Source of the DNA: Bacteroidia bacterium
GTDB lineage: Bacteria; Bacteroidota; Bacteroidia; 2-12-FULL-35-15
DNA length: 64,000 bases
Assembly (NCBI GenBank): GCA_030654175.1
Contig: JAURXZ010000030.1
Span: 372,001 to 436,000, forward strand
Direction of reading: 5' to 3'
The translations under genes and the position numbers were made by a program. The notes under the pieces were generated by a model. The model worked only from the letters and a program-made list of their open reading frames with translations. It had not been told where the DNA came from and made no database searches. How positions within the stretch are numbered: position 1 is the stretch's first letter; each line of letters starts with the position of its first letter. This document shows, piece by piece, positions 1 through 64,000 of the stretch.

Positions 1-8818: not shown

Positions 8819-10405
8819 ATGCGACCTTCCGATCACTTGTTTGACCTTATCAGATCGCTGAATCCCTCCGAAAAAAGGCATTTCAAACTTTATGCTCAAC
8901 GGCATATTGTAGGGGAAGAGAACAACTATTTAAAGTTATTTGATGCAATAGATAAGCAAAGTGAATACGATGAGGCGGCTTTAAAAAAGAAGTTTCAGCT
9001 CGAAAAATTTGTCCTGCAAATCCATGTTGCAAAAAATTACCTCTACAACCTTGTCCTGAAAAGCCTGAATGAATACCATACCGTGGATTCAACCAATATC
9101 CAGCTTCGGGAATTACTTAGTAGTGGTGAAATCCTTTTCGGCAAGGGGTTATACAAGCAAGCATCAAAAATTTTAATTAAATTAAAGGAGAAGGCCTATC
9201 GGTATGAAAGGCAGATATATGTGCTAGAAGTGGTTGTACTTGAAAATAAAATTGCTTTTGCGCTGCAGGATATGGAAGCCGCAAAAAAGGTAATCACGAA
9301 GGGTGCAAAGGAAGAAGAGCAATTACTGCTGGATTATCAAAATGCAAGGCAATACAAATACCTGTCGGACAGACTTAAAATATTTATTAAAACGAAAGGC
9401 ACTGTAAAAGGAGAAGAAGATAAGTCTGAACTGGAAAGTATTATAGAACATCCTCTTTTGAATAATGAGCAAAATGCAATTTCTTACAGCACAAAATATT
9501 CGTTTTTTCATGTGTTCAGTAAATATTATTCGGTAAAGGAAGATTATAAAAGCGCCTATTCTTATTGTAATAAGCTGGTTGACCTGATTGAATCGCATCC
9601 CGAACAGATCACAAAAAACCCTCAGGCCTATTTACTTGCCCTAAACCATTTGCTTGCAATATTGAAAGAGTTGAGAAATTTTGATGAATTTGAAACAGCA
9701 TTAAAAAAACTAAAATCGGTTCAATCTAAAACACTTCATTTTCAATCCAGGGCATTTGCATATACCTTTATTCATGAATGGAACTTATCTTTTTACACAG
9801 GTAAATACCAGCATTGTATTACTCTTATTCCATTTCTGGAAGATGGCCTGCAAAAACATGATAACCTTATCACGAGTGACCTCAAGCTTTTATTTTATTT
9901 TAATGTGTTCTATGGTTATTTTGTATTAGGACAATATCAGCAAGCTATAAAATGGCTGAATAAAATATTAAATGATAAGCGAACGGAGATCAGGCAGGAT
10001 ATCCGCAACTTTGGAATGGTGGTAAATATAATTCTTCATTATGAAATGAAAGATTATGATCTGCTTGAATACCTTATCCGGTCGGCTCAACGTTTATTTG
10101 AAAAAGAAAAAGACGCTCATAAATTTGAATTGTTGGTACTGCTCAACATAAAACGCCTTATTAAGGGATATTCAGCAGATGAAGAGCGGAAAATGTTTAT
10201 TAAACTTCGTAATAAATTGCTGTTTACTAATTTAGAGAACTACCTGATCGCTTTTTCAAGAGGGTCTTCTGAAAAAATAATACTAAATACATTTGATATT
10301 CTCTCGTGGTTAGAAAGTAAGATCGAAAGCCGCCCTTTTGCAAGTGTTTTATATGAAAAAGAAAAAGATCTGCAAAAACAACAAATGGGTATTGTAAAGA
10401 ATTGA
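8819..10405 (+). CDS. Conserved Bacteroidota helical-repeat protein of unknown function
   Basis: The product has 528 residues and no signal peptide or membrane helix, so it is probably cytoplasmic. It starts MRPSDHLFDLIRSLNPSEKR and is helical throughout, with TPR-like hairpins (for example YSYCNKLVDLIESHPEQ and QYQQAIKWLNKILND). The N-terminal motif LIRSLNPSEKRHFKLYA is one I associate with a widespread uncharacterised Bacteroidota family. Lysine and glutamate content is high. Nothing in the sequence indicates catalysis. It stands alone on the plus strand and is followed by a hairpin (10410-10432) and the SiaC-like gene. A role as a scaffold is possible but not shown. Confidence 0.75.
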   Translation: MRPSDHLFDLIRSLNPSEKRHFKLYAQRHIVGEENNYLKLFDAIDKQSEYDEAALKKKFQLEKFVLQIHVAKNYLYNLVLKSLNEYHTVDSTNIQLRELLSSGEILFGKGLYKQASKILIKLKEKAYRYERQIYVLEVVVLENKIAFALQDMEAAKKVITKGAKEEEQLLLDYQNARQYKYLSDRLKIFIKTKGTVKGEEDKSELESIIEHPLLNNEQNAISYSTKYSFFHVFSKYYSVKEDYKSAYSYCNKLVDLIESHPEQITKNPQAYLLALNHLLAILKELRNFDEFETALKKLKSVQSKTLHFQSRAFAYTFIHEWNLSFYTGKYQHCITLIPFLEDGLQKHDNLITSDLKLLFYFNVFYGYFVLGQYQQAIKWLNKILNDKRTEIRQDIRNFGMVVNIILHYEMKDYDLLEYLIRSAQRLFEKEKDAHKFELLVLLNIKRLIKGYSADEERKMFIKLRNKLLFTNLENYLIAFSRGSSEKIILNTFDILSWLESKIESRPFASVLYEKEKDLQKQQMGIVKN

Positions 10406-10409
10406 TTTT

Positions 10410-10432
10410 GGTCGGGATTACAAATCCCGACC
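10410..10432. repeat. Perfect inverted repeat after the helical-protein gene
   Basis: GGTCGGGATT (10410-10419), loop ACA, AATCCCGACC (10423-10432): a perfect 10-bp stem starting 5 nt after the stop codon. No T-run follows on the plus strand (an A-run follows instead), so it is either a factor-dependent 3' end stabiliser or a mobile REP-like palindrome. The same phrase is familiar from intergenic DNA of other Bacteroidota (recalled, not searched). Confidence 0.55.
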
Positions 10433-10546
10433 AGCGAAAAAAAACTTACAAAAAAATGCTGCTTTTGAATGAATCCCAATCATAAATCCGCCCATTGAAT
10501 AATCACAATAATATTACTATATTCGTATAAAAATTTTTATCTTTAG

Positions 10547-10945
10547 ATGAAAGCATTAATTATAAAAGGCACAGAATTTTCTCCTCAAATTACCTTCAAT
10601 CCTGAATTGTTGAAATTTGAAATTTCCGGAGAATCACGACCTGAAGATGCTGGAAAACTATATGGAGTTGTGCTGGAGTGGCTGGAAGAATATTTAAAAA
10701 CAAATAAATCAAGAAAAACAGTTCCAAACCCTTCCCAGATAAAATTTGAATTTAATTTATTATACTTTAATACCGTTTCTGCAAAATATATTCTTGAAAT
10801 TTTGAGAGTACTTCATGCCCACTTTGCCAATGGCCCGGGAATTAAGATCTTATGGTATTACAAAGCCAAAGATGAAGATATGAAGGAATCAGGGGAAGAA
10901 TTTGCCAGATTAGTGAATATCCCTTTTGAATTTATTCAACTATAA
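10547..10945 (+). CDS. SiaC-family (DUF1987) regulatory phosphoprotein
   Basis: A cytoplasmic protein of 132 residues that matches the DUF1987/SiaC family over its whole length. Visible blocks are the opening ...IKGTEFSPQITFNPE, ISGESRPED, the central LLYFNTVSAKYILEIL and the closing FEFIQL. In Pseudomonas aeruginosa, SiaC is phosphorylated by the kinase SiaB and dephosphorylated by the PP2C phosphatase SiaA, and it controls a diguanylate cyclase. Here Thr76 or Ser78 in FNTVSAK is the candidate phosphoacceptor. The gene is convergent with a SpoIIE-type phosphatase that starts 89 nt past its stop codon on the other strand. No SiaB-like kinase was seen in the window. The family call is firm; the link to the neighbouring phosphatase is inferred. 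Confidence 0.85.
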   Translation: MKALIIKGTEFSPQITFNPELLKFEISGESRPEDAGKLYGVVLEWLEEYLKTNKSRKTVPNPSQIKFEFNLLYFNTVSAKYILEILRVLHAHFANGPGIKILWYYKAKDEDMKESGEEFARLVNIPFEFIQL

Positions 10946-10952
10946 AAAACAA

Positions 10953-11029
10953 TTTGACAATTCGGCAATTTGATAATTGAAAAACAGTAAAAGAAATTCA
11001 AATTAGCACATTTTCAAATTCTCAAATTA
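10953..11029. repeat. Intergenic low-complexity repeat between convergent genes
   Basis: The spacer is built from variants of CAATTTG and TTCAAATT (for example GACAATTCGGCAATTTGATA and CACATTTTCAAATTCTCAAA). Such text is common between genes in Bacteroidota. It fills almost the entire gap between siaC and the phosphatase gene and holds no clear terminator hairpin. Confidence 0.4.
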
Positions 11030-11034
11030 CACTT

Positions 11035-12087
11035 TTAAGGCACCCTCACTCCTATTACCAGCATATCATCAATTTGTTCTTTTTCACCTTTCCATTCGGA
11101 AATTATTTTTTCTAATTTTTGTTTTTGCTCCCGCATTTCCAACTGGTGAATATCTATTAAGAGTTGTTTAAATGGCTGATAAAAAAATTTGCTGTTATCA
11201 GGTCCACCTTTCTGATCCACATACCCATCAGAAAAAACATATAAGCAGTCGCCTTTTTCTAACTGCATTTTATGGTTAAAAAAATGTTCGGATTTTGATA
11301 GTGAGATCCCAATAGATTTACGGTCGGCTTTTGTTTCGGTAAGTACTCCATTACGTATCAGATAGAATGAATTGTGTGCTCCTGCATATTCCAATTCATA
11401 ATTTTTAAAATCTATCTTACATAAGGCAATGTCCATACCATCTTTAACGGAGCCCAATTCATTGGTTTGTTTTAGGGACTTTACAACCGATTTACTTAAT
11501 TCATTTAAAATAAGAGCAGGCTCAATCAGTTTAGATTCCATTACCACCCTTTCTAACAGGTGATAGCCCATAATACTCATAAATGCGCCCGGAACACCAT
11601 GTCCGGTGCAATCAACTGCTGCAAATAGCACCTGATTTTCGTCAACCTGATGTGCCCAGTAAAAATCGCCACTTACAATATTTTTGGGTTTAAAAAAGAT
11701 AAATGAATCAGGAAGTAATGAGTTAATTAATTCTTGTGAAGGAAGTATGGCTTGTTGAATCTTTTTTGCGTAATGCACGCTGTCTATTATTTCCTTATGA
11801 CGATATTCAACCTGGGTTTTTAATTTGTCGATACGATCTTTTTCATGATGTATTGCTGTGCTTTGTTCCCAAAGCATTTTCACCTTTTCTTCGTTTTGTT
11901 TTTTTTGAGTTTCGAGTGCTGATTTTTCCTGAAGGATCTCTTTTAATTGCTCCTCCATTTTCTTTTTTTCTTTATACACCGTTTCAGACATTGCCCACAT
12001 TTGCTTGTTCTTTTCTTCAAGCTCCAGCTTTAAAAGATCAAGTTTTTGTTTTTCTATTATTAATTGTTCGGGACTAAGCTGTTCCAT
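11035..12087 (-). CDS. Coiled-coil SpoIIE-type PP2C phosphatase, last gene of cassette A
   Basis: The product has 350 residues and no signal peptide. Residues 1-95 are a continuous charged coiled coil (repeats of EKKKMEEQLK type), a linker HYAKKIQQAILPS follows, and residues about 105-350 form a SpoIIE/PP2C domain. That domain has SGDFYWAH, AAVDCTGHGVPGAFMSIMG, FSDGYVDQKGG and QIDDMLVIGVRV. The metal-binding aspartates are retained, so activity is likely. It is closest in the window to the phosphatase at 25183-26421, with which it shares the coil segment (MSETVYxEKKK) as well as the catalytic domain, but it lacks that protein's membrane helix. It lies 139 nt after the double-TIR gene. Its likely substrate is a phosphorylated partner protein, possibly the adjacent SiaC. 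Confidence 0.9.
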   Translation of the reverse strand: MEQLSPEQLIIEKQKLDLLKLELEEKNKQMWAMSETVYKEKKKMEEQLKEILQEKSALETQKKQNEEKVKMLWEQSTAIHHEKDRIDKLKTQVEYRHKEIIDSVHYAKKIQQAILPSQELINSLLPDSFIFFKPKNIVSGDFYWAHQVDENQVLFAAVDCTGHGVPGAFMSIMGYHLLERVVMESKLIEPALILNELSKSVVKSLKQTNELGSVKDGMDIALCKIDFKNYELEYAGAHNSFYLIRNGVLTETKADRKSIGISLSKSEHFFNHKMQLEKGDCLYVFSDGYVDQKGGPDNSKFFYQPFKQLLIDIHQLEMREQKQKLEKIISEWKGEKEQIDDMLVIGVRVP

Positions 12088-12121
12088 ATACTATGAATTA
12101 CGAATCTGTGTTTGTTAAAAA

Positions 12122-12136
12122 TGATCACACTGATCA
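12122..12136. promoter_or_regulatory. Pair of TGATCA palindromes upstream of phosphatase A
   Basis: TGATCA, three bases, TGATCA. Each half is self-palindromic and the pair lies 35 nt upstream of the ATG at 12087. It could be a protein-binding site, or part of a scattered intergenic phrase (ATGATCACACTGATCACA). No promoter box was identified with confidence here. Confidence 0.25.
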
Positions 12137-12226
12137 CAAAAATGATTGCATCGATGATGCTCTATTGTTAAATTGCTATTGTAGAATTGTACAGTTAATA
12201 GTTGGCTGTTCCCAATTGATTAAAAT

Positions 12227-13138
12227 TTATTTTTTTTCATTTAAAGAATCAAAATGCACTTTGATCTCCAAAGGGATCAGTTCGCAAGGAAGATTATAAC
12301 ATGAAACTTTGGGAGCTATAAAACCTTTTGTTTCACCACCAATGGCATCCGCATCACTAATAAAAAGTATAGGAGATTTTGCCGATGCCCCGCCAACTTT
12401 TTTCCATATTTGCTGTGCAAAGGGAAGTGCCCAGTCTGATGCATTCTTATAATAAATTACCGAAAGTTTGCTTACCTCCATTTGTTGTGCAGCATATTCT
12501 TCATAGTCAATATCTGAATTCTGAACTATTACCAGTTTAACTAATTTTAAAATACCTGAAAGCATCATTTGTATTCGATCAGCATCTTTCTCATCCGTTT
12601 GATTAACTATCAAAAAAACATCCGCAGGTTCTGTATCAAAAACTTTTTTTGCCTGTTGCTCCAGAATAAGCCGAACATCTTCTACAAACTGGATTGCTGA
12701 AGGCACTCGTGATAAAATCATATTGTTTGATAAATGATGCTGCAACCTGTTAATAAAATCAAGTTGTCTTTTATCGGCATCAGAATCATCAAACTTGCCG
12801 GGCATCCATATAAACGTTTTATACCTTTCGTCCTTTTCGATCTTTTTGCGGGCTTCATTAAAATGATGCTCACTCACAGAAATTCCATCACAATATTCAA
12901 ATTGTGTTTTTTCAATAAAATGGATCGAGCAGAATGAATTTTGCATTTCAAGTTCAACATTTTTCAGATCGTTTTCTTGCTGCTTACCACTTTCAATGTC
13001 TGATTCAAGCGAATCTTCAAGTGAGGAAGAAAACAAAAATCCAGCGCGCTGCAACGTTAGAAGTAACCTTTTTTGGTTCTTACTCTGTTCAGATCTGTTT
13101 AAACTTAAAAAAACTTTATTTATGTTGGCTGTATCCAT
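12227..13138 (-). CDS. Double TIR-like domain protein, cassette A
   Basis: A cytoplasmic protein of 303 residues, homologous over its full length to the product at 33309-34199. Two Rossmann-like halves can be seen. Residues about 8-160 open with KVFLSLNRSEQ and a helix ending LLLTLQRAGF, as in TIR domains, and carry ISVSEHHFNEARKK, whose Glu is in the position expected for the TIR catalytic Glu. Residues about 165-300 open with DVFLIVNQTDEKDADRI and contain SKLSVIYYKNASDWALPFAQ and WKKVGGA, conserved in both paralogues. TIR domains either cleave NAD or act as adaptors; the assignment rests on fold-like patterns, not on a search. Here the gene lies after the PCMD array and before the phosphatase, whereas in cassette B the TIR gene comes first. 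The start ATG aligns exactly with the ATG chosen for the paralogue. Confidence 0.65.
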   Translation of the reverse strand: MDTANINKVFLSLNRSEQSKNQKRLLLTLQRAGFLFSSSLEDSLESDIESGKQQENDLKNVELEMQNSFCSIHFIEKTQFEYCDGISVSEHHFNEARKKIEKDERYKTFIWMPGKFDDSDADKRQLDFINRLQHHLSNNMILSRVPSAIQFVEDVRLILEQQAKKVFDTEPADVFLIVNQTDEKDADRIQMMLSGILKLVKLVIVQNSDIDYEEYAAQQMEVSKLSVIYYKNASDWALPFAQQIWKKVGGASAKSPILFISDADAIGGETKGFIAPKVSCYNLPCELIPLEIKVHFDSLNEKK

Positions 13139-13241
13139 CCTTCTAATTTTAGATTTGCTGAATGGGAGATTTAGAGATTTGTGTATTGATTTGATAATTT
13201 AATGATTCTCTATTTCCAAAATTCTCTAACTCTCTATTTTT

Positions 13242-14159
13242 TTATTTAACCACATTGAATTTCCCTTTTGTAAAAGGTTTGTTTTTATTATCACGAATTT
13301 CATAAAAATAAATACCTTCTGCAAATAAAAGGGTATTTATATTCGCACTGTAATTTTGAATTTTATAGTTGCCTATCAACTTACCCGAAACATCTATTAT
13401 TTGAATATTATCCGCTTCATCAATAGCTGCATTGATATTTATCTCATCTGATGCCGGATTTGGAAAGACTTTTACTTTATCAGAATAAATATTTTGCTCA
13501 TCAATACCTACCCAACCTGTTAATGCTACATCATCTAAATACAATGTGCTGCCTACCCGAGCTATCGATTTTTTATAACTGGGCGAGAAACCGATAATAA
13601 GGGTATCGGGCACTTCTGAGGATTGATAAACAAGATCGGATTGGAATAAAGTATATATTATTGTTGAATCAATTATAATGTCAGTACGGGCAATAGTATC
13701 AGTAGTTACTCCATTCCATTTTTGCAAAATAACAGTTACGGCTCCAAGGTCCGTGCCAACAGGGAGGTATTTAGCCCAGAACTCCAATTTTTCGGGGCGC
13801 CCGACATAAGAAACTCCAAGTTTCAGAGAAGGAGGAGAAATATTGATTTTTCCTGTAAAAACATAACCAATAGTATCATTTATTGTTCCCGGTACTGGAT
13901 TGTTGTTTACGAATATCGTTTTTAACTTCAGTGCAGAGTTCCCGGAATGTTTATCTATACCGGTTGCTTTAAACGCAGAAATAGGATTAGGAGGGGTAAA
14001 AATAGATAAGAAATTCAAAGTTTGCCAATTATCAGGAGTTTGATAATTAAATTCAGTAACCCAATTTTCAAAACCACCGTTGGGTTGAGAAAAACAGTTT
14101 AAAGTTAAAAGTGCAAAGTTTAAAGTTATAAAGCAAAATATGATTACTGTTTTTTTCAT
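13242..14159 (-). CDS. T9SS-exported PCMD-like surface protein (array member 5)
   Basis: A 305-residue exported protein. A signal peptide ends near FSQP, followed by NGGFENW and a beta-rich domain (about 25-215) with IDKHSGNSALKLKT, RPEKLEFWAKYLPVG and ARVGSTLYLDDVALTGWVG. This pattern resembles PCMD, the putative carbohydrate-metabolism/binding domain found in secreted Bacteroidota proteins. A type A T9SS sorting domain (about 225-305, FPNPASDE to KGKFNVVK) ends the protein. It is the promoter-distal member of five tandem paralogues (13242-18437), all with the same layout and similar length. It is expected on the cell surface or released. The function is probably carbohydrate or ligand binding, which is inferred. 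Confidence 0.8.
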   Translation of the reverse strand: MKKTVIIFCFITLNFALLTLNCFSQPNGGFENWVTEFNYQTPDNWQTLNFLSIFTPPNPISAFKATGIDKHSGNSALKLKTIFVNNNPVPGTINDTIGYVFTGKINISPPSLKLGVSYVGRPEKLEFWAKYLPVGTDLGAVTVILQKWNGVTTDTIARTDIIIDSTIIYTLFQSDLVYQSSEVPDTLIIGFSPSYKKSIARVGSTLYLDDVALTGWVGIDEQNIYSDKVKVFPNPASDEININAAIDEADNIQIIDVSGKLIGNYKIQNYSANINTLLFAEGIYFYEIRDNKNKPFTKGKFNVVK

Positions 14160-14195
14160 GGCTGTTTTTTTGCTTCTAAAAATCTAAAATTTCTT

Positions 14196-15101
14196 TTATT
14201 TAACCACCGTAAATTTCCCTTTAGTAAGGATCTGTTCTTTTTTGTCAATTATTTCATAGAAATAAATTCCTTGAGCAAATGAACTGGTATTGATGCTTGC
14301 ATTGTAATTCTGAATTTTGAAGCTACCGACCTGCTTACCTGCAACGTTAATTATTTTGACATTTTCGGCTTCTTTAATTTCTGTTGTGATTGTCAAATGG
14401 TCCTTAGCGGGATTCGGGAATATTTTAACGTTCCCAACATTTTTATCATGTTCGTCAGTGCCCACCCATCCTGTAAAACTCACATCGTCAACAAACAGCG
14501 TGGAGCCAACTCGCGCAGTAGTTGAGTCTTTGCTTGAAAAAAAAGCAATGATGGCGGAGTCCGGTTGTTCGACTGAAGAATAGCTAAGATTGAGTTGAAA
14601 TAAAGTATATTCTGAAGTTGATGCAATTGTTAGTTCGCCTTTCCCGATAGTATCATATATTGCTCCATTCCATTTTCGCAATGTAACACGTGCTAAACCA
14701 CTATCATTACCAACAGGCGAATATTTAGAATAGAACTCTAACTTTTCGGGGCGTCCGTTATAAGGGAAACCGGCTTTAAATGTTACAGGAGAAAGTTCTA
14801 TTTTCCCTTTAAAAGCGCAGCCAAAAGTATCAGGAATAGTACCTGGCATAGGATTATTATTAACGAAAACCGACTTTAATTTCAAAGCATAATTCCCTGA
14901 ATGTTTATCAATACCTATCGCTTTAAAAGCAGAAAGTGGATTAGGAGGACTTAAAATTGACAAAAAATTAAACGTTTGCCAGTTGTTGGGACTTTCAAAA
15001 GTGAACTCAGGCGTCCAGGTTTCAAAACCTCCATTGGGCTGAGCGATTGTGGTTAAAATTAAAGAAAACAAAACCACTAAAGTTGATACCGTTTTTTTCA
15101 T
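14196..15101 (-). CDS. T9SS-exported PCMD-like surface protein (array member 4)
   Basis: A 301-residue paralogue of its neighbours. A signal peptide ends at TTIAQP; a PCMD-like domain follows with NGGFETW, FKAIGIDKHSGNYALKLKS, RPEKLEFYSKYSPVGND and ARVGSTLFVDDVSFTGWVG; the T9SS sorting domain runs from KIFPNPAKDH to KGKFTVVK. The differences from the other copies lie mostly in loops between beta strands (for example ASTSEYTLFQLNLSYSS). It is 36 nt upstream of array member 5, so the two are co-transcribed. It is followed upstream by a 309-nt gap holding a possible gene remnant (15253-15414). Confidence 0.8.
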   Translation of the reverse strand: MKKTVSTLVVLFSLILTTIAQPNGGFETWTPEFTFESPNNWQTFNFLSILSPPNPLSAFKAIGIDKHSGNYALKLKSVFVNNNPMPGTIPDTFGCAFKGKIELSPVTFKAGFPYNGRPEKLEFYSKYSPVGNDSGLARVTLRKWNGAIYDTIGKGELTIASTSEYTLFQLNLSYSSVEQPDSAIIAFFSSKDSTTARVGSTLFVDDVSFTGWVGTDEHDKNVGNVKIFPNPAKDHLTITTEIKEAENVKIINVAGKQVGSFKIQNYNASINTSSFAQGIYFYEIIDKKEQILTKGKFTVVK

Positions 15102-15252
15102 ATAAAATATACTCCAATGGACTTTTTAAATCCTAATTTATTTTTTTAATCTTCTTTTACCTTAAAAAACTTCAGGAAGTTACAAAATTATATTGTTGAA
15201 ATAATTGAAAACATTTATCAGACCTTATATTAACTTAAATATATTAAAATAA

Positions 15253-15414
15253 TTAAAAATCAATTTGGAAGGTAAATACGGAGACTTTTTCAGTCAGATC
15301 AATCTCGATCAATGATGAATGAGAAACTCCTTCGTCCCTCGCAATGTGCCTTTGAATGGCACTGGTCTGTAAAAGTGAAATTTCATTAACATTTTTTACT
15401 TGTATTAAGTTTAT
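15253..15414 (-). pseudogene. Uninterrupted start-less coding-like fragment (possible gene remnant)
   Basis: In the widest gap of the PCMD array the minus strand has about 53 open codons ending at TAA (15253-15255). They read ...NEISLLQTSAIQRHIARDE, then GVSHSSLIEIDLTEK and VSVFTFQIDF. The composition is protein-like, not the Lys/Asn/Phe-rich translation usual for AT-rich spacer DNA. No start codon is present and an in-frame stop precedes it. It bears no resemblance to PCMD paralogues. It may be the surviving C-terminus of a gene lost or displaced during array expansion. I do not recognise the family. Confidence 0.3.
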
Positions 15415-16316
15415 TTAACAACATTAAATTTCCCCTTAGTTAATACTTTTTCTTTTTTATCAATAATTTCACAGAAATACATTCCTTCTGCAAACAAAGA
15501 AGTATTTATTCTTGCAATGAAATTTTGAATTTTGAAACAACCAACCATTTTACCTGAAACATCAATAATTTTTACATTTTGGGCTTCTTCAATTTCAGTA
15601 GTGATTGTTAAATTATCCTTTGCCGGATTTGGAAAAATTTTCACTTTATTGGTGTATCTATTTTTTTCTTCTATGCCTACCCATCCAGTAAATACCACAT
15701 CATCTATAAATAATGCGCTACCAGGTTCTCCTTTACCTTTATATTTACTGGCACCGAAAACGATAGATGCTGTATCAGAAATGGAAGTTGAATAATAGCT
15801 AAGATCAATATGGAATTTTGTATATTCTATTGTATGTGGAATTGTAATTCGACCAATCGCAATAGTATCCCTGCTTATTCCGTTATTTTTAAACAAGACT
15901 ACTAAAGCTTCAGCGCTATCGATGCCAACTGGAGCAGATTTAGCCCAGAATTCTAATTTTTCGGGGCGTCCAGAATAAGGAAAACCAAAGATATACGAAA
16001 AAGGAGAAAGCACTATTCTCCCGGTAAAAACGCCACCTGAAGTATCTCCAATCAAGTCAGGGTTTGGATTATTAACTAAATCAATCGTTGTTATTTTCAT
16101 TGCGTAATTTCCAGAATGTTTATCAATACCTATGGCTTTAAAAACAGAAAGGGGATTTGGAGGAGATAAAAGCGACAAGAAATTAAGTGTGGCCCATCCA
16201 TTCGGAATTTCATAAGAAGCTTCGGTAGTCCAGTTTTCAAACCCTCCATTAGGTTGGGCAGTGCTGTATAAAATACCGTAAGCTGATACTATTAAAAAAA
16301 TAATGATTTTTTTCAT
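15411..16316 (-). CDS. T9SS-exported PCMD-like surface protein (array member 3)
   Basis: A 301-residue paralogue. The start used is the ATG at 16316 (MKKIIIFLIV); a TTG two codons upstream is possible. A signal peptide ends at STAQP, then NGGFENW, FKAIGIDKHSGNYAMKIT, RPEKLEFWAKSAPVGID and a diverged SALFIDDVVFTGWVG. Where the siblings have ARVGS, this copy has GEPGS after a KYKGK insertion, so its ligand loop may differ. The T9SS domain ends with KGKFNVVK. It is separated from member 2 by a 241-nt AT-rich gap and from member 4 by 309 nt, so these members may have their own promoters. Confidence 0.8.
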   Translation of the reverse strand: MKKIIIFLIVSAYGILYSTAQPNGGFENWTTEASYEIPNGWATLNFLSLLSPPNPLSVFKAIGIDKHSGNYAMKITTIDLVNNPNPDLIGDTSGGVFTGRIVLSPFSYIFGFPYSGRPEKLEFWAKSAPVGIDSAEALVVLFKNNGISRDTIAIGRITIPHTIEYTKFHIDLSYYSTSISDTASIVFGASKYKGKGEPGSALFIDDVVFTGWVGIEEKNRYTNKVKIFPNPAKDNLTITTEIEEAQNVKIIDVSGKMVGCFKIQNFIARINTSLFAEGMYFCEIIDKKEKVLTKGKFNVVK

Positions 16317-16557
16317 CGTCAATTTTTAAATCCAAACAGTTCTAATTGAAAAAAGTGATTTGGAAATTTAATTTTTTATTGATCTTTTAAATTTTTTAAA
16401 GTATTGTAAATATCGAAAGAATAACATCAATAAATACTGCATACGTAATCGCTGCAAAAATGTTGTTATTATTAATCTAATTATCTTTTGTGTAAAAAAG
16501 ATCGATTTAACAGGGGGGCTTGTAAGGATTTAATACTAAATTTTAAAAAAATATTAA

Positions 16558-17463
16558 TTATCTGATTATGTTAAATTTCCCTTTAGTAAGCGTTTTGTCG
16601 TTTTTATCGCATATATCATAAAAATAAATTCCTGAAGTAAACATACTTGTGTTTATCAATACCTTATTGTTTTGGATTTTATAAATACCAATAAATTTGC
16701 CTAAAGCATCGATTACTTTCACATCACTAGCATTATCAATCTCGGCAAAAATATTGAGCTCATCTTTTGCAGGATTTGGGAATAGCTGAACTTTGTTGGC
16801 ATAAAGATCATATTGATTAATCCCCACCCAGCCTGTGAATGCGACATCATCAACATAAAGTGCACTTCCAACTCTTGCATTATCAGCATCTTCGCTGGAA
16901 CCAAAAACGATAGATGCCGAATCAGGTATCTCTGATGAAATGTATGTAAGATCAACCTTAAACAATGAATACGCAATGGTAGTGGTTATGACCATTTCGC
17001 CAAATCCGATAGTATCATTGCCTGTACCGTTCCATTTCCGCAAAAAAATACGCACCCCACCGGTATCATTACCAACAGGTATGTATTTGGACCAAAATTC
17101 CAGTTTTTCAGGTCTGCCAACATAAGGAAAACCGTATTTATATGAAGGTGGAGAAAGATTTATTTTTCCTGTAAAAACTAAACCAACTGTGTCATCAATC
17201 CCACCCGGAGCAGGGTTATTATTGACAAAAATGGTTTTTATTTTTAAAGCATAATTCCCCGAATGCTTATCCACCCCCGATACTTTAAAAGAGGATGTAG
17301 GATTTGGAGGTGTGAAAAACCCAAGGAAGTTGAGCGTTTGCCAACCGTCAGGAGACTGACTATTCAATATAGTACTCCAGTTTTCAAAACCACCATTGGG
17401 TTGAGACTTACCACCAAAAATTGTGAAAGCAAAAATTCCGAATATGAATATTAACTTTTTCAT
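16558..17463 (-). CDS. T9SS-exported PCMD-like surface protein (array member 2)
   Basis: A 301-residue paralogue. A signal peptide ends near GGKSQP; the PCMD-like domain has NGGFENW, FKVSGVDKHSGNYALKIKT, RPEKLEFWSKYIPVGNDT and ARVGSALYVDDVAFTGWVG; the T9SS sorting domain runs from LFPNPAKDE to KGKFNIIR. It is 68 nt downstream of array member 1. A TIIFVNNNPAP-type segment is shared with members 4 and 5, suggesting exchange or recent duplication inside the array. Confidence 0.8.
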   Translation of the reverse strand: MKKLIFIFGIFAFTIFGGKSQPNGGFENWSTILNSQSPDGWQTLNFLGFFTPPNPTSSFKVSGVDKHSGNYALKIKTIFVNNNPAPGGIDDTVGLVFTGKINLSPPSYKYGFPYVGRPEKLEFWSKYIPVGNDTGGVRIFLRKWNGTGNDTIGFGEMVITTTIAYSLFKVDLTYISSEIPDSASIVFGSSEDADNARVGSALYVDDVAFTGWVGINQYDLYANKVQLFPNPAKDELNIFAEIDNASDVKVIDALGKFIGIYKIQNNKVLINTSMFTSGIYFYDICDKNDKTLTKGKFNIIR

Positions 17464-17531
17464 TATTTATTTAATTCCTATATTTTATTTCAACAGGAAT
17501 AAATTTATTCCAAACTCTAAGGTAGTGTTTT

Positions 17532-18437
17532 TTACCTCACCACATTAAATTTACCTTTACAAAGCATTCGCCCCTCATCATTTCGTATTTCATATATATA
17601 AATACCCTCTGCAAATGCTCCCGTATTTATATTCACTTCGCAATTCCTGATTTTATATCTTCCCGTTATTTTTCCCGTTATATCACTCACTTGTATGTTA
17701 TCGGATGCTTCGATTGAAGAAAATATGTTCACATTATCACTTGCCGGATTTGGAAATATTTTTATTAATTCTGCATTATTGTCATATTCCTTAACACCCA
17801 CCCAGCCTAAAAACGTAACATCGTCAATATACAAGGTGCTGTTTACTCTGGCTATCTGAGGTACTTTACTTGCTGAAAAACCGATAAATGCAGAATCTGG
17901 AAGTTCATTGGAGTAATAAATAAGATCTGTCTGAAAAGTAGAGTAGCCAGCTGTTGCATTTATATTTGTTCCCCCAATGGCAATGGTATCACTATGAGTA
18001 CCATTCCATTTTTTTAGTATTACAATTGCTCCTGCCGTGTCATTACCAACAGGATAATATTTAGACCAGAATTCCAGTTTTTCAGGACGTCCTGTATACG
18101 GAAAACCATATTTATATGCAAACGGAGAAAGGGTAACTTTTCCAGTAAAAACACCTCCAGTAGTATCACCAACGACATCTGGGAGTGGATTATTACTAAA
18201 ATAGACTGTTTTAAGCTTTAATGCATAATTACCAGAATGTTTATCAATACCAGTAGCTTTAAAAGCAGAAAGAGGATTAGGGGCGGTAAGGGAGATAAAA
18301 TTAAGGGTTTGCCAATTGTCAGGCTCCTGCAGGGTGTAAATAGTACTCCAGTTTTCAAAACCACCATTGGGTTGGGCTTTCCCCTGAAATGTTGGGGCAA
18401 AAATCAAAATCACGGATATGATCATTAATTTTTTCAT
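17532..18437 (-). CDS. T9SS-exported PCMD-like surface protein (array member 1)
   Basis: A 301-residue paralogue, first of the five in transcription order and next to the kelch lipoprotein gene, the same position as the single copy in cassette B. A signal peptide ends near GKAQP; the PCMD-like domain has NGGFENW, FKATGIDKHSGNYALKLKT, RPEKLEFWSKYYPVGNDT and ARVNSTLYIDDVTFLGWVG; the T9SS domain runs from IFPNPASDN to KGKFNVVR. There is a 98-nt spacer to the kelch gene, without a recognisable terminator. Because of its position it may be the founding copy of the array; that is an inference from synteny. Confidence 0.8.
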   Translation of the reverse strand: MKKLMIISVILIFAPTFQGKAQPNGGFENWSTIYTLQEPDNWQTLNFISLTAPNPLSAFKATGIDKHSGNYALKLKTVYFSNNPLPDVVGDTTGGVFTGKVTLSPFAYKYGFPYTGRPEKLEFWSKYYPVGNDTAGAIVILKKWNGTHSDTIAIGGTNINATAGYSTFQTDLIYYSNELPDSAFIGFSASKVPQIARVNSTLYIDDVTFLGWVGVKEYDNNAELIKIFPNPASDNVNIFSSIEASDNIQVSDITGKITGRYKIRNCEVNINTGAFAEGIYIYEIRNDEGRMLCKGKFNVVR

Positions 18438-18535
18438 GTTTCGTTTTTTTAAACGGATTTTTTATTTAGGATATTTATTCCAATAGCTATCGTAAATTAA
18501 GATAATTCAATATTTTTTTACCAAATGTGTGTGTT

Positions 18536-19783
18536 TTATTGACCGTATACCCAAAAATTACCAAGGGCACCATCTGCATTATTTCCTATTCCAATATAAC
18601 CATTCCCTCCAATTGAAAAACCTACACCATATCCACGAACTTCCCCAGCGAAATCGGCCCTCTGAACCCAGGTATTTGAAAGTGGATCAAATTCAAAAAA
18701 ATCATTATAATTTAAGTTTCCATCATACCCTGTACCAACATACCCTTTATTGCCGATTGAAAAACCGACTGAACCATACCGTTGTGCGCCCGGAAAAGAA
18801 GCTTTTTGATTCCATTTTCCTATCGGATCATTGTTTATATCAAATCCATCACTTGTATCGGTTGGATCGAATTCCCAAAAATCATTGAAGCTGGAGCTTC
18901 CATCTGTGCCACATGCAAGATATCCTTTATTTCCAATTGAGAACCCAGCACCGACATTTCGAGGCACAACAGCGGCTTTTTGAGTCCATTGGTTTAAGTC
19001 AGGATCATATTCTAAAAAATCGGTACGGGTAGAGAAAAAATCGTCACTTCCTGACCCAACGTATCCTTTGTTCCCAATTGAAAAACTGAAAGCAAACCCA
19101 CGGGGTGTATCTCCACAATCGGCCTTTTGTAGCCACACATTTGAAAGTGGATCGTATTCCCAGAAATCTTTAAGATAAGCCGTTCCGATATACCCTGTTC
19201 CAATATACCCCTTGTTCCCTATCGAAAAGCCAACAGCATCAAATCTTGCAACTCCACCGAAATCGGCCTTTTGTGTCCACTCATTTAATTCAGGATCAAA
19301 CTCCCAAAAATCACGGTGCTGACCAGCAATTGCATCTACACCGGTTCCTACATACCCTTTGTTTCCAATGGAAAAACCTACCCCCTCTGTTCTTGCTCCT
19401 GCATTAAAATCCATTTGCCTGCACCAGGTATCTGAAACCCCGCCCTGCGCAACTTCCACGCAAGAAGCCTCGCTAACTTCTTTATTACTATTGGATCTAA
19501 CACATATTGAACCCGACTTTTTACCGAAAGTTACTATAATGGAAGTAGTTCCTTGTCCTGAAGTTATTTGGGCATCGTCCGGAACTGTCCATAAATAATA
19601 AGTAGAAATTTCTACAGGATCTATGGAAAAGATAACTCCTGTTTCTCCCGGGCATAGATTCTTGCGTCCGGTGATAACTCCCGGAGTGGAAGGAGATTTT
19701 TCTTTTTTGCAGGAAATAAAAAAAGCAATAAAAAAAATAAAGAAAAAGCTATTCCTAAAAAAACCAAGTAAGAAAGGTTGCAT
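18536..19783 (-). CDS. PKD-like/kelch-repeat lipoprotein, cassette A
   Basis: A protein of 415 residues from the ATG at 19783: a hydrophobic signal ending in the lipobox-like FFISC (lipoprotein), a PKD-like beta domain (YYLWTVPDDAQITSGQGTTS), then about six kelch blades, each with a variant of FSIGNKGYVGTG and of DFWEFDPxxNxWxQKADF. It is expected to be a lipid-anchored beta-propeller facing the periplasm or surface, for ligand or protein binding. An upstream in-frame ATG at 19873 overlaps the stop of the beta-barrel gene (TAATG) and would add 30 residues before the signal. The paralogue at 27513-28814 begins at the position matching 19783, so I chose that start, with some doubt. Confidence 0.75.
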   Translation of the reverse strand: MQPFLLGFFRNSFFFIFFIAFFISCKKEKSPSTPGVITGRKNLCPGETGVIFSIDPVEISTYYLWTVPDDAQITSGQGTTSIIVTFGKKSGSICVRSNSNKEVSEASCVEVAQGGVSDTWCRQMDFNAGARTEGVGFSIGNKGYVGTGVDAIAGQHRDFWEFDPELNEWTQKADFGGVARFDAVGFSIGNKGYIGTGYIGTAYLKDFWEYDPLSNVWLQKADCGDTPRGFAFSFSIGNKGYVGSGSDDFFSTRTDFLEYDPDLNQWTQKAAVVPRNVGAGFSIGNKGYLACGTDGSSSFNDFWEFDPTDTSDGFDINNDPIGKWNQKASFPGAQRYGSVGFSIGNKGYVGTGYDGNLNYNDFFEFDPLSNTWVQRADFAGEVRGYGVGFSIGGNGYIGIGNNADGALGNFWVYGQ

Positions 19784-19872
19784 TCCGAAATGCCAAATGT
19801 TTGGCCTTTGGATCAGGTTTTCCTCCCCTTCTCTTTGGTGTTGTAGTGAATAATCTGGATTACTTTTCAGCA

Positions 19873-20931
19873 TTATCTGACCTTTCTGATTAAATTTTTT
19901 ATCGTATAAGAAATAGAGATCCCCAGCTCATATTTATTTAATTTTATTGAGTTATCAATATAAAAATAATTATTTGTAAGAGCTGCACTATCAAAGCGCT
20001 TTGAAGGATTTGTTAAGCTATTCAACCCACCACAATACCTTGCATCTATAAATATCCCGAGGTTCTTAAATTTAAAACCAATACCGGCCCCAGCGAGCCA
20101 TTCAAAATTATTTTTATTTCTCATGCTAAGAACATCAATGTTCCCTGTAGATGAATAATTTACTACTTCTTCAGTAAAAAGAGCTTCATTGGTATAAGCA
20201 ATCTGGGAAGTTGCCTTGGCCTCCCTTATTCTTAAATACCCGGCACCAAGAGACGCATAAGGCACAACATTTTTCCCTAAAAGAAAATATTTTTTCACAT
20301 ATAAAGGAACTTCAATAAATGATAATTTTTCATTATAAAGCATTGTCCAGTCCAGGTTTTTCGAAAAATTTCTATTGTATTGAATACTGAAATTAACGAT
20401 GTCTACGTTAATAGAAATGTTTTTTCTGAATTCATATTCAACATATCCGTAATACAAAAGAATTGTTTTATTTGTTTTGTAAGGGGCATTATAATCAACA
20501 TTTTCAAGAATGGAATATGTTTTGGAAATTTCTAATTTCGGCTGCACACCTGCATTTCGAAGACCAATTGAAAACAACGGAAGGACATCAAACTTTTTCA
20601 CCAAAAGATCAAAATCTTCATGAGTAGAGGTTTCCTTCAATTCATAATACGGATTATTCTTTAACAAACTTCGCACATAGGTTTCGGCTTGAAGCATATT
20701 ATCCTGATCAAGGGATGATTTTGCAAGCAATTCCAAAGCATTTTCCTTCTTTTTTTTGGAAAAATTACACTCTTTAAGCGATTTTTCAAGGAGTTTAATA
20801 CAATTGTCGTAATCACCATTATTATATAATTCTTCGGCCTGTTTTAAATTTTGGTCACAGTTAGTTTGAGCCTTCATTTTTAGGCCAACCTGCAAGAAGA
20901 AAAATAAGAATAAAATAAAAACACGATTCAT
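19873..20931 (-). CDS. Periplasmic TPR plus outer-membrane beta-barrel protein, cassette A
   Basis: A protein of 352 residues. A signal peptide (about 1-21, ending KAQ) precedes an N-terminal TPR-like helical segment (about 22-115) with EELYNNGDYDNCIKLLEKSL and three cysteines. These cysteines are in the same places in the paralogue at 28890-29957. Residues about 120-352 are alternating amphipathic strands rich in aromatic residues (YASLGAGYLRI, LAGAGIGFKFKNLGIFIDA), ending ISYTIKNLIRKVR, as in eight-stranded outer-membrane barrels. It probably links a periplasmic module to the outer membrane. It lies 36 nt after the nSTAND gene and its stop overlaps a possible ATG of the kelch gene, so it sits in a tight operon. 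Confidence 0.7.
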   Translation of the reverse strand: MNRVFILFLFFFLQVGLKMKAQTNCDQNLKQAEELYNNGDYDNCIKLLEKSLKECNFSKKKKENALELLAKSSLDQDNMLQAETYVRSLLKNNPYYELKETSTHEDFDLLVKKFDVLPLFSIGLRNAGVQPKLEISKTYSILENVDYNAPYKTNKTILLYYGYVEYEFRKNISINVDIVNFSIQYNRNFSKNLDWTMLYNEKLSFIEVPLYVKKYFLLGKNVVPYASLGAGYLRIREAKATSQIAYTNEALFTEEVVNYSSTGNIDVLSMRNKNNFEWLAGAGIGFKFKNLGIFIDARYCGGLNSLTNPSKRFDSAALTNNYFYIDNSIKLNKYELGISISYTIKNLIRKVR

Positions 20932-20967
20932 TGTGTAATTGTAAAGTAATTAATCTGATCGCTCTAA

Positions 20968-23900
20968 CTATAAACTTTTACATGTTTTTTCGTAAGGGAT
21001 ATCCTCTCCAACTATTAATTTCCAATCGGATTCGGACATGTTCACTTTTAATAAGGAACAAATTTTGTTTACAAATTTTTCGCTTGATATTTCCAAAACT
21101 CTAATGGTTTTGTCAGCACATCCGGTAATAATTATATTATCAGAAGTAAATATAATGCTTTTTACTTTGGATCCGTAATTTTTCAATTCGGTAGAACTAC
21201 CTATTGAATTATAATTTTCGAAGTAGGATTGAAAATTATAAAATTTGATTGATTTATCTGATGCCGCGGAAGCTACCATAGTAAAATCACTGTTGAATTT
21301 AACATATTCAACTGCTGCTGAATGAGCTTTGAATTCCCAGTGTTTCATTTTATCTAACTGTGTATAATTCAAATCAAATGACATCAGCGTCCCATCAGAG
21401 AATCCTACAATCAGGTTGTTTTTGGAGTTATTCAATGCCATGCATAAAGGTTTGAAAGTTTTGTTTCTGAACAAAACATCTCCCTCTCCTTTTTTAATAT
21501 CCCAAATTACAATTTTCCCGTCTTCCTGCGCGGATACCAATTCACCCCCGCTATTTAAGTAAACCAAAGATTTGATAGCAGCGGATGCTTTAACTGCTTT
21601 TTCCACAACAGGTTGTTGTTCTTTGATATCCCAAAAAACAATTGCACTGTCCTTCCCTGCCGTGGCCAAATGATTGTCATCAGAACTGAATGTAATTGTT
21701 CTGACTGCGCCCTTATGGGCTTTCAATTCTTTAAAACTGATCATTTTAGCATCCTTATTTCCCAATATATCTTTAACTTTCCAAATACAAACAGCAAAAT
21801 TATCATGGCCTGTTGCAAGGTAATTTCCGGATGGACTGAAAGACAAACAATTTATCGGGCTTATGTATTTGATCTCAGAAAGAAATTTACTGGTTCCCTT
21901 GTTATGATCAATGATATATATTTTACCATCCACGCCAACTGAAATCAAATTATTCTGAACTTCTGCCATTGCTCTTATATCCATTTCGGGACCTTGAATG
22001 GTGTTGTGCTTACCACTATCCAAAACAGAATATGCATTCCGCACGCCTTCGTAAATTACAGGATCTTCGGATGAACCACCATTGTTTTTATTAAACAAAA
22101 ATGCTTGCACAGCAAGCTGACCCATCAGATTTTTATTATTTTTATAAAGAGATGATTTTAAGGCCAAATTCTGTGCAATAGAAAGTAGCTTGAGTTTGCG
22201 GGATTTTAATTCGGCTTTTTCTGCTTTTATTTTTTCCTGTTCGGATTTTGCTTTTTCTTGTTCAGCATTATTTTTTTCTCTTTTTGCAACATCTGTTTGT
22301 TGTTGAGCGTTTTGTTTTTCAATTTCCGCTACCCCCTTTGCAGAAAGTGCTTCCTGTTTAGAAAGCTCGGCTTGCTGTTTTGCTTTCAATGCAAACTTTT
22401 CACTCATTTCAGCCTTTACCTTTAGAAAAATGGCGTCATTTTTGGCTTTCAAGGCATTTTTCTCAGAATTAAGTGCAAATTTTTCAGATGTCTTTGCCTC
22501 CAAGGTCTTTTGATTTGCTATCCCCTGCTGATTTACCGCTTTATTCCGTTCTATGAATGCCCATGAAGTAAATCCTAAGAGAACCAAAACTATAATGGAA
22601 GTAATTATCATTACCGCTTTTCGTTTACGCTTAATTGTTGCTTCACTTATTTGCAGGTAGTCATTTGCCGAAGAAATAAGTAGTGTAGCTTCTTCAACTT
22701 TTTGTTTGGGAGCTAAATTACTTGAATCGTACTTGGCGATCAAATATGGATTAGGGGTAACGCTTTCATTCCAATTCTTGAAATAACTCAATGAGCCGAT
22801 GGTAAGCAAATAATCCTTTGAACGGTTTTGTTGCTCCCACCTTTCTACTTGCTTTTTAAAATCATTCAGTACAAGCACATTTTCCTGATCCTGTTTTGTC
22901 CATTCGGTAAGCTCAGTCCAGTTCCTTATTAAAGACTCGTGCGTGATATCAAGAATATCATTGTCATTTAAAAAAGAATCGTTTTTATCCTTACCAATAA
23001 ATGGTTTAAGCAAAGTGTTGCCGGGTTCCCTGTATAAATTTACTAAGCCCTCAATTAATTTAACATCAATAGTATTTCCAATAATCTGTTTTATTTCTAA
23101 TACAGAGGCTCGGTTTCTTACCGCACGACCATCGTTTATTTTAGTGAGACAGGTAAATATCTTTCGTAAAATTTCATGGGCATATTCCTTTGAAATTTCT
23201 TCTTTAATATGATTGCGGCAATAATCAACAGCTGTTTCAAAGAGCTCACGTGCATGGGCATTTAACACATTGGTTAAAGATGCTCCTTCAAGAATCTTTA
23301 ATTTAAATAAAGGCTGATTATTATACCAATCAATAAACAGTGCTTTTTGATCATCAGGAAGCAGACCTCCATCAATGCCCCCAACTTTAGCATAATGAAT
23401 AATATCCATTTCTGCTGCACCATCATCGATGTGAGCTTTCCAAATACGATTGAGGGCGTGTTGCAAAATGGGGAGTTGATCCAGGCCATCACCAAGTTCA
23501 TTTATTAATCTTTCAATTAAACGATTGTTAATTTTATTTCCGGATAAATTGGCAGGTTCCAGGATTGCACGATGTATTTCCTGTCTTTTTAACCTTGGCA
23601 CAAAAAACTGACTGTAGACAATATGTTCGGGAAGACCTTTAAAGGCAGCGCAATCACCAATATAATCGGAACGCATGGTGCACACAATGTAAATAGGAAG
23701 GTTTTCTTTTTCTGCTATTTTTGTGGTTTCAATGATCAGATTGAGAAGTGTAATAGCCTGAAGAGAAGGTTTTCCCTTATTAAAATTTTCAGCGTTTGTG
23801 AAAAGCTCTTCAAATTGATCAATTAAAATCAACAGGTTTGAACTTTGATTTATTAAATTTTGTTTGGTATCACTATCAGCATTAATAAAACTATCTGAAC

Positions 23901-24297
23901 TCTGATCTAAATAGTGTTTCGATTCTTTATAAATTTTAACCAAGGAAGAAAAGCCATAGCTAAGGTCTTCCTCTAATTTATCGACATCAGAAAAATCCAA
24001 ATGATGATTAAGTGAAATCGCCAAATTTGATAAAGGAGCTCTCTCTGGTCTGAAATCTGCGATTATCCAATTATTAAAGCGAGCCTTAAAAAAACCTGCC
24101 CTGGAACGTGGAATCAATCCGGCATAAATAAGCGAGGATTTCCCATCACCAGAAGCACCGGTAACCATCAAAAATTTTTTCTCTTGTAATTGGGAAATTA
24201 TTTTGTCAATATGCTCTTCGCGCCCTTTAAAAAAAATGGACTCTTCCTCGTTAAAAGGACGAAGACCGGGATAAGGACATATTTTTTCGTCTGACAT
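20968..24297 (-). CDS. nSTAND ATPase with transmembrane helix, coiled coil and WD40 propeller, cassette A
   Basis: This protein of 1109 residues starts with PYPGLRPFNEEES and FFKGREEHI, the entry signature of nSTAND1 NTPases. It then has a P-loop (GASGDGKSS, 47-55), a Walker B segment (LLILIDQFEELF, from 155) and CTMRSDYIGDC (206-216). After the winged-helix part (to about 470) come one transmembrane helix (about 561-582), a long Lys/Glu/Ala-rich coiled coil (about 585-705) and six or so WD40 repeats (about 770-1090, for example HLATAGKDSAIVFWDI). STAND ATPases are ligand-triggered oligomerising switches. The single helix puts ATPase and propeller on opposite sides of the inner membrane, ATPase presumably inside. 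It is the first gene of cassette A and the counterpart of 29957-33304. Confidence 0.88.
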   Translation of the reverse strand: MSDEKICPYPGLRPFNEEESIFFKGREEHIDKIISQLQEKKFLMVTGASGDGKSSLIYAGLIPRSRAGFFKARFNNWIIADFRPERAPLSNLAISLNHHLDFSDVDKLEEDLSYGFSSLVKIYKESKHYLDQSSDSFINADSDTKQNLINQSSNLLILIDQFEELFTNAENFNKGKPSLQAITLLNLIIETTKIAEKENLPIYIVCTMRSDYIGDCAAFKGLPEHIVYSQFFVPRLKRQEIHRAILEPANLSGNKINNRLIERLINELGDGLDQLPILQHALNRIWKAHIDDGAAEMDIIHYAKVGGIDGGLLPDDQKALFIDWYNNQPLFKLKILEGASLTNVLNAHARELFETAVDYCRNHIKEEISKEYAHEILRKIFTCLTKINDGRAVRNRASVLEIKQIIGNTIDVKLIEGLVNLYREPGNTLLKPFIGKDKNDSFLNDNDILDITHESLIRNWTELTEWTKQDQENVLVLNDFKKQVERWEQQNRSKDYLLTIGSLSYFKNWNESVTPNPYLIAKYDSSNLAPKQKVEEATLLISSANDYLQISEATIKRKRKAVMIITSIIVLVLLGFTSWAFIERNKAVNQQGIANQKTLEAKTSEKFALNSEKNALKAKNDAIFLKVKAEMSEKFALKAKQQAELSKQEALSAKGVAEIEKQNAQQQTDVAKREKNNAEQEKAKSEQEKIKAEKAELKSRKLKLLSIAQNLALKSSLYKNNKNLMGQLAVQAFLFNKNNGGSSEDPVIYEGVRNAYSVLDSGKHNTIQGPEMDIRAMAEVQNNLISVGVDGKIYIIDHNKGTSKFLSEIKYISPINCLSFSPSGNYLATGHDNFAVCIWKVKDILGNKDAKMISFKELKAHKGAVRTITFSSDDNHLATAGKDSAIVFWDIKEQQPVVEKAVKASAAIKSLVYLNSGGELVSAQEDGKIVIWDIKKGEGDVLFRNKTFKPLCMALNNSKNNLIVGFSDGTLMSFDLNYTQLDKMKHWEFKAHSAAVEYVKFNSDFTMVASAASDKSIKFYNFQSYFENYNSIGSSTELKNYGSKVKSIIFTSDNIIITGCADKTIRVLEISSEKFVNKICSLLKVNMSESDWKLIVGEDIPYEKTCKSL

Positions 24298-24399
24298 TCT
24301 TAGTTTAAATCAAATTTGTTACCCTGACTTTTCACTGTCGAAAACTCATCTTTTGATGAAGGGTGGATTTGGAGCGATTGAGACCTTCTATTTTATATA

Positions 24400-24430
24400 C
24401 AATAATAACGAAATGAAATTTAATAGTCAA
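24400..24430 (-). promoter_or_regulatory. Promoter-like signature of cassette A
   Basis: On the minus strand TTG (complement of 24428-24430), 20 nt, TATTATTG (complement of 24400-24407), followed by TA. TATTATTG is one base off TAnnTTTG. Exactly the same elements with the same 20-nt spacing precede cassette B (34221-34251), although the genes that follow are different. It is about 103 nt before the nSTAND ATG. Confidence 0.5.
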
Positions 24431-24477
24431 CTGTTTTAAAAAAAAATTATAACTATTAACTTTTTGCCAATTCTTGT

Positions 24478-24485
24478 TATATTTG
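24478..24485 (+). promoter_or_regulatory. Putative -7 box for the lipoprotein gene
   Basis: TATATTTG, a full TAnnTTTG match 24 nt before the ATG at 24509. No TTG at the usual distance was found. Confidence 0.4.
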
Positions 24486-24508
24486 CCGGATAACATAAAC
24501 TCTATAAA

Positions 24509-25045
24509 ATGAAAAAAATAATTTTTTCTTTCTTTGCCATTTCTCTTGTATGCCTTTTTACACAATGTACACAAGAAAGTAAAACTGTCGAAAACAAAGT
24601 GATCGAATCTACCGATTCAACAAAAGAGGTATGGGCTGAGTTAGTGGAGTCGAAAACAATTTTGATAAAGCCTGAAAGCTGGGAAGAAGACTATTGGAAT
24701 TCTGTAAATAAAAACATGGATAAGAACAAAATATTCAACACTCTTGTTGATGCTGTTCTCAGTGGTAAAAAACAAGCATACAATCTTTTTACGGATTCAG
24801 TATTCACTATTGATGAGGTAAAAGCAATGGTAGAGAAAAACAATATTGTTACTTCGGAAAACGCGGAGATGAAAAAAATAAATGCAAATGATCTTTCGAT
24901 GATACGTATGCGAGAAAAATGGATGTTTGATAAAGAAAACTTTAAATTAGAAAAGCAAGTTACCCGGATTGATCTTCTTTTTAAGAAGCTGGATGAAACA
25001 GGCCAATATATTGGAGATAAGCCCTTGTTTTATGTTAATTTGTAA
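24509..25045 (+). CDS. Small lipoprotein of unknown function between the two cassettes
   Basis: A 178-residue product starting MKKIIFSFFAISLVCLFTQC, a signal sequence with lipobox (LFTQC), so it is probably a lipid-anchored envelope protein. The mature part is charged and helical, rich in Lys and Glu, with an EVKAMVEKNN segment and a basic/acidic C-terminus ending KPLFYVNL. I do not recognise the family. It is the only plus-strand gene between the oppositely read cassettes A and B and ends at a strong bidirectional terminator. It may be part of the system, or a chance resident. Confidence 0.75.
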   Translation: MKKIIFSFFAISLVCLFTQCTQESKTVENKVIESTDSTKEVWAELVESKTILIKPESWEEDYWNSVNKNMDKNKIFNTLVDAVLSGKKQAYNLFTDSVFTIDEVKAMVEKNNIVTSENAEMKKINANDLSMIRMREKWMFDKENFKLEKQVTRIDLLFKKLDETGQYIGDKPLFYVNL

Positions 25046-25094
25046 CCATGTTATAAATCCCTGAAGTTTTCTACTTCAAATTAGCATCCAATAT

Positions 25095-25152
25095 AAAAAA
25101 AAGGTTTCAAGTTCATTGTTTATAACAAACAATGAATTGAAACCTTTTTTTA
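25095..25152. terminator. Bidirectional rho-independent terminator
   Basis: Stem of 18 bp with one bulged G: left arm 25103-25121, loop ATAAC (25122-25126), right arm 25127-25144. An A-run precedes it and a T-run follows, so it works in both directions. It lies between the convergent lipoprotein and phosphatase B genes. Confidence 0.9.
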
Positions 25153-25182
25153 ATTTAAAACCGTTGGATTATTTCGAATTTC

Positions 25183-26421
25183 CTAAACCCGGATCCCAAT
25201 CATTTGTATATCATCAGTCTGTTCCAGATTCTCTCGCCAGTTTTCAATAAAAGTGTCGAGGAAGTTTTTTTGTTCCTGCATTGATTTGTCTTGAATGGAA
25301 AGTAGTATTTCTTTGAACTTCTTGGTTTTAAGTTTTTTATTGTTTTGCCCAAACTGATCCGCAAAACCATCGGTAGATATATACAGAGAATCATTTTTTT
25401 TAAGAAGAAAAGTATGTGTGGTAAATTTTTTTTGATTGTTGTAATCGAGCCCGCCAATTGAGAATTTATCCGCTTTTGTTTCTTCCAGAATATTATTTTT
25501 TATATAATAAAGTGGCCGGTTGGCACCGGCAAAATGTAACTTCAAGTCTCCTTCTGCTTCACTCATTACGCGTTTTTCTCTTCCAACACGCGATGTGAAT
25601 TCAAAGCAACAAATAGCTGCGTCCATTCCATCACGGGATTGGGATCCTGTTTGTGTTTGATGCAAAGAATGATTTACGCCTTTATCCAATAGATCCAATA
25701 TTTCTGCCGGGTCGGTAATTCCTTTTTCATTAACAATTTGATTAAGAAGTGTACTTCCGATAACACTCATAAAAGCGCCAGGAACACCGTGTCCGGTACA
25801 ATCTATTGATGCTATGATTATTTTTTCATTTATTTGAGAGAACCAATAAAAATCTCCACTTACAATATTTTTGGGCTTAAACAGAACAAAGGAATGAGGA
25901 AAACAAACTGAAATTTCATTAAGGGAAGGCAAAATGGCTTCCTGTATTCGCTTAGCGTAATTAACACTGTCTATTACTTCTCGGTGTTGTAATTCAATTT
26001 CAACTTTTATTTCATTGATCTTTTCTTTTTCCGCATGAATTGCCATACTCTGACTCCACAATTTTTTGACTTTTTCATCTACTTTTTTCTTTTCTTCTTC
26101 TAATTTTTCTTTTTCGGTCTGTAATAACTGAAGCTGTTCATCTACCTTCTTTTTTTCGATGTAAACAGTTTCACTCATTTGCCATATTTTCTTGTTTTTT
26201 TCCTGCGTTTTCTTTTTTTCAATTTCGAATTTTTCTTTTTCCTCTGATTGAGAAAGGGTTGCAGCGTTTAATTCATTGAAAGAATTTTCGAGTTCTGATT
26301 TTTTTACTTCAAGAACCGCGCTTTTTTTAATAAAAGAACGTTTTAGGAAATAATAAATGCAAAATAGAGAAACAAGAATGATTGTTAAAAAAAACAGAAT
26401 TAAAATGGAGGTATTTACCAT
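25183..26421 (-). CDS. Membrane-anchored coiled-coil SpoIIE-type PP2C phosphatase, last gene of cassette B
   Basis: A 412-residue protein. An N-terminal membrane helix (about 5-27) is followed by a coiled coil (about 35-165) and a SpoIIE/PP2C phosphatase domain (about 170-412). The domain has SGDFYWFS, ASIDCTGHGVPGAFMSVIG, STDGFADQFGQ and QTDDIQMIGIRV; the metal-binding acidic residues are present. A loop between two beta strands holds a basic insert (SRVGREKRVMSEAEGD) missing from the paralogue at 11035-12087; the 928-3102 protein has a different insert in that loop. It occupies the same last position in cassette B as 11035-12087 does in A, 133 nt after the PCMD gene. It is the likely cytoplasmic output of the cassette, with a phosphoprotein substrate. 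Confidence 0.9.
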   Translation of the reverse strand: MVNTSILILFFLTIILVSLFCIYYFLKRSFIKKSAVLEVKKSELENSFNELNAATLSQSEEKEKFEIEKKKTQEKNKKIWQMSETVYIEKKKVDEQLQLLQTEKEKLEEEKKKVDEKVKKLWSQSMAIHAEKEKINEIKVEIELQHREVIDSVNYAKRIQEAILPSLNEISVCFPHSFVLFKPKNIVSGDFYWFSQINEKIIIASIDCTGHGVPGAFMSVIGSTLLNQIVNEKGITDPAEILDLLDKGVNHSLHQTQTGSQSRDGMDAAICCFEFTSRVGREKRVMSEAEGDLKLHFAGANRPLYYIKNNILEETKADKFSIGGLDYNNQKKFTTHTFLLKKNDSLYISTDGFADQFGQNNKKLKTKKFKEILLSIQDKSMQEQKNFLDTFIENWRENLEQTDDIQMIGIRV

Positions 26422-26554
26422 TAGTATAATTGTATAATAAAAAGTATATGTCTTTTTCTACTTTTTTATATCAACATAATAAGAAGTTGATAAATTAAAA
26501 TTTTGCGAAGGTAGCCATTTAGCAAAACAAACTAATTAACTAAAGAGAATATGT

Positions 26555-27460
26555 TTACTTAAATACATTAAATTTTCCAGTTGTAATTACTTTGTCTTTT
26601 TTATCACGAATTTCACAGCAATAGATGCCTGTTGCGAATAATGTGGTATTCACATTTGTTGAGTAATTATGAATTTTGTAAATACCGGCTAATTTGCCTG
26701 AAGAGTCAAAAACTCTAACATTTTCAGCATCTTTTACCTCAACAAGGATTGTAACATTGTCAATGGCCGGATTTGGAAATATTTTCACTTTGTCCGAATT
26801 TAATTTTTGTTCATCCATACCCACCCATCCGGTAAATTGAACATCATCAACAAACAGGGTGCTGCCCACCCTAGCTAAAACAGAATCATTACTGGCTGTG
26901 AAAATAATTATCGCAGTATCAGGGAGCCCTATTGAATTATATTGAAGAGGAGCTTGGGAGAGGGTATATGCTGAAGTTGCTAAAAGCACAACCGAGCCGG
27001 TTGCAATCGTATCATGGCTAGATCCATTCCATTTTAAAAGCATAATACCTGCTCCTGCGGCATCACCACCAACGGGTAAATATTTAAACCAGAATTCCAA
27101 ATTTTCCGGCCGGCCAGTATAAGGAAAACCGTATGTCCTTGAAGGTGGAGAATAATTTATCTTCCCGGTAAATACCGCACCTGCAGAATCACCTGTTTTA
27201 ATCTGAGATGGCTTGTTATTAAGGAAAACCGTTTTTATTTTTAATGCGTAATTTCCTGAATGTTTATCTATGCCAATGGCCTTAAAAGCAGAAATAGGGT
27301 TAGGAGGAGACAATTGTGAAAGAAAATTAAATGTTTGCCAATGATCGGGATTTTCATATGAAAATTCTGTGGTCCAATCTTCAAATCCGCCATTGGGTTG
27401 AGCTTTAATTATTGAAATCCAGGAAAATATTATAAAAAATGTAAATATTGATCTTTTCAT
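26555..27460 (-). CDS. T9SS-exported PCMD-like surface protein, single copy of cassette B
   Basis: A 301-residue homologue of the five array proteins at 13242-18437. The start used is the ATG at 27460 (MKRSIFTFFII); a TTG 21 nt upstream would add basic residues. A signal peptide ends at KAQP, then NGGFEDW, FKAIGIDKHSGNYALKIKT, RPENLEFWFKYLPVGGDA and ARVGSTLFVDDVQFTGWVG; the T9SS sorting domain runs from KIFPNPAIDN to TGKFNVFK. It lies between the kelch lipoprotein and the phosphatase, as the array does in cassette A. Confidence 0.82.
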   Translation of the reverse strand: MKRSIFTFFIIFSWISIIKAQPNGGFEDWTTEFSYENPDHWQTFNFLSQLSPPNPISAFKAIGIDKHSGNYALKIKTVFLNNKPSQIKTGDSAGAVFTGKINYSPPSRTYGFPYTGRPENLEFWFKYLPVGGDAAGAGIMLLKWNGSSHDTIATGSVVLLATSAYTLSQAPLQYNSIGLPDTAIIIFTASNDSVLARVGSTLFVDDVQFTGWVGMDEQKLNSDKVKIFPNPAIDNVTILVEVKDAENVRVFDSSGKLAGIYKIHNYSTNVNTTLFATGIYCCEIRDKKDKVITTGKFNVFK

Positions 27461-27512
27461 GTATTTTTTTTTAAGCCTCAATACCTAAACTAGATTAAAA
27501 ATTAATTGCTTT

Positions 27513-28814
27513 CTATTTTGTAAACACCCAAAAATCTTGATAAGTAAGCAAAGCATTATTATACCAATCACCCGTTCCTACAAATCCTTTATTCTCAATT
27601 GAAAACCCAACAGCAAATTCGCGTTTTCCACCATCCAACTCCGGTAGGGTATCCCATTGATCAAGAAAAGGGTCATATTCATAAAAATCATTAAAATAAA
27701 TTAGCCCATCAAATCCTGTACCTATATACCCTTTTTTGCCAATTGAAAATCCGACTGAGCCATAACGTGGAAGGATCGGAATATTTCCTTTTATGGTCCA
27801 TTTACCAAGAGGGTTTCCATTTTCATCCAGTCCAAGACTTGCATCAGAAGGGTCAAATTCATAAAAATCATTATGCTTTACACCATTTATACCAAGGCCG
27901 GTTCCAAAATACCCTTTATTTTCATTTGAAAAACCCACACCACTATGGCGTGGAACAATATCTGCCTTTCTTGTCCAAACATCGGTCGAAGGATCATATT
28001 CCCAAAAATCAGCTTGTAAGCCACTGCTTGCAGGCTGTCCTGTGCCAACATATCCTTTATTTCCAATAGAAAAGCCTACGGCATAATGCCGGGTAGTATC
28101 GCTACAATCAGCCTTTCTCAACCATGAATTTGAAACAGGTGTGTATTCCCAAAAATCCTTGAGAAACTGATCAGGAGTGAATCCTGCTGATTTGTGCCCC
28201 GTTCCAATATATCCTTTATTTCCAATGGAAAAGCCCACAGCATTTATTCTTTGAAGCCCCAAATTCATGTTGGCAGCATTTCCACCTAAATCTGCTTTTT
28301 GTGTCCATGTGCTTAATTCTGGATCGAATTCCCAAAAATCTTCATAATAAACCACCACTCCGGAGAAATATCCTACACCAGTTCCAACATATCCTTTGTT
28401 ACCAATACAAAAACCAACACCAGCTGTTCTGATACCCCCACCAAAATTTAATTCTCCACACCACTGATTTAAAGCGCCAAATTTCACTTCCATGAAAAAT
28501 TGATTACTTATCGCTTCGCCATCCTTGTAATAAGTAACACCAATTTTACCTGCTTTTCTTCCGAAATTAACCTTGATTTTACTCGTACCCTGGCCCGAAG
28601 TGATTTGAGCTTGCTCAGGAACTGTCCATAAAGTATAATCCGCATCCGAATTGGCTTCCACGGAGTATTCCACATCAAGTTCACCATAACAGACACCCGC
28701 AGGGCCTTTTATTTCAACAATCTTGACTGTAGGGTCTTTAATGCAAGAATAAAACCCTACAAACAAAATTATAAAAGATATACTTCGGACTAATTTTGAA
28801 TTTAAAAATCGCAT
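27513..28814 (-). CDS. PKD-like/kelch-repeat lipoprotein, cassette B
   Basis: A protein of 433 residues. The signal sequence ends in a lipobox (VGFYSC), so it is a lipoprotein. A PKD-like domain (TLWTVPEQAQITSGQGTSK) leads into about six kelch blades, each with FSIGNKGYIGTG and DFWEYDPSTDVWTRKAD variants. It is homologous over its full length to the protein at 18536-19783, which supports the internal ATG chosen there. It is expected to be a lipid-anchored propeller. The spacer to the barrel gene upstream is 75 nt and to the PCMD gene downstream 52 nt, consistent with one transcript. Confidence 0.82.
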   Translation of the reverse strand: MRFLNSKLVRSISFIILFVGFYSCIKDPTVKIVEIKGPAGVCYGELDVEYSVEANSDADYTLWTVPEQAQITSGQGTSKIKVNFGRKAGKIGVTYYKDGEAISNQFFMEVKFGALNQWCGELNFGGGIRTAGVGFCIGNKGYVGTGVGYFSGVVVYYEDFWEFDPELSTWTQKADLGGNAANMNLGLQRINAVGFSIGNKGYIGTGHKSAGFTPDQFLKDFWEYTPVSNSWLRKADCSDTTRHYAVGFSIGNKGYVGTGQPASSGLQADFWEYDPSTDVWTRKADIVPRHSGVGFSNENKGYFGTGLGINGVKHNDFYEFDPSDASLGLDENGNPLGKWTIKGNIPILPRYGSVGFSIGKKGYIGTGFDGLIYFNDFYEYDPFLDQWDTLPELDGGKREFAVGFSIENKGFVGTGDWYNNALLTYQDFWVFTK

Positions 28815-28889
28815 TTTGTTATAATTATATTTAATTATTATATGCTTTTTGGAGTTATGTCAGTGGAAAACAAATTGAAAAAATTATCC

Positions 28890-29957
28890 TTAATCTTTAG
28901 TTGGCTTTTTTTTGACTTTATAAATTAAATAAGTAAAAACAAGCGAAAAATCAAATTTTGCCAACCTGGTATCACTATCAATATAACTGTATTCTTTTAT
29001 CAAACGATCTGCTTTAAAACGATAGGTTCTATCATTCAGGGTATTAACAGAAATGTACGCTCTTAAATCAAAACCTACACCAAAGTTATTAATCCTATAT
29101 GTAGCGCCCCCCCCGGCAAGAATGGAAACAACGTAAGAATTGCGTAAAATTTTCGAAGAAAAATTTTTCTCGTAATCTTCCTCATAAGTATCAACATTAC
29201 CATAAAGATTATTTACAATCTTTCTTTCTTGTTCAATATTCAATGTGCCTTTCTTTAGATAAAGATTACTGAATCCGCCCATCAAATAAAAATTTAATTT
29301 TTTTTGTGATTTTAAAAAATAAAATTTATTACCAAAATCTAATTGGAAATATCTTAATTCTTCGGTACTGGTCATCTTCCAGAGACTATCTTTTAATTCT
29401 AAATCCCTATTAAAGTTTATGGAAAAATAACCTGCATCTGCAAAAAAGGAAATTTTTTCGATTGCCCTGTATTCCAAAAGGAAATTAGTGTTAAAAAATT
29501 TTTTAGTTTCAAATTCGCTGTCGTTTATTATACCCGGCATTACCTGGTAAGAACGTGTTACCAATACTTTCGGAATGGTGTAATGAGGCCTTATACCAAA
29601 GGATAGCTTTGGGTAAACATAATAATTATTAAATTTCCTTGAAAAATCATCAAGGCCTGTATACTCTTTAATTTTAAAGGAAGGATTGTTTTTCAATAAG
29701 AGCCTGAAGTTTTTATCAACCGCTGGCAAACTGTCTTTTTCTAAGTTTGAATTGATAAGCAAAACATAGGCATTTTCTTTTTTATTTTTGGATAAAGAAC
29801 AAGTATTTAATCCGTTTTGAAGCATGTTAATACAGTCCTCGTAACGCCCTGAATTATAAAGGTCTGTGGCCTCTTCAATAATATTATCGCAAGGATTTTG
29901 AGCTACCATTTTTTGGCCGCATAAAATTAATCCGATTATATAAATCCAATTTTTCAT
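28890..29957 (-). CDS. Periplasmic TPR plus outer-membrane beta-barrel protein, cassette B
   Basis: A 355-residue homologue of 19873-20931. A signal peptide ends near MVAQ. The TPR-like segment (about 20-115) has ATDLYNSGRYEDCINMLQNG and NTCSLSKNKKENAY, with the same three cysteines as the paralogue. A region of alternating aromatic strands follows (about 120-350, for example GVGFDLRAYISVNTL). The ATG overlaps the stop of the nSTAND gene by one base (TAATG), indicating translational coupling. The barrel part is much more diverged between copies than the TPR part, which fits a surface-exposed region under selection. Confidence 0.72.
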   Translation of the reverse strand: MKNWIYIIGLILCGQKMVAQNPCDNIIEEATDLYNSGRYEDCINMLQNGLNTCSLSKNKKENAYVLLINSNLEKDSLPAVDKNFRLLLKNNPSFKIKEYTGLDDFSRKFNNYYVYPKLSFGIRPHYTIPKVLVTRSYQVMPGIINDSEFETKKFFNTNFLLEYRAIEKISFFADAGYFSINFNRDLELKDSLWKMTSTEELRYFQLDFGNKFYFLKSQKKLNFYLMGGFSNLYLKKGTLNIEQERKIVNNLYGNVDTYEEDYEKNFSSKILRNSYVVSILAGGGATYRINNFGVGFDLRAYISVNTLNDRTYRFKADRLIKEYSYIDSDTRLAKFDFSLVFTYLIYKVKKKPTKD

Positions 29958-32900
29958 TATTTATTTTTACAGGTTTTCTCGTAAGGAATGGTTTCACTAA
30001 TATTTTGGGTCCATTCAGTTTCAGTCAGATTCCTTTTTAACAGCTCACAAAAAGAAGATGATAGTTTTTCCGTTGAAGGTTCAATTTTCCTTATAAAATG
30101 ATCGGCCCCACATACATATAATTTGCCTTCATTATCGAATAAGAGATAACGGGTTTTTGACTTTATGTCCTTTATCTCCAAGGGTTTCTGCACTTTTTTT
30201 GCTAAGTTAAATATTTTTATTGATTTGTCGGCAAATGCGGCAGCAAGCATATTGCTGGAACTATTAAATGTGATTTTCTCAACGCTTGTATTGTTTTCTG
30301 AAATTGTAGAAATTAAATTTTCAGCGCGTAACACTTTTTCAGTATCATAAAGTCTTATTTTCCCATCAGAATAGCCGACAGCCAAAATACTTTTTCTGCT
30401 ATTAAATTTCAGTTGAACAGGCTTAGCCTTTTCACTTTTAAATACAAGGTTTATTTTTTCAGAAGCAATATCAACAGCTAATAAATCGCCATTGGCTAAT
30501 GAAACTGCAAGTTCTTTCCCTTCAGGCAAAACAACCAGATCTTGTATGGAAGAATTTGTTTTTATTTTTTTCAACAACTCTGTTCCATCTGCTGAATATT
30601 TCCAAACCATAATTGTGCTATCTTTCCCTGAACTGGCAAACATCCCTTTAGGGCCATTAAATGCTATAACACGTAAAGGTCCTTTGTGGCTTTTAACTAA
30701 TTCTTTAATAAGAACAGGTTTTTTAAAATCGGTAATATCCCAAATACAAACAGTACCATTTTCATGTCCGCTCATTATAATATTGGGCCAATCGGTAAAT
30801 GTTATAATTTCAAATGGACTTGGATAATTTAATTTGCCTTGTTCTATTTGTTTTTCCGATTTGAGTTCCCATTTATAAATATTCCCTCCTTTATCAGCTG
30901 ATAACAAAATATTATTATCTAACAATAACATTGTTCGTTGTTCTAATGATGGGAAGATCTTAGGAGCAGCACCCTGCTTGTTTAGATTATTATAAGCACT
31001 CCGCACAGCACTATAAATAACAGGGTCTTGCCCTTCTCCTCCGTTATCTAATGTAAATTTATAAGCCTGAAATGCTAATAAAGTTTGGTGCTGAGGATCA
31101 TTGGAGAATAATACAGATTTTAATGCAATGCTTTGAGCTAATGATATATTACTGATTCTGGAAGCTTCTTTTTCAGCCTTTTCAGCCTTGTTTTTTGAAA
31201 TAATTGCTTCCTGTTTAGCCTTTTCAGACTCAGTAAGCGCCAAGGTAGCCCGTTCGGTTTCTTTTTTTGCAATATCAGCATTTTGTTTTGCTTGTATGAA
31301 ATTTTGACGGGCATCTTTTTCAGCATTTTCGGCAATTCCTTTTGCCTTAATGGCCTCCTGCTTTGATGATTCTGCTTGCTTTTTTGCTTCCATTGCAAAC
31401 TTTTGCTTAATTAAAGCATCTTCTTTAGCAATTAATGCGACTTTTTTTGCATTCACGGCATTACACTCCGCTATTTTTGCCTCTTCTGTTTTCTGATTAG
31501 CTATTTCTTGCTGATTGAGAGCTTTATTTCGTTCCTTAAATGCAAAAGAAGTAAATCCAATTAAAATCAAACCTATAACTGATGCAATTACGAGTGCAGC
31601 CCTTCGTTTTCGTTTTATGGTTCTCTCACTAATCTTAATAAAATCTTTTGCAGGACGGATAAATTGTGCAGCTTCTTCTAATTTTTGGGTCGGGGATAAA
31701 TTACTTGTATCGTATTTAGCAATTAAGTAAGGATTGGGATTTAAAGTTTTATACCAATTTTTGAAATATGTTAATGAACCTATTGTAAGTAAATAGTCTT
31801 TTGAGCGATCTTGCTCTTCCCACCTTTCCACTTGTTTTTTTAAGTCATTTATTACTGAAACATTTTCATGATCTTGTTTAGTCCATTCAGCAAGTTCAGT
31901 CCAGTTTCTAATTAATGATTCGTGAGTAATATCGAGAATATCCTCATCGTGTAACTCATTTGAACCGTTGGAGGATGACACTATATATGGTTTCAGTAAT
32001 GTATTGCCGGGTTCCCGAAATATATTAACTAATCCTTCGATAAGTTTATTATCAACTTTTTCTCCGATTATTTGTTTTATTTCCAGTATTGTTGCGCGGT
32101 TTCTTACAGCACGACTATCATTTATTTTGGTAAGGCAAGTAAAAATCTTTTTTAAAATTCTTTGAGCATCCTCTCTTGAAATGCTTGTGGTGAGCGAAGT
32201 TGAACCATCTCTACCAATATGTTGGCGGCAATAATCAACAGATGATTCAAAAAGCTCACGGGCATGTGCATTAAGCACATTGGCAAGAGAGCCTCCTTCT
32301 AAAAACTTTTGTTTGAATTCAGGTTGATCATTATACCAGGAAGAAAACATGGCCTTTTGATCCTCGGGAATCAATTTTGCATCAATACCTCCAACTTTTG
32401 CATAATGAATAATATCCATTTCCTCTGCCCCATCTTGTACATGGCATTTCCAGATACTATTCAAAGCATGCTGCAAAATTGGAAGCTGATCAAGGCCATC
32501 ACATTCGTTTATCAATGTTTCAATCAAGCGGTTGGAAATTCTATTTCCGCTGAGGGTGGCAGGTTCTTCAATTACCTGATGAACCTCTTTTCTTTTAAGT
32601 CGGGGAACAAAAAACTGGCTAAAGCCAATATATTCGGGCAAACCTCTAAATACCGCACATTGCCCCACATAATCCGAACGCATGGTACATATGATGTATA
32701 TTGGAAGATCTTCCGCCAGCGCAATTTTAGCTGTTTCGAGCAACAGATTAATAACGGCTTGAGCATTTACTGATGCTTTACCGTTATTGTAATTTTCTGA
32801 ATTGGTAAAAAACTCTTCGAATTGGTCAACAAGAATAAAAAGATTAGCCGCTTTTCTTTTTAATTTTTTTCGTTCTGTTTCATCAGCATTATTCCAAACC

Positions 32901-33304
32901 TGACCATTGTAATCCAGATAAAAAGGGGAGTTTTTGTATAAATTGATCAATGAGGAAAATCCAAAACTTAATTCCTTTTCAACATAGGCAATATCAGCAT
33001 ATCCTAATTTTTCTGCCAGAGTAATTGCCATATTTTTCAATGGAGAACGTTCCGGACGGAAATCCGCAATTAACCAGTTATTGAATTTTGCTTTAAAAAA
33101 TCCGGCACGGGCATTAGGTATTACCCCGGCATATACGATAGAAGATTTACCATCACCGGAAGCACCGGTAAGCATTACAAATTTTTTCTCCTGAAGTTGA
33201 GATGTAATTTTTTCAATATGTTCCTCTCTTCCACGAAAAAAAATAGATTCTTCTTCGTTGAAAGGCCTGAGACCGGGATATGGGCAAATTTTTTCTTCCT
33301 GCAT
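29957..33304 (-). CDS. nSTAND ATPase with transmembrane helix, coiled coil and WD40 propeller, cassette B
   Basis: A protein of 1115 residues, closely similar to 20968-24297 in its ATPase part and less so in its propeller. It has PYPGLRPFNEEES, P-loop GASGDGKSS (47-55), Walker B LFILVDQFEEFF and CTMRSDYVGQC. One membrane helix lies near residue 575 (LVIASVIGLILIGFTSFAF), followed by a Lys/Glu/Ala-rich coiled coil and WD40 repeats (for example MFASSGKDSTIMVWKY and ILAVGYSDGKIRLYDT). The protein ends PYEKTCKN-like, as in copy A. It starts 4 nt after the double-TIR gene and overlaps the barrel gene, so TIR, STAND and barrel proteins are made together. It is expected to be an inner-membrane, signal-dependent ATPase switch. 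Confidence 0.88.
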   Translation of the reverse strand: MQEEKICPYPGLRPFNEEESIFFRGREEHIEKITSQLQEKKFVMLTGASGDGKSSIVYAGVIPNARAGFFKAKFNNWLIADFRPERSPLKNMAITLAEKLGYADIAYVEKELSFGFSSLINLYKNSPFYLDYNGQVWNNADETERKKLKRKAANLFILVDQFEEFFTNSENYNNGKASVNAQAVINLLLETAKIALAEDLPIYIICTMRSDYVGQCAVFRGLPEYIGFSQFFVPRLKRKEVHQVIEEPATLSGNRISNRLIETLINECDGLDQLPILQHALNSIWKCHVQDGAEEMDIIHYAKVGGIDAKLIPEDQKAMFSSWYNDQPEFKQKFLEGGSLANVLNAHARELFESSVDYCRQHIGRDGSTSLTTSISREDAQRILKKIFTCLTKINDSRAVRNRATILEIKQIIGEKVDNKLIEGLVNIFREPGNTLLKPYIVSSSNGSNELHDEDILDITHESLIRNWTELAEWTKQDHENVSVINDLKKQVERWEEQDRSKDYLLTIGSLTYFKNWYKTLNPNPYLIAKYDTSNLSPTQKLEEAAQFIRPAKDFIKISERTIKRKRRAALVIASVIGLILIGFTSFAFKERNKALNQQEIANQKTEEAKIAECNAVNAKKVALIAKEDALIKQKFAMEAKKQAESSKQEAIKAKGIAENAEKDARQNFIQAKQNADIAKKETERATLALTESEKAKQEAIISKNKAEKAEKEASRISNISLAQSIALKSVLFSNDPQHQTLLAFQAYKFTLDNGGEGQDPVIYSAVRSAYNNLNKQGAAPKIFPSLEQRTMLLLDNNILLSADKGGNIYKWELKSEKQIEQGKLNYPSPFEIITFTDWPNIIMSGHENGTVCIWDITDFKKPVLIKELVKSHKGPLRVIAFNGPKGMFASSGKDSTIMVWKYSADGTELLKKIKTNSSIQDLVVLPEGKELAVSLANGDLLAVDIASEKINLVFKSEKAKPVQLKFNSRKSILAVGYSDGKIRLYDTEKVLRAENLISTISENNTSVEKITFNSSSNMLAAAFADKSIKIFNLAKKVQKPLEIKDIKSKTRYLLFDNEGKLYVCGADHFIRKIEPSTEKLSSSFCELLKRNLTETEWTQNISETIPYEKTCKNK

Positions 33305-33308
33305 TTTT

Positions 33309-34199
33309 TTATGAAGCAGGTTTTAAAACAACTTTATCATACTGTATCTTTATCTCAAGAGGTATAAGCTCTCCTGCAACAATAAGTGAAATAACTTTAG
33401 GAGCAGCGAATTTTTTATTGGTATTGGTATGCGGATCAATATCTCCTATTAAAAGTATTGGTGTATGGGAAGTGGCTCCGCCAATTTTTTTCCAAACCTG
33501 CTGTGCAAATGGCAATGCCCAATCTGCAGATTCTTTAAAATAAATTACAGCTAATTTACTTTTTGATATTTGCTGTTTGCACAGTTCAGAATAATCAGTA
33601 TCACTATCCTGGATAATATTTAGCTTCTCAACGGGCACAATATCACTTAGCATATCTATAATTTCATTGGCTTCAATTTCGTCCAGCTGGTTGGAAATAA
33701 GAAAAATATCCGTAGAATTTAAATCAAATGAAACCAGTTCTTTTTTCTCCATTAGAGAGCGTATATCATCTGCAAGCTGAATTGCAGATACTACATTACT
33801 ATACACCATACTCTTGGAAATATTATTTTTCACTTCATTTATAAAATCCATTTGAAGAGATTCGATATTCAAAAGATCAGTTGAAGGAGGTTGCCAAACA
33901 AAAATTTTGAAGTCGGGATTCAGAAGAAGATATTTTTTAGCTTCCTGAAATTGAAATTTTGAAACGGAAATACCGGTATCAGTTAAAGGCTGGTATTCAG
34001 GGAAAAGAATGTGAATGGAACAGTTAGAACTTGACAGTTGTTCAGATATTGAAGGAAGATTACCGGTGGTGAAATGCTTCTGATCAGCCACGACAGTCAT
34101 TCCTGCTCTCTGCAAAACAGATGAAAGTTCATTTCGTAACCCGGATTGCTCCTCGGAGCAAATAGAAAGAAATACTGTTACGTTTTGATTGTTGGACAT
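33309..34199 (-). CDS. Double TIR-like domain protein, first gene of cassette B
   Basis: A 296-residue homologue of 12227-13138. The first TIR-like half opens with VTVFLSICSEEQ and SSVLQRAGM and has ISVSKFQFQEAKK. The second half opens with DIFLISNQLDEIEANEI and has SKLAVIYFKESADWALPFAQ and WKKIGGA. The start chosen is the ATG at 34199, not the TTG at 34217: it aligns residue for residue with the paralogue start, and the promoter-like box at 34221-34228 leaves almost no leader for the TTG. It lies 4 nt upstream of the nSTAND ATPase. TIR-STAND neighbourhoods are known from bacterial conflict and signalling systems. NAD cleavage versus adaptor function cannot be decided from the sequence. Confidence 0.68.
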   Translation of the reverse strand: MSNNQNVTVFLSICSEEQSGLRNELSSVLQRAGMTVVADQKHFTTGNLPSISEQLSSSNCSIHILFPEYQPLTDTGISVSKFQFQEAKKYLLLNPDFKIFVWQPPSTDLLNIESLQMDFINEVKNNISKSMVYSNVVSAIQLADDIRSLMEKKELVSFDLNSTDIFLISNQLDEIEANEIIDMLSDIVPVEKLNIIQDSDTDYSELCKQQISKSKLAVIYFKESADWALPFAQQVWKKIGGATSHTPILLIGDIDPHTNTNKKFAAPKVISLIVAGELIPLEIKIQYDKVVLKPAS

Positions 34200-34220
34200 A
34201 GGAAAAGCTGAATTCAATTA

Positions 34221-34251
34221 CAATAATAGCGAAAAAAAAGGGAATATTCAA
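34221..34251 (-). promoter_or_regulatory. Promoter-like signature of cassette B
   Basis: On the minus strand TTG (complement of 34249-34251), 20 nt, TATTATTG (complement of 34221-34228), then TA. Identical elements and spacing occur at 24400-24430 before cassette A. It leaves a leader of only about 15 nt before the ATG at 34199. Confidence 0.5.
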
Positions 34252-34253
34252 GC

Positions 34254-34273
34254 GTTTTTGAAATTTCAAAAAC
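34254..34273. promoter_or_regulatory. Perfect 20-bp palindrome upstream of cassette B
   Basis: GTTTTTGAAATTTCAAAAAC is a perfect palindrome directly upstream of the -33-like TTG. The position fits a repressor or activator site. It could also form a weak terminator for mutY, but no T-run follows. Cassette A has no equivalent. Confidence 0.35.
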
Positions 34274-34327
34274 TGCGTTGGCTAAAATCCTAAATGAGGA
34301 AAATTTATGCAGCAAAAAATTATTCCT

Positions 34328-35383
34328 TTATTCTATTTTCTCAATATAATTCTCAATTAACCGAGGGACAGCATATTTGTGAATATCCTGTTTTTTTATT
34401 GTAATACAGGTTTCGGAAAGTAATTTTTCAAACGGATTTTTACAATCAATCTCCCAAAAACGTGCATAAATTTTCTGATGACTCAAAACATGTTTATAAC
34501 TGGCAGATACTGATTTAATTGTGTATTTAGTATCGACAATAAAAATTTTCCATTCCTGAGATCTTAAAAACTGCTCTTCATTTAGTTCTTTATTGGTTTC
34601 AATCAGGGGGAAATCATACAGGTTGGTCCAGATATCTTTTTCGGTCCGCTTATTAATTGCAGTGCTTGTTTTATAATTCAATACGATATAATTAAAATAC
34701 CGATTTCGGACTTTTGTTTTCTTTTCTTTAACCGGAAATTCTGAAACACGTTTCTTAGAATAAGCGAAACACAATGTATTTAAAGGGCAAATGGAGCAAT
34801 CAGGAGAAACAGGTTTACATTGGATCGCACCAAACTCCATAATAGCCTGATTATGTGTTGCCGGATTTTTTTTATCAATTAATTCATTCGCTAAAGAATA
34901 AAATTCTTTTTTTCCTTGTGAACTATCAATTGGCGTTTCAACACCAAATATACGCGACAATACGCGATATACATTGCCATCAACTACAGCGTGTGGCTTA
35001 TTAAATGCAAAGGATGCAATAGCGGCAGCCGTGTATTCTCCAACACCTTTCAATAAAAGAATATCATTGTATTGATCCGGAAATTTACCTTTATAGTTAT
35101 CAGTAATAATTTTAGCGGTAGTATGCAAATTTCGTGCACGGGAGTAATAACCCAGGCCTTGCCATAACTTCATTACCTTTTCGTTTTGCGCTTTGGCTAA
35201 ATGCTTAACTGTTGGAAATTCTTTGGCAAATTTCAGGTAGTAAGCCATTCCCTGATCTACCCTTGTTTGTTGTAAAATGATCTCAGAAAGCCATATTAAA
35301 TAAGCTTCTTTAGTATTGCGCCAAGGGAGATCACGTTTGTTTTGTTGATACCAATTTGTTATCTTTTTTGAAAATGAATTCAT
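34328..35383 (-). CDS. mutY: A/G-specific adenine glycosylase
   Basis: This DNA repair enzyme removes adenine mispaired with 8-oxoguanine. It has 351 residues, the usual length. The helix-hairpin-helix motif (LLKGVGEYTAAAIASFAF), the catalytic Asp in VVDGNVYRVLSR, the Glu in SEIILQQTRV and the [4Fe-4S] cluster motif C-x6-C-x2-C-x5-C (CKPVSPDCSICPLNTLC) are all visible. The C-terminal third is a MutT-like 8-oxoG-recognition domain, recognisable at YNLYDFPLIETN-type sequence and the HVLSHQKIYARF block. It is transcribed alone, upstream of cassette B and in the same direction. Confidence 0.95.
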   Translation of the reverse strand: MNSFSKKITNWYQQNKRDLPWRNTKEAYLIWLSEIILQQTRVDQGMAYYLKFAKEFPTVKHLAKAQNEKVMKLWQGLGYYSRARNLHTTAKIITDNYKGKFPDQYNDILLLKGVGEYTAAAIASFAFNKPHAVVDGNVYRVLSRIFGVETPIDSSQGKKEFYSLANELIDKKNPATHNQAIMEFGAIQCKPVSPDCSICPLNTLCFAYSKKRVSEFPVKEKKTKVRNRYFNYIVLNYKTSTAINKRTEKDIWTNLYDFPLIETNKELNEEQFLRSQEWKIFIVDTKYTIKSVSASYKHVLSHQKIYARFWEIDCKNPFEKLLSETCITIKKQDIHKYAVPRLIENYIEKIE

Positions 35384-35525
35384 ACAAATTTTTATATGTC
35401 AGAGCTTTTAATTGTAAAGTGAATACATTAAACAATTGAAATTGAAAACAGTTAATTTTTTCTTTTTTTTATCTCGATCTGCGTCACGTTCGATTAGCCA
35501 GGTTGGCTAAACAAAAATCCAATTA

Positions 35526-36818
35526 TTAAAAAATGATCAATGTTTTTTCTATTGCTTTTTTTAGTGGCGGGTCCACTTTTGCTTTTTCCGCATAAATCCC
35601 CCAATTCCGAATTACATCTGCAATTTGATTTACGATACTATCGGCTTTTTTTATATTCATTAGCTTTGCAAATCCAATCAAATCGGTTTTTGTAATATTT
35701 TTTCTTTTACCATTAATACTTAATGCATGTTGGCTAACCCAATCACTTCCGGGTCGGTATGCATGACAAATATCATATGCTGGAGAGAGCTTCCACTCAC
35801 TGGTTTTGTCCATTATAAATGCAAAATTTTTCGTATGATCATCACAATTACGCCCCATGACATTAAACACCATTCTACGGTATAATTGTTCCGCCTGTGG
35901 ATATGGTAAACCAAGAATTCGCATGGTTTCAAAAAGTTGTTCGTAGCTGTATAAGTCTACTTCATTAAAATCATAATGCTGGAGTGCGCAAAGGCTTTGC
36001 ACGTGTAATTTACCCGTTACGGTAGTTCGGTCAAACCTCCTGGTCATAAAATGCGCTCTTCCGTTTTCTTCCAGCAACCTGCATTCGGTCATTTCTATAC
36101 CAGCCTCCAGCGCCATTAAATGATAAGCCATCTCTACCCGCCCATAACCGTTGGAAGCCCCGAATTGTTTATCAGCAATTCCGTCAAACTTAATCAGCCA
36201 ATGTTCAAACCCCTTTGGTACCTTTGTTTGTCCGCTCAGAACTTTCTTCGTTTTCGGATTATAGGCTATTACCGCTTTAGCTCTTGCCCCTCCGGCAGAA
36301 GTTCCAATCTTTAAAATATCGAGTAATGCCTTTTCTTCATCAAGTGTTAAATCTGTGCTAAAATCTTTCCGTCCTGAAAGTATTCCTTCCGCTACTTCAA
36401 TTAGGCTGCCTATTTCAATTTGGGTGGCTTTATCATTAGTTTTAGGTTGAACCGGCTCAAATTCTAAGGCACCCATTCCTCTGCTTCCTATAAAGCAGAG
36501 GATTTCAATTGGGTTTAAACTGTCTGTTGGTCGACCATGCCTGGTTAACCAATTGTTGATTAGCGCATTACCATATTTATCGGGCAGGATATCGGCCAGT
36601 AAGCCAGGAAGACCTTTAAAAGTTGGAGAATTTCTTAATTCAGGAAAAGAAAATATTTTTTTTTCGGCACGATCTATAGGCATTTTTAAAGGAGCAAGGT
36701 TCCATTTGTTTTTTAAAAAAGACGGGGAATATTCAAATGAGCCTATTCCAGTTTCAGAGTTCCATGCTATAGCTCCTACGCGCTTATTCCAAATGTTGAC
36801 AAAAGCTGTTGTTATCAT
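35526..36818 (-). CDS. hipA: HipA-type serine/threonine kinase toxin
   Basis: A 430-residue HipA family kinase. The N-terminal subdomain (FVNIWNKRVGAIAW) is followed by the glycine-rich GTSAGGARAKAVIAYN, the region QTKVPKGFEHWLIKFDG with the ATP lysine, the catalytic NCDDHTKNFAF and the metal-binding SPAYDICHAY. In E. coli, HipA phosphorylates glutamyl-tRNA synthetase and arrests translation until HipB neutralises it. The ATG at 36818 overlaps the stop of hipB (TAATG), giving coupled translation; a TTG two codons earlier is less likely. All recognisable catalytic residues are present, so the toxin is probably active. Confidence 0.93.
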   Translation of the reverse strand: MITTAFVNIWNKRVGAIAWNSETGIGSFEYSPSFLKNKWNLAPLKMPIDRAEKKIFSFPELRNSPTFKGLPGLLADILPDKYGNALINNWLTRHGRPTDSLNPIEILCFIGSRGMGALEFEPVQPKTNDKATQIEIGSLIEVAEGILSGRKDFSTDLTLDEEKALLDILKIGTSAGGARAKAVIAYNPKTKKVLSGQTKVPKGFEHWLIKFDGIADKQFGASNGYGRVEMAYHLMALEAGIEMTECRLLEENGRAHFMTRRFDRTTVTGKLHVQSLCALQHYDFNEVDLYSYEQLFETMRILGLPYPQAEQLYRRMVFNVMGRNCDDHTKNFAFIMDKTSEWKLSPAYDICHAYRPGSDWVSQHALSINGKRKNITKTDLIGFAKLMNIKKADSIVNQIADVIRNWGIYAEKAKVDPPLKKAIEKTLIIF

Positions 36819-37168
36819 TACCAATCAGATTTGGGCTTCTTCCCTATTTTTTTTGCTTTGGTAGCCCTTTTTCTTTTTGCCTTATCCAGCTCAGCAAGCT
36901 GAATAGGACTGATTTGCTGTTGTATTTCAAATTGCTTTAATACATGTAAAAGGTTTAAAGCGCGGAGTAATTGAATCAGCGTAATGATATTGGACCGCTT
37001 TCCTTGTTCAATCTCACTTATGGTTGATCTGTTGACGTTGGCTTCTTCGGCCAATTGACTTTGGCTTTTATTTTGCTCCAATCGATGGTGCTTAATAAAA
37101 GCGCCAATACTCTCGACTTTAGCATTATCGCTCGCTGCATTCCACTTAGCGTTGGTTTTATCCATCAT
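36818..37168 (-). CDS. hipB: HipB-type antitoxin, XRE-family HTH protein
   Basis: A 116-residue protein with an XRE helix-turn-helix domain (about residues 28-82: KSQSQLAEEANVNRSTISEI, then EQGKRSNIITLIQLLRAL) and a basic tail rich in Lys and Arg (KAKRKRATKAKKIGKKPKSD). It is the promoter-proximal gene of the pair and overlaps hipA. It should bind HipA and repress the operon. Two codons MM start the protein; the first ATG (37166-37168) is used. The basic tail of about 25 residues is longer than in E. coli HipB. Confidence 0.9.
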   Translation of the reverse strand: MMDKTNAKWNAASDNAKVESIGAFIKHHRLEQNKSQSQLAEEANVNRSTISEIEQGKRSNIITLIQLLRALNLLHVLKQFEIQQQISPIQLAELDKAKRKRATKAKKIGKKPKSDW

Positions 37169-37206
37169 TGTGTGTGTTTTTTGGCCTTAGTGATGGCTTT
37201 ATGCGA

Positions 37207-37280
37207 CAAATATACTGTTATTTTGGTTGTTTGGGGTGTAATAGTAGCGTTAAATTATCCAAAGGTTAGGCTAAATTATC
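37207..37280 (-). promoter_or_regulatory. Promoter and possible HipB operator of hipBA
   Basis: On the minus strand TATATTTG (complement of 37207-37214) matches the -7 consensus, 39 nt before hipB. Upstream of it, TAAATTATC occurs twice on the plus strand (37251-37259 and 37272-37280), 21 nt apart or two helical turns. Within this, TATCC-N8-GGCTA (37256-37273) differs by one base from the E. coli HipB operator TATCC-N8-GGATA. Confidence 0.4.
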
Positions 37281-37314
37281 ATCGCCCAGCACTAATTACA
37301 ATGATATCAATCAA

Positions 37315-38367
37315 CTATCGCAAATCAGCATTAATTTCTTTTAACATTTCTGATCCCGGACAAAGATCTGATTTTGTTAATGAATTTAATGGCCTGTCAC
37401 TTGTTTGAAGCATTTCATGAAGGTCGCTGCAATCAGGGTTCACATACAATAAACCCGTTAATATTTCACCTTTTGCTCTTGCATTTTGTACCGCATTCAT
37501 TGCAGATAACCTATCTAACGGATCCCAATCCTGGGCAAGTTTATTTAAAGAGATGTATGACCCATCGTGCATTTTTACTTGTTTGGTAGTCCCTTCCTCA
37601 TACGTTGTGGTAATCTCTGTCATTTCAGGAACAAAATCCACTGTGGCTGTTGCTTCAACATGTTGACGAACATAATCGTAAGATTTAGTTGATCCTACAT
37701 TATTATTAAAAGTAACACAAGGTGAAATTACATTGATAAATGCAAAACCAGGATGATTCAAAGCAGCTTTGATAAGCGGAACTAATTGCGTTTTATCCCC
37801 TGAAAAACTCTGTGCAACAAAAGTAGCACCCAGTTCAATAGATAAACTAGCCAGATCAATGGATTCAAATAAATTAATGTTACCTGATTTATTCTTAGAA
37901 CCCTGATCTGCAGTTGCAGAATCTTGTCCTTTTGTAAGTCCGTAACAGCCATTGTTCATTACGATATAAAGCATATTCAGGTTACGTCTGATGACGTGAA
38001 CAAATTGCCCCATACCAATAGATGCAGTATCTCCATCTCCGGAAACACCTAAATAAATTAGGTCGTTGTTTGCAAGATTTGCGCCAGTAGCAACAGAAGG
38101 CATTCTGCCATGAACCGAATTAAATCCATGCGAATTACTAAGGACATAAGCAGGAGTTTTTGAGGAACAACCTATCCCTGAAAGTTTCGCCAGTTTATGG
38201 GGCTCAATATTCATTTCATAGCAAGCTTGAATGATCCCTGCACTTATTGAATCGTGTCCGCACCCTGCACAGAGTGTAGAAAGGGCACCTTCATAATAAT
38301 CAACAGTGTAACCCAGTTTATTTTTTATAAGTTCAGGATGGCGGAATTTCGGACGGATATATGTCAT
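37315..38367 (-). CDS. korB: 2-oxoacid:ferredoxin oxidoreductase, beta subunit (TPP-binding)
   Basis: A 350-residue subunit. With KorA it converts a 2-oxoacid (most likely 2-oxoglutarate) plus CoA to acyl-CoA and CO2, reducing ferredoxin. The thiamine pyrophosphate motif starts at GVSGDGDTASIGMG and ends at MNNGCYGLTKGQ. Four-cysteine positions typical of the family are visible (CAGCGHDS, SGIGCSSK and C in NVISPCVTF). It is 22 nt downstream of korA and the last gene of the operon. Substrate choice between 2-oxoglutarate and pyruvate is inferred from the two-subunit arrangement with a gamma-alpha fusion, which is typical of KOR. Confidence 0.9.
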   Translation of the reverse strand: MTYIRPKFRHPELIKNKLGYTVDYYEGALSTLCAGCGHDSISAGIIQACYEMNIEPHKLAKLSGIGCSSKTPAYVLSNSHGFNSVHGRMPSVATGANLANNDLIYLGVSGDGDTASIGMGQFVHVIRRNLNMLYIVMNNGCYGLTKGQDSATADQGSKNKSGNINLFESIDLASLSIELGATFVAQSFSGDKTQLVPLIKAALNHPGFAFINVISPCVTFNNNVGSTKSYDYVRQHVEATATVDFVPEMTEITTTYEEGTTKQVKMHDGSYISLNKLAQDWDPLDRLSAMNAVQNARAKGEILTGLLYVNPDCSDLHEMLQTSDRPLNSLTKSDLCPGSEMLKEINADLR

Positions 38368-38389
38368 ACTTTATATTTTAATTCTAGGC

Positions 38390-40222
38390 CTAATTTTTAA
38401 TTTTAAATTCTGGCGAAAATGATAAATTTTTGGTGATCTGCTTGAAAATATTATCAGCAGTGATAGGCATACCATCATAATTAAGAACGGAGATCATTTT
38501 TTGAGGATCAGCTCCTAACTCAATAAGTAACAGGCTTTTCATTTGCGCGTCACGATTTTGTTCAATAACAAACACCTTTTCATGTGAATTGATAAAATCC
38601 TGTACTGTTTCATTAAACGGAAAAGATTTGATACGAATTGCATCAACAAAAATTTGTTTTTGATTCAATAGATCTATCGCTTCTTCAGCAGCATACTGAG
38701 ATGTTCCAAAGAAAAGAATTCCATTTGCAAATTGACTTTGCTCCTGATATAATTGTGGAGCAGGCACTATACTTTTTGCAGTATTCCATTTTTTAATTAA
38801 CCTGTCAACATTTCGCTGGTAGGCCGCTCCGTCTTCGGTATAAGTAGCATATTCGTCACGGGAAGTACCACGGGTAAAAAAAGAACCTTTAGAAGGGTGC
38901 GTTCCAGGATAAGTACGATAAGTAATACCATCATTATCCACATCCAAATATCGGCCGAATTTTACAATTTTATCAAGAGCCGCTGCATCAAGCACTTTCC
39001 CTCTGTTATATTCACGTTTATCGTCCCATACAAATGGAGGAGAAACGTGATCGTTCATTCCCAAATCAAGATCCGTAAGCATGATCACGGGTGTTTGTAA
39101 TTGTTCTGCAAGGTCAAAGGCATCCACCGTAAGATCAAAACATTCTTTAGGGGTTGAAGGAAAAAGTAAAACATGTTTGGTATCACCATGAGAAGCGTAT
39201 GCCGCTTCAAGAATGTCGGATTGTTGCGTTCTGGTTGGCATTCCGGTGGACGGCCCAGTGCGTTGAACATCGATCAATACTGTTGGAATTTCAGCAAAAT
39301 AAGCCAAACCAAGAAACTCATTCATTAATGAAAGTCCGGGACCACTTGTAGCTGTGAATGAACGGGCACCATTCCAATTAGCACCGATCACCATTCCAAT
39401 AGCTGCTAACTCATCTTCAGCCTGAACAATGGCTACATTTTTTTTACCGGTTATTTTATCAACACGAAACTCTCCGGCATAGGAACTGAATGCTTCAACT
39501 ACTGATGTAGACGGGGTAATCGGATACCAGGCAGCAACTGTTGCACCTGCATAAACGGCACCTAACCCACATGCTGAATTACCATCTATCATAATTGAAT
39601 CACCGATCAGGTCACGTCTTTCCACACGGATATCTAAAGGGTATTTAAAATTAGCGTGGATATAATCAACACCTAATTTCAATGCTTTTACGTTAGCCGG
39701 AATTAATTTTTCTTTTCCTTTAAACTGTTCTCCAAGAAGTTCTTCAAGTACAGCAAACTCAATTTCAAAGAGTGCTGCAAGAGCTCCTACGTAAATTATA
39801 TTTTTAAATAGTTGTCGTTGCCTTGGATCGGTATATGCTTCGTTGCACATTAGCATCAGCGGAATACCAATGTAATTAATATCTTCACGAATGTATTGAT
39901 CATGCAGCTTTTTTGAACTGTCGTATAAAAAATATCCACCCGGCCTTACGCTGGCAACATCATTTAACATACTCTGAGGGTTCACAGAAACAACAAGATC
40001 TATCCCTTCTCTGCGACCCAAATAGCCTTTTTCACTGATCCGTACTTCGTACCACGTAGGCAATCCCTGGATATTGGATGGGAAAATGTTTTTAGGTGTA
40101 ACAGGTATTCCCATCCTGAATATTGCTTTGGTAAAAAGAAAATTGGCACTCGCAGAACCTGTTCCGTTTACATTTGCAAATCGTACTACAAAATCGTTTA
40201 CTTTATTATCAATTAATGACAT
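38390..40222 (-). CDS. korA: 2-oxoacid:ferredoxin oxidoreductase, fused gamma-alpha subunit
   Basis: A 610-residue subunit. Residues about 1-190 are the gamma domain (VRFANVNGTGSASANFLFTK and EGIDLVVSVNP); residues about 215-610 are the alpha domain, with GNSACGLGAVYAGATVAAWY, QAEDELAAIGMVIGANWNGA, ATSGPGLSLMNEFLGLA and ADPQKMISVLNYDGMP. This is the fused form common in Bacteroidota and other anaerobe-derived KOR enzymes. The ATG overlaps the end of the upstream flavoprotein gene by 10 nt, indicating coupled translation. Function as in the korB entry. Confidence 0.92.
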   Translation of the reverse strand: MSLIDNKVNDFVVRFANVNGTGSASANFLFTKAIFRMGIPVTPKNIFPSNIQGLPTWYEVRISEKGYLGRREGIDLVVSVNPQSMLNDVASVRPGGYFLYDSSKKLHDQYIREDINYIGIPLMLMCNEAYTDPRQRQLFKNIIYVGALAALFEIEFAVLEELLGEQFKGKEKLIPANVKALKLGVDYIHANFKYPLDIRVERRDLIGDSIMIDGNSACGLGAVYAGATVAAWYPITPSTSVVEAFSSYAGEFRVDKITGKKNVAIVQAEDELAAIGMVIGANWNGARSFTATSGPGLSLMNEFLGLAYFAEIPTVLIDVQRTGPSTGMPTRTQQSDILEAAYASHGDTKHVLLFPSTPKECFDLTVDAFDLAEQLQTPVIMLTDLDLGMNDHVSPPFVWDDKREYNRGKVLDAAALDKIVKFGRYLDVDNDGITYRTYPGTHPSKGSFFTRGTSRDEYATYTEDGAAYQRNVDRLIKKWNTAKSIVPAPQLYQEQSQFANGILFFGTSQYAAEEAIDLLNQKQIFVDAIRIKSFPFNETVQDFINSHEKVFVIEQNRDAQMKSLLLIELGADPQKMISVLNYDGMPITADNIFKQITKNLSFSPEFKIKN

Positions 40223-42000
40223 GCTTTTTTTCCTGCTTTAGTAACGTTATAAAAGAATTTAGTCATATCCCATGCTGATGTAGGGCATCTCTCTGCACAC
40301 AGTCCACAATGAAGACAAACATTTTCATCCTTCGCCATTATCCTGTTGGTGGGTAGTACGCTTGACACATAAATATCCTGACTTAAATTTGTTGCCGGTA
40401 TTTTTAACATAGAACGCAGATCGCTTTCTTCTGCATTATCAGTAAAAGTGATGCATGCAACCGGACAAATATCAACACAGGCATCGCACTCAATACATTT
40501 ATCAGTCGTAAAAACTGTTTGAACATCACAGTTAAGGCAACGTTCAGCTTCTTTGAAACCGGTGATATGATCAAATCCAAGTTCTACTTCTTTCTTGATA
40601 TTTGTAAGCGTCTGTTTTTTATCCGCCTGAGGAACCACATGTCTATCATCATTCACAACTTCACTGTCGAAAGCCCATTCGTGAATACCCATTTTTTGAC
40701 TCACCAGATTTACATACGGTGAAGGGCGAACATTCAAATCCTGATTGGTACACATCAGGTCAATGGAAATAGCACCTTGATGCCCTTGAGCTACAGCGGT
40801 AATTACATTTTTTGGTCCGAATGATGCATCGCCACCAAAAAACACTTTTTTATTTGTAGAAGCGAATGTTACTGCATCAACAACAGGCATACCCCATTTA
40901 TCGAATTCGATACCAAGATCACGTTCTATCCAAGGGAAGCTATTCTCCTGGCCCACTGCAATAAGTACATCATCCGCTTCAATGAAAACATCCGGACCAC
41001 CTTGCGACACTAATTGTCTTTTTCCTTTGTCATCATAAACAGCTTTTACTTTTTCAAACATCATCCCTTTCAACTTGCCATTTTCAACAACAAAAGATTT
41101 AGGAACATGATTATCAATGATAGGAATATCTTCATGAGCAGCATCTTCTTTTTCCCAGGGAGACGCTTTCATTTCTTTGAACGGACTACGCACCACAACT
41201 TTCACTTCTTCCCCACCTAATCTGCGCGCAGTGCGGCAACAATCCATGGCTGTATTTCCGCCACCAAGTACAATTACTTTTTTTCCAATTTCTTTTGTAT
41301 GCTCGAAAGCAACACTTCCCAACCAGTTAATTCCCAGGTGAATATTTGCAGCGCCTTCTTGTCTGCCCGCTAAATCAGGTAAATCTCTGCCTTTTGGAGC
41401 ACCGGTACCAATGAATACAGCATCGTAGTCTTTACTTAATATTTCTTTAAGACTGGATACATACGTATTGAAATGCGTATGAATTCCAAGGTCCAGAATA
41501 TAATTCACTTCTTCGTTAAGTACCGTTTCAGGAAGACGAAAAGCCGGAATCTGGCTTCTCATAAAGCCTCCGCCCGATTTATGCTCATCATATAAATGAA
41601 GCTCGTAACCAATGGTTGCAAGATCACGCGCTACAGTTAGGGAAGCAGGACCAGCACCAATTAAAGCTACCTTTTTACCATTTGATGGAAAAGGAGCTTG
41701 AGGCATGTGTTTTTTTACATCTCCTTTATTATCCGCTGCAACACGTTTTAGACGACAAATTGCAACGGGCTCCTCATCAACGCGACCTCTGCGGCACGCA
41801 GGCTCACAAGGGCGATCGCAAGTACGACCCAGTACACCGGGGAATACGTTAGAATCCCAGTTGATCATATAAGCTTCTGTATATTTTTGTTCCGCAATAA
41901 GTCTTATATATTCAGGAACAGGAGTATGAGCAGGGCAAGCATGCTGGCAATCGACCACTTTATGGAAATATTCCGGGTCATTGATATCTGTTGGTTTCAA
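40213..42000 (-). CDS. GltD-like FAD/NAD(P)-binding flavoprotein with two C-terminal [4Fe-4S] clusters
   Basis: A 595-residue protein. The N-terminal cysteine domain (CQHACPAHTPVPEYI, CDRPCEPAC) binds Fe-S. An FAD Rossmann fold (ALIGAGPASLTVARDL) and an NAD(P) fold (VLGGGNTAMDCCRTARRLGG) follow. At the C-terminus are two ferredoxin-type cluster motifs (CIECDACVDICP and CLHCGLCAERCP). Such proteins pass electrons between NAD(P)H and ferredoxin or other partners. It is the first gene of the kor operon and overlaps korA, so it is likely the electron-transfer partner of KorAB. The start is TTG at 42000, directly after an in-frame TAG; the next in-frame ATG would remove the first cysteine cluster. 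Confidence 0.85.
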   Translation of the reverse strand: MKPTDINDPEYFHKVVDCQHACPAHTPVPEYIRLIAEQKYTEAYMINWDSNVFPGVLGRTCDRPCEPACRRGRVDEEPVAICRLKRVAADNKGDVKKHMPQAPFPSNGKKVALIGAGPASLTVARDLATIGYELHLYDEHKSGGGFMRSQIPAFRLPETVLNEEVNYILDLGIHTHFNTYVSSLKEILSKDYDAVFIGTGAPKGRDLPDLAGRQEGAANIHLGINWLGSVAFEHTKEIGKKVIVLGGGNTAMDCCRTARRLGGEEVKVVVRSPFKEMKASPWEKEDAAHEDIPIIDNHVPKSFVVENGKLKGMMFEKVKAVYDDKGKRQLVSQGGPDVFIEADDVLIAVGQENSFPWIERDLGIEFDKWGMPVVDAVTFASTNKKVFFGGDASFGPKNVITAVAQGHQGAISIDLMCTNQDLNVRPSPYVNLVSQKMGIHEWAFDSEVVNDDRHVVPQADKKQTLTNIKKEVELGFDHITGFKEAERCLNCDVQTVFTTDKCIECDACVDICPVACITFTDNAEESDLRSMLKIPATNLSQDIYVSSVLPTNRIMAKDENVCLHCGLCAERCPTSAWDMTKFFYNVTKAGKKACH

Positions 42001-42064
42001 CTATTTCTCTTTTAAATATTAATAATTCCTTTTTCTATTCTTTGATCGGTTCGTTATCGTTTCT

Positions 42065-42072
42065 CAAAAATA
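42065..42072 (-). promoter_or_regulatory. Putative -7 box of the kor operon
   Basis: TATTTTTG on the minus strand, a TAnnTTTG match about 65 nt before the TTG start at 42000. No -33 element is clear. Confidence 0.35.
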
Positions 42073-42165
42073 TCTAAAATTTCGGAAATAAAAAAATTTG
42101 CGAACATTATAAAAATACTATTTTTAATTTAAACCTACAGTATAGCAAGCTGAAAGGCTACTATA

Positions 42166-43455
42166 TTATTTCAGTCCGTATTTATTTTTATATTTTTGGT
42201 AAAGTTTTTTTTGATCATTATCCAGATCAATGCTGACACCTTTCAAATAAGCCTTTTCCACATTATTGGTTCGCATATCCAGGGCATCACCTGTTGAAAT
42301 AAACAAGTTTGCATCTTTGCCTACTTCTATGCTTCCGGCTGTTTTATCAATTCCCAATATTTTAGCAGTATTTAAGGTAATTGCTTTCAAGGCTTGTTCC
42401 TTTGTTAATCCATAAGCAACTGCTGTTCCAGCCATAAAAGGCAAATTTCGTGTACCCATTGCTTCCATACTACCTTCGTTATTCAGGCAAAATAATACCC
42501 CGGCTTTTTGCAATAAATAAGGAAGTTTAAAAGGTAAATCTGTATCGTCTTCGGGATGTTCCGGCAGATCATGTAAACGGGAAACAATAACTGAAATATT
42601 ATTTTCTTTTAATAGATCCGTTACCATCCAACTGTCTTTCCCGCCAACGATAGCAACTTGTTTTAAGCCATATTGTTTTGCAAAATTCACAGCCTCAATA
42701 ATTTCTTTTACATTGTCAGTATGAATATAAATTGTTTGCCTTCCATTGAAAACCTCTTTCATTGCTTCGAAGCGGAGATTTTTTTCTTCTTTTAATTCAG
42801 ATTCATTATATGCTTTTGCATCAGAAAATAATTTTTTAAGTTCATTTGTTTGTTTTGTATACTCCTTATTTTTTTCATAAGGTCCCGGGTAAATATTGTC
42901 TTCATCCAAAAATTTACGGGTTTGAATTCGTGGCCAGTTGATGTGTAATCCATCATCAATTTTGTACGCAGCATCCTCCCAATTCCAACCATCCAACATC
43001 AATATGCTTGAAGTCCCCGATATCAAACCACCACGTGGTGTTATTTGAGCTAATAAAACCCCATTGCTTCGAATGGTAGGAATAATTTTAGAATCTGTAT
43101 TATAAGCGATCAATGAACGTACATTAGGTAATAAGGTACCAACTTCTTTAAAATCATTTGAAGCACGCACAGCTTCCATTTCAGACAAACCTAAAGTGGA
43201 GTTTGGCGCTATAATTCCCGGATACAGATGCTTTTCAGGTATATCAACAATTTCATCATAAGCTGTTTTATCAATTTTTGCAGTTCTTGCATCGGCAACC
43301 AATATAATTTTTCCATTTTTTATCCCAATAATAGAATTTTGAATTATGCTATCAGTACCTAAATGTGCGATACCATTCATTAGTAAAATGCTTTTTTGCT
43401 GGGCATTTGCTGTGATGGATAAAAAAATGCTGAGGATAAAAAATATTTTTTTCAT
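42166..43455 (-). CDS. Exported amidohydrolase (imidazolonepropionase-like)
   Basis: A 429-residue protein with a signal peptide (MKKIFFILSIFLSITANAQQ). The amidohydrolase fold has the N-terminal strand layer (IIGIKNGKIILVAD), LYPGIIAPNSTLGLSEM at the position where the usual HxH metal site is PG(L/F)IDxHxH, and a C-terminal KEQALKAITLNTAKILGIDK followed by GSIEVGKDANLFISTGD. The canonical HxH motif is not seen (it reads APNSTLG), so the metal site appears degenerate and the protein may not be a typical hydrolase. It is similar to the N-terminal half of 44001-47087 and reads in the same direction. A periplasmic or surface location is predicted. Confidence 0.8.
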   Translation of the reverse strand: MKKIFFILSIFLSITANAQQKSILLMNGIAHLGTDSIIQNSIIGIKNGKIILVADARTAKIDKTAYDEIVDIPEKHLYPGIIAPNSTLGLSEMEAVRASNDFKEVGTLLPNVRSLIAYNTDSKIIPTIRSNGVLLAQITPRGGLISGTSSILMLDGWNWEDAAYKIDDGLHINWPRIQTRKFLDEDNIYPGPYEKNKEYTKQTNELKKLFSDAKAYNESELKEEKNLRFEAMKEVFNGRQTIYIHTDNVKEIIEAVNFAKQYGLKQVAIVGGKDSWMVTDLLKENNISVIVSRLHDLPEHPEDDTDLPFKLPYLLQKAGVLFCLNNEGSMEAMGTRNLPFMAGTAVAYGLTKEQALKAITLNTAKILGIDKTAGSIEVGKDANLFISTGDALDMRTNNVEKAYLKGVSIDLDNDQKKLYQKYKNKYGLK

Positions 43456-43535
43456 TTGCTGTGTACTTTTGGTACGCTGATTTTTATGATAAATTATGAT
43501 GTAGGATGATTTTGATTTGTTAATTAATGGCTTTA

Positions 43536-43940
43536 TTATGATCTAAAGTGTTTTTTAAATTCATTTGATAATACTTTTCTTTTATATTGAGGATCCGTGC
43601 CAAAATTAAGTAGCAATCCAACCTCCATCTCTGTTGCTCTTAAATAATTTACTAACTGGATTTCATGTTCTTCAATTATTAAATCAACTGCTTTTAATTC
43701 AACTATTACTTTATCCTCTACAATAATATCCGCAAAATATGACCCAACAATGTTACCTTCATAATAAACAGTAACTGGTCTTTGGTTCTCACACTTCAGA
43801 TTTAACTTTTTTAATTCGATTGAAAGTGCATTTTCATAAACCTTTTCGTAAAAACCATATCCAATAGTATTATAGACATTAAAAAAGGCTTTTAATATTT
43901 TACCAGTAATTTCCGAATGTTTAAAATTATCAGCTATCAT
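43536..43940 (-). CDS. GxxExxY family protein (PD-(D/E)XK nuclease-like)
   Basis: A 134-residue cytoplasmic protein of the GxxExxY family. The name-giving motif is GFYEKVY, followed by SIELKKLNLKCENQRPVTVY. A PD-(D/E)XK-like core is visible: Asp in SYFADIIVEDK and Glu-x-Lys in VIVELKAVD. The end is QLVNYLRATEMEVGLLLNFG. These proteins are common as single genes in Bacteroidota and other environmental genomes and their function is not known; a nuclease role has been suggested by the fold. It lies between two amidohydrolase genes with no obvious link to them. Confidence 0.88.
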   Translation of the reverse strand: MIADNFKHSEITGKILKAFFNVYNTIGYGFYEKVYENALSIELKKLNLKCENQRPVTVYYEGNIVGSYFADIIVEDKVIVELKAVDLIIEEHEIQLVNYLRATEMEVGLLLNFGTDPQYKRKVLSNEFKKHFRS

Positions 43941-44000
43941 AAAAATATCAAATCATTTTTCATCATATTCAATCATAAAAATCTGCGTACCATTTTTAAT

Positions 44001-47000
44001 TTACTCTGTCTGCATATAATCTAATTCCATTGAATCACAACCATACAATTTTTGTTTTTTCGGAACCGGTTTTTGAGTGGGCGCGCCACCTTTTTTGTCA
44101 TCGATCATCCTTTGGATGATGCGTGCACGCTCCTTCTGAATATCATCACGCAATTTGATATCCTCCTCTTTATCAAAATAAATAAGTCCGTCAATAATTG
44201 TTTTTTCGGCTTTTGCATAAATAGACAAGGGATTATCAGACCATAAAACGAGATCCGCATCTTTTCCAACTTTAATACTTCCAACTCTATTATCAATGTG
44301 TAATAATTTTGCAGGATTAAGTGTTACCATTTTCAAGGCTTCTTCTTCAGTCACTCCTCCGTATTTAACTGATTTTGCTGCCTCTTGGTTTAACCTGCGT
44401 CCCATTTCCGCATCATCAGAATTAATAGCAGTGGTGATACCCATTTGAGTTAGCAAAGCAGCATTGTAAGGTATCGCATCCTGAACTTCCATTTTATATG
44501 CCCACCAATCGCTGAACGTAGATGCACCGGCTCCATGCGCTTTCATTTTATCGGCAACCTTATATCCTTCTAAAATATGGGTGAATGTATTTACTTTAAA
44601 ACCCATTGAATCCGCAACATGCATCAACATATTAATTTCGGACTGAACGTAAGAATGGCAAGTGATGAACCGCTTTTTATTTAAAATTTCTGTCAATGCC
44701 TCTAATTCCAGATCTCTACGAAACGGAACTGAATTATTTTTTGCTTTGTCAGATAATAAACTAAATGCTTTTTGTTTCGCATCATATTCTTTTGCACGAA
44801 TGAAACTATCATAATACACTTGCTCAACACCCATGCGGGATTGCGGAAAACGAATTGTATTGAAATCACCAAAGTTGCTTTGCTTAACATTTTCACCCAA
44901 TGCAAATTTGATAAAGCCATCTGCTTTTGCAAATTTCATTTCTTCGGGTGATTTACCCCAACGCAATTTGATAAGAGCAGATTGCCCACCAATAGGATTA
45001 GCGGATCCATGAAGCAACTGAGCAGTGGTTACCCCACCAGCCAATTGACGATAAATATTTATATCTTCTGAATTTACAACATCACCTATCCTCACTTCAG
45101 CACTCGATGCCTGTGCTCCTTCATTAACTCCATTGGAAATTGCAATGTGGGAATGTTCATCGATAATACCAGCAGTAAGATGTTTGCCTGTGCCATCAAT
45201 TATTTTTGCAAATGCCAGTTTGGTTGCGTTAATATCATCAGCAATGCGAACGATGCGACCTTCAGTGATATATACATCCTGATTTTTTAAAACACCCTCT
45301 GATTCATTGGTCCAAACGGTAACGTGTTTGATCAAAACCGCTTGGTACCGATTTTTAAAATCATATATTATTTTGTCAAACCGATCACGGTCATCGAGTT
45401 TTTTCCCATACGCACAAAAGGGATAAATTACTTGTCCATATTTTAAGGCTTCTTTTTTAGATGAATCTTTTTTCTGTTCAGGTAAATAACCAGTTTTAAA
45501 AGTAGCGCTCCAGTCAATCCAATCACCATCGGCTGTTTGACCTTTCCCATTCATTTTAAGCGGTTCACTATTTATATTTCCGCTCAGGCGAATTGTTCCA
45601 ATTATCCCATCCGGACTGTAGGCCTCTTTAGTAGAATTAAAAGAAATGGAAACAGAATTACCCGAAACAGCAATATTCATGGGTATCTTAACTGAATCAA
45701 TTAAAACGGTCCCTTTTAATTTATCCAAGTCCCCTTCCACTTTTAATTTGTAACTGCCCTTTTTATCATAAGAGAAATCATAATCCCCTCTGATATCAAT
45801 ACTATTATAATCATTTATTTTATAAGGAATACCCTGGATCCAGTTTTCGTAGATCATCGTTTTTTCATCAAATAAATTTCCGGATGTAATAATGAAATTC
45901 GCCATCATTCCGCTTTTTAATCTTCCGATCTTGTCAGATACATTCAATAATTCTGCAGGGGTAACAGTTAATGATTTCAAGGCTTGCTTTTCCGACAAGC
46001 CATAAAAAATGGCTTTCCGAAGGTTTTTCCAGAAATCCTTTTTATCTTTCAGATCGGCTGTGGTAATTGCAAACTGAATCAAATATTTTTCCAATGCAAA
46101 GGGGTTAAGAGGAGCCATTTCCCAATGTTTTAATTCAGTTAACGAAACATTCATCGCATCATAAGCATCTTCAACATCATAGGCAGTAGGGAAATTAAGG
46201 GGAATAATAAATTTACAATTTGTTTCTTTTAGGTCATCCAATCGCTGATATTCATTTCCGGATCCTTTGATGATGTATTTTATTTTGAATTCGTCTCCAA
46301 TTTTATCAGCCCTTAAAACGCTCAACTTATCAGTAGTTTCAATTATCTGAGAAAGTGGTTGCAAATTGTTAAATGCATCTAAAGAAATGTTGTATTCTTT
46401 TTTTATTTTATCTTTTTTATACCATTCGGCATCTAAATAAGTCTGACGTAATAAAGCGATTGACCCCATTAAAGATGAAGGATAATCTTGCATTGAGGTT
46501 CCTTTATCAAAAGAATACATTGCTGCCGCTTTATCGCTGATCATCAATTCATTTTCACGTCCCTCCCCCAAAGCAACAACAGCGGCTGAACCACGCACGA
46601 TACCATCTTTTTGAAAGGTGAGTACTGCACCAAATCCCATTTTACGCATCTCTTCAGCGGCTCTGTTATCTTTACTAAAAATCTTGTTTGCTTCCACCTC
46701 GCCTTTAATTGCCTGGTTCCAGCCATAAGCCCCTTTCGTATTACTCTCCATTTGAGGATATGGCCCACGATTACCGGTCCTGAGTTCAGGCATCCCGTAA
46801 CTGGTATACGCATCGATCAACGCAGGATAAATGGATTTGCCTTTTAAATCATAAACCACAGCTCCCTTGGGTATTTCTGTTTTTTCAGCAGCAGAAATTA
46901 TCAATCCATCCTTGATTAACAATACACCCTTTTCCAATATTATCTCATGATCAACAAAAATTTCAGCATTCGTAAATGCATAAACAATATGATTTTGATT

Positions 47001-47087
47001 TGAAATACCATTAACCGGAAACGTTTGCTGGGCAAAGGTGGTATTACTTAAGGTAAGAGCTAAAAGGAATAAAAATATGTTTTTCAT
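44001..47087 (-). CDS. Exported two-domain amidohydrolase
   Basis: A 1028-residue protein with a signal peptide (ending TTFAQQ). It carries two amidohydrolase modules in series. The first (about 25-430) has a degenerate metal site (SIYPALIDAYTSYG instead of PGxxDxHxH) and ends with the family closing block KQALKSLTVTPAELLNVSDK. A beta-sandwich stretch (about 440-540) follows. The second module (about 570-1010) has a proper metal motif (GIIDEHSHIAIS), GGVTTAQLLHGSANPIGGQ, a CHSYVQSEINMLMHVAD helix, AINSDDAEMGRRLN with the catalytic Asp and KVGKDADLVLWSDNPL. It therefore has one probably active and one inactive domain. The substrate is unknown, perhaps a dipeptide or cyclic amide. The degenerate first half resembles 42166-43455. 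Confidence 0.88.
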   Translation of the reverse strand: MKNIFLFLLALTLSNTTFAQQTFPVNGISNQNHIVYAFTNAEIFVDHEIILEKGVLLIKDGLIISAAEKTEIPKGAVVYDLKGKSIYPALIDAYTSYGMPELRTGNRGPYPQMESNTKGAYGWNQAIKGEVEANKIFSKDNRAAEEMRKMGFGAVLTFQKDGIVRGSAAVVALGEGRENELMISDKAAAMYSFDKGTSMQDYPSSLMGSIALLRQTYLDAEWYKKDKIKKEYNISLDAFNNLQPLSQIIETTDKLSVLRADKIGDEFKIKYIIKGSGNEYQRLDDLKETNCKFIIPLNFPTAYDVEDAYDAMNVSLTELKHWEMAPLNPFALEKYLIQFAITTADLKDKKDFWKNLRKAIFYGLSEKQALKSLTVTPAELLNVSDKIGRLKSGMMANFIITSGNLFDEKTMIYENWIQGIPYKINDYNSIDIRGDYDFSYDKKGSYKLKVEGDLDKLKGTVLIDSVKIPMNIAVSGNSVSISFNSTKEAYSPDGIIGTIRLSGNINSEPLKMNGKGQTADGDWIDWSATFKTGYLPEQKKDSSKKEALKYGQVIYPFCAYGKKLDDRDRFDKIIYDFKNRYQAVLIKHVTVWTNESEGVLKNQDVYITEGRIVRIADDINATKLAFAKIIDGTGKHLTAGIIDEHSHIAISNGVNEGAQASSAEVRIGDVVNSEDINIYRQLAGGVTTAQLLHGSANPIGGQSALIKLRWGKSPEEMKFAKADGFIKFALGENVKQSNFGDFNTIRFPQSRMGVEQVYYDSFIRAKEYDAKQKAFSLLSDKAKNNSVPFRRDLELEALTEILNKKRFITCHSYVQSEINMLMHVADSMGFKVNTFTHILEGYKVADKMKAHGAGASTFSDWWAYKMEVQDAIPYNAALLTQMGITTAINSDDAEMGRRLNQEAAKSVKYGGVTEEEALKMVTLNPAKLLHIDNRVGSIKVGKDADLVLWSDNPLSIYAKAEKTIIDGLIYFDKEEDIKLRDDIQKERARIIQRMIDDKKGGAPTQKPVPKKQKLYGCDSMELDYMQTE

Positions 47088-47123
47088 GTCAGGTAATTAA
47101 AATCTTGCAAAAATGATTGGTAA

Positions 47124-47131
47124 CAAATTTA
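47124..47131 (-). promoter_or_regulatory. Putative -7 box of the two-domain amidohydrolase gene
   Basis: TAAATTTG on the minus strand, a TAnnTTTG match 36 nt before the ATG at 47087. The -33 side is unclear. Confidence 0.35.
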
Positions 47132-47189
47132 ATATTTAAAAATGATTTTCCACTAAATTAGAACCATCAGAAAATCGTTAGATTTTTGT

Positions 47190-47197
47190 TACTTTTG
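47190..47197 (+). promoter_or_regulatory. Putative -7 box of the SirB/cytochrome gene
   Basis: TACTTTTG, a TAnnTTTG match 23 nt before the ATG at 47221. It diverges from the box at 47124-47131. Confidence 0.35.
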
Positions 47198-47220
47198 AGC
47201 CGACAAAAAAATTAAAAAAA

Positions 47221-47832
47221 ATGGAAACAGGAATACGTCACACACATTTATTATCGGTAATCTTATTTTTGCTGATCTATCTTATTAAAACAGCTTTGCT
47301 TTTATCAAATAAAAATGAAGGCCTTGCTAAATTCACAAAAGTGGTTAAGGTCCCAGAAATGATCGTTTCCACTTTGTTTTTAGTAACAGGTATTTATTTG
47401 CTTACACAAATACCGGAAATAAAACCCTTGCTGATCATTAAGATCGTTGCAGTATTGATTTCAATTCCATTGGCTATAATTGGCTTTAAAAAGAAAAATA
47501 AGGTCTTAGCGGTGTTATCATTATTATTGATAATTGGGGCTTATGGAATGGCGGAGATGAGCAAAAAACAAAAATCAAAATCGATGGAAACCATATCGGG
47601 ATCCAATTTAAATGGCCAGGAAATATTTAACGCCAGCTGTATCTCCTGCCATGGTGCTGATGGGAAATTAGGATTGATGGAAGCGTCCGATCTATCGATA
47701 TCTACTATGGAGTTTGCTGCAAAAATAGAAATTATAAAAAACGGGAAAGGGGCTATGACTCCATTCGCTGAAATACTTACTGAGGAACAAATCAAAGCTG
47801 TTGCTGAATATACTGAATCACTGAAAAAATAA
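47221..47832 (+). CDS. SirB-like membrane domain fused to a cytochrome c domain
   Basis: A 203-residue protein. Four membrane helices (about 9-30, 47-64, 69-89, 95-112) resemble the SirB family (RHTHLLSVILFLLIYLIKT). They are followed by a C-terminal cytochrome c domain (about 130-203) with heme site CISCH (Cys140, Cys143, His144) and axial Met in GKGAMTPF. The cytochrome domain should lie in the periplasm. The fusion suggests electron transfer at the membrane, perhaps to or from a respiratory complex. It lies 62 nt upstream of hflX in the same direction. The SirB function itself is unknown. Confidence 0.82.
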   Translation: METGIRHTHLLSVILFLLIYLIKTALLLSNKNEGLAKFTKVVKVPEMIVSTLFLVTGIYLLTQIPEIKPLLIIKIVAVLISIPLAIIGFKKKNKVLAVLSLLLIIGAYGMAEMSKKQKSKSMETISGSNLNGQEIFNASCISCHGADGKLGLMEASDLSISTMEFAAKIEIIKNGKGAMTPFAEILTEEQIKAVAEYTESLKK

Positions 47833-47894
47833 AAATTTCTAATTTCCTGTTTAAGGTTTTTAATGAGATCCTGAAACCTGTAAATAAAATAAAA

Positions 47895-49097
47895 ATGCAC
47901 GATACCTCAAAAAAACAGGAAACAGCGATATTGGTTGGATTGATCAGCCGAACTCAGGACGAAGAAACGGCAAAAGAATATCTTGATGAGCTTGAGTTTT
48001 TGGCCGATACGGCCGGAGCAAAAGTTTTAAAGCGATATACGCAGCGTTTAGAGCATCCCGATTCCCGGACATTCATTGGTTCCGGGAAGTTGAATGATAT
48101 ATGTACTTATGTGATCGAACACAAAATTGATATCGTTATTTTTGATGATGAACTTTCTCCAGCACAACAACGGAACCTTGAGAAAGAAGTGAATGCTGAA
48201 AAAGAAATTAAAGTAAAAGTGGTAGACCGCACACGTTTAATCCTTGACATTTTTGCATCACGCGCACGTACAGCTCACGCCAAAACCCAGGTAGAACTTG
48301 CTCAATCTATTTATTTATTACCCCGCCTTACAAAAATGTGGGATCACCTCGATCGTATCAAAGGTGGTATTGGTATGAAAGGGGCTGGTGAAACTGAAAT
48401 TGAAACAGACAGACGTATTGTTCGTGACCGCATTGCATTGCTGAAAGAACGCCTTAAAACCATTGACAGGCAAATGGAAACGCAGCGTAAAAACCGCGGA
48501 GAGATGATAAGGGTTGCTTTAGTAGGCTATACCAACGTTGGTAAATCTACTATCATGAATATGTTAAGTAAAAGCGAAGTGTTTGCTGAAAATAAATTGT
48601 TTGCTACACTTGATACCACTGTTCGTAAAGTAGTAATTGAAAACTTGCCGTTCCTGCTTTCTGATACTGTTGGATTCATTCGCAAATTGCCTACCACATT
48701 AGTTGAATCCTTTAAATCAACATTGGATGAAGTGCGTGAAGCTGACATTTTAATACATGTTGTGGATATTTCTCATTCCGGATTCGAAGACCAAATAAAT
48801 GTTGTAAATCAAACGTTAAGCGATATTGGTGCCGGAGACAAACCAACTATCCTTGTTTTTAATAAAATTGACGCATTTACTTTTGATCAAAAAGATGTGG
48901 ATGATCTGTCGCCAATAACAAAACATAATATCAGTTTAGAGCAATTGAAAAAAACATGGATGAGTAATTTAAATGCTCAGTGTGTTTTTATTTCCGCTGC
49001 CGACAAACAAAATATTGATGAGTTTAAAAACGTACTTTATGAAAGGGTAAAAGAAATGCACCTTAAGCGTTATCCTTATAATAAGTTTTTGTATTAG
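47895..49097 (+). CDS. hflX: Ribosome-associated GTPase HflX
   Basis: A 400-residue GTPase. The N-terminal HflX domain has the GxGK-type DSRTFIGSGKLNDI and the basic DRTRLILDIFASRARTAHAK helix. A coiled-coil linker carries GGIGMKGAGETEIETDRR. The G domain has G1 (GYTNVGKSTIMN), G3 (DTVGFIRKLP) and G4 (NKID). HflX splits stalled or heat-stressed 70S ribosomes. Length and motifs match the family. It follows the SirB/cytochrome gene and is convergent with a barrel gene. Confidence 0.96.
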   Translation: MHDTSKKQETAILVGLISRTQDEETAKEYLDELEFLADTAGAKVLKRYTQRLEHPDSRTFIGSGKLNDICTYVIEHKIDIVIFDDELSPAQQRNLEKEVNAEKEIKVKVVDRTRLILDIFASRARTAHAKTQVELAQSIYLLPRLTKMWDHLDRIKGGIGMKGAGETEIETDRRIVRDRIALLKERLKTIDRQMETQRKNRGEMIRVALVGYTNVGKSTIMNMLSKSEVFAENKLFATLDTTVRKVVIENLPFLLSDTVGFIRKLPTTLVESFKSTLDEVREADILIHVVDISHSGFEDQINVVNQTLSDIGAGDKPTILVFNKIDAFTFDQKDVDDLSPITKHNISLEQLKKTWMSNLNAQCVFISAADKQNIDEFKNVLYERVKEMHLKRYPYNKFLY

Positions 49098-49127
49098 ATT
49101 GCAATTCTAACAATAATTTCAATTGAT

Positions 49128-50027
49128 TTACTCTCGCTTCTCAATATCTAATCGAATACGATAAGCCACACCAATATTAAAAACCGGGTAGCTCTTTAAT
49201 GGAGTGTAAACAGGATTACGCAACGTTTCAATTTTGGAATTGTAAGTATATTGCCAAGGACTTTTACCAAGTGAATAACCAAGTTCCCCAAAAATCAGGA
49301 CTTTTTTGTATATAAAATAATCCACGAATAATTTCAGCTGTATCTCGTTAAAACGAACGTAATCCAGATTTTGCGCTTTTGCTAAACGAAAAGACCTGGT
49401 TAGTGATCTGAAGTTTGCCCCAGCGTATAATTTATTTTTCACAAAAGCATACTCTACTTTATAGCTAGTGGGCAGGATACCATATAAATTCAATCTATCA
49501 GACACTTTCCAGTCGAGCCCAACCAAAGGCATAAAAAAGTTCCCAAAAGCTTCGCGGTTATAATATAAACCTGCCTTTATTTTTAATTTTTCACTGTGTA
49601 CGTAGTTTTCTAAAAAAATCCCACCTAATTGAAAATCATTTTTATCGATAACATCTTTAAGATCTGAAGCAATTTTTGGAATCGTTATCAGTACAGTTTT
49701 CCACTTTTTATTTTTTGATACAAACTGGAATCCCAAAGGCATGGAAACGTTGTACAGTTTTGAAGTATAAGAAGAATCGGGAGTAATTGTAGAACTGATC
49801 ATTTCGCTGTTTAGACGGATCAATAAGGTGTTTCCATTTTTAAATTCTTTTGGTAAAAAAAAATTCAGAAAATAATCATCGGTCTTATTTCTCAAGTTTG
49901 AATTGCCTTTATAAGTAGATGAAAAGGTTTGGCAGTTAAAACTAACAATATCAACATATGGTTGGGAAAATGTCTTATTTGCCAGCAGGATAAGCAAAAA
50001 GAATAAAAAAGGGTGTATATTTTTCAT
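49128..50027 (-). CDS. DUF6268-family outer-membrane beta-barrel protein
   Basis: A 299-residue protein with a signal peptide (ending KTFSQP). The rest is made of alternating hydrophobic/aromatic strands typical of an outer-membrane barrel. The phrases LKIKAGLYYNREAFGNFFMP, LVGLDWKVSDRLNLYGILP and YKVEYAFVKNKLYAGANFRS are those I associate with DUF6268. The function is unknown. It ends 31 nt past the convergent hflX stop and has its own upstream region shared head-to-head with the TetR gene. Confidence 0.75.
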   Translation of the reverse strand: MKNIHPFLFFLLILLANKTFSQPYVDIVSFNCQTFSSTYKGNSNLRNKTDDYFLNFFLPKEFKNGNTLLIRLNSEMISSTITPDSSYTSKLYNVSMPLGFQFVSKNKKWKTVLITIPKIASDLKDVIDKNDFQLGGIFLENYVHSEKLKIKAGLYYNREAFGNFFMPLVGLDWKVSDRLNLYGILPTSYKVEYAFVKNKLYAGANFRSLTRSFRLAKAQNLDYVRFNEIQLKLFVDYFIYKKVLIFGELGYSLGKSPWQYTYNSKIETLRNPVYTPLKSYPVFNIGVAYRIRLDIEKRE

Positions 50028-50214
50028 TTGACGAAAATGTATCCAACAAAGGAATAAAAAAAAAACGAATGTTTATAACCTAATAAAAAATCCTTTTACC
50101 CATATTTTATTGAAATTCGTCAAATCACGCTAATTCCTTTGATACGAATATGTTACAGGATATTATTAATGAAAAAAACCAGCGAAACATAAAAAAAACA
50201 AAAAAAATCGTTCA

Positions 50215-50251
50215 GGAAACTTTGAAAATGAAAAACGTTTCCATAGTTTTG
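50215..50251 (+). promoter_or_regulatory. Promoter of the efflux operon with a possible TetR operator
   Basis: TTTG (50221-50224), 19 nt, TAGTTTTG (50244-50251) is a complete Bacteroidota-type promoter 23 nt before the TetR start. GGAAAC (50215-50220) and GTTTCC (50237-50242) form an inverted repeat with 16-nt spacing that covers the -33 element, a plausible autorepression site. Confidence 0.6.
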
Positions 50252-50274
50252 TCCCCGAAATTATAAATATAATA

Positions 50275-50889
50275 ATGGAAACAAAGGACAGGATATTAAT
50301 AGGAGCTGAAGAATTGTTTTTTAAGTATGGCATTAAAAGCATTACAATGGATGATATCGCTAAACATTTAGGGATATCGAAAAAAACAATATACCAATCT
50401 TATTCCGATAAAAATGAAATAGTTGAAACACTGATGTTGCAGCGTATGCAAACCAATGAATGTGAGTTAAAGCAAATTGCAAAAGAATCGGCAAATGTAA
50501 TAGAAGAGGTTTTTGCAATGATGAAACATATGGGAGCAATGTTTTTACAAATGAATCCGAATTTGTTTTATGATATGCAAAAATACCATCCCGCCTCCTG
50601 GAAAGTATTCAAACAATTTAAAGAAAATTGTATTGAACGTATGGTGGAAGATTCCGTGAAACGGGGAATTGAACAAGGTTTGGTTCGTGAAGATATTAAT
50701 ACAAAAATCGTTGCCCGATTAAGAATGGAAGAAGTTGAAATGGGATTCAACCCGGAAGCTTTTCCGCCTGATAAATTTAAGATCGTGGATGTACAATTGG
50801 CATTGCTCGATCATTTTTTACATGGAATTTGTACCATAAAAGGACATAAATTAATAAATAAGCATAAGCAAGTAACAGAAGATGAGTAA
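50275..50889 (+). CDS. TetR/AcrR-family regulator of the efflux operon
   Basis: A 204-residue regulator. The N-terminal HTH (about residues 7-50) reads EELFFKYGIKSITMDDIAKH then LGISKKTIYQSYSDKNEIVE, a standard TetR DNA-binding domain. The C-terminal helical domain would bind a ligand. It is the first gene of an operon with TolC-, adaptor- and RND-type genes and probably represses it until an inducer binds. Its stop codon directly abuts the next possible start. Confidence 0.93.
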   Translation: METKDRILIGAEELFFKYGIKSITMDDIAKHLGISKKTIYQSYSDKNEIVETLMLQRMQTNECELKQIAKESANVIEEVFAMMKHMGAMFLQMNPNLFYDMQKYHPASWKVFKQFKENCIERMVEDSVKRGIEQGLVREDINTKIVARLRMEEVEMGFNPEAFPPDKFKIVDVQLALLDHFLHGICTIKGHKLINKHKQVTEDE

Positions 50890-50952
50890 ATGACCTTTGT
50901 TATTTCAAATTTTAACATAAAAGATCGAAATTTCAAGGAAACAAAAAACAAA

Positions 50953-52299
50953 ATGAAAAAAATAATTTTAATATTTGGCTTAGGTATAATAGCAGTAGAC
51001 TCTTTTGCAGAGGCGAATGACAGCTCAAATTACACCTTTTCTATTCAACAATCAATTGACTTTGCATTACAAAATCAACACGATATAAAAAATGCAATGA
51101 TCGATCAGGAGATTGCAAAGAAAAAAGTAAATGAAATAATGGGGCTGGGACTTCCGCAAATCAACTCCAGCTTTGACGTGAAAGATTTTTTGGAAATACC
51201 AACTTCATTAATTCCCGCTGAAATTTTCGGGGGCCCTCCGGGAAGCTTTGCTGCTGTTAAGTTTGGAACAACTTATCAGGCCACAGCCGGATTAGATGCA
51301 AGCCAGTTGATTTTTAGCGGAGACTATTTTTTAGGATTAAAAGCATCGAAAGTATATGTAGAACTTTCAACAAAAGCGATCCAACGCACCCACGTTGAAA
51401 TAGCAGCAACAGTGAGTAAGGCATACTATACTGTTTTGATAAACGAAGAACGAATGAAATTAATGGATGCAAATATCGTGCGTATAAAAAAAGCGATGGA
51501 TGATACAAAAATTTTAAATGACAATGGTTTTGTAGAAAAAATTGATCTGGACAGGTTAACTGTTACCTATAATAATTTATTAATAGAGCAGGAAAAAGTA
51601 GAGCGTTTGCTAAAACTTGGAACCTATTTATTAAAATACCAGATGGGCATGGATATAAATGCAACACTTAAATTGTCCGACAAATTAGCTGATGTAAAAC
51701 TTGATATAAGCAAAAATGTATCCGTTGAAAAATTTGACTATTCAAAACGAGTTGAATACAATTTATTTGAAACACAGTATAAACTTGCTGACCTGGATTT
51801 AAAACGCAATCGCTTTTCTTATTTGCCAAACGCCTTTGCTTACGGCAGTTTAAGCGGTTCAGCACAACGCAATACTTTCAGTGTTTTCAGTACCGGCTAT
51901 GGATGGTACCCTACAGCATTGGTTGGGGCAAAGGTTACAATGCCCATTTTCACTGGCTTACAGCGCAATGCAAAAAACCAGCAGTCAAAACTCTCCTTAC
52001 AAAAAGCAGAGAACAATATAGAATTTATTAAAAAATCAATTGATCTGGAAATATCCTCTTCAATGACCACCTTACAAAATGCATCAGCATCCCTCGAAAA
52101 TCAAAAGAAAAACATTGCTCTTGCCGAAGAAGTATATCGTTTATCTAAACTGAAATATGAACAAGGCGTTGGTTCCAATATTGAAATGCTAACAGCCGAA
52201 ACAGCTTTAAAAGAATCACAAACCAATTATTTTAATGCTTTGTTTGATGCCTTGGTTGCAAAAATAGATTTTGATAAAGCAAACGGTAACTTAAAGTAA
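50953..52299 (+). CDS. TolC-family outer-membrane efflux channel
   Basis: A 448-residue protein. The ATG at 50953 (MKKIILIFGLGIIAVDSFA) begins the signal peptide; an in-frame ATG at 50890, directly after the TetR stop, would add 21 residues before the signal and is less likely. It shows the two OEP repeats (for example SIQQSIDFALQNQHDIKNAM and SIDLEISSSMTTLQNASASL) and ends EQGVGSNIEMLTAETALKES and FDALVAKIDFDKANGNLK, typical for TolC. It forms the outer-membrane exit duct of the tripartite pump encoded downstream. Confidence 0.93.
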   Translation: MKKIILIFGLGIIAVDSFAEANDSSNYTFSIQQSIDFALQNQHDIKNAMIDQEIAKKKVNEIMGLGLPQINSSFDVKDFLEIPTSLIPAEIFGGPPGSFAAVKFGTTYQATAGLDASQLIFSGDYFLGLKASKVYVELSTKAIQRTHVEIAATVSKAYYTVLINEERMKLMDANIVRIKKAMDDTKILNDNGFVEKIDLDRLTVTYNNLLIEQEKVERLLKLGTYLLKYQMGMDINATLKLSDKLADVKLDISKNVSVEKFDYSKRVEYNLFETQYKLADLDLKRNRFSYLPNAFAYGSLSGSAQRNTFSVFSTGYGWYPTALVGAKVTMPIFTGLQRNAKNQQSKLSLQKAENNIEFIKKSIDLEISSSMTTLQNASASLENQKKNIALAEEVYRLSKLKYEQGVGSNIEMLTAETALKESQTNYFNALFDALVAKIDFDKANGNLK

Positions 52300-52403
52300 T
52301 AAACACAATTAACAATTTAGTAGTAGGCAATTTAACAAAATCATACTTTGCCGGTCGCCTTCAGAAAAAGGATAAAGGTGAAAAAAAAATAAAATAACAT
52401 ATA

Positions 52404-53510
52404 ATGAAAAAAACACTTTTAGTATCAAGTCTCGCACTATTAATGATAGCTTGTAATTCGGGAACAGATAAAAAAACAGAACTTGAAAATCTTAAGAAAC
52501 AAGAGTCTGAATTAAAATCAAAAATAGCTGTTCTAGAAGCAGAGCTCAATGAAGGAAAAGACTCTGTACAGGCAGGAATTGCAGTAGGTGTGGCTTCATT
52601 AAAACCTGAAATTTTCAAAAACTACATTGACGTACAGGGTAGAGTTGATGCGGATGAAAACATCAGCGTTAGTACTGAAATGCCCGGTACTATTACAAAG
52701 ATCAATATAAAGGTAGGTGATAATGTAAAAAAGGGGGACGTGCTTGCAGAAACTGATTCACGTGTCATTAGCCAAAGCATTGCCGACTTGCAGGTAAACT
52801 CAGATTTGGCAAATCAAATTTGTGAAAAACAAAAAAATCTTTGGGACCAAAAAATTGGAACAGAAGTCCAATATCTACAGTGTAAAGCCAACAAAGAGAG
52901 TTTGGAAAAAAAGATGGCCATTTTGCATCAACAATTAAATATGACTAAAATTATTTCGCCAATTAACGGAACTGTTGATGCTATCGATACAAAGATAGGA
53001 CAGCTAGCTGCACCAGGCATGCCGGCCATCAGGGTGATCAATTTTTCTAATTTAAAAGTAAAAGCGGATGTTGCCGAAAGTTATGCATCAAAAATTAAAA
53101 AAGGCACTGAAGTTATCGTTCGATTCCCTGACACAAAAGATTCTGTAATAACAAAAGTGAATTTTGTATCTCGCGCTATCAGCAACAATACACGCTCTTT
53201 TAGTGTTGAAGTTTTGTTGGATGAAAAAAATGAATATCACCCCAATATGGTAGCAAAATTGAATATCAATGATTACCAATCACAGCAACCTGTTATCGTT
53301 ATTTCGGTTAAAACAATTCAAAAGGACGAAACAAATGCATCATTTGTATATGTTGCTGAAAACAATATTGCAAAAAAACGCATCGTTACAATAGGTAAAG
53401 AGTATGCCGGAAAGGCTGAGATCATAAGCGGATTAAAAGAGGGTGATATATTGATAACAGCCGGTTATGATGTGGTGAATGATGGAGATGCGATACAGTA
53501 TAAAAAATAA
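52404..53510 (+). CDS. RND efflux periplasmic adaptor (membrane fusion lipoprotein)
   Basis: A 368-residue adaptor with a lipobox (LALLMIAC), so it is lipid-anchored. A short coiled coil (KKQESELKSKIAVLEAELN) and the biotinyl-lipoyl-like domain (MPGTITKINIKVGDNVKKGD and IISPINGTVDAIDTKIGQLA) surround a helical hairpin. The C-terminal beta barrel and membrane-proximal domains (VIVRFPDTKDS and GLKEGDILITAGYDVV) complete the family. It connects the RND pump to TolC. It lies 104 nt after the TolC gene. Confidence 0.94.
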   Translation: MKKTLLVSSLALLMIACNSGTDKKTELENLKKQESELKSKIAVLEAELNEGKDSVQAGIAVGVASLKPEIFKNYIDVQGRVDADENISVSTEMPGTITKINIKVGDNVKKGDVLAETDSRVISQSIADLQVNSDLANQICEKQKNLWDQKIGTEVQYLQCKANKESLEKKMAILHQQLNMTKIISPINGTVDAIDTKIGQLAAPGMPAIRVINFSNLKVKADVAESYASKIKKGTEVIVRFPDTKDSVITKVNFVSRAISNNTRSFSVEVLLDEKNEYHPNMVAKLNINDYQSQQPVIVISVKTIQKDETNASFVYVAENNIAKKRIVTIGKEYAGKAEIISGLKEGDILITAGYDVVNDGDAIQYKK

Positions 53511-53517
53511 AAGATAT

Positions 53518-53582
53518 TTCACTAAGGCGCTGAAGAACATAAAAATTAAACAACGGCTTTATGCCCCCCGCCTCTTTGCGGT
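53518..53582. repeat. Dispersed intergenic repeat-like element inside the efflux operon
   Basis: TTCACTAAGGCGCTGAAGAA at the left and GCCTCTTTGCGGT at the right match a phrase scattered between genes in many bacteria (recalled, not searched). The segment is more GC-rich than its surroundings. It fills the 86-nt gap between adaptor and pump genes. Confidence 0.4.
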
Positions 53583-53596
53583 AAAAAAAACATAAA

Positions 53597-56500
53597 ATGA
53601 ATTTTAAAGAATTTAAACTATCGAGTTGGGCAATTGATAATAAAATAAGCGTGTATGTACTTACTCTTATTATTACAATAACAGGTCTGTTATCCTACAA
53701 CAGTATCCCTAAAGAAAGCTTTCCTGATATTGTGGTACCTACCATTTATATAAATACCGTTTATGTTGGTAACTCACCTATCAATATCGAAAACCTGGTT
53801 ACTAAACCAATCGAAAAACAATTAAAATCGATCTCCGGAGTAAAAAAACTAAACTCCACATCCTTACAGGACGTATCGGTTATTATGGTTGAGTTTAACA
53901 CCAATGTAGATGTTCCTTTAGCCAAACAAAAAGTAAAAGATGCGGTAGATAAAGCAGCTACTGACCTTCCGAAAGACCTGACCCGCCTGCCAAATGTAAT
54001 GGAAGTCTCCTTTTCCGATTTACCGATCATGTATGTAAATCTTGCCGGGGAAATGGATCTGAATAAATTAAAAAAATATGCTGATGAGCTGAAAGACAGG
54101 ATCGAAGGCATGAAGCAGATCTCTAAAGTAGTAATGGTTGGTGACCTGGAACGTGAAATTCAAATTAATGTGGACATGTATAAAATGCAGGCTGCAACTC
54201 TTTCTTTGGGCGATATTGAGCGTGCAATAAAATCTGAAAATATTAATATTTCAGGAGGTTTGGTACCTATGGATGGGATGAAGCGGAACCTTACTATTCA
54301 GGCAGAATTCAAATCAATTGAAGAAATAAAAAATCTGAACATTAATTCTCCGACAGGTGCAAAATTGCATTTGAAAGATATTGCTGAAGTAAAAGACGGA
54401 AACAAGGAACAACAAAGCTATGCACGCCTTGAAGGCAAAAATGTAATTACGCTTAATATCGTAAAGCGTACCGGAGAAAATTTAATTGAAGCATCTGATA
54501 AAATTGAAGAAACAATTAAAAGCATGCAGAAGTCTAAAGAACTTCCGGAGGAATTAAAAGTCACTGTTACCGGCAATCAGTCAGACAAAACACGAAGCAC
54601 TTTACATGACCTTATCAATACCATTATTATTGGATTTATATTGGTAACATTTATTCTGATGTTCTTTATGGGTGTTACCAATGCCATATTTGTGGCATCA
54701 TCTGTACCGCTATCCATGTTTATTGCTTTCATGGTAATGCCCTGGCTTGGCGGAATTTTCGGGTTCAGTTATACCATGAATATGATCGTGTTATTTGCAT
54801 TTTTACTTGCTTTAGGTATTGTGGTGGATGATGCTATTGTGGTAATTGAAAACACACACCGGCTTTTCGAAAACGGAAAACGGGATATTAAAATAGCCGC
54901 TAAGATGGCCACAGGTGAAGTATTTTTGCCGGTATTAAGTGGAACCCTTACCACACTTGCTCCATTCGTTCCCTTACTTTTTTGGAATGGTATCATTGGT
55001 AAGTTTATGTTTTACTTACCCATCACATTAATAATCACTTTATTGGCCTCCTTATTAGTTGCATACGTTATCAATCCAGTATTTGCGGTTGATTTTATGA
55101 AACCGCATACCGATGAAAATAAAAAAGCAAAATGGACACGTGGAACAAGTATTACAACTTTTATTTTAACACTCCTAAGCACCATACTTCACCTTTCAGG
55201 CCATCCTGCAATAGCTAACCTGACACTGTTTATTTTAGCTTTTTATTTAATAAATACATTTTTCTTACACCGTGTAATTGAAAAATTCCAAACAAAAGTA
55301 TGGCCGGCATTTCAGGCCCGTTATACCAGGTTTTTACTACGCTTCTTAAAACGTCCATGGATGGCGCTTTTTGGAACATTATTGTTATTTGTTTTTACAT
55401 TGGTATTTTTTGCAATACGCAGCCCTAAGGTTGTTTTCTTTCCTCAAGGAGATCCAAATTTTGTTTATGTATATGTAAAACTCCCTGTAGGAACAGATCC
55501 TGCTACTACCAACAAAGTAATGTTGCAGGTAGAAAGCAAAATAAATGATGTGCTTGGAGATTCCAATAAAATAGTAAGTTCAATAATAACCAACGTTACA
55601 AAACAAACAACAGACCCTCAGGATCAGGACCAGAGCGATTATCCTAATAGAGGTAAAGTTGCCATTTCATTTGTAACGTTTGAGGCAAGAGAAGGAAAAT
55701 CTACAACCGAGTATTTATTGGCATTGCAAAATTTAAAATGGAACATCCCCGGTGTTGACATTACAGTTTCTAAAGAGCAAGCAGGACCGCCAGTTTCCAA
55801 GCCTGTTAATATTGAAATACGGGGAGACAATTTTGATCAAATAGTTAATAATGCGAACCGCCTGAAAAGATTTCTTGATAATCAAAAAATTGCAGGAGTT
55901 GCAAATCTGAAATCGGATTTTGAAAGTAATAAACCGGAAATAGTTTTTAATATCGATCGCGAACGCGCCAACAGGGAAGCTGTTTCTACCGGACAGATAG
56001 GCATGGAAATTCGAAATGCCGTGTTTGGTGCTGAAGTGAGCAAATTCCGTGATGCAAATGACGAATACCCTATACAACTCCGTTATCAATATGATCAGCG
56101 AAATAATATTGAAGCGTTGCGCAACTTAAAGATCACCTTCCGTGATATGAACATGGGTGGCGCTATCCGTAGCATTCCATTGTCGGCATTCTGCGATATA
56201 CAATATAGCAATACCTATGGTGGTATTAAACGTAAAATGCAAAAGCGTGTAATTACTTTGTCTTCCAATGCTTCCGCAGGATACAATGAAAATGAAGTGG
56301 TGGCCCGTGTACAAAAGGCAATGAAAAACTTTAAACCACAGGGCGAAGTCGAAATTGCATTTACAGGCCAACAGGAAGAGCAAAAAGAAACAGGAGCATT
56401 CCTTGGTACAGCACTGATGATCTCATTTGGTTTAATTTTATTGATCTTAGTAACTCAATTTAATTCGATTGGCAAACCATTTATTATTTTAACAGAAATA

Positions 56501-57073
56501 TTTTTCAGTATTATCGGGGTATTGCTTGGTACCGCAATCTTTAAAATGGATATGAGTATTGTAATGACAGGTGTTGGAATTATTGCCTTAGCCGGTGTAG
56601 TAGTGCGGAACGGTATATTGCTCGTAGAGTTTGCAGAAGTATCAAGAGCCAATGGAATGAGTTTATGGGATGCAACAGTTGAAGCAGGCCGTACTCGTAT
56701 GACTCCGGTAATCTTAACCGCAACAGCTGCTATACTTGGTTTGCTTCCTTTAGCGGTTGGTTTTAATATTGATTTTGAAACCTTATTCTCACACGGCAAA
56801 CCGAACATCTATATCGGAGGCGATAGCGTTGTGTTTTGGGGCCCTTTATCATGGACTATGATTTTCGGATTAACATTCGCAACATTCTTGACGTTGTTGT
56901 TAGTGCCCGCAATGTACCTGATAGCAGAGCGTTTGAAACGCAAATCAGAAATCATTTTAAAACATTTTGGTTTGCCAGCTGCAATAATGTATATACCATT
57001 TTTTATTCTTGTGTGCCGATTGATACTAAGGTTCCAAGGTAAAAAATTGGAGTATGGTAATTTGGATTATTAG
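53597..57073 (+). CDS. RND-family multidrug efflux pump, inner-membrane subunit
   Basis: An AcrB-like proton-driven transporter of 1158 residues, slightly longer than typical (about 1030-1050). It has 12 expected membrane helices and two large periplasmic loops. The proton-relay region GIVVDDAIVVIENTHRLFEN is in helix 4, KESFPDIVVPTIYINTVYVG is in the N-terminal porter loop and GIIALAGVVVRNGILLVEFA is in helix 10. Extra length includes a stretch after about residue 510 (MKPHTDENKKAKWTRG, then LLSTILHLSGHPAIANLTLF) with additional hydrophobic helices, and a C-terminal extension. It works with the adaptor and TolC proteins. Substrate unknown. Confidence 0.94.
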   Translation: MNFKEFKLSSWAIDNKISVYVLTLIITITGLLSYNSIPKESFPDIVVPTIYINTVYVGNSPINIENLVTKPIEKQLKSISGVKKLNSTSLQDVSVIMVEFNTNVDVPLAKQKVKDAVDKAATDLPKDLTRLPNVMEVSFSDLPIMYVNLAGEMDLNKLKKYADELKDRIEGMKQISKVVMVGDLEREIQINVDMYKMQAATLSLGDIERAIKSENINISGGLVPMDGMKRNLTIQAEFKSIEEIKNLNINSPTGAKLHLKDIAEVKDGNKEQQSYARLEGKNVITLNIVKRTGENLIEASDKIEETIKSMQKSKELPEELKVTVTGNQSDKTRSTLHDLINTIIIGFILVTFILMFFMGVTNAIFVASSVPLSMFIAFMVMPWLGGIFGFSYTMNMIVLFAFLLALGIVVDDAIVVIENTHRLFENGKRDIKIAAKMATGEVFLPVLSGTLTTLAPFVPLLFWNGIIGKFMFYLPITLIITLLASLLVAYVINPVFAVDFMKPHTDENKKAKWTRGTSITTFILTLLSTILHLSGHPAIANLTLFILAFYLINTFFLHRVIEKFQTKVWPAFQARYTRFLLRFLKRPWMALFGTLLLFVFTLVFFAIRSPKVVFFPQGDPNFVYVYVKLPVGTDPATTNKVMLQVESKINDVLGDSNKIVSSIITNVTKQTTDPQDQDQSDYPNRGKVAISFVTFEAREGKSTTEYLLALQNLKWNIPGVDITVSKEQAGPPVSKPVNIEIRGDNFDQIVNNANRLKRFLDNQKIAGVANLKSDFESNKPEIVFNIDRERANREAVSTGQIGMEIRNAVFGAEVSKFRDANDEYPIQLRYQYDQRNNIEALRNLKITFRDMNMGGAIRSIPLSAFCDIQYSNTYGGIKRKMQKRVITLSSNASAGYNENEVVARVQKAMKNFKPQGEVEIAFTGQQEEQKETGAFLGTALMISFGLILLILVTQFNSIGKPFIILTEIFFSIIGVLLGTAIFKMDMSIVMTGVGIIALAGVVVRNGILLVEFAEVSRANGMSLWDATVEAGRTRMTPVILTATAAILGLLPLAVGFNIDFETLFSHGKPNIYIGGDSVVFWGPLSWTMIFGLTFATFLTLLLVPAMYLIAERLKRKSEIILKHFGLPAAIMYIPFFILVCRLILRFQGKKLEYGNLDY

Positions 57074-57097
57074 GCATAGTAACCCAATCCGACAGAA

Positions 57098-57154
57098 TGG
57101 AACGCAGATGACACAGATTTTTCTATGATCAAATATGATTTTTGATCTGAGTCA
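57098..57154. repeat. Intergenic repeat-like element after the efflux operon
   Basis: TGGAACGCAGATGACACAGA, then GATCAAA (57127-57133), 7 nt, TTTGATC (57141-57147). The first part resembles an intergenic phrase common in bacterial genomes (recalled). It precedes the terminator at 57191. Confidence 0.35.
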
Positions 57155-57190
57155 TTTATTTAAAAATGATCAATAAAAAATCAGAAAACT

Positions 57191-57226
57191 AAAAAAGGTG
57201 TTCCAAAATTTTGGAACACCTTTTTT
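57191..57226. terminator. Bidirectional rho-independent terminator
   Basis: A perfect 36-nt palindrome: A6, GGTGTTCCAAAA, TTTTGGAACACC, T6. It lies between the convergent RND pump and PhoH genes and should act in both directions. Confidence 0.92.
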
Positions 57227-57256
57227 AATTCAAACAAAAATCTCAATCAAAAAAAT

Positions 57257-58585
57257 CTACAAAAACTCATTCGCCAAATTTGCAAGCTCTGAGCGTTCTC
57301 CTTTTTCAAGAGTAATATGTGCGTATAACTTTTGATTTTTTAACCTATCAATTAAGTACGACAAGCCATTACTTTGTGTATCTAAGTAAGGAGTATCAAT
57401 TTGGTAGATATCACCTGTAAAAATTATTTTAGTGTTTTCTCCTGCTCGTGAAATAATGGTTTTTACTTCATGCGGAGTAAGATTTTGAGCTTCATCAACA
57501 ATAAAAAACACATTTGATAAACTACGCCCTCTGATATACGCCAATGGACAAACAACCAATTTCTCATTTTCAACCATTTCAGTGATCTGCTTGTATTCAC
57601 GATCCTTTTCGGTAAACAGTCCTTTAATATATTTCAAATTATCCCATAAAGGCTCCATGTATGGGTTTAACTTCGATTTAATATCTCCTGGCAGGTAACC
57701 AATATCTTTATTAGACAAAGGAACTACAGGGCGAGCTAAATAGATCTGATGAAAATTTCTGCGTTGCTCCAATGCTCCGGCCAATGATAGTAATGTTTTC
57801 CCTGTTCCGGCAACACCTTGCAAAGTCACCAATTTAATTTCAGGATTTAGTATCGCATCCAAGGCAAAAGCCTGCTCAGCATTTTGAGGGCTAATACCAA
57901 GTGCGCTTACTTTTTTAATGCGCTCTATAGTATCTTTAACAGGGCTATATGTAGCAAGGACTGATTTAGCAGCATTTTTTAAAATAAAAAAATGATTGGA
58001 TGGTGGCTTTTGTTTTTTTAATAAAACAGATGTCTCACAGAATCCCTTCTCATAAATTTCATTGATAATTTCGAGAGGAACTTTCTCCATTTCACTACAA
58101 CCGGTATACAGTTCGCTAACATCCTTTATTTTTCCGGTCTCATAATCTTCCGCGATCAAATTAAGCGATTTCGCTTTGATCCGCAGATTGATGTCTTTGG
58201 TAACCATTACCACTTTATGTTTGGGGTATTGTTCCGAAACATACAATGCGGTATTTAATATCCGATGATCTGCTTTTTTCTCACCAAAAACCTGTTCAGC
58301 ATCAATTGTGGAACCCTGATGCATTTCAATTTTTATCATTCCATGACCCTTGCCATTAATAGGTATCCAATCCTGCAAGGTATTACCTTCCGAAATTTTA
58401 TCTATATATCGCGAAAACTCTCGGGCTGCAAAATTTTTGGTGTCATTTCCCTTTTTGAAATTATCCAGTTCCTCTAAAACAGTTATGGGAATTACTACAT
58501 CATGCTCATGGAAGCTTTTGGCAGCCATATGGTCATAAATAATTACTGATGTATCAAGAACGAAGATCTTTTTTTCTTTCACCAT
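57257..58585 (-). CDS. PIN-domain/PhoH-family ATPase (YlaK type)
   Basis: A 442-residue protein. The N-terminal PIN-type RNase domain (about 5-140) opens with FVLDTSVIIYDHMA and has acidic residues in VLEELDNFKKG and VTKDINLRIKA. The C-terminal PhoH-type P-loop ATPase (about 240-442) has VAGTGKTLLSLAGAL, VFFIVDEAQNLTPHEVKTII and a TGDIYQIDTPYLD block. These PIN-PhoH proteins are thought to be ATP-driven ribonucleases or helicases; the specific role is unknown. It is transcribed alone, convergent with the efflux operon. Confidence 0.93.
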   Translation of the reverse strand: MVKEKKIFVLDTSVIIYDHMAAKSFHEHDVVIPITVLEELDNFKKGNDTKNFAAREFSRYIDKISEGNTLQDWIPINGKGHGMIKIEMHQGSTIDAEQVFGEKKADHRILNTALYVSEQYPKHKVVMVTKDINLRIKAKSLNLIAEDYETGKIKDVSELYTGCSEMEKVPLEIINEIYEKGFCETSVLLKKQKPPSNHFFILKNAAKSVLATYSPVKDTIERIKKVSALGISPQNAEQAFALDAILNPEIKLVTLQGVAGTGKTLLSLAGALEQRRNFHQIYLARPVVPLSNKDIGYLPGDIKSKLNPYMEPLWDNLKYIKGLFTEKDREYKQITEMVENEKLVVCPLAYIRGRSLSNVFFIVDEAQNLTPHEVKTIISRAGENTKIIFTGDIYQIDTPYLDTQSNGLSYLIDRLKNQKLYAHITLEKGERSELANLANEFL

Positions 58586-59071
58586 TATATATCGTTTTTA
58601 TTAAATGTTTCGATAAAACTATAAAAACAAAAAGCACATTTTAAGAACTAGCAATAAAGTAATGAACAAAAAATTGTTTAAAGTATTTCTTTTGCAAGTT
58701 TAACGCAAACAAAACAAGGATGTTTCAACGAAATTTTTTCAATCACAATTTTTCATTTTTTATTAGTTTAAAACGACTTTAAAATTGTTAAAAAATAATT
58801 CAAATTGAATTTTTTAATTGTATTCCCTTAATAATGACGTGGTAAGGTATTTATTATTTAATGGTAAAAAAAACAAATTACCATTCTATCTCTTTATAAC
58901 GTGTTTTATGCCGGATAAATTATTGCTCGACATCATTTAATTAATATTTGTCTAAATAAAACAATACCTCATTCATATAATTGTAAAAACAGTAACTTTG
59001 TCAATCAAATTTTGGTTATATAAAAAGAAATACCTAAAATTGATGTCGAAAAATAAACTAAATTATTTTAC
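58586..59071. other. AT-rich intergenic region upstream of the complex I operon
   Basis: This 486-nt gap between the divergent PhoH and nuoA genes is very AT-rich, with no gene or RNA recognised. TAACTTTG (58993-59000) is a full -7 consensus match about 72 nt before nuoA and is the best candidate for the nuo promoter; no TTG was found at the ideal distance. Several A/T-rich near-palindromes (for example around 58797-58815) could be regulatory. Confidence 0.45.
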
Positions 59072-59446
59072 ATGCCAGTAGCAGTAAGTTCACCCATTGA
59101 TTTTTTACCGATTGCATTAATGTTTATGGTAGCTCTTGGATTTGTTGCTACTACAATGTTTGTAACGCATAAGCTAGGCCCTTCGCGCAAAACTAAAATT
59201 AAATCTGCAACCTTCGAATGCGGTATCGAACCAGAAGGAAATGCACGTGTTCCTTTCTCCATTAAATATTTTCTCGTAGCTATTTTATTTGTTTTGTTTG
59301 ATGTGGAAGTAATATTTATGTATCCCTGGGCAGTAAATTTTAAAACACTTGGATTAGTTGGTTTTATGGAAATGTTAACATTTGTTGCTTTTTTATTAGT
59401 GGGCTTTTATTATATCCTTAAAAAGGGTGCATTAAAGTGGGAATAA
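59072..59446 (+). CDS. nuoA: NADH-quinone oxidoreductase subunit A
   Basis: A 124-residue membrane subunit of complex I. It has three membrane helices and the conserved loop SATFECGIEPEGNARVPFSI with the Cys and Glu typical of NuoA, then FLVAILFVLFDVEVIFMYPW. It is the first gene of a nuo operon in the usual order A-B-C-D-E-F. Length is as in the family. Confidence 0.96.
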   Translation: MPVAVSSPIDFLPIALMFMVALGFVATTMFVTHKLGPSRKTKIKSATFECGIEPEGNARVPFSIKYFLVAILFVLFDVEVIFMYPWAVNFKTLGLVGFMEMLTFVAFLLVGFYYILKKGALKWE

Positions 59447-59507
59447 GGTGTACAGATAAGGAAGAAAAACGAATCTGTTTGATCCCTGGTCAATAATTAA
59501 AACAAAA

Positions 59508-60065
59508 ATGAGTATAATCGAAAAATCAAAAATTGATATTGTTACAGCACCTCAAGGAATTGAAGGTCCCGGTTTTTTTGCAACCCGGATCGATAAAGTT
59601 GTAGGGATGGCACGTGCAAATTCATTATGGCCTTTGCCTTTTGCAACTTCTTGTTGTGGAATTGAGTTTATGGCAACAATGGCATCAACCTACGATTTAG
59701 GACGATTTGGTTCTGAACGTTTGAGCTTTTCACCTCGTCAGGCCGACCTGTTAATGGTAATGGGAACCATCGCTAAAAAAATGGGACCTGTATTACGTCA
59801 GGTATATGAGCAAATGGCAGAACCTAAATGGGTATTGTCAATGGGTGCTTGTGCCTCCAGTGGTGGTATATTTGATACCTATAGCGTATTGCAAGGTATT
59901 GACAGAATTATCCCTGTTGATGTATATGTTCCCGGTTGTCCTCCACGTCCTGAGCAGGTTTTGGATGGTATCATGCAAATACAGAAATTAGTTGAAAACG
60001 AATCCATCAGACGCAGAGATACTCCCGAGTATAAAGAGATGCTGGCTAAATACGGAATGGAATAG
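59508..60065 (+). CDS. nuoB: NADH-quinone oxidoreductase subunit B
   Basis: A 185-residue peripheral subunit that holds the terminal [4Fe-4S] cluster N2, which passes electrons to quinone. Cluster cysteines are visible in TSCCGIEFM, SMGACASSGGIF and YVPGCPPRPE. The stop codon (TAG) abuts the nuoC start with no spacer. Confidence 0.97.
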   Translation: MSIIEKSKIDIVTAPQGIEGPGFFATRIDKVVGMARANSLWPLPFATSCCGIEFMATMASTYDLGRFGSERLSFSPRQADLLMVMGTIAKKMGPVLRQVYEQMAEPKWVLSMGACASSGGIFDTYSVLQGIDRIIPVDVYVPGCPPRPEQVLDGIMQIQKLVENESIRRRDTPEYKEMLAKYGME

Positions 60066-60575
60066 ATGGACAAAGAAGCACTATTAACCGCAGTTCAGGA
60101 AAAACTAAAAGCCCAATTTGGTGAAGGAATAATTTCATCTGAACTACTTTACGATTACCCTGTTTTTACTATTAAAAGCGACCTTATTTGTGATGTTGTA
60201 AGATTTCTTTACAATGATGATGAACTCGCTTTTCAATATTTAACAACCCTTGCCGGGATCCATTATCCTGATAACAAAGGACAGGAACTTGGTATAATGT
60301 ACCAATTACACAACTTACCAAAGAATTTAAGGATCAGAATAAAAATAGCTGTAAGTATCAATCATCCTGTTGTACCTACAATTACGCCAGTATTTTCTGC
60401 TGCTAACTGGATGGAGCGTCAGGAATTCGACTTTTTTGGTATCATTTTCAATGGACATCCTAATTTGAAACGTATTTTAAATATGGACGAAATGACGTAT
60501 CATCCAATGCGTAAGGAATATCCACTTGAAGACGGAACACGTGAAGATAAAGATGATAAAATGTTTGGAAGGTAA
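60066..60575 (+). CDS. nuoC: NADH-quinone oxidoreductase subunit C
   Basis: A 169-residue peripheral subunit of complex I (30 kDa subunit family), without catalytic cofactor. The family block ERQEFDFFGIIFNGHPNLKR and YPLEDGTREDKDDKMFGR are present. NuoC and NuoD are separate here, unlike the fused E. coli NuoCD. Confidence 0.95.
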   Translation: MDKEALLTAVQEKLKAQFGEGIISSELLYDYPVFTIKSDLICDVVRFLYNDDELAFQYLTTLAGIHYPDNKGQELGIMYQLHNLPKNLRIRIKIAVSINHPVVPTITPVFSAANWMERQEFDFFGIIFNGHPNLKRILNMDEMTYHPMRKEYPLEDGTREDKDDKMFGR

Positions 60576-60629
60576 TTTCTTTCTTTAATTTTTGACTTTT
60601 GACTTAAAAACTTTTGACTTTTAAAATAA

Positions 60630-61880
60630 ATGAGTTCTAAAAATAAAATAGAAAAATTAAAAACGGACAATAGCTCTCCCTCCATCATTGAGGGTTGCGA
60701 AAAGCCGGATGAATTTTCCACCCTCAACCTCGGACCTACACATCCCGCTACACACGGTATTTTCCAGAACGTGTTAAAAATGGATGGAGAGATCGTGATG
60801 GATTCTGAATCTACTATCGGATATATCCATCGTGCATTTGAAAAAATTGCGGAGCATCGCCCCTATTATCAATTCACCCCTATAACCGACCGTTTAAATT
60901 ACTGTTCTTCCCCTATCAATAATATGGGATGGCACATGGCAGTTGAAAAGCTCGTTGGTATTGAAATACCAAAGCGCGTTCAATATTTACGTGTTATCAT
61001 TATGGAGTTGGCACGTATTTCCGATCATATAATTTGTAACAGCGTTATCGGTGTTGATACCGGAGCAATGACTGGCTTTTTGTATATCTTCCAGATGCGT
61101 GAACGTATTTACGAAATTTATGAAGAATTATGTGGTGCCCGTTTAACAACCAACATAGGCCGTATCGGAGGTCTTGAAAGAGATTTCACACCTAAAGCCT
61201 GGAGCCTGATAGATAAATTTTTAGTTGACTTCCCTCCTGCTCTGAAAGAATTTGAAAACCTGTTGATGCGTAACCGTATTTTTATGGATCGTACCATTGG
61301 TTGCGGACCAATATCTGCTGAAAGAGCTTTAAATTATAGCTTTTCAGGACCAAACCTGCGTGCAGCAGGAGTTGATTATGATGTACGCGTTATGAATCCA
61401 TATTGTTCATACGAAGAGTTTGATTTCATTATTCCTGTTGGCTTAAATGGTGATACCTATGATCGTTTTATGGTGCGTGAAGGCGAGATGTGGGAAAGTG
61501 TAAAGATCATTCAACAAGCAATTGAAAAAGTTAAGAAAGAGCCTGCAGGAGTTTTCCATGCTGATGTTCCAGAGTTTTACCTTCCTCCAAAAGAAGAAGT
61601 TTACAACAATATGGAAGCATTGATCTATCACTTTAAAATTGTGATGGGTGAAACTGCAATCCCCAAAGGCGAAGTATATCAAGCGGTTGAAGGTGGCAAT
61701 GGAGAATTAGGTTATTATATAATCAGTGATGGTGGAAGAGCACCTTACCGTGTTCACATCCGCAGACCCTGCTTTATTTATTACCAGGCTTATGCCGAAA
61801 TGATAAAAGGAGGAATGCTTTCAGATGCTATCCTTACTATGAGTAGTATGAATGTAATTGCCGGTGAATTAGACGCATAA
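60630..61880 (+). CDS. nuoD: NADH-quinone oxidoreductase subunit D
   Basis: A 416-residue peripheral subunit (49 kDa family) that shapes the quinone site. Motifs include LNLGPTHPATHGIFQNVLKM, then GYIHRAFEKIAEHRPYYQF, and the end SMNVIAGELDA. The first 25 or so residues are extra, hydrophilic sequence before the conserved core. The 54-nt gap to nuoC contains three copies of a TTTTGACTT-like repeat. Confidence 0.96.
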   Translation: MSSKNKIEKLKTDNSSPSIIEGCEKPDEFSTLNLGPTHPATHGIFQNVLKMDGEIVMDSESTIGYIHRAFEKIAEHRPYYQFTPITDRLNYCSSPINNMGWHMAVEKLVGIEIPKRVQYLRVIIMELARISDHIICNSVIGVDTGAMTGFLYIFQMRERIYEIYEELCGARLTTNIGRIGGLERDFTPKAWSLIDKFLVDFPPALKEFENLLMRNRIFMDRTIGCGPISAERALNYSFSGPNLRAAGVDYDVRVMNPYCSYEEFDFIIPVGLNGDTYDRFMVREGEMWESVKIIQQAIEKVKKEPAGVFHADVPEFYLPPKEEVYNNMEALIYHFKIVMGETAIPKGEVYQAVEGGNGELGYYIISDGGRAPYRVHIRRPCFIYYQAYAEMIKGGMLSDAILTMSSMNVIAGELDA

Positions 61881-61906
61881 GAAAGTAAATTTTAAAACTG
61901 AACTAT

Positions 61907-62818
61907 ATGAATTATAAAAAACAATTTTTAGTCATCCTCCTGATTGCAATTACTGCCAATTGTTTTTCTCAATTTATCTATATGAAAACTGCAGAAATAG
62001 GTAAAATCAAGGATGCTACAATTGCAATTGCCATCAGTAATGACGATGAATTAAACAAAAATTTAGAAACTTTTATGGCTTCTAATTGGACTGCTAGTAA
62101 ATATAAAATTATGAAACGTTCTGAGTTAGAAAATTATGTAAAAACGACTCCCAAAAATTACGTTATCACCTATTTACAAGATCAAAAAGGAAAATTGACA
62201 AGTAGTAATAAAGCATTGGCAACAGGTGGGGAAAAAGATCAAATTACTTACAGAGAGGATCACTTGTTATTACTGGAAGGTGTGAGTAAACCATCCAAGA
62301 TCAAAACAACAGAAGCATTATTCAAATCCTGGATTGATTTTGAACTAGAAGGAATTGATAAATTAGCTGAGAGTATTCGAGAGCTTCAACAAATAAATGC
62401 AATTTTAACATTCGCTGATCTAAAAGATAATCAACTCGGAATATTTAAACAAATGTCTCATTATCCAACTAATGATGAAAAAAAGATTATAAGTAAAGAA
62501 TTATGGGTTGCTTCCTCAAATGTTGAAATAGATGAAGCAAAAGTAAAAAAGATTTATCCATATAAATATAAGGTTGTTTCAAAAGAGCAAATTGCAGAAG
62601 CAATAAAATCCAAAACAAAAGATATAGTTTATTTAGCTTATGTAAAAGTGCAATCTTTTGAAAATACAGGTATTGGTTCTCCTAAAAGACCGGATCAAAC
62701 ATTTTATGTTATACAAGATGCTGAGAATGGCCAAATATTATCAATATTAAACGGATTAGCTACTTTTGACTATAGGTATTTCGAAGCTATTAAAAATGCT
62801 GCTGAAAAAGCTAAATAA
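61907..62818 (+). CDS. Exported protein of unknown function inside the nuo operon
   Basis: A 303-residue protein with a signal peptide (MNYKKQFLVILLIAITANCF, cleavage near FSQ). The mature part is Lys/Asp/Glu-rich with mixed alpha/beta character, for example SWIDFELEGIDKLAESIREL and AEAIKSKTKDIVYLAYVKVQ. It has no similarity I recognise to any complex I subunit. It sits between nuoD (26 nt) and nuoE (31 nt) in the same direction, so it is co-transcribed with nuo. Its codon use looks more A-rich than the flanking nuo genes, which suggests insertion. It may not be part of complex I. Confidence 0.75.
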   Translation: MNYKKQFLVILLIAITANCFSQFIYMKTAEIGKIKDATIAIAISNDDELNKNLETFMASNWTASKYKIMKRSELENYVKTTPKNYVITYLQDQKGKLTSSNKALATGGEKDQITYREDHLLLLEGVSKPSKIKTTEALFKSWIDFELEGIDKLAESIRELQQINAILTFADLKDNQLGIFKQMSHYPTNDEKKIISKELWVASSNVEIDEAKVKKIYPYKYKVVSKEQIAEAIKSKTKDIVYLAYVKVQSFENTGIGSPKRPDQTFYVIQDAENGQILSILNGLATFDYRYFEAIKNAAEKAK

Positions 62819-62849
62819 AAAAAATAATTGGGTGTAAAATGAGTTTGTA

Positions 62850-63389
62850 ATGAGTAAAGAAATAAAATTTAACGAAGAAACGCTTGCCCTGGTTCATAAG
62901 TTGATGAACCGTTACCCTGAAGGCAAGCACAAATCAGCCCTGCTACCGATCTTACACATTGCTCAGGCAGAGTTTGACGGGTGGTTAAGTCCGGCCACCA
63001 TGGACTATGTAGCATCTATTCTTAAGATCCAATCCATTGAAGTATATGAAGTCGCTTCATTTTATTCGATGTATAATTTAAAACCTGTTGGAAAGTGTTT
63101 ATTGGAAGTATGCCGTACATCATCATGCTGGGTGCGCGGTGCAGAAGATGTAGTAAAACATTTGGAAAAACGTCTTGGAATAAAAGAAGGAGAAACCACT
63201 GCTGATGGAATGTTTACGATCAAAACTGTTGAATGTTTAGGAAGCTGCGGAAGTGCTCCATTATTGCAATGCGGAGCATCGTATCACGAAAATTTAACGT
63301 TCGAAAAAGTAGATGCGCTGATTGAAACTTACCGTGCAGAAGGAAAAAGAAAGAGTTATACCGATTTAGATTATAAAAATACATTGTAA
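62850..63389 (+). CDS. nuoE: NADH-quinone oxidoreductase subunit E
   Basis: A 179-residue subunit (24 kDa family) of the NADH dehydrogenase module. It has the [2Fe-2S] cluster cysteines in CRTSSCWVRG (first pair) and VECLGSCGSAPLLQ (second pair) and the helical N-terminus PILHIAQAEFDGWLSP typical of the family. It is followed after the repeat at 63397 by nuoF. Confidence 0.96.
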   Translation: MSKEIKFNEETLALVHKLMNRYPEGKHKSALLPILHIAQAEFDGWLSPATMDYVASILKIQSIEVYEVASFYSMYNLKPVGKCLLEVCRTSSCWVRGAEDVVKHLEKRLGIKEGETTADGMFTIKTVECLGSCGSAPLLQCGASYHENLTFEKVDALIETYRAEGKRKSYTDLDYKNTL

Positions 63390-63396
63390 TAAAAAT

Positions 63397-63435
63397 CCTC
63401 CCCCCTCTCCAAAAGGAGAGGGGCCGGGGGTGAGG
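63397..63435. repeat. GC-rich hairpin repeat immediately before nuoF
   Basis: CCCCTCTCC (63402-63410), loop AAAA, GGAGAGGGG (63415-63423), plus flanking complementary bases CCTC/GAGG. It is a well-known type of dispersed intergenic phrase (CCCTCTCC...GGAGAGGG...GGTGAGG; recalled). It ends 4 nt before the nuoF ATG and is far more GC-rich than its surroundings. Confidence 0.6.
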
Positions 63436-63439
63436 TAAA

Positions 63440-64000
63440 ATGGGCAAAAAATTATTATTAGAACACATTAACGTACCGGGCATTGAAACACTCGAAGTAT
63501 ATCGCCAGAAAGGTGGTTATGCTTCAGTGGAAAAAGCGCTGAAAACAATGACTCCGAATGATGTTGTTGAAGAGGTAAAAAAATCCGGATTAAGAGGCCG
63601 TGGTGGTGCAGGTTTCCCTACCGGAATGAAATGGAGTTTTCTTTATAAACCAGAAGGTGTTGAGCGTTACCTTGTTTGCAATGCCGATGAATCGGAGCCG
63701 GGAACATTTAAAGATCGTTTTTTAATGGAGCATATCCCTCATAGTTTAATTGAGGGAATGATCACATCCAGTTTTGCGTTGGGTGCAAAAACATCATACA
63801 TTTATATACGTGGTGAATATTTTTACGTTGCCCGTATTCTGGAGAAAGCCATCGATGAGGCTTATGCTGCAGGTCTTTTAGGGAAAAACATTTTAGGTAC
63901 TGATTTCTCACACGACTGCTATGTACAGGTTGGTGCAGGTGCTTATATCTGCGGAGAAGAAACAGCATTACTTGAATCACTTGAAGGTAAAAGAGGTAAC
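63440..64000 (+). CDS. nuoF: NADH-quinone oxidoreductase subunit F, N-terminal part (gene runs off the window)
   Basis: This subunit (51 kDa family) holds FMN and the [4Fe-4S] cluster N3 and binds NADH. The 187 visible codons read [20 protein letters not shown] at the start. They contain the nucleotide-binding [17 protein letters not shown], the FMN-site [17 protein letters not shown] and [16 protein letters not shown]. It continues past the window end, so the cluster cysteines are not visible. The ATG at 63440 is used; it lies 4 nt after the hairpin repeat. Confidence 0.95.

What the first reader, a model, noticed from the sequence alone, without database searches (positions are those of the whole stretch)
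12227..34199. Double TIR-like proteins with one half apparently lacking the catalytic Glu
The two homologues have two Rossmann-like halves. The first carries ISVSxxxFxEA with Glu at the position of the TIR catalytic Glu. In the second, the position after SDW reads Pro (DWALPFAQ) where active TIRs have Glu. A pair with one active and one inactive half, next to a STAND ATPase, would fit an NADase effector or a TIR adaptor.
Basis: inference. Interest (0 to 1): 0.6.

Follow-up and report, generated by a model that had tools for sequence, protein, structure and literature searches.

The report
Catalytically dead TIR-like STAND partner
The two proteins are paired enzyme-like domains, the first clearly related to NAD-destroying immune (TIR/DUF4062) domains, but neither half has the residue needed to cut NAD, so they most likely act as a silent adaptor for a membrane-anchored NLR-like (STAND) switch rather than as the killing enzyme.

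Summary
Two 42%-identical paralogues (33309-34199 and 12227-13138, minus strand) have two alpha/beta halves and sit with nSTAND1-WD40 ATPases. The first half is TIR-superfamily: its predicted fold matches DNPH1 and plant TIRs, and by profile it is DUF4062, recently shown to be TIR-like NADases. The catalytic-Glu claim fails. The DUF4062 catalytic column is Glu in 32/32 other DUF4062 domains and is the residue mutated in the solved E97A structure. In this family it is Gln (37/48) or His (6/48), never Glu. The second half is a five-stranded alpha/beta domain without a Glu; that it is a TIR is plausible, not shown. The module partners nSTAND1 obligately: the same 14 of 36 congeneric genomes carry both, mostly adjacent, and in other lineages the two are fused into one ~1,500-aa protein. 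Elsewhere the module carries an extra N-terminal TIR. The nSTAND has one transmembrane helix, and the cassette adds an outer-membrane protein, Kelch lipoprotein, T9SS-sorted proteins and a SpoIIE phosphatase. Best reading: a catalytically dead adaptor coupling an envelope-spanning STAND switch to interchangeable outputs.

The parts
33309..34199 (-). module A: double TIR-like protein, 296 aa. First half is DUF4062/TIR-like (residues ~6-155), second half a five-stranded alpha/beta domain (~155-296).
12227..13138 (-). module B: paralogue of module A, 303 aa.
29957..33304 (-). nSTAND1-TM-coiled coil-WD40 protein A (1115 aa); starts 4 bp after module A; one TM helix at residue ~571 preceded by KRKRR
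20968..24297 (-). nSTAND1-TM-coiled coil-WD40 protein B (1109 aa), 54% identical to A
28890..29957 (-). outer-membrane protein A, paralogue of 19873-20931 (30% identity)
   Evidence: no Pfam family of its own
19873..20931 (-). TPR-like N-terminus plus outer-membrane beta-barrel protein B (OMP_b-brl_2)
27513..28814 (-). Kelch/PKD-like putative lipoprotein A
18536..19873 (-). Kelch/PKD-like putative lipoprotein B
26555..27481 (-). PCMD-domain protein with T9SS C-terminal sorting domain (cassette A)
13242..18437 (-). five tandem PCMD-like T9SS-sorted paralogues (13242-14159, 14196-15101, 15411-16322, 16558-17463, 17532-18437), cassette B
   Evidence: identity to the cassette A protein, 53-57%
25183..26421 (-). 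SpoIIE/PP2C-type phosphatase A with N-terminal TM helix and coiled coil
11035..12087 (-). SpoIIE/PP2C-type phosphatase B, next gene downstream of module B

Best explanation
The two proteins are non-catalytic subunits of a STAND (nSTAND1) switch. Module = a DUF4062-type TIR-like domain whose catalytic Glu is replaced by Gln or His, followed by a second alpha/beta domain without a Glu. SHOWN by sequence: loss of the catalytic Glu in both halves, one-to-one partnership with an nSTAND1-WD40 protein, natural fusion of the two in other lineages, an extra N-terminal TIR on the module in others, and a single TM helix in the nSTAND. INFERRED: module and ATPase are cytoplasmic, while the coiled coil and WD40 propeller are periplasmic near the outer-membrane and Kelch partners. 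Ligand sensing by the propeller would trigger ATP-dependent oligomerisation. The module would cluster with it as an adaptor and pass the signal on: to the fused TIR where there is one, and in the window, which has none nearby, most likely to the operon-encoded SpoIIE-type phosphatase.
For: Catalytic column: Glu in 32/32 DUF4062; 0/48 here (Gln 37, His 6). It is the column mutated in the KpSwz E97A chain, SFTEKAFDYA (E97 is required for NADase and defence, PMC13174449). Second-half Trp227, Ala228 and Trp236 are invariant in 48/48. The same 14 of 36 congeneric genomes have module and nSTAND1-WD40; the own genome has two of each, all in the window. Fused single proteins: L063-L070, L165, L166. 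Module fused to an N-terminal TIR: L003-L008, L072, L073 and a Hymenobacter plasmid pair. TM helix with basic N-flank in both window proteins and in nearly every full-length relative scanned. SpoIIE near most TIR-less stand-alone loci with long flanks and near none of the eight TIR-fused loci.
Against: No biochemistry. SpoIIE as the output rests only on gene order; it is missing near L012, L015, L071 and all fused forms, and presence or absence is confounded by lineage. The full-length model is moderate (pLDDT 73.6, pTM 0.51). The TIR identity of the second half is not established. Membrane topology is a hydropathy inference. A Gln-bearing pocket could still bind or slowly turn over a nucleotide.
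Confidence: 0.6

Rival explanations
1. One reading: an NADase effector, the first half being the active TIR through the Glu of FQEA/FNEA.
For: TIR-superfamily fold of the first half, membership of a family of NADases (PMC13174449), and a Glu in helix alphaC one turn from the catalytic column.
Against: The aligned column is Gln (copy A) or His (copy B) in the window and never Glu in 48 relatives; the proposed Glu is Ala, Lys or Thr in close relatives; the near-invariant DUF4062 Ser8 is Ile/Leu, Glu35 is Gln/Leu and Gly67 is Gln/Phe in the window copies.
Confidence: 0.06
2. Ligand-binding pseudoenzyme: the Glu-to-Gln change keeps a pocket that binds NAD+, ADP-ribose or a TIR-made nucleotide and gates the STAND ATPase.
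For: The substitution is specific: Gln in 37 of 48, and Gln again at the same column in a distant family that also sits beside nSTAND1 genes (L128, L129, L127 and L173).
Against: Other conserved DUF4062 positions (Ser8, Glu35) are lost, the B clade has His, and the Hymenobacter protein has Ala. No ligand evidence.
Confidence: 0.2
3. Anti-phage abortive-infection system in which the module is only a recruiting domain and the killing enzyme is encoded elsewhere in the genome.
For: STAND, TIR and DUF4062 proteins are recurrent in defence (PMC13174449, PMC8195603); patchy distribution (14/36 congeners); one unlinked TIR_2 protein exists in the genome.
Against: PADLOC finds no defence system among the ten proteins scanned (weak or incidental matches only). 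The neighbourhood is mutY, HipBA and oxidoreductase genes, and the cassette is envelope- and T9SS-associated. One plasmid hit and no phage hit.
Confidence: 0.12

Closest known systems
DUF4062 TIR-like NADases (Swarozyc/KpSwz; human TEP1) (PMC13174449, bioRxiv 2026)
   Same: The first half is homologous (hhalign probability 97.7%); relatives pass the Pfam PF13271 cut-off. TEP1/NWD1/NWD2 share the order DUF4062 - STAND - WD40, as in the fused forms here.
   Different: Catalytic Glu replaced by Gln/His; an extra second alpha/beta domain; usually encoded as a separate protein; the ATPase is nSTAND1, with a TM helix before the WD40 propeller.
nSTAND1 conflict systems (Kaur et al. 2020, PMC7159879; Kaur et al. 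2021, PMC8195603)
   Same: nSTAND1 NTPase as central switch; effector or adaptor parts supplied by neighbouring genes; the first paper discusses catalytically inactive enzyme domains as regulators.
   Different: The passages read from those papers do not mention DUF4062, and no such tandem module was found in them; here there are envelope partners and a SpoIIE phosphatase. The papers were searched by term, not read in full.
Canonical TIR NADase domains (TIR_2, plant RUN1/RPS4, PdTIR)
   Same: alpha/beta fold with matching helix alphaC; a TIR is fused to the module's N-terminus in L003-L008, L072 and L073.
   Different: No catalytic Glu in either half; only sub-threshold TIR_2 matches.

Membership tests
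DUF4062 TIR-like NADases | sequence homology to PF13271 | tested here: met
   Relatives L004 and L094 above the gathering score; window copy A 19.0 bits, sub-threshold; hhalign probability 97.7%, E 2e-12 for the family.
DUF4062 TIR-like NADases | catalytic Glu (KpSwz E97 column) | tested here: not met
   Glu in 32/32 DUF4062, 0/48 in this family; column identity checked against the KpSwz E97A chain.
DUF4062 TIR-like NADases | NAD+ hydrolysis | not testable with these tools
   needs purified protein
Canonical TIR domain | TIR fold, first half | tested here: met
   VIA Z 10-12 to RUN1, RPS4, PdTIR and TIR-APAZ over residues 5-155; DNPH1, of the related nucleoside-hydrolase fold, scores higher.
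Canonical TIR domain | TIR fold, second half | tested here: inconclusive
   Foldseek lists RPS4, AbTIR, PdTIR and TcpB among GTPases and other flavodoxin-like folds; the VIA list is generic; hhalign to TIR_2 not significant.
Canonical TIR domain | catalytic Glu in helix alphaC, second half | tested here: not met
   DWALPFAQ region: no Glu at Trp +1 to +5 in any of 48 rows.
nSTAND1 switch protein (the neighbouring gene) | nSTAND1 domain | tested here: met
   PF20703 E 1.5e-73 and 1.5e-71; Walker A GASGDGKS and Walker B LVDQFEE / LIDQFEE read directly.
Swarozyc defence system | DUF4062 followed by a portal-binding HTH/winged AUX domain in one protein | tested here: inconclusive
   The second half is predicted as a five-stranded alpha/beta domain, not HTH/winged, but AUX homology was not searched directly.

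The most novel reading that the evidence does not exclude
A bacterial family in which a TIR-like NADase domain (DUF4062) was turned into a fixed pseudoenzyme, Glu to Gln, that works as a nucleotide-gated adaptor between an envelope-spanning STAND sensor and exchangeable outputs (a TIR, or a SpoIIE phosphatase). Its fused forms have the same domain order as human TEP1/NWD1/NWD2.
Probability: 0.2. Interest if true: 0.8.

Novelty: new variant of a known kind. Interest (0 to 1): 0.5.

Why it matters
It shows TIR-superfamily domains kept, with strict conservation elsewhere, after losing NADase chemistry, as dedicated partners of STAND ATPases in bacteria. That is a bacterial parallel to signalling TIRs such as MyD88/MAL, and its fused forms have the domain order of TEP1/NWD1/NWD2, of which NWD1 and NWD2 gave no NADase activity in vitro (PMC13174449). 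It also suggests that a STAND switch may signal across an envelope to a protein phosphatase instead of killing the cell.

Tried and rejected
(1) NADase by the first-half Glu: rejected by alignment. (2) Direct PDB sequence hits for the family profile: none convincing; a search with the TIR-fused alignment gave only chance matches. (3) HincII/REase_II sub-threshold matches to module A residues 107-165: seen in one of 26 members, judged chance. (4) Defence-system library: no system called; the HEAT-ARM_XIII match of nSTAND B is to its WD40 part. (5) Whole-chain Foldseek hits to dehydrogenase E1-beta etc. are low-TM generic alpha/beta matches. (6) The four hhalign outputs are stale and invalid; one search replaces them. 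(7) A hypothesis that both halves are tandem duplicates: hhalign of first against second half finds no similarity. (8) Genome-contig scan used the two-sequence alignment A1 and found only near relatives; wider reach came.

Full report
WHAT IS THERE. The finding covers two minus-strand genes, module A (33309-34199; a TTG six codons upstream gives the 302-aa ORF) and module B (12227-13138). They are 42% identical over 290 residues and are the only two in the 5.1-Mb genome. Each belongs to a gene cassette with the same component types. Cassette A (34199-25183): module, nSTAND1-WD40, outer-membrane protein, Kelch/PKD lipoprotein, one PCMD/T9SS-sorted protein, SpoIIE phosphatase. Cassette B (24297-11035): nSTAND1-WD40, outer-membrane protein, Kelch/PKD lipoprotein, five PCMD/T9SS-type proteins, module, SpoIIE. 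Between A and B, the nSTAND proteins are 54% identical, Kelch 51%, SpoIIE 47%, outer-membrane proteins 30%.

FOLD. An AlphaFold2 model from nine sequences (pLDDT 73.6, pTM 0.51) has a first half of order beta-alpha repeated five times. Residues 5-155 match DNPH1 (Z 14.4), the RUN1 TIR (12.3), RPS4 (11.8), TIR-APAZ (10.9) and PdTIR (10.2). The second half, modelled alone (pLDDT 85.7, pTM 0.82), is a five-stranded alpha/beta domain. Foldseek lists TIRs (RPS4, AbTIR, PdTIR, TcpB) among small GTPases and other folds, and VIA does not single out TIRs. So the first half is TIR-superfamily; the second is compatible with a TIR but not proven.

FAMILY OF THE FIRST HALF. Pfam gives DUF4062 (PF13271) sub-threshold in module A, above threshold in relatives from other families, and at E up to 1 in 15 of 26 members. 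A profile-profile comparison of 48 family members with 32 other DUF4062 domains gives probability 97.7%, E 2e-12. DUF4062 was described in May 2026 as a family of TIR-like NADases (Swarozyc, TEP1), with catalytic E97 in KpSwz and E1008 in TEP1 (PMC13174449).

THE CATALYTIC GLU. In DUF4062 the motif is S-x-T-x-x-E-[YF]-x-x-A, with Glu in 32/32. The solved KpSwz chain, whose published construct is E97A, reads SFTEKAFDYA in the PDB sequence, so the mutated residue is exactly this column. In module A the motif reads SVSKFQFQEA and in module B SVSEHHFNEA: the column is Gln83 and His92. Across 48 relatives it is Gln 37, His 6, Ala 2, Lys 1, Ile 1, gap 1. DUF4062 Ser8, Glu35 and Gly67 are also changed in both window copies. 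In the second half Trp227, Ala228 and Trp236 are invariant in 48/48 with no Glu nearby. Both halves therefore lack the catalytic Glu. A distant family that also neighbours nSTAND1 genes (L127-L129, L173) again has Gln at that column, so the replacement looks old and retained rather than decay.

PARTNERSHIP WITH THE STAND ATPASE. In the genus, exactly the same 14 of 36 genomes carry the module and the nSTAND1-WD40 gene; if genomes were independent, which they are not, chance would be 2.6e-10. The own genome has two modules and two nSTAND1 genes, all in the window. In cassette A the ATPase gene starts 4 bp downstream of the module. In thirteen relatives module and nSTAND1 are one open frame, with the module directly N-terminal to nSTAND1 and, where checked, WD40 after it. 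In eight relatives and a Hymenobacter tibetensis plasmid pair a TIR is fused N-terminally to the module, next to the nSTAND gene. A tree of the module sets the TIR-fused plus nSTAND-fused forms apart from the stand-alone forms by a branch with 99/94 support.

ENVELOPE AND OUTPUT. Both window nSTAND proteins, and nearly all full-length relatives scanned, have one hydrophobic helix just after the ATPase domain, usually preceded by basic residues. By the positive-inside rule (established knowledge) this puts ATPase and module inside and the coiled coil and WD40 propeller in the periplasm. The neighbouring outer-membrane, Kelch-lipoprotein and T9SS-sorted genes recur in the genus and partly in other families. 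SpoIIE-type phosphatase genes are near most stand-alone modules with long flanks (including L011, L074, L076, L078, L082, L149, L150, L152-L156, L158 and both window cassettes) and near none of the TIR-fused or nSTAND-fused ones. I read this as a change of output module, but lineage confounds it.

VERDICT. The observation of two halves, one without Glu, is right; the claim that the other half has it is wrong. The proteins work most like non-enzymatic signalling TIRs or death-fold adaptors: subunits that let a STAND switch recruit an output. By homology the first half belongs to DUF4062; by its defining chemistry it does not meet the NADase criterion. Not shown: physical interaction, topology, the signal, the output, and whether the Gln pocket binds a nucleotide.

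Noticed in passing
window 24509-25045 (+): A 178-aa putative lipoprotein between the two cassettes matches GldN (PF19841, 40.9 bits); a similar gene lies at the same place in L082 (17991-18557). It may tie the cassette to gliding/T9SS.
   Followed up: partly
window 13242-18437 (-): Five tandem PCMD/T9SS-type paralogues in cassette B against one in cassette A; the number varies among relatives, suggesting fast expansion of a secreted protein set.
   Followed up: partly
L127-L129, L173 (G146, G049, G186, G098): A second, distant nSTAND1-linked family: TIR - DUF4062-like - third alpha/beta domain, again with Gln at the catalytic column; the L173 TIR keeps a canonical SEWCKRE while L127-L129 do not.
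   Followed up: partly
window 35526-37168 (-): A HipA kinase with an adjacent HTH (HipB-like) gene near the module A locus.
   Followed up: no
L026-L029: A very divergent module clade in the same genus (long branch 3.39) that has lost the whole FQEA region but keeps WA..F.QQVWK and the nSTAND partner.
   Followed up: no
L079, L081 (divergent gene next to the TIR-module gene): 707- and 880-aa proteins with the same kind of N-terminal TIR encoded divergently beside the TIR-fused module, possibly a second TIR component.
   Followed up: no
window 811-866 (+): Flavo-1 RNA (RF01705), above the gathering score.
   Followed up: no
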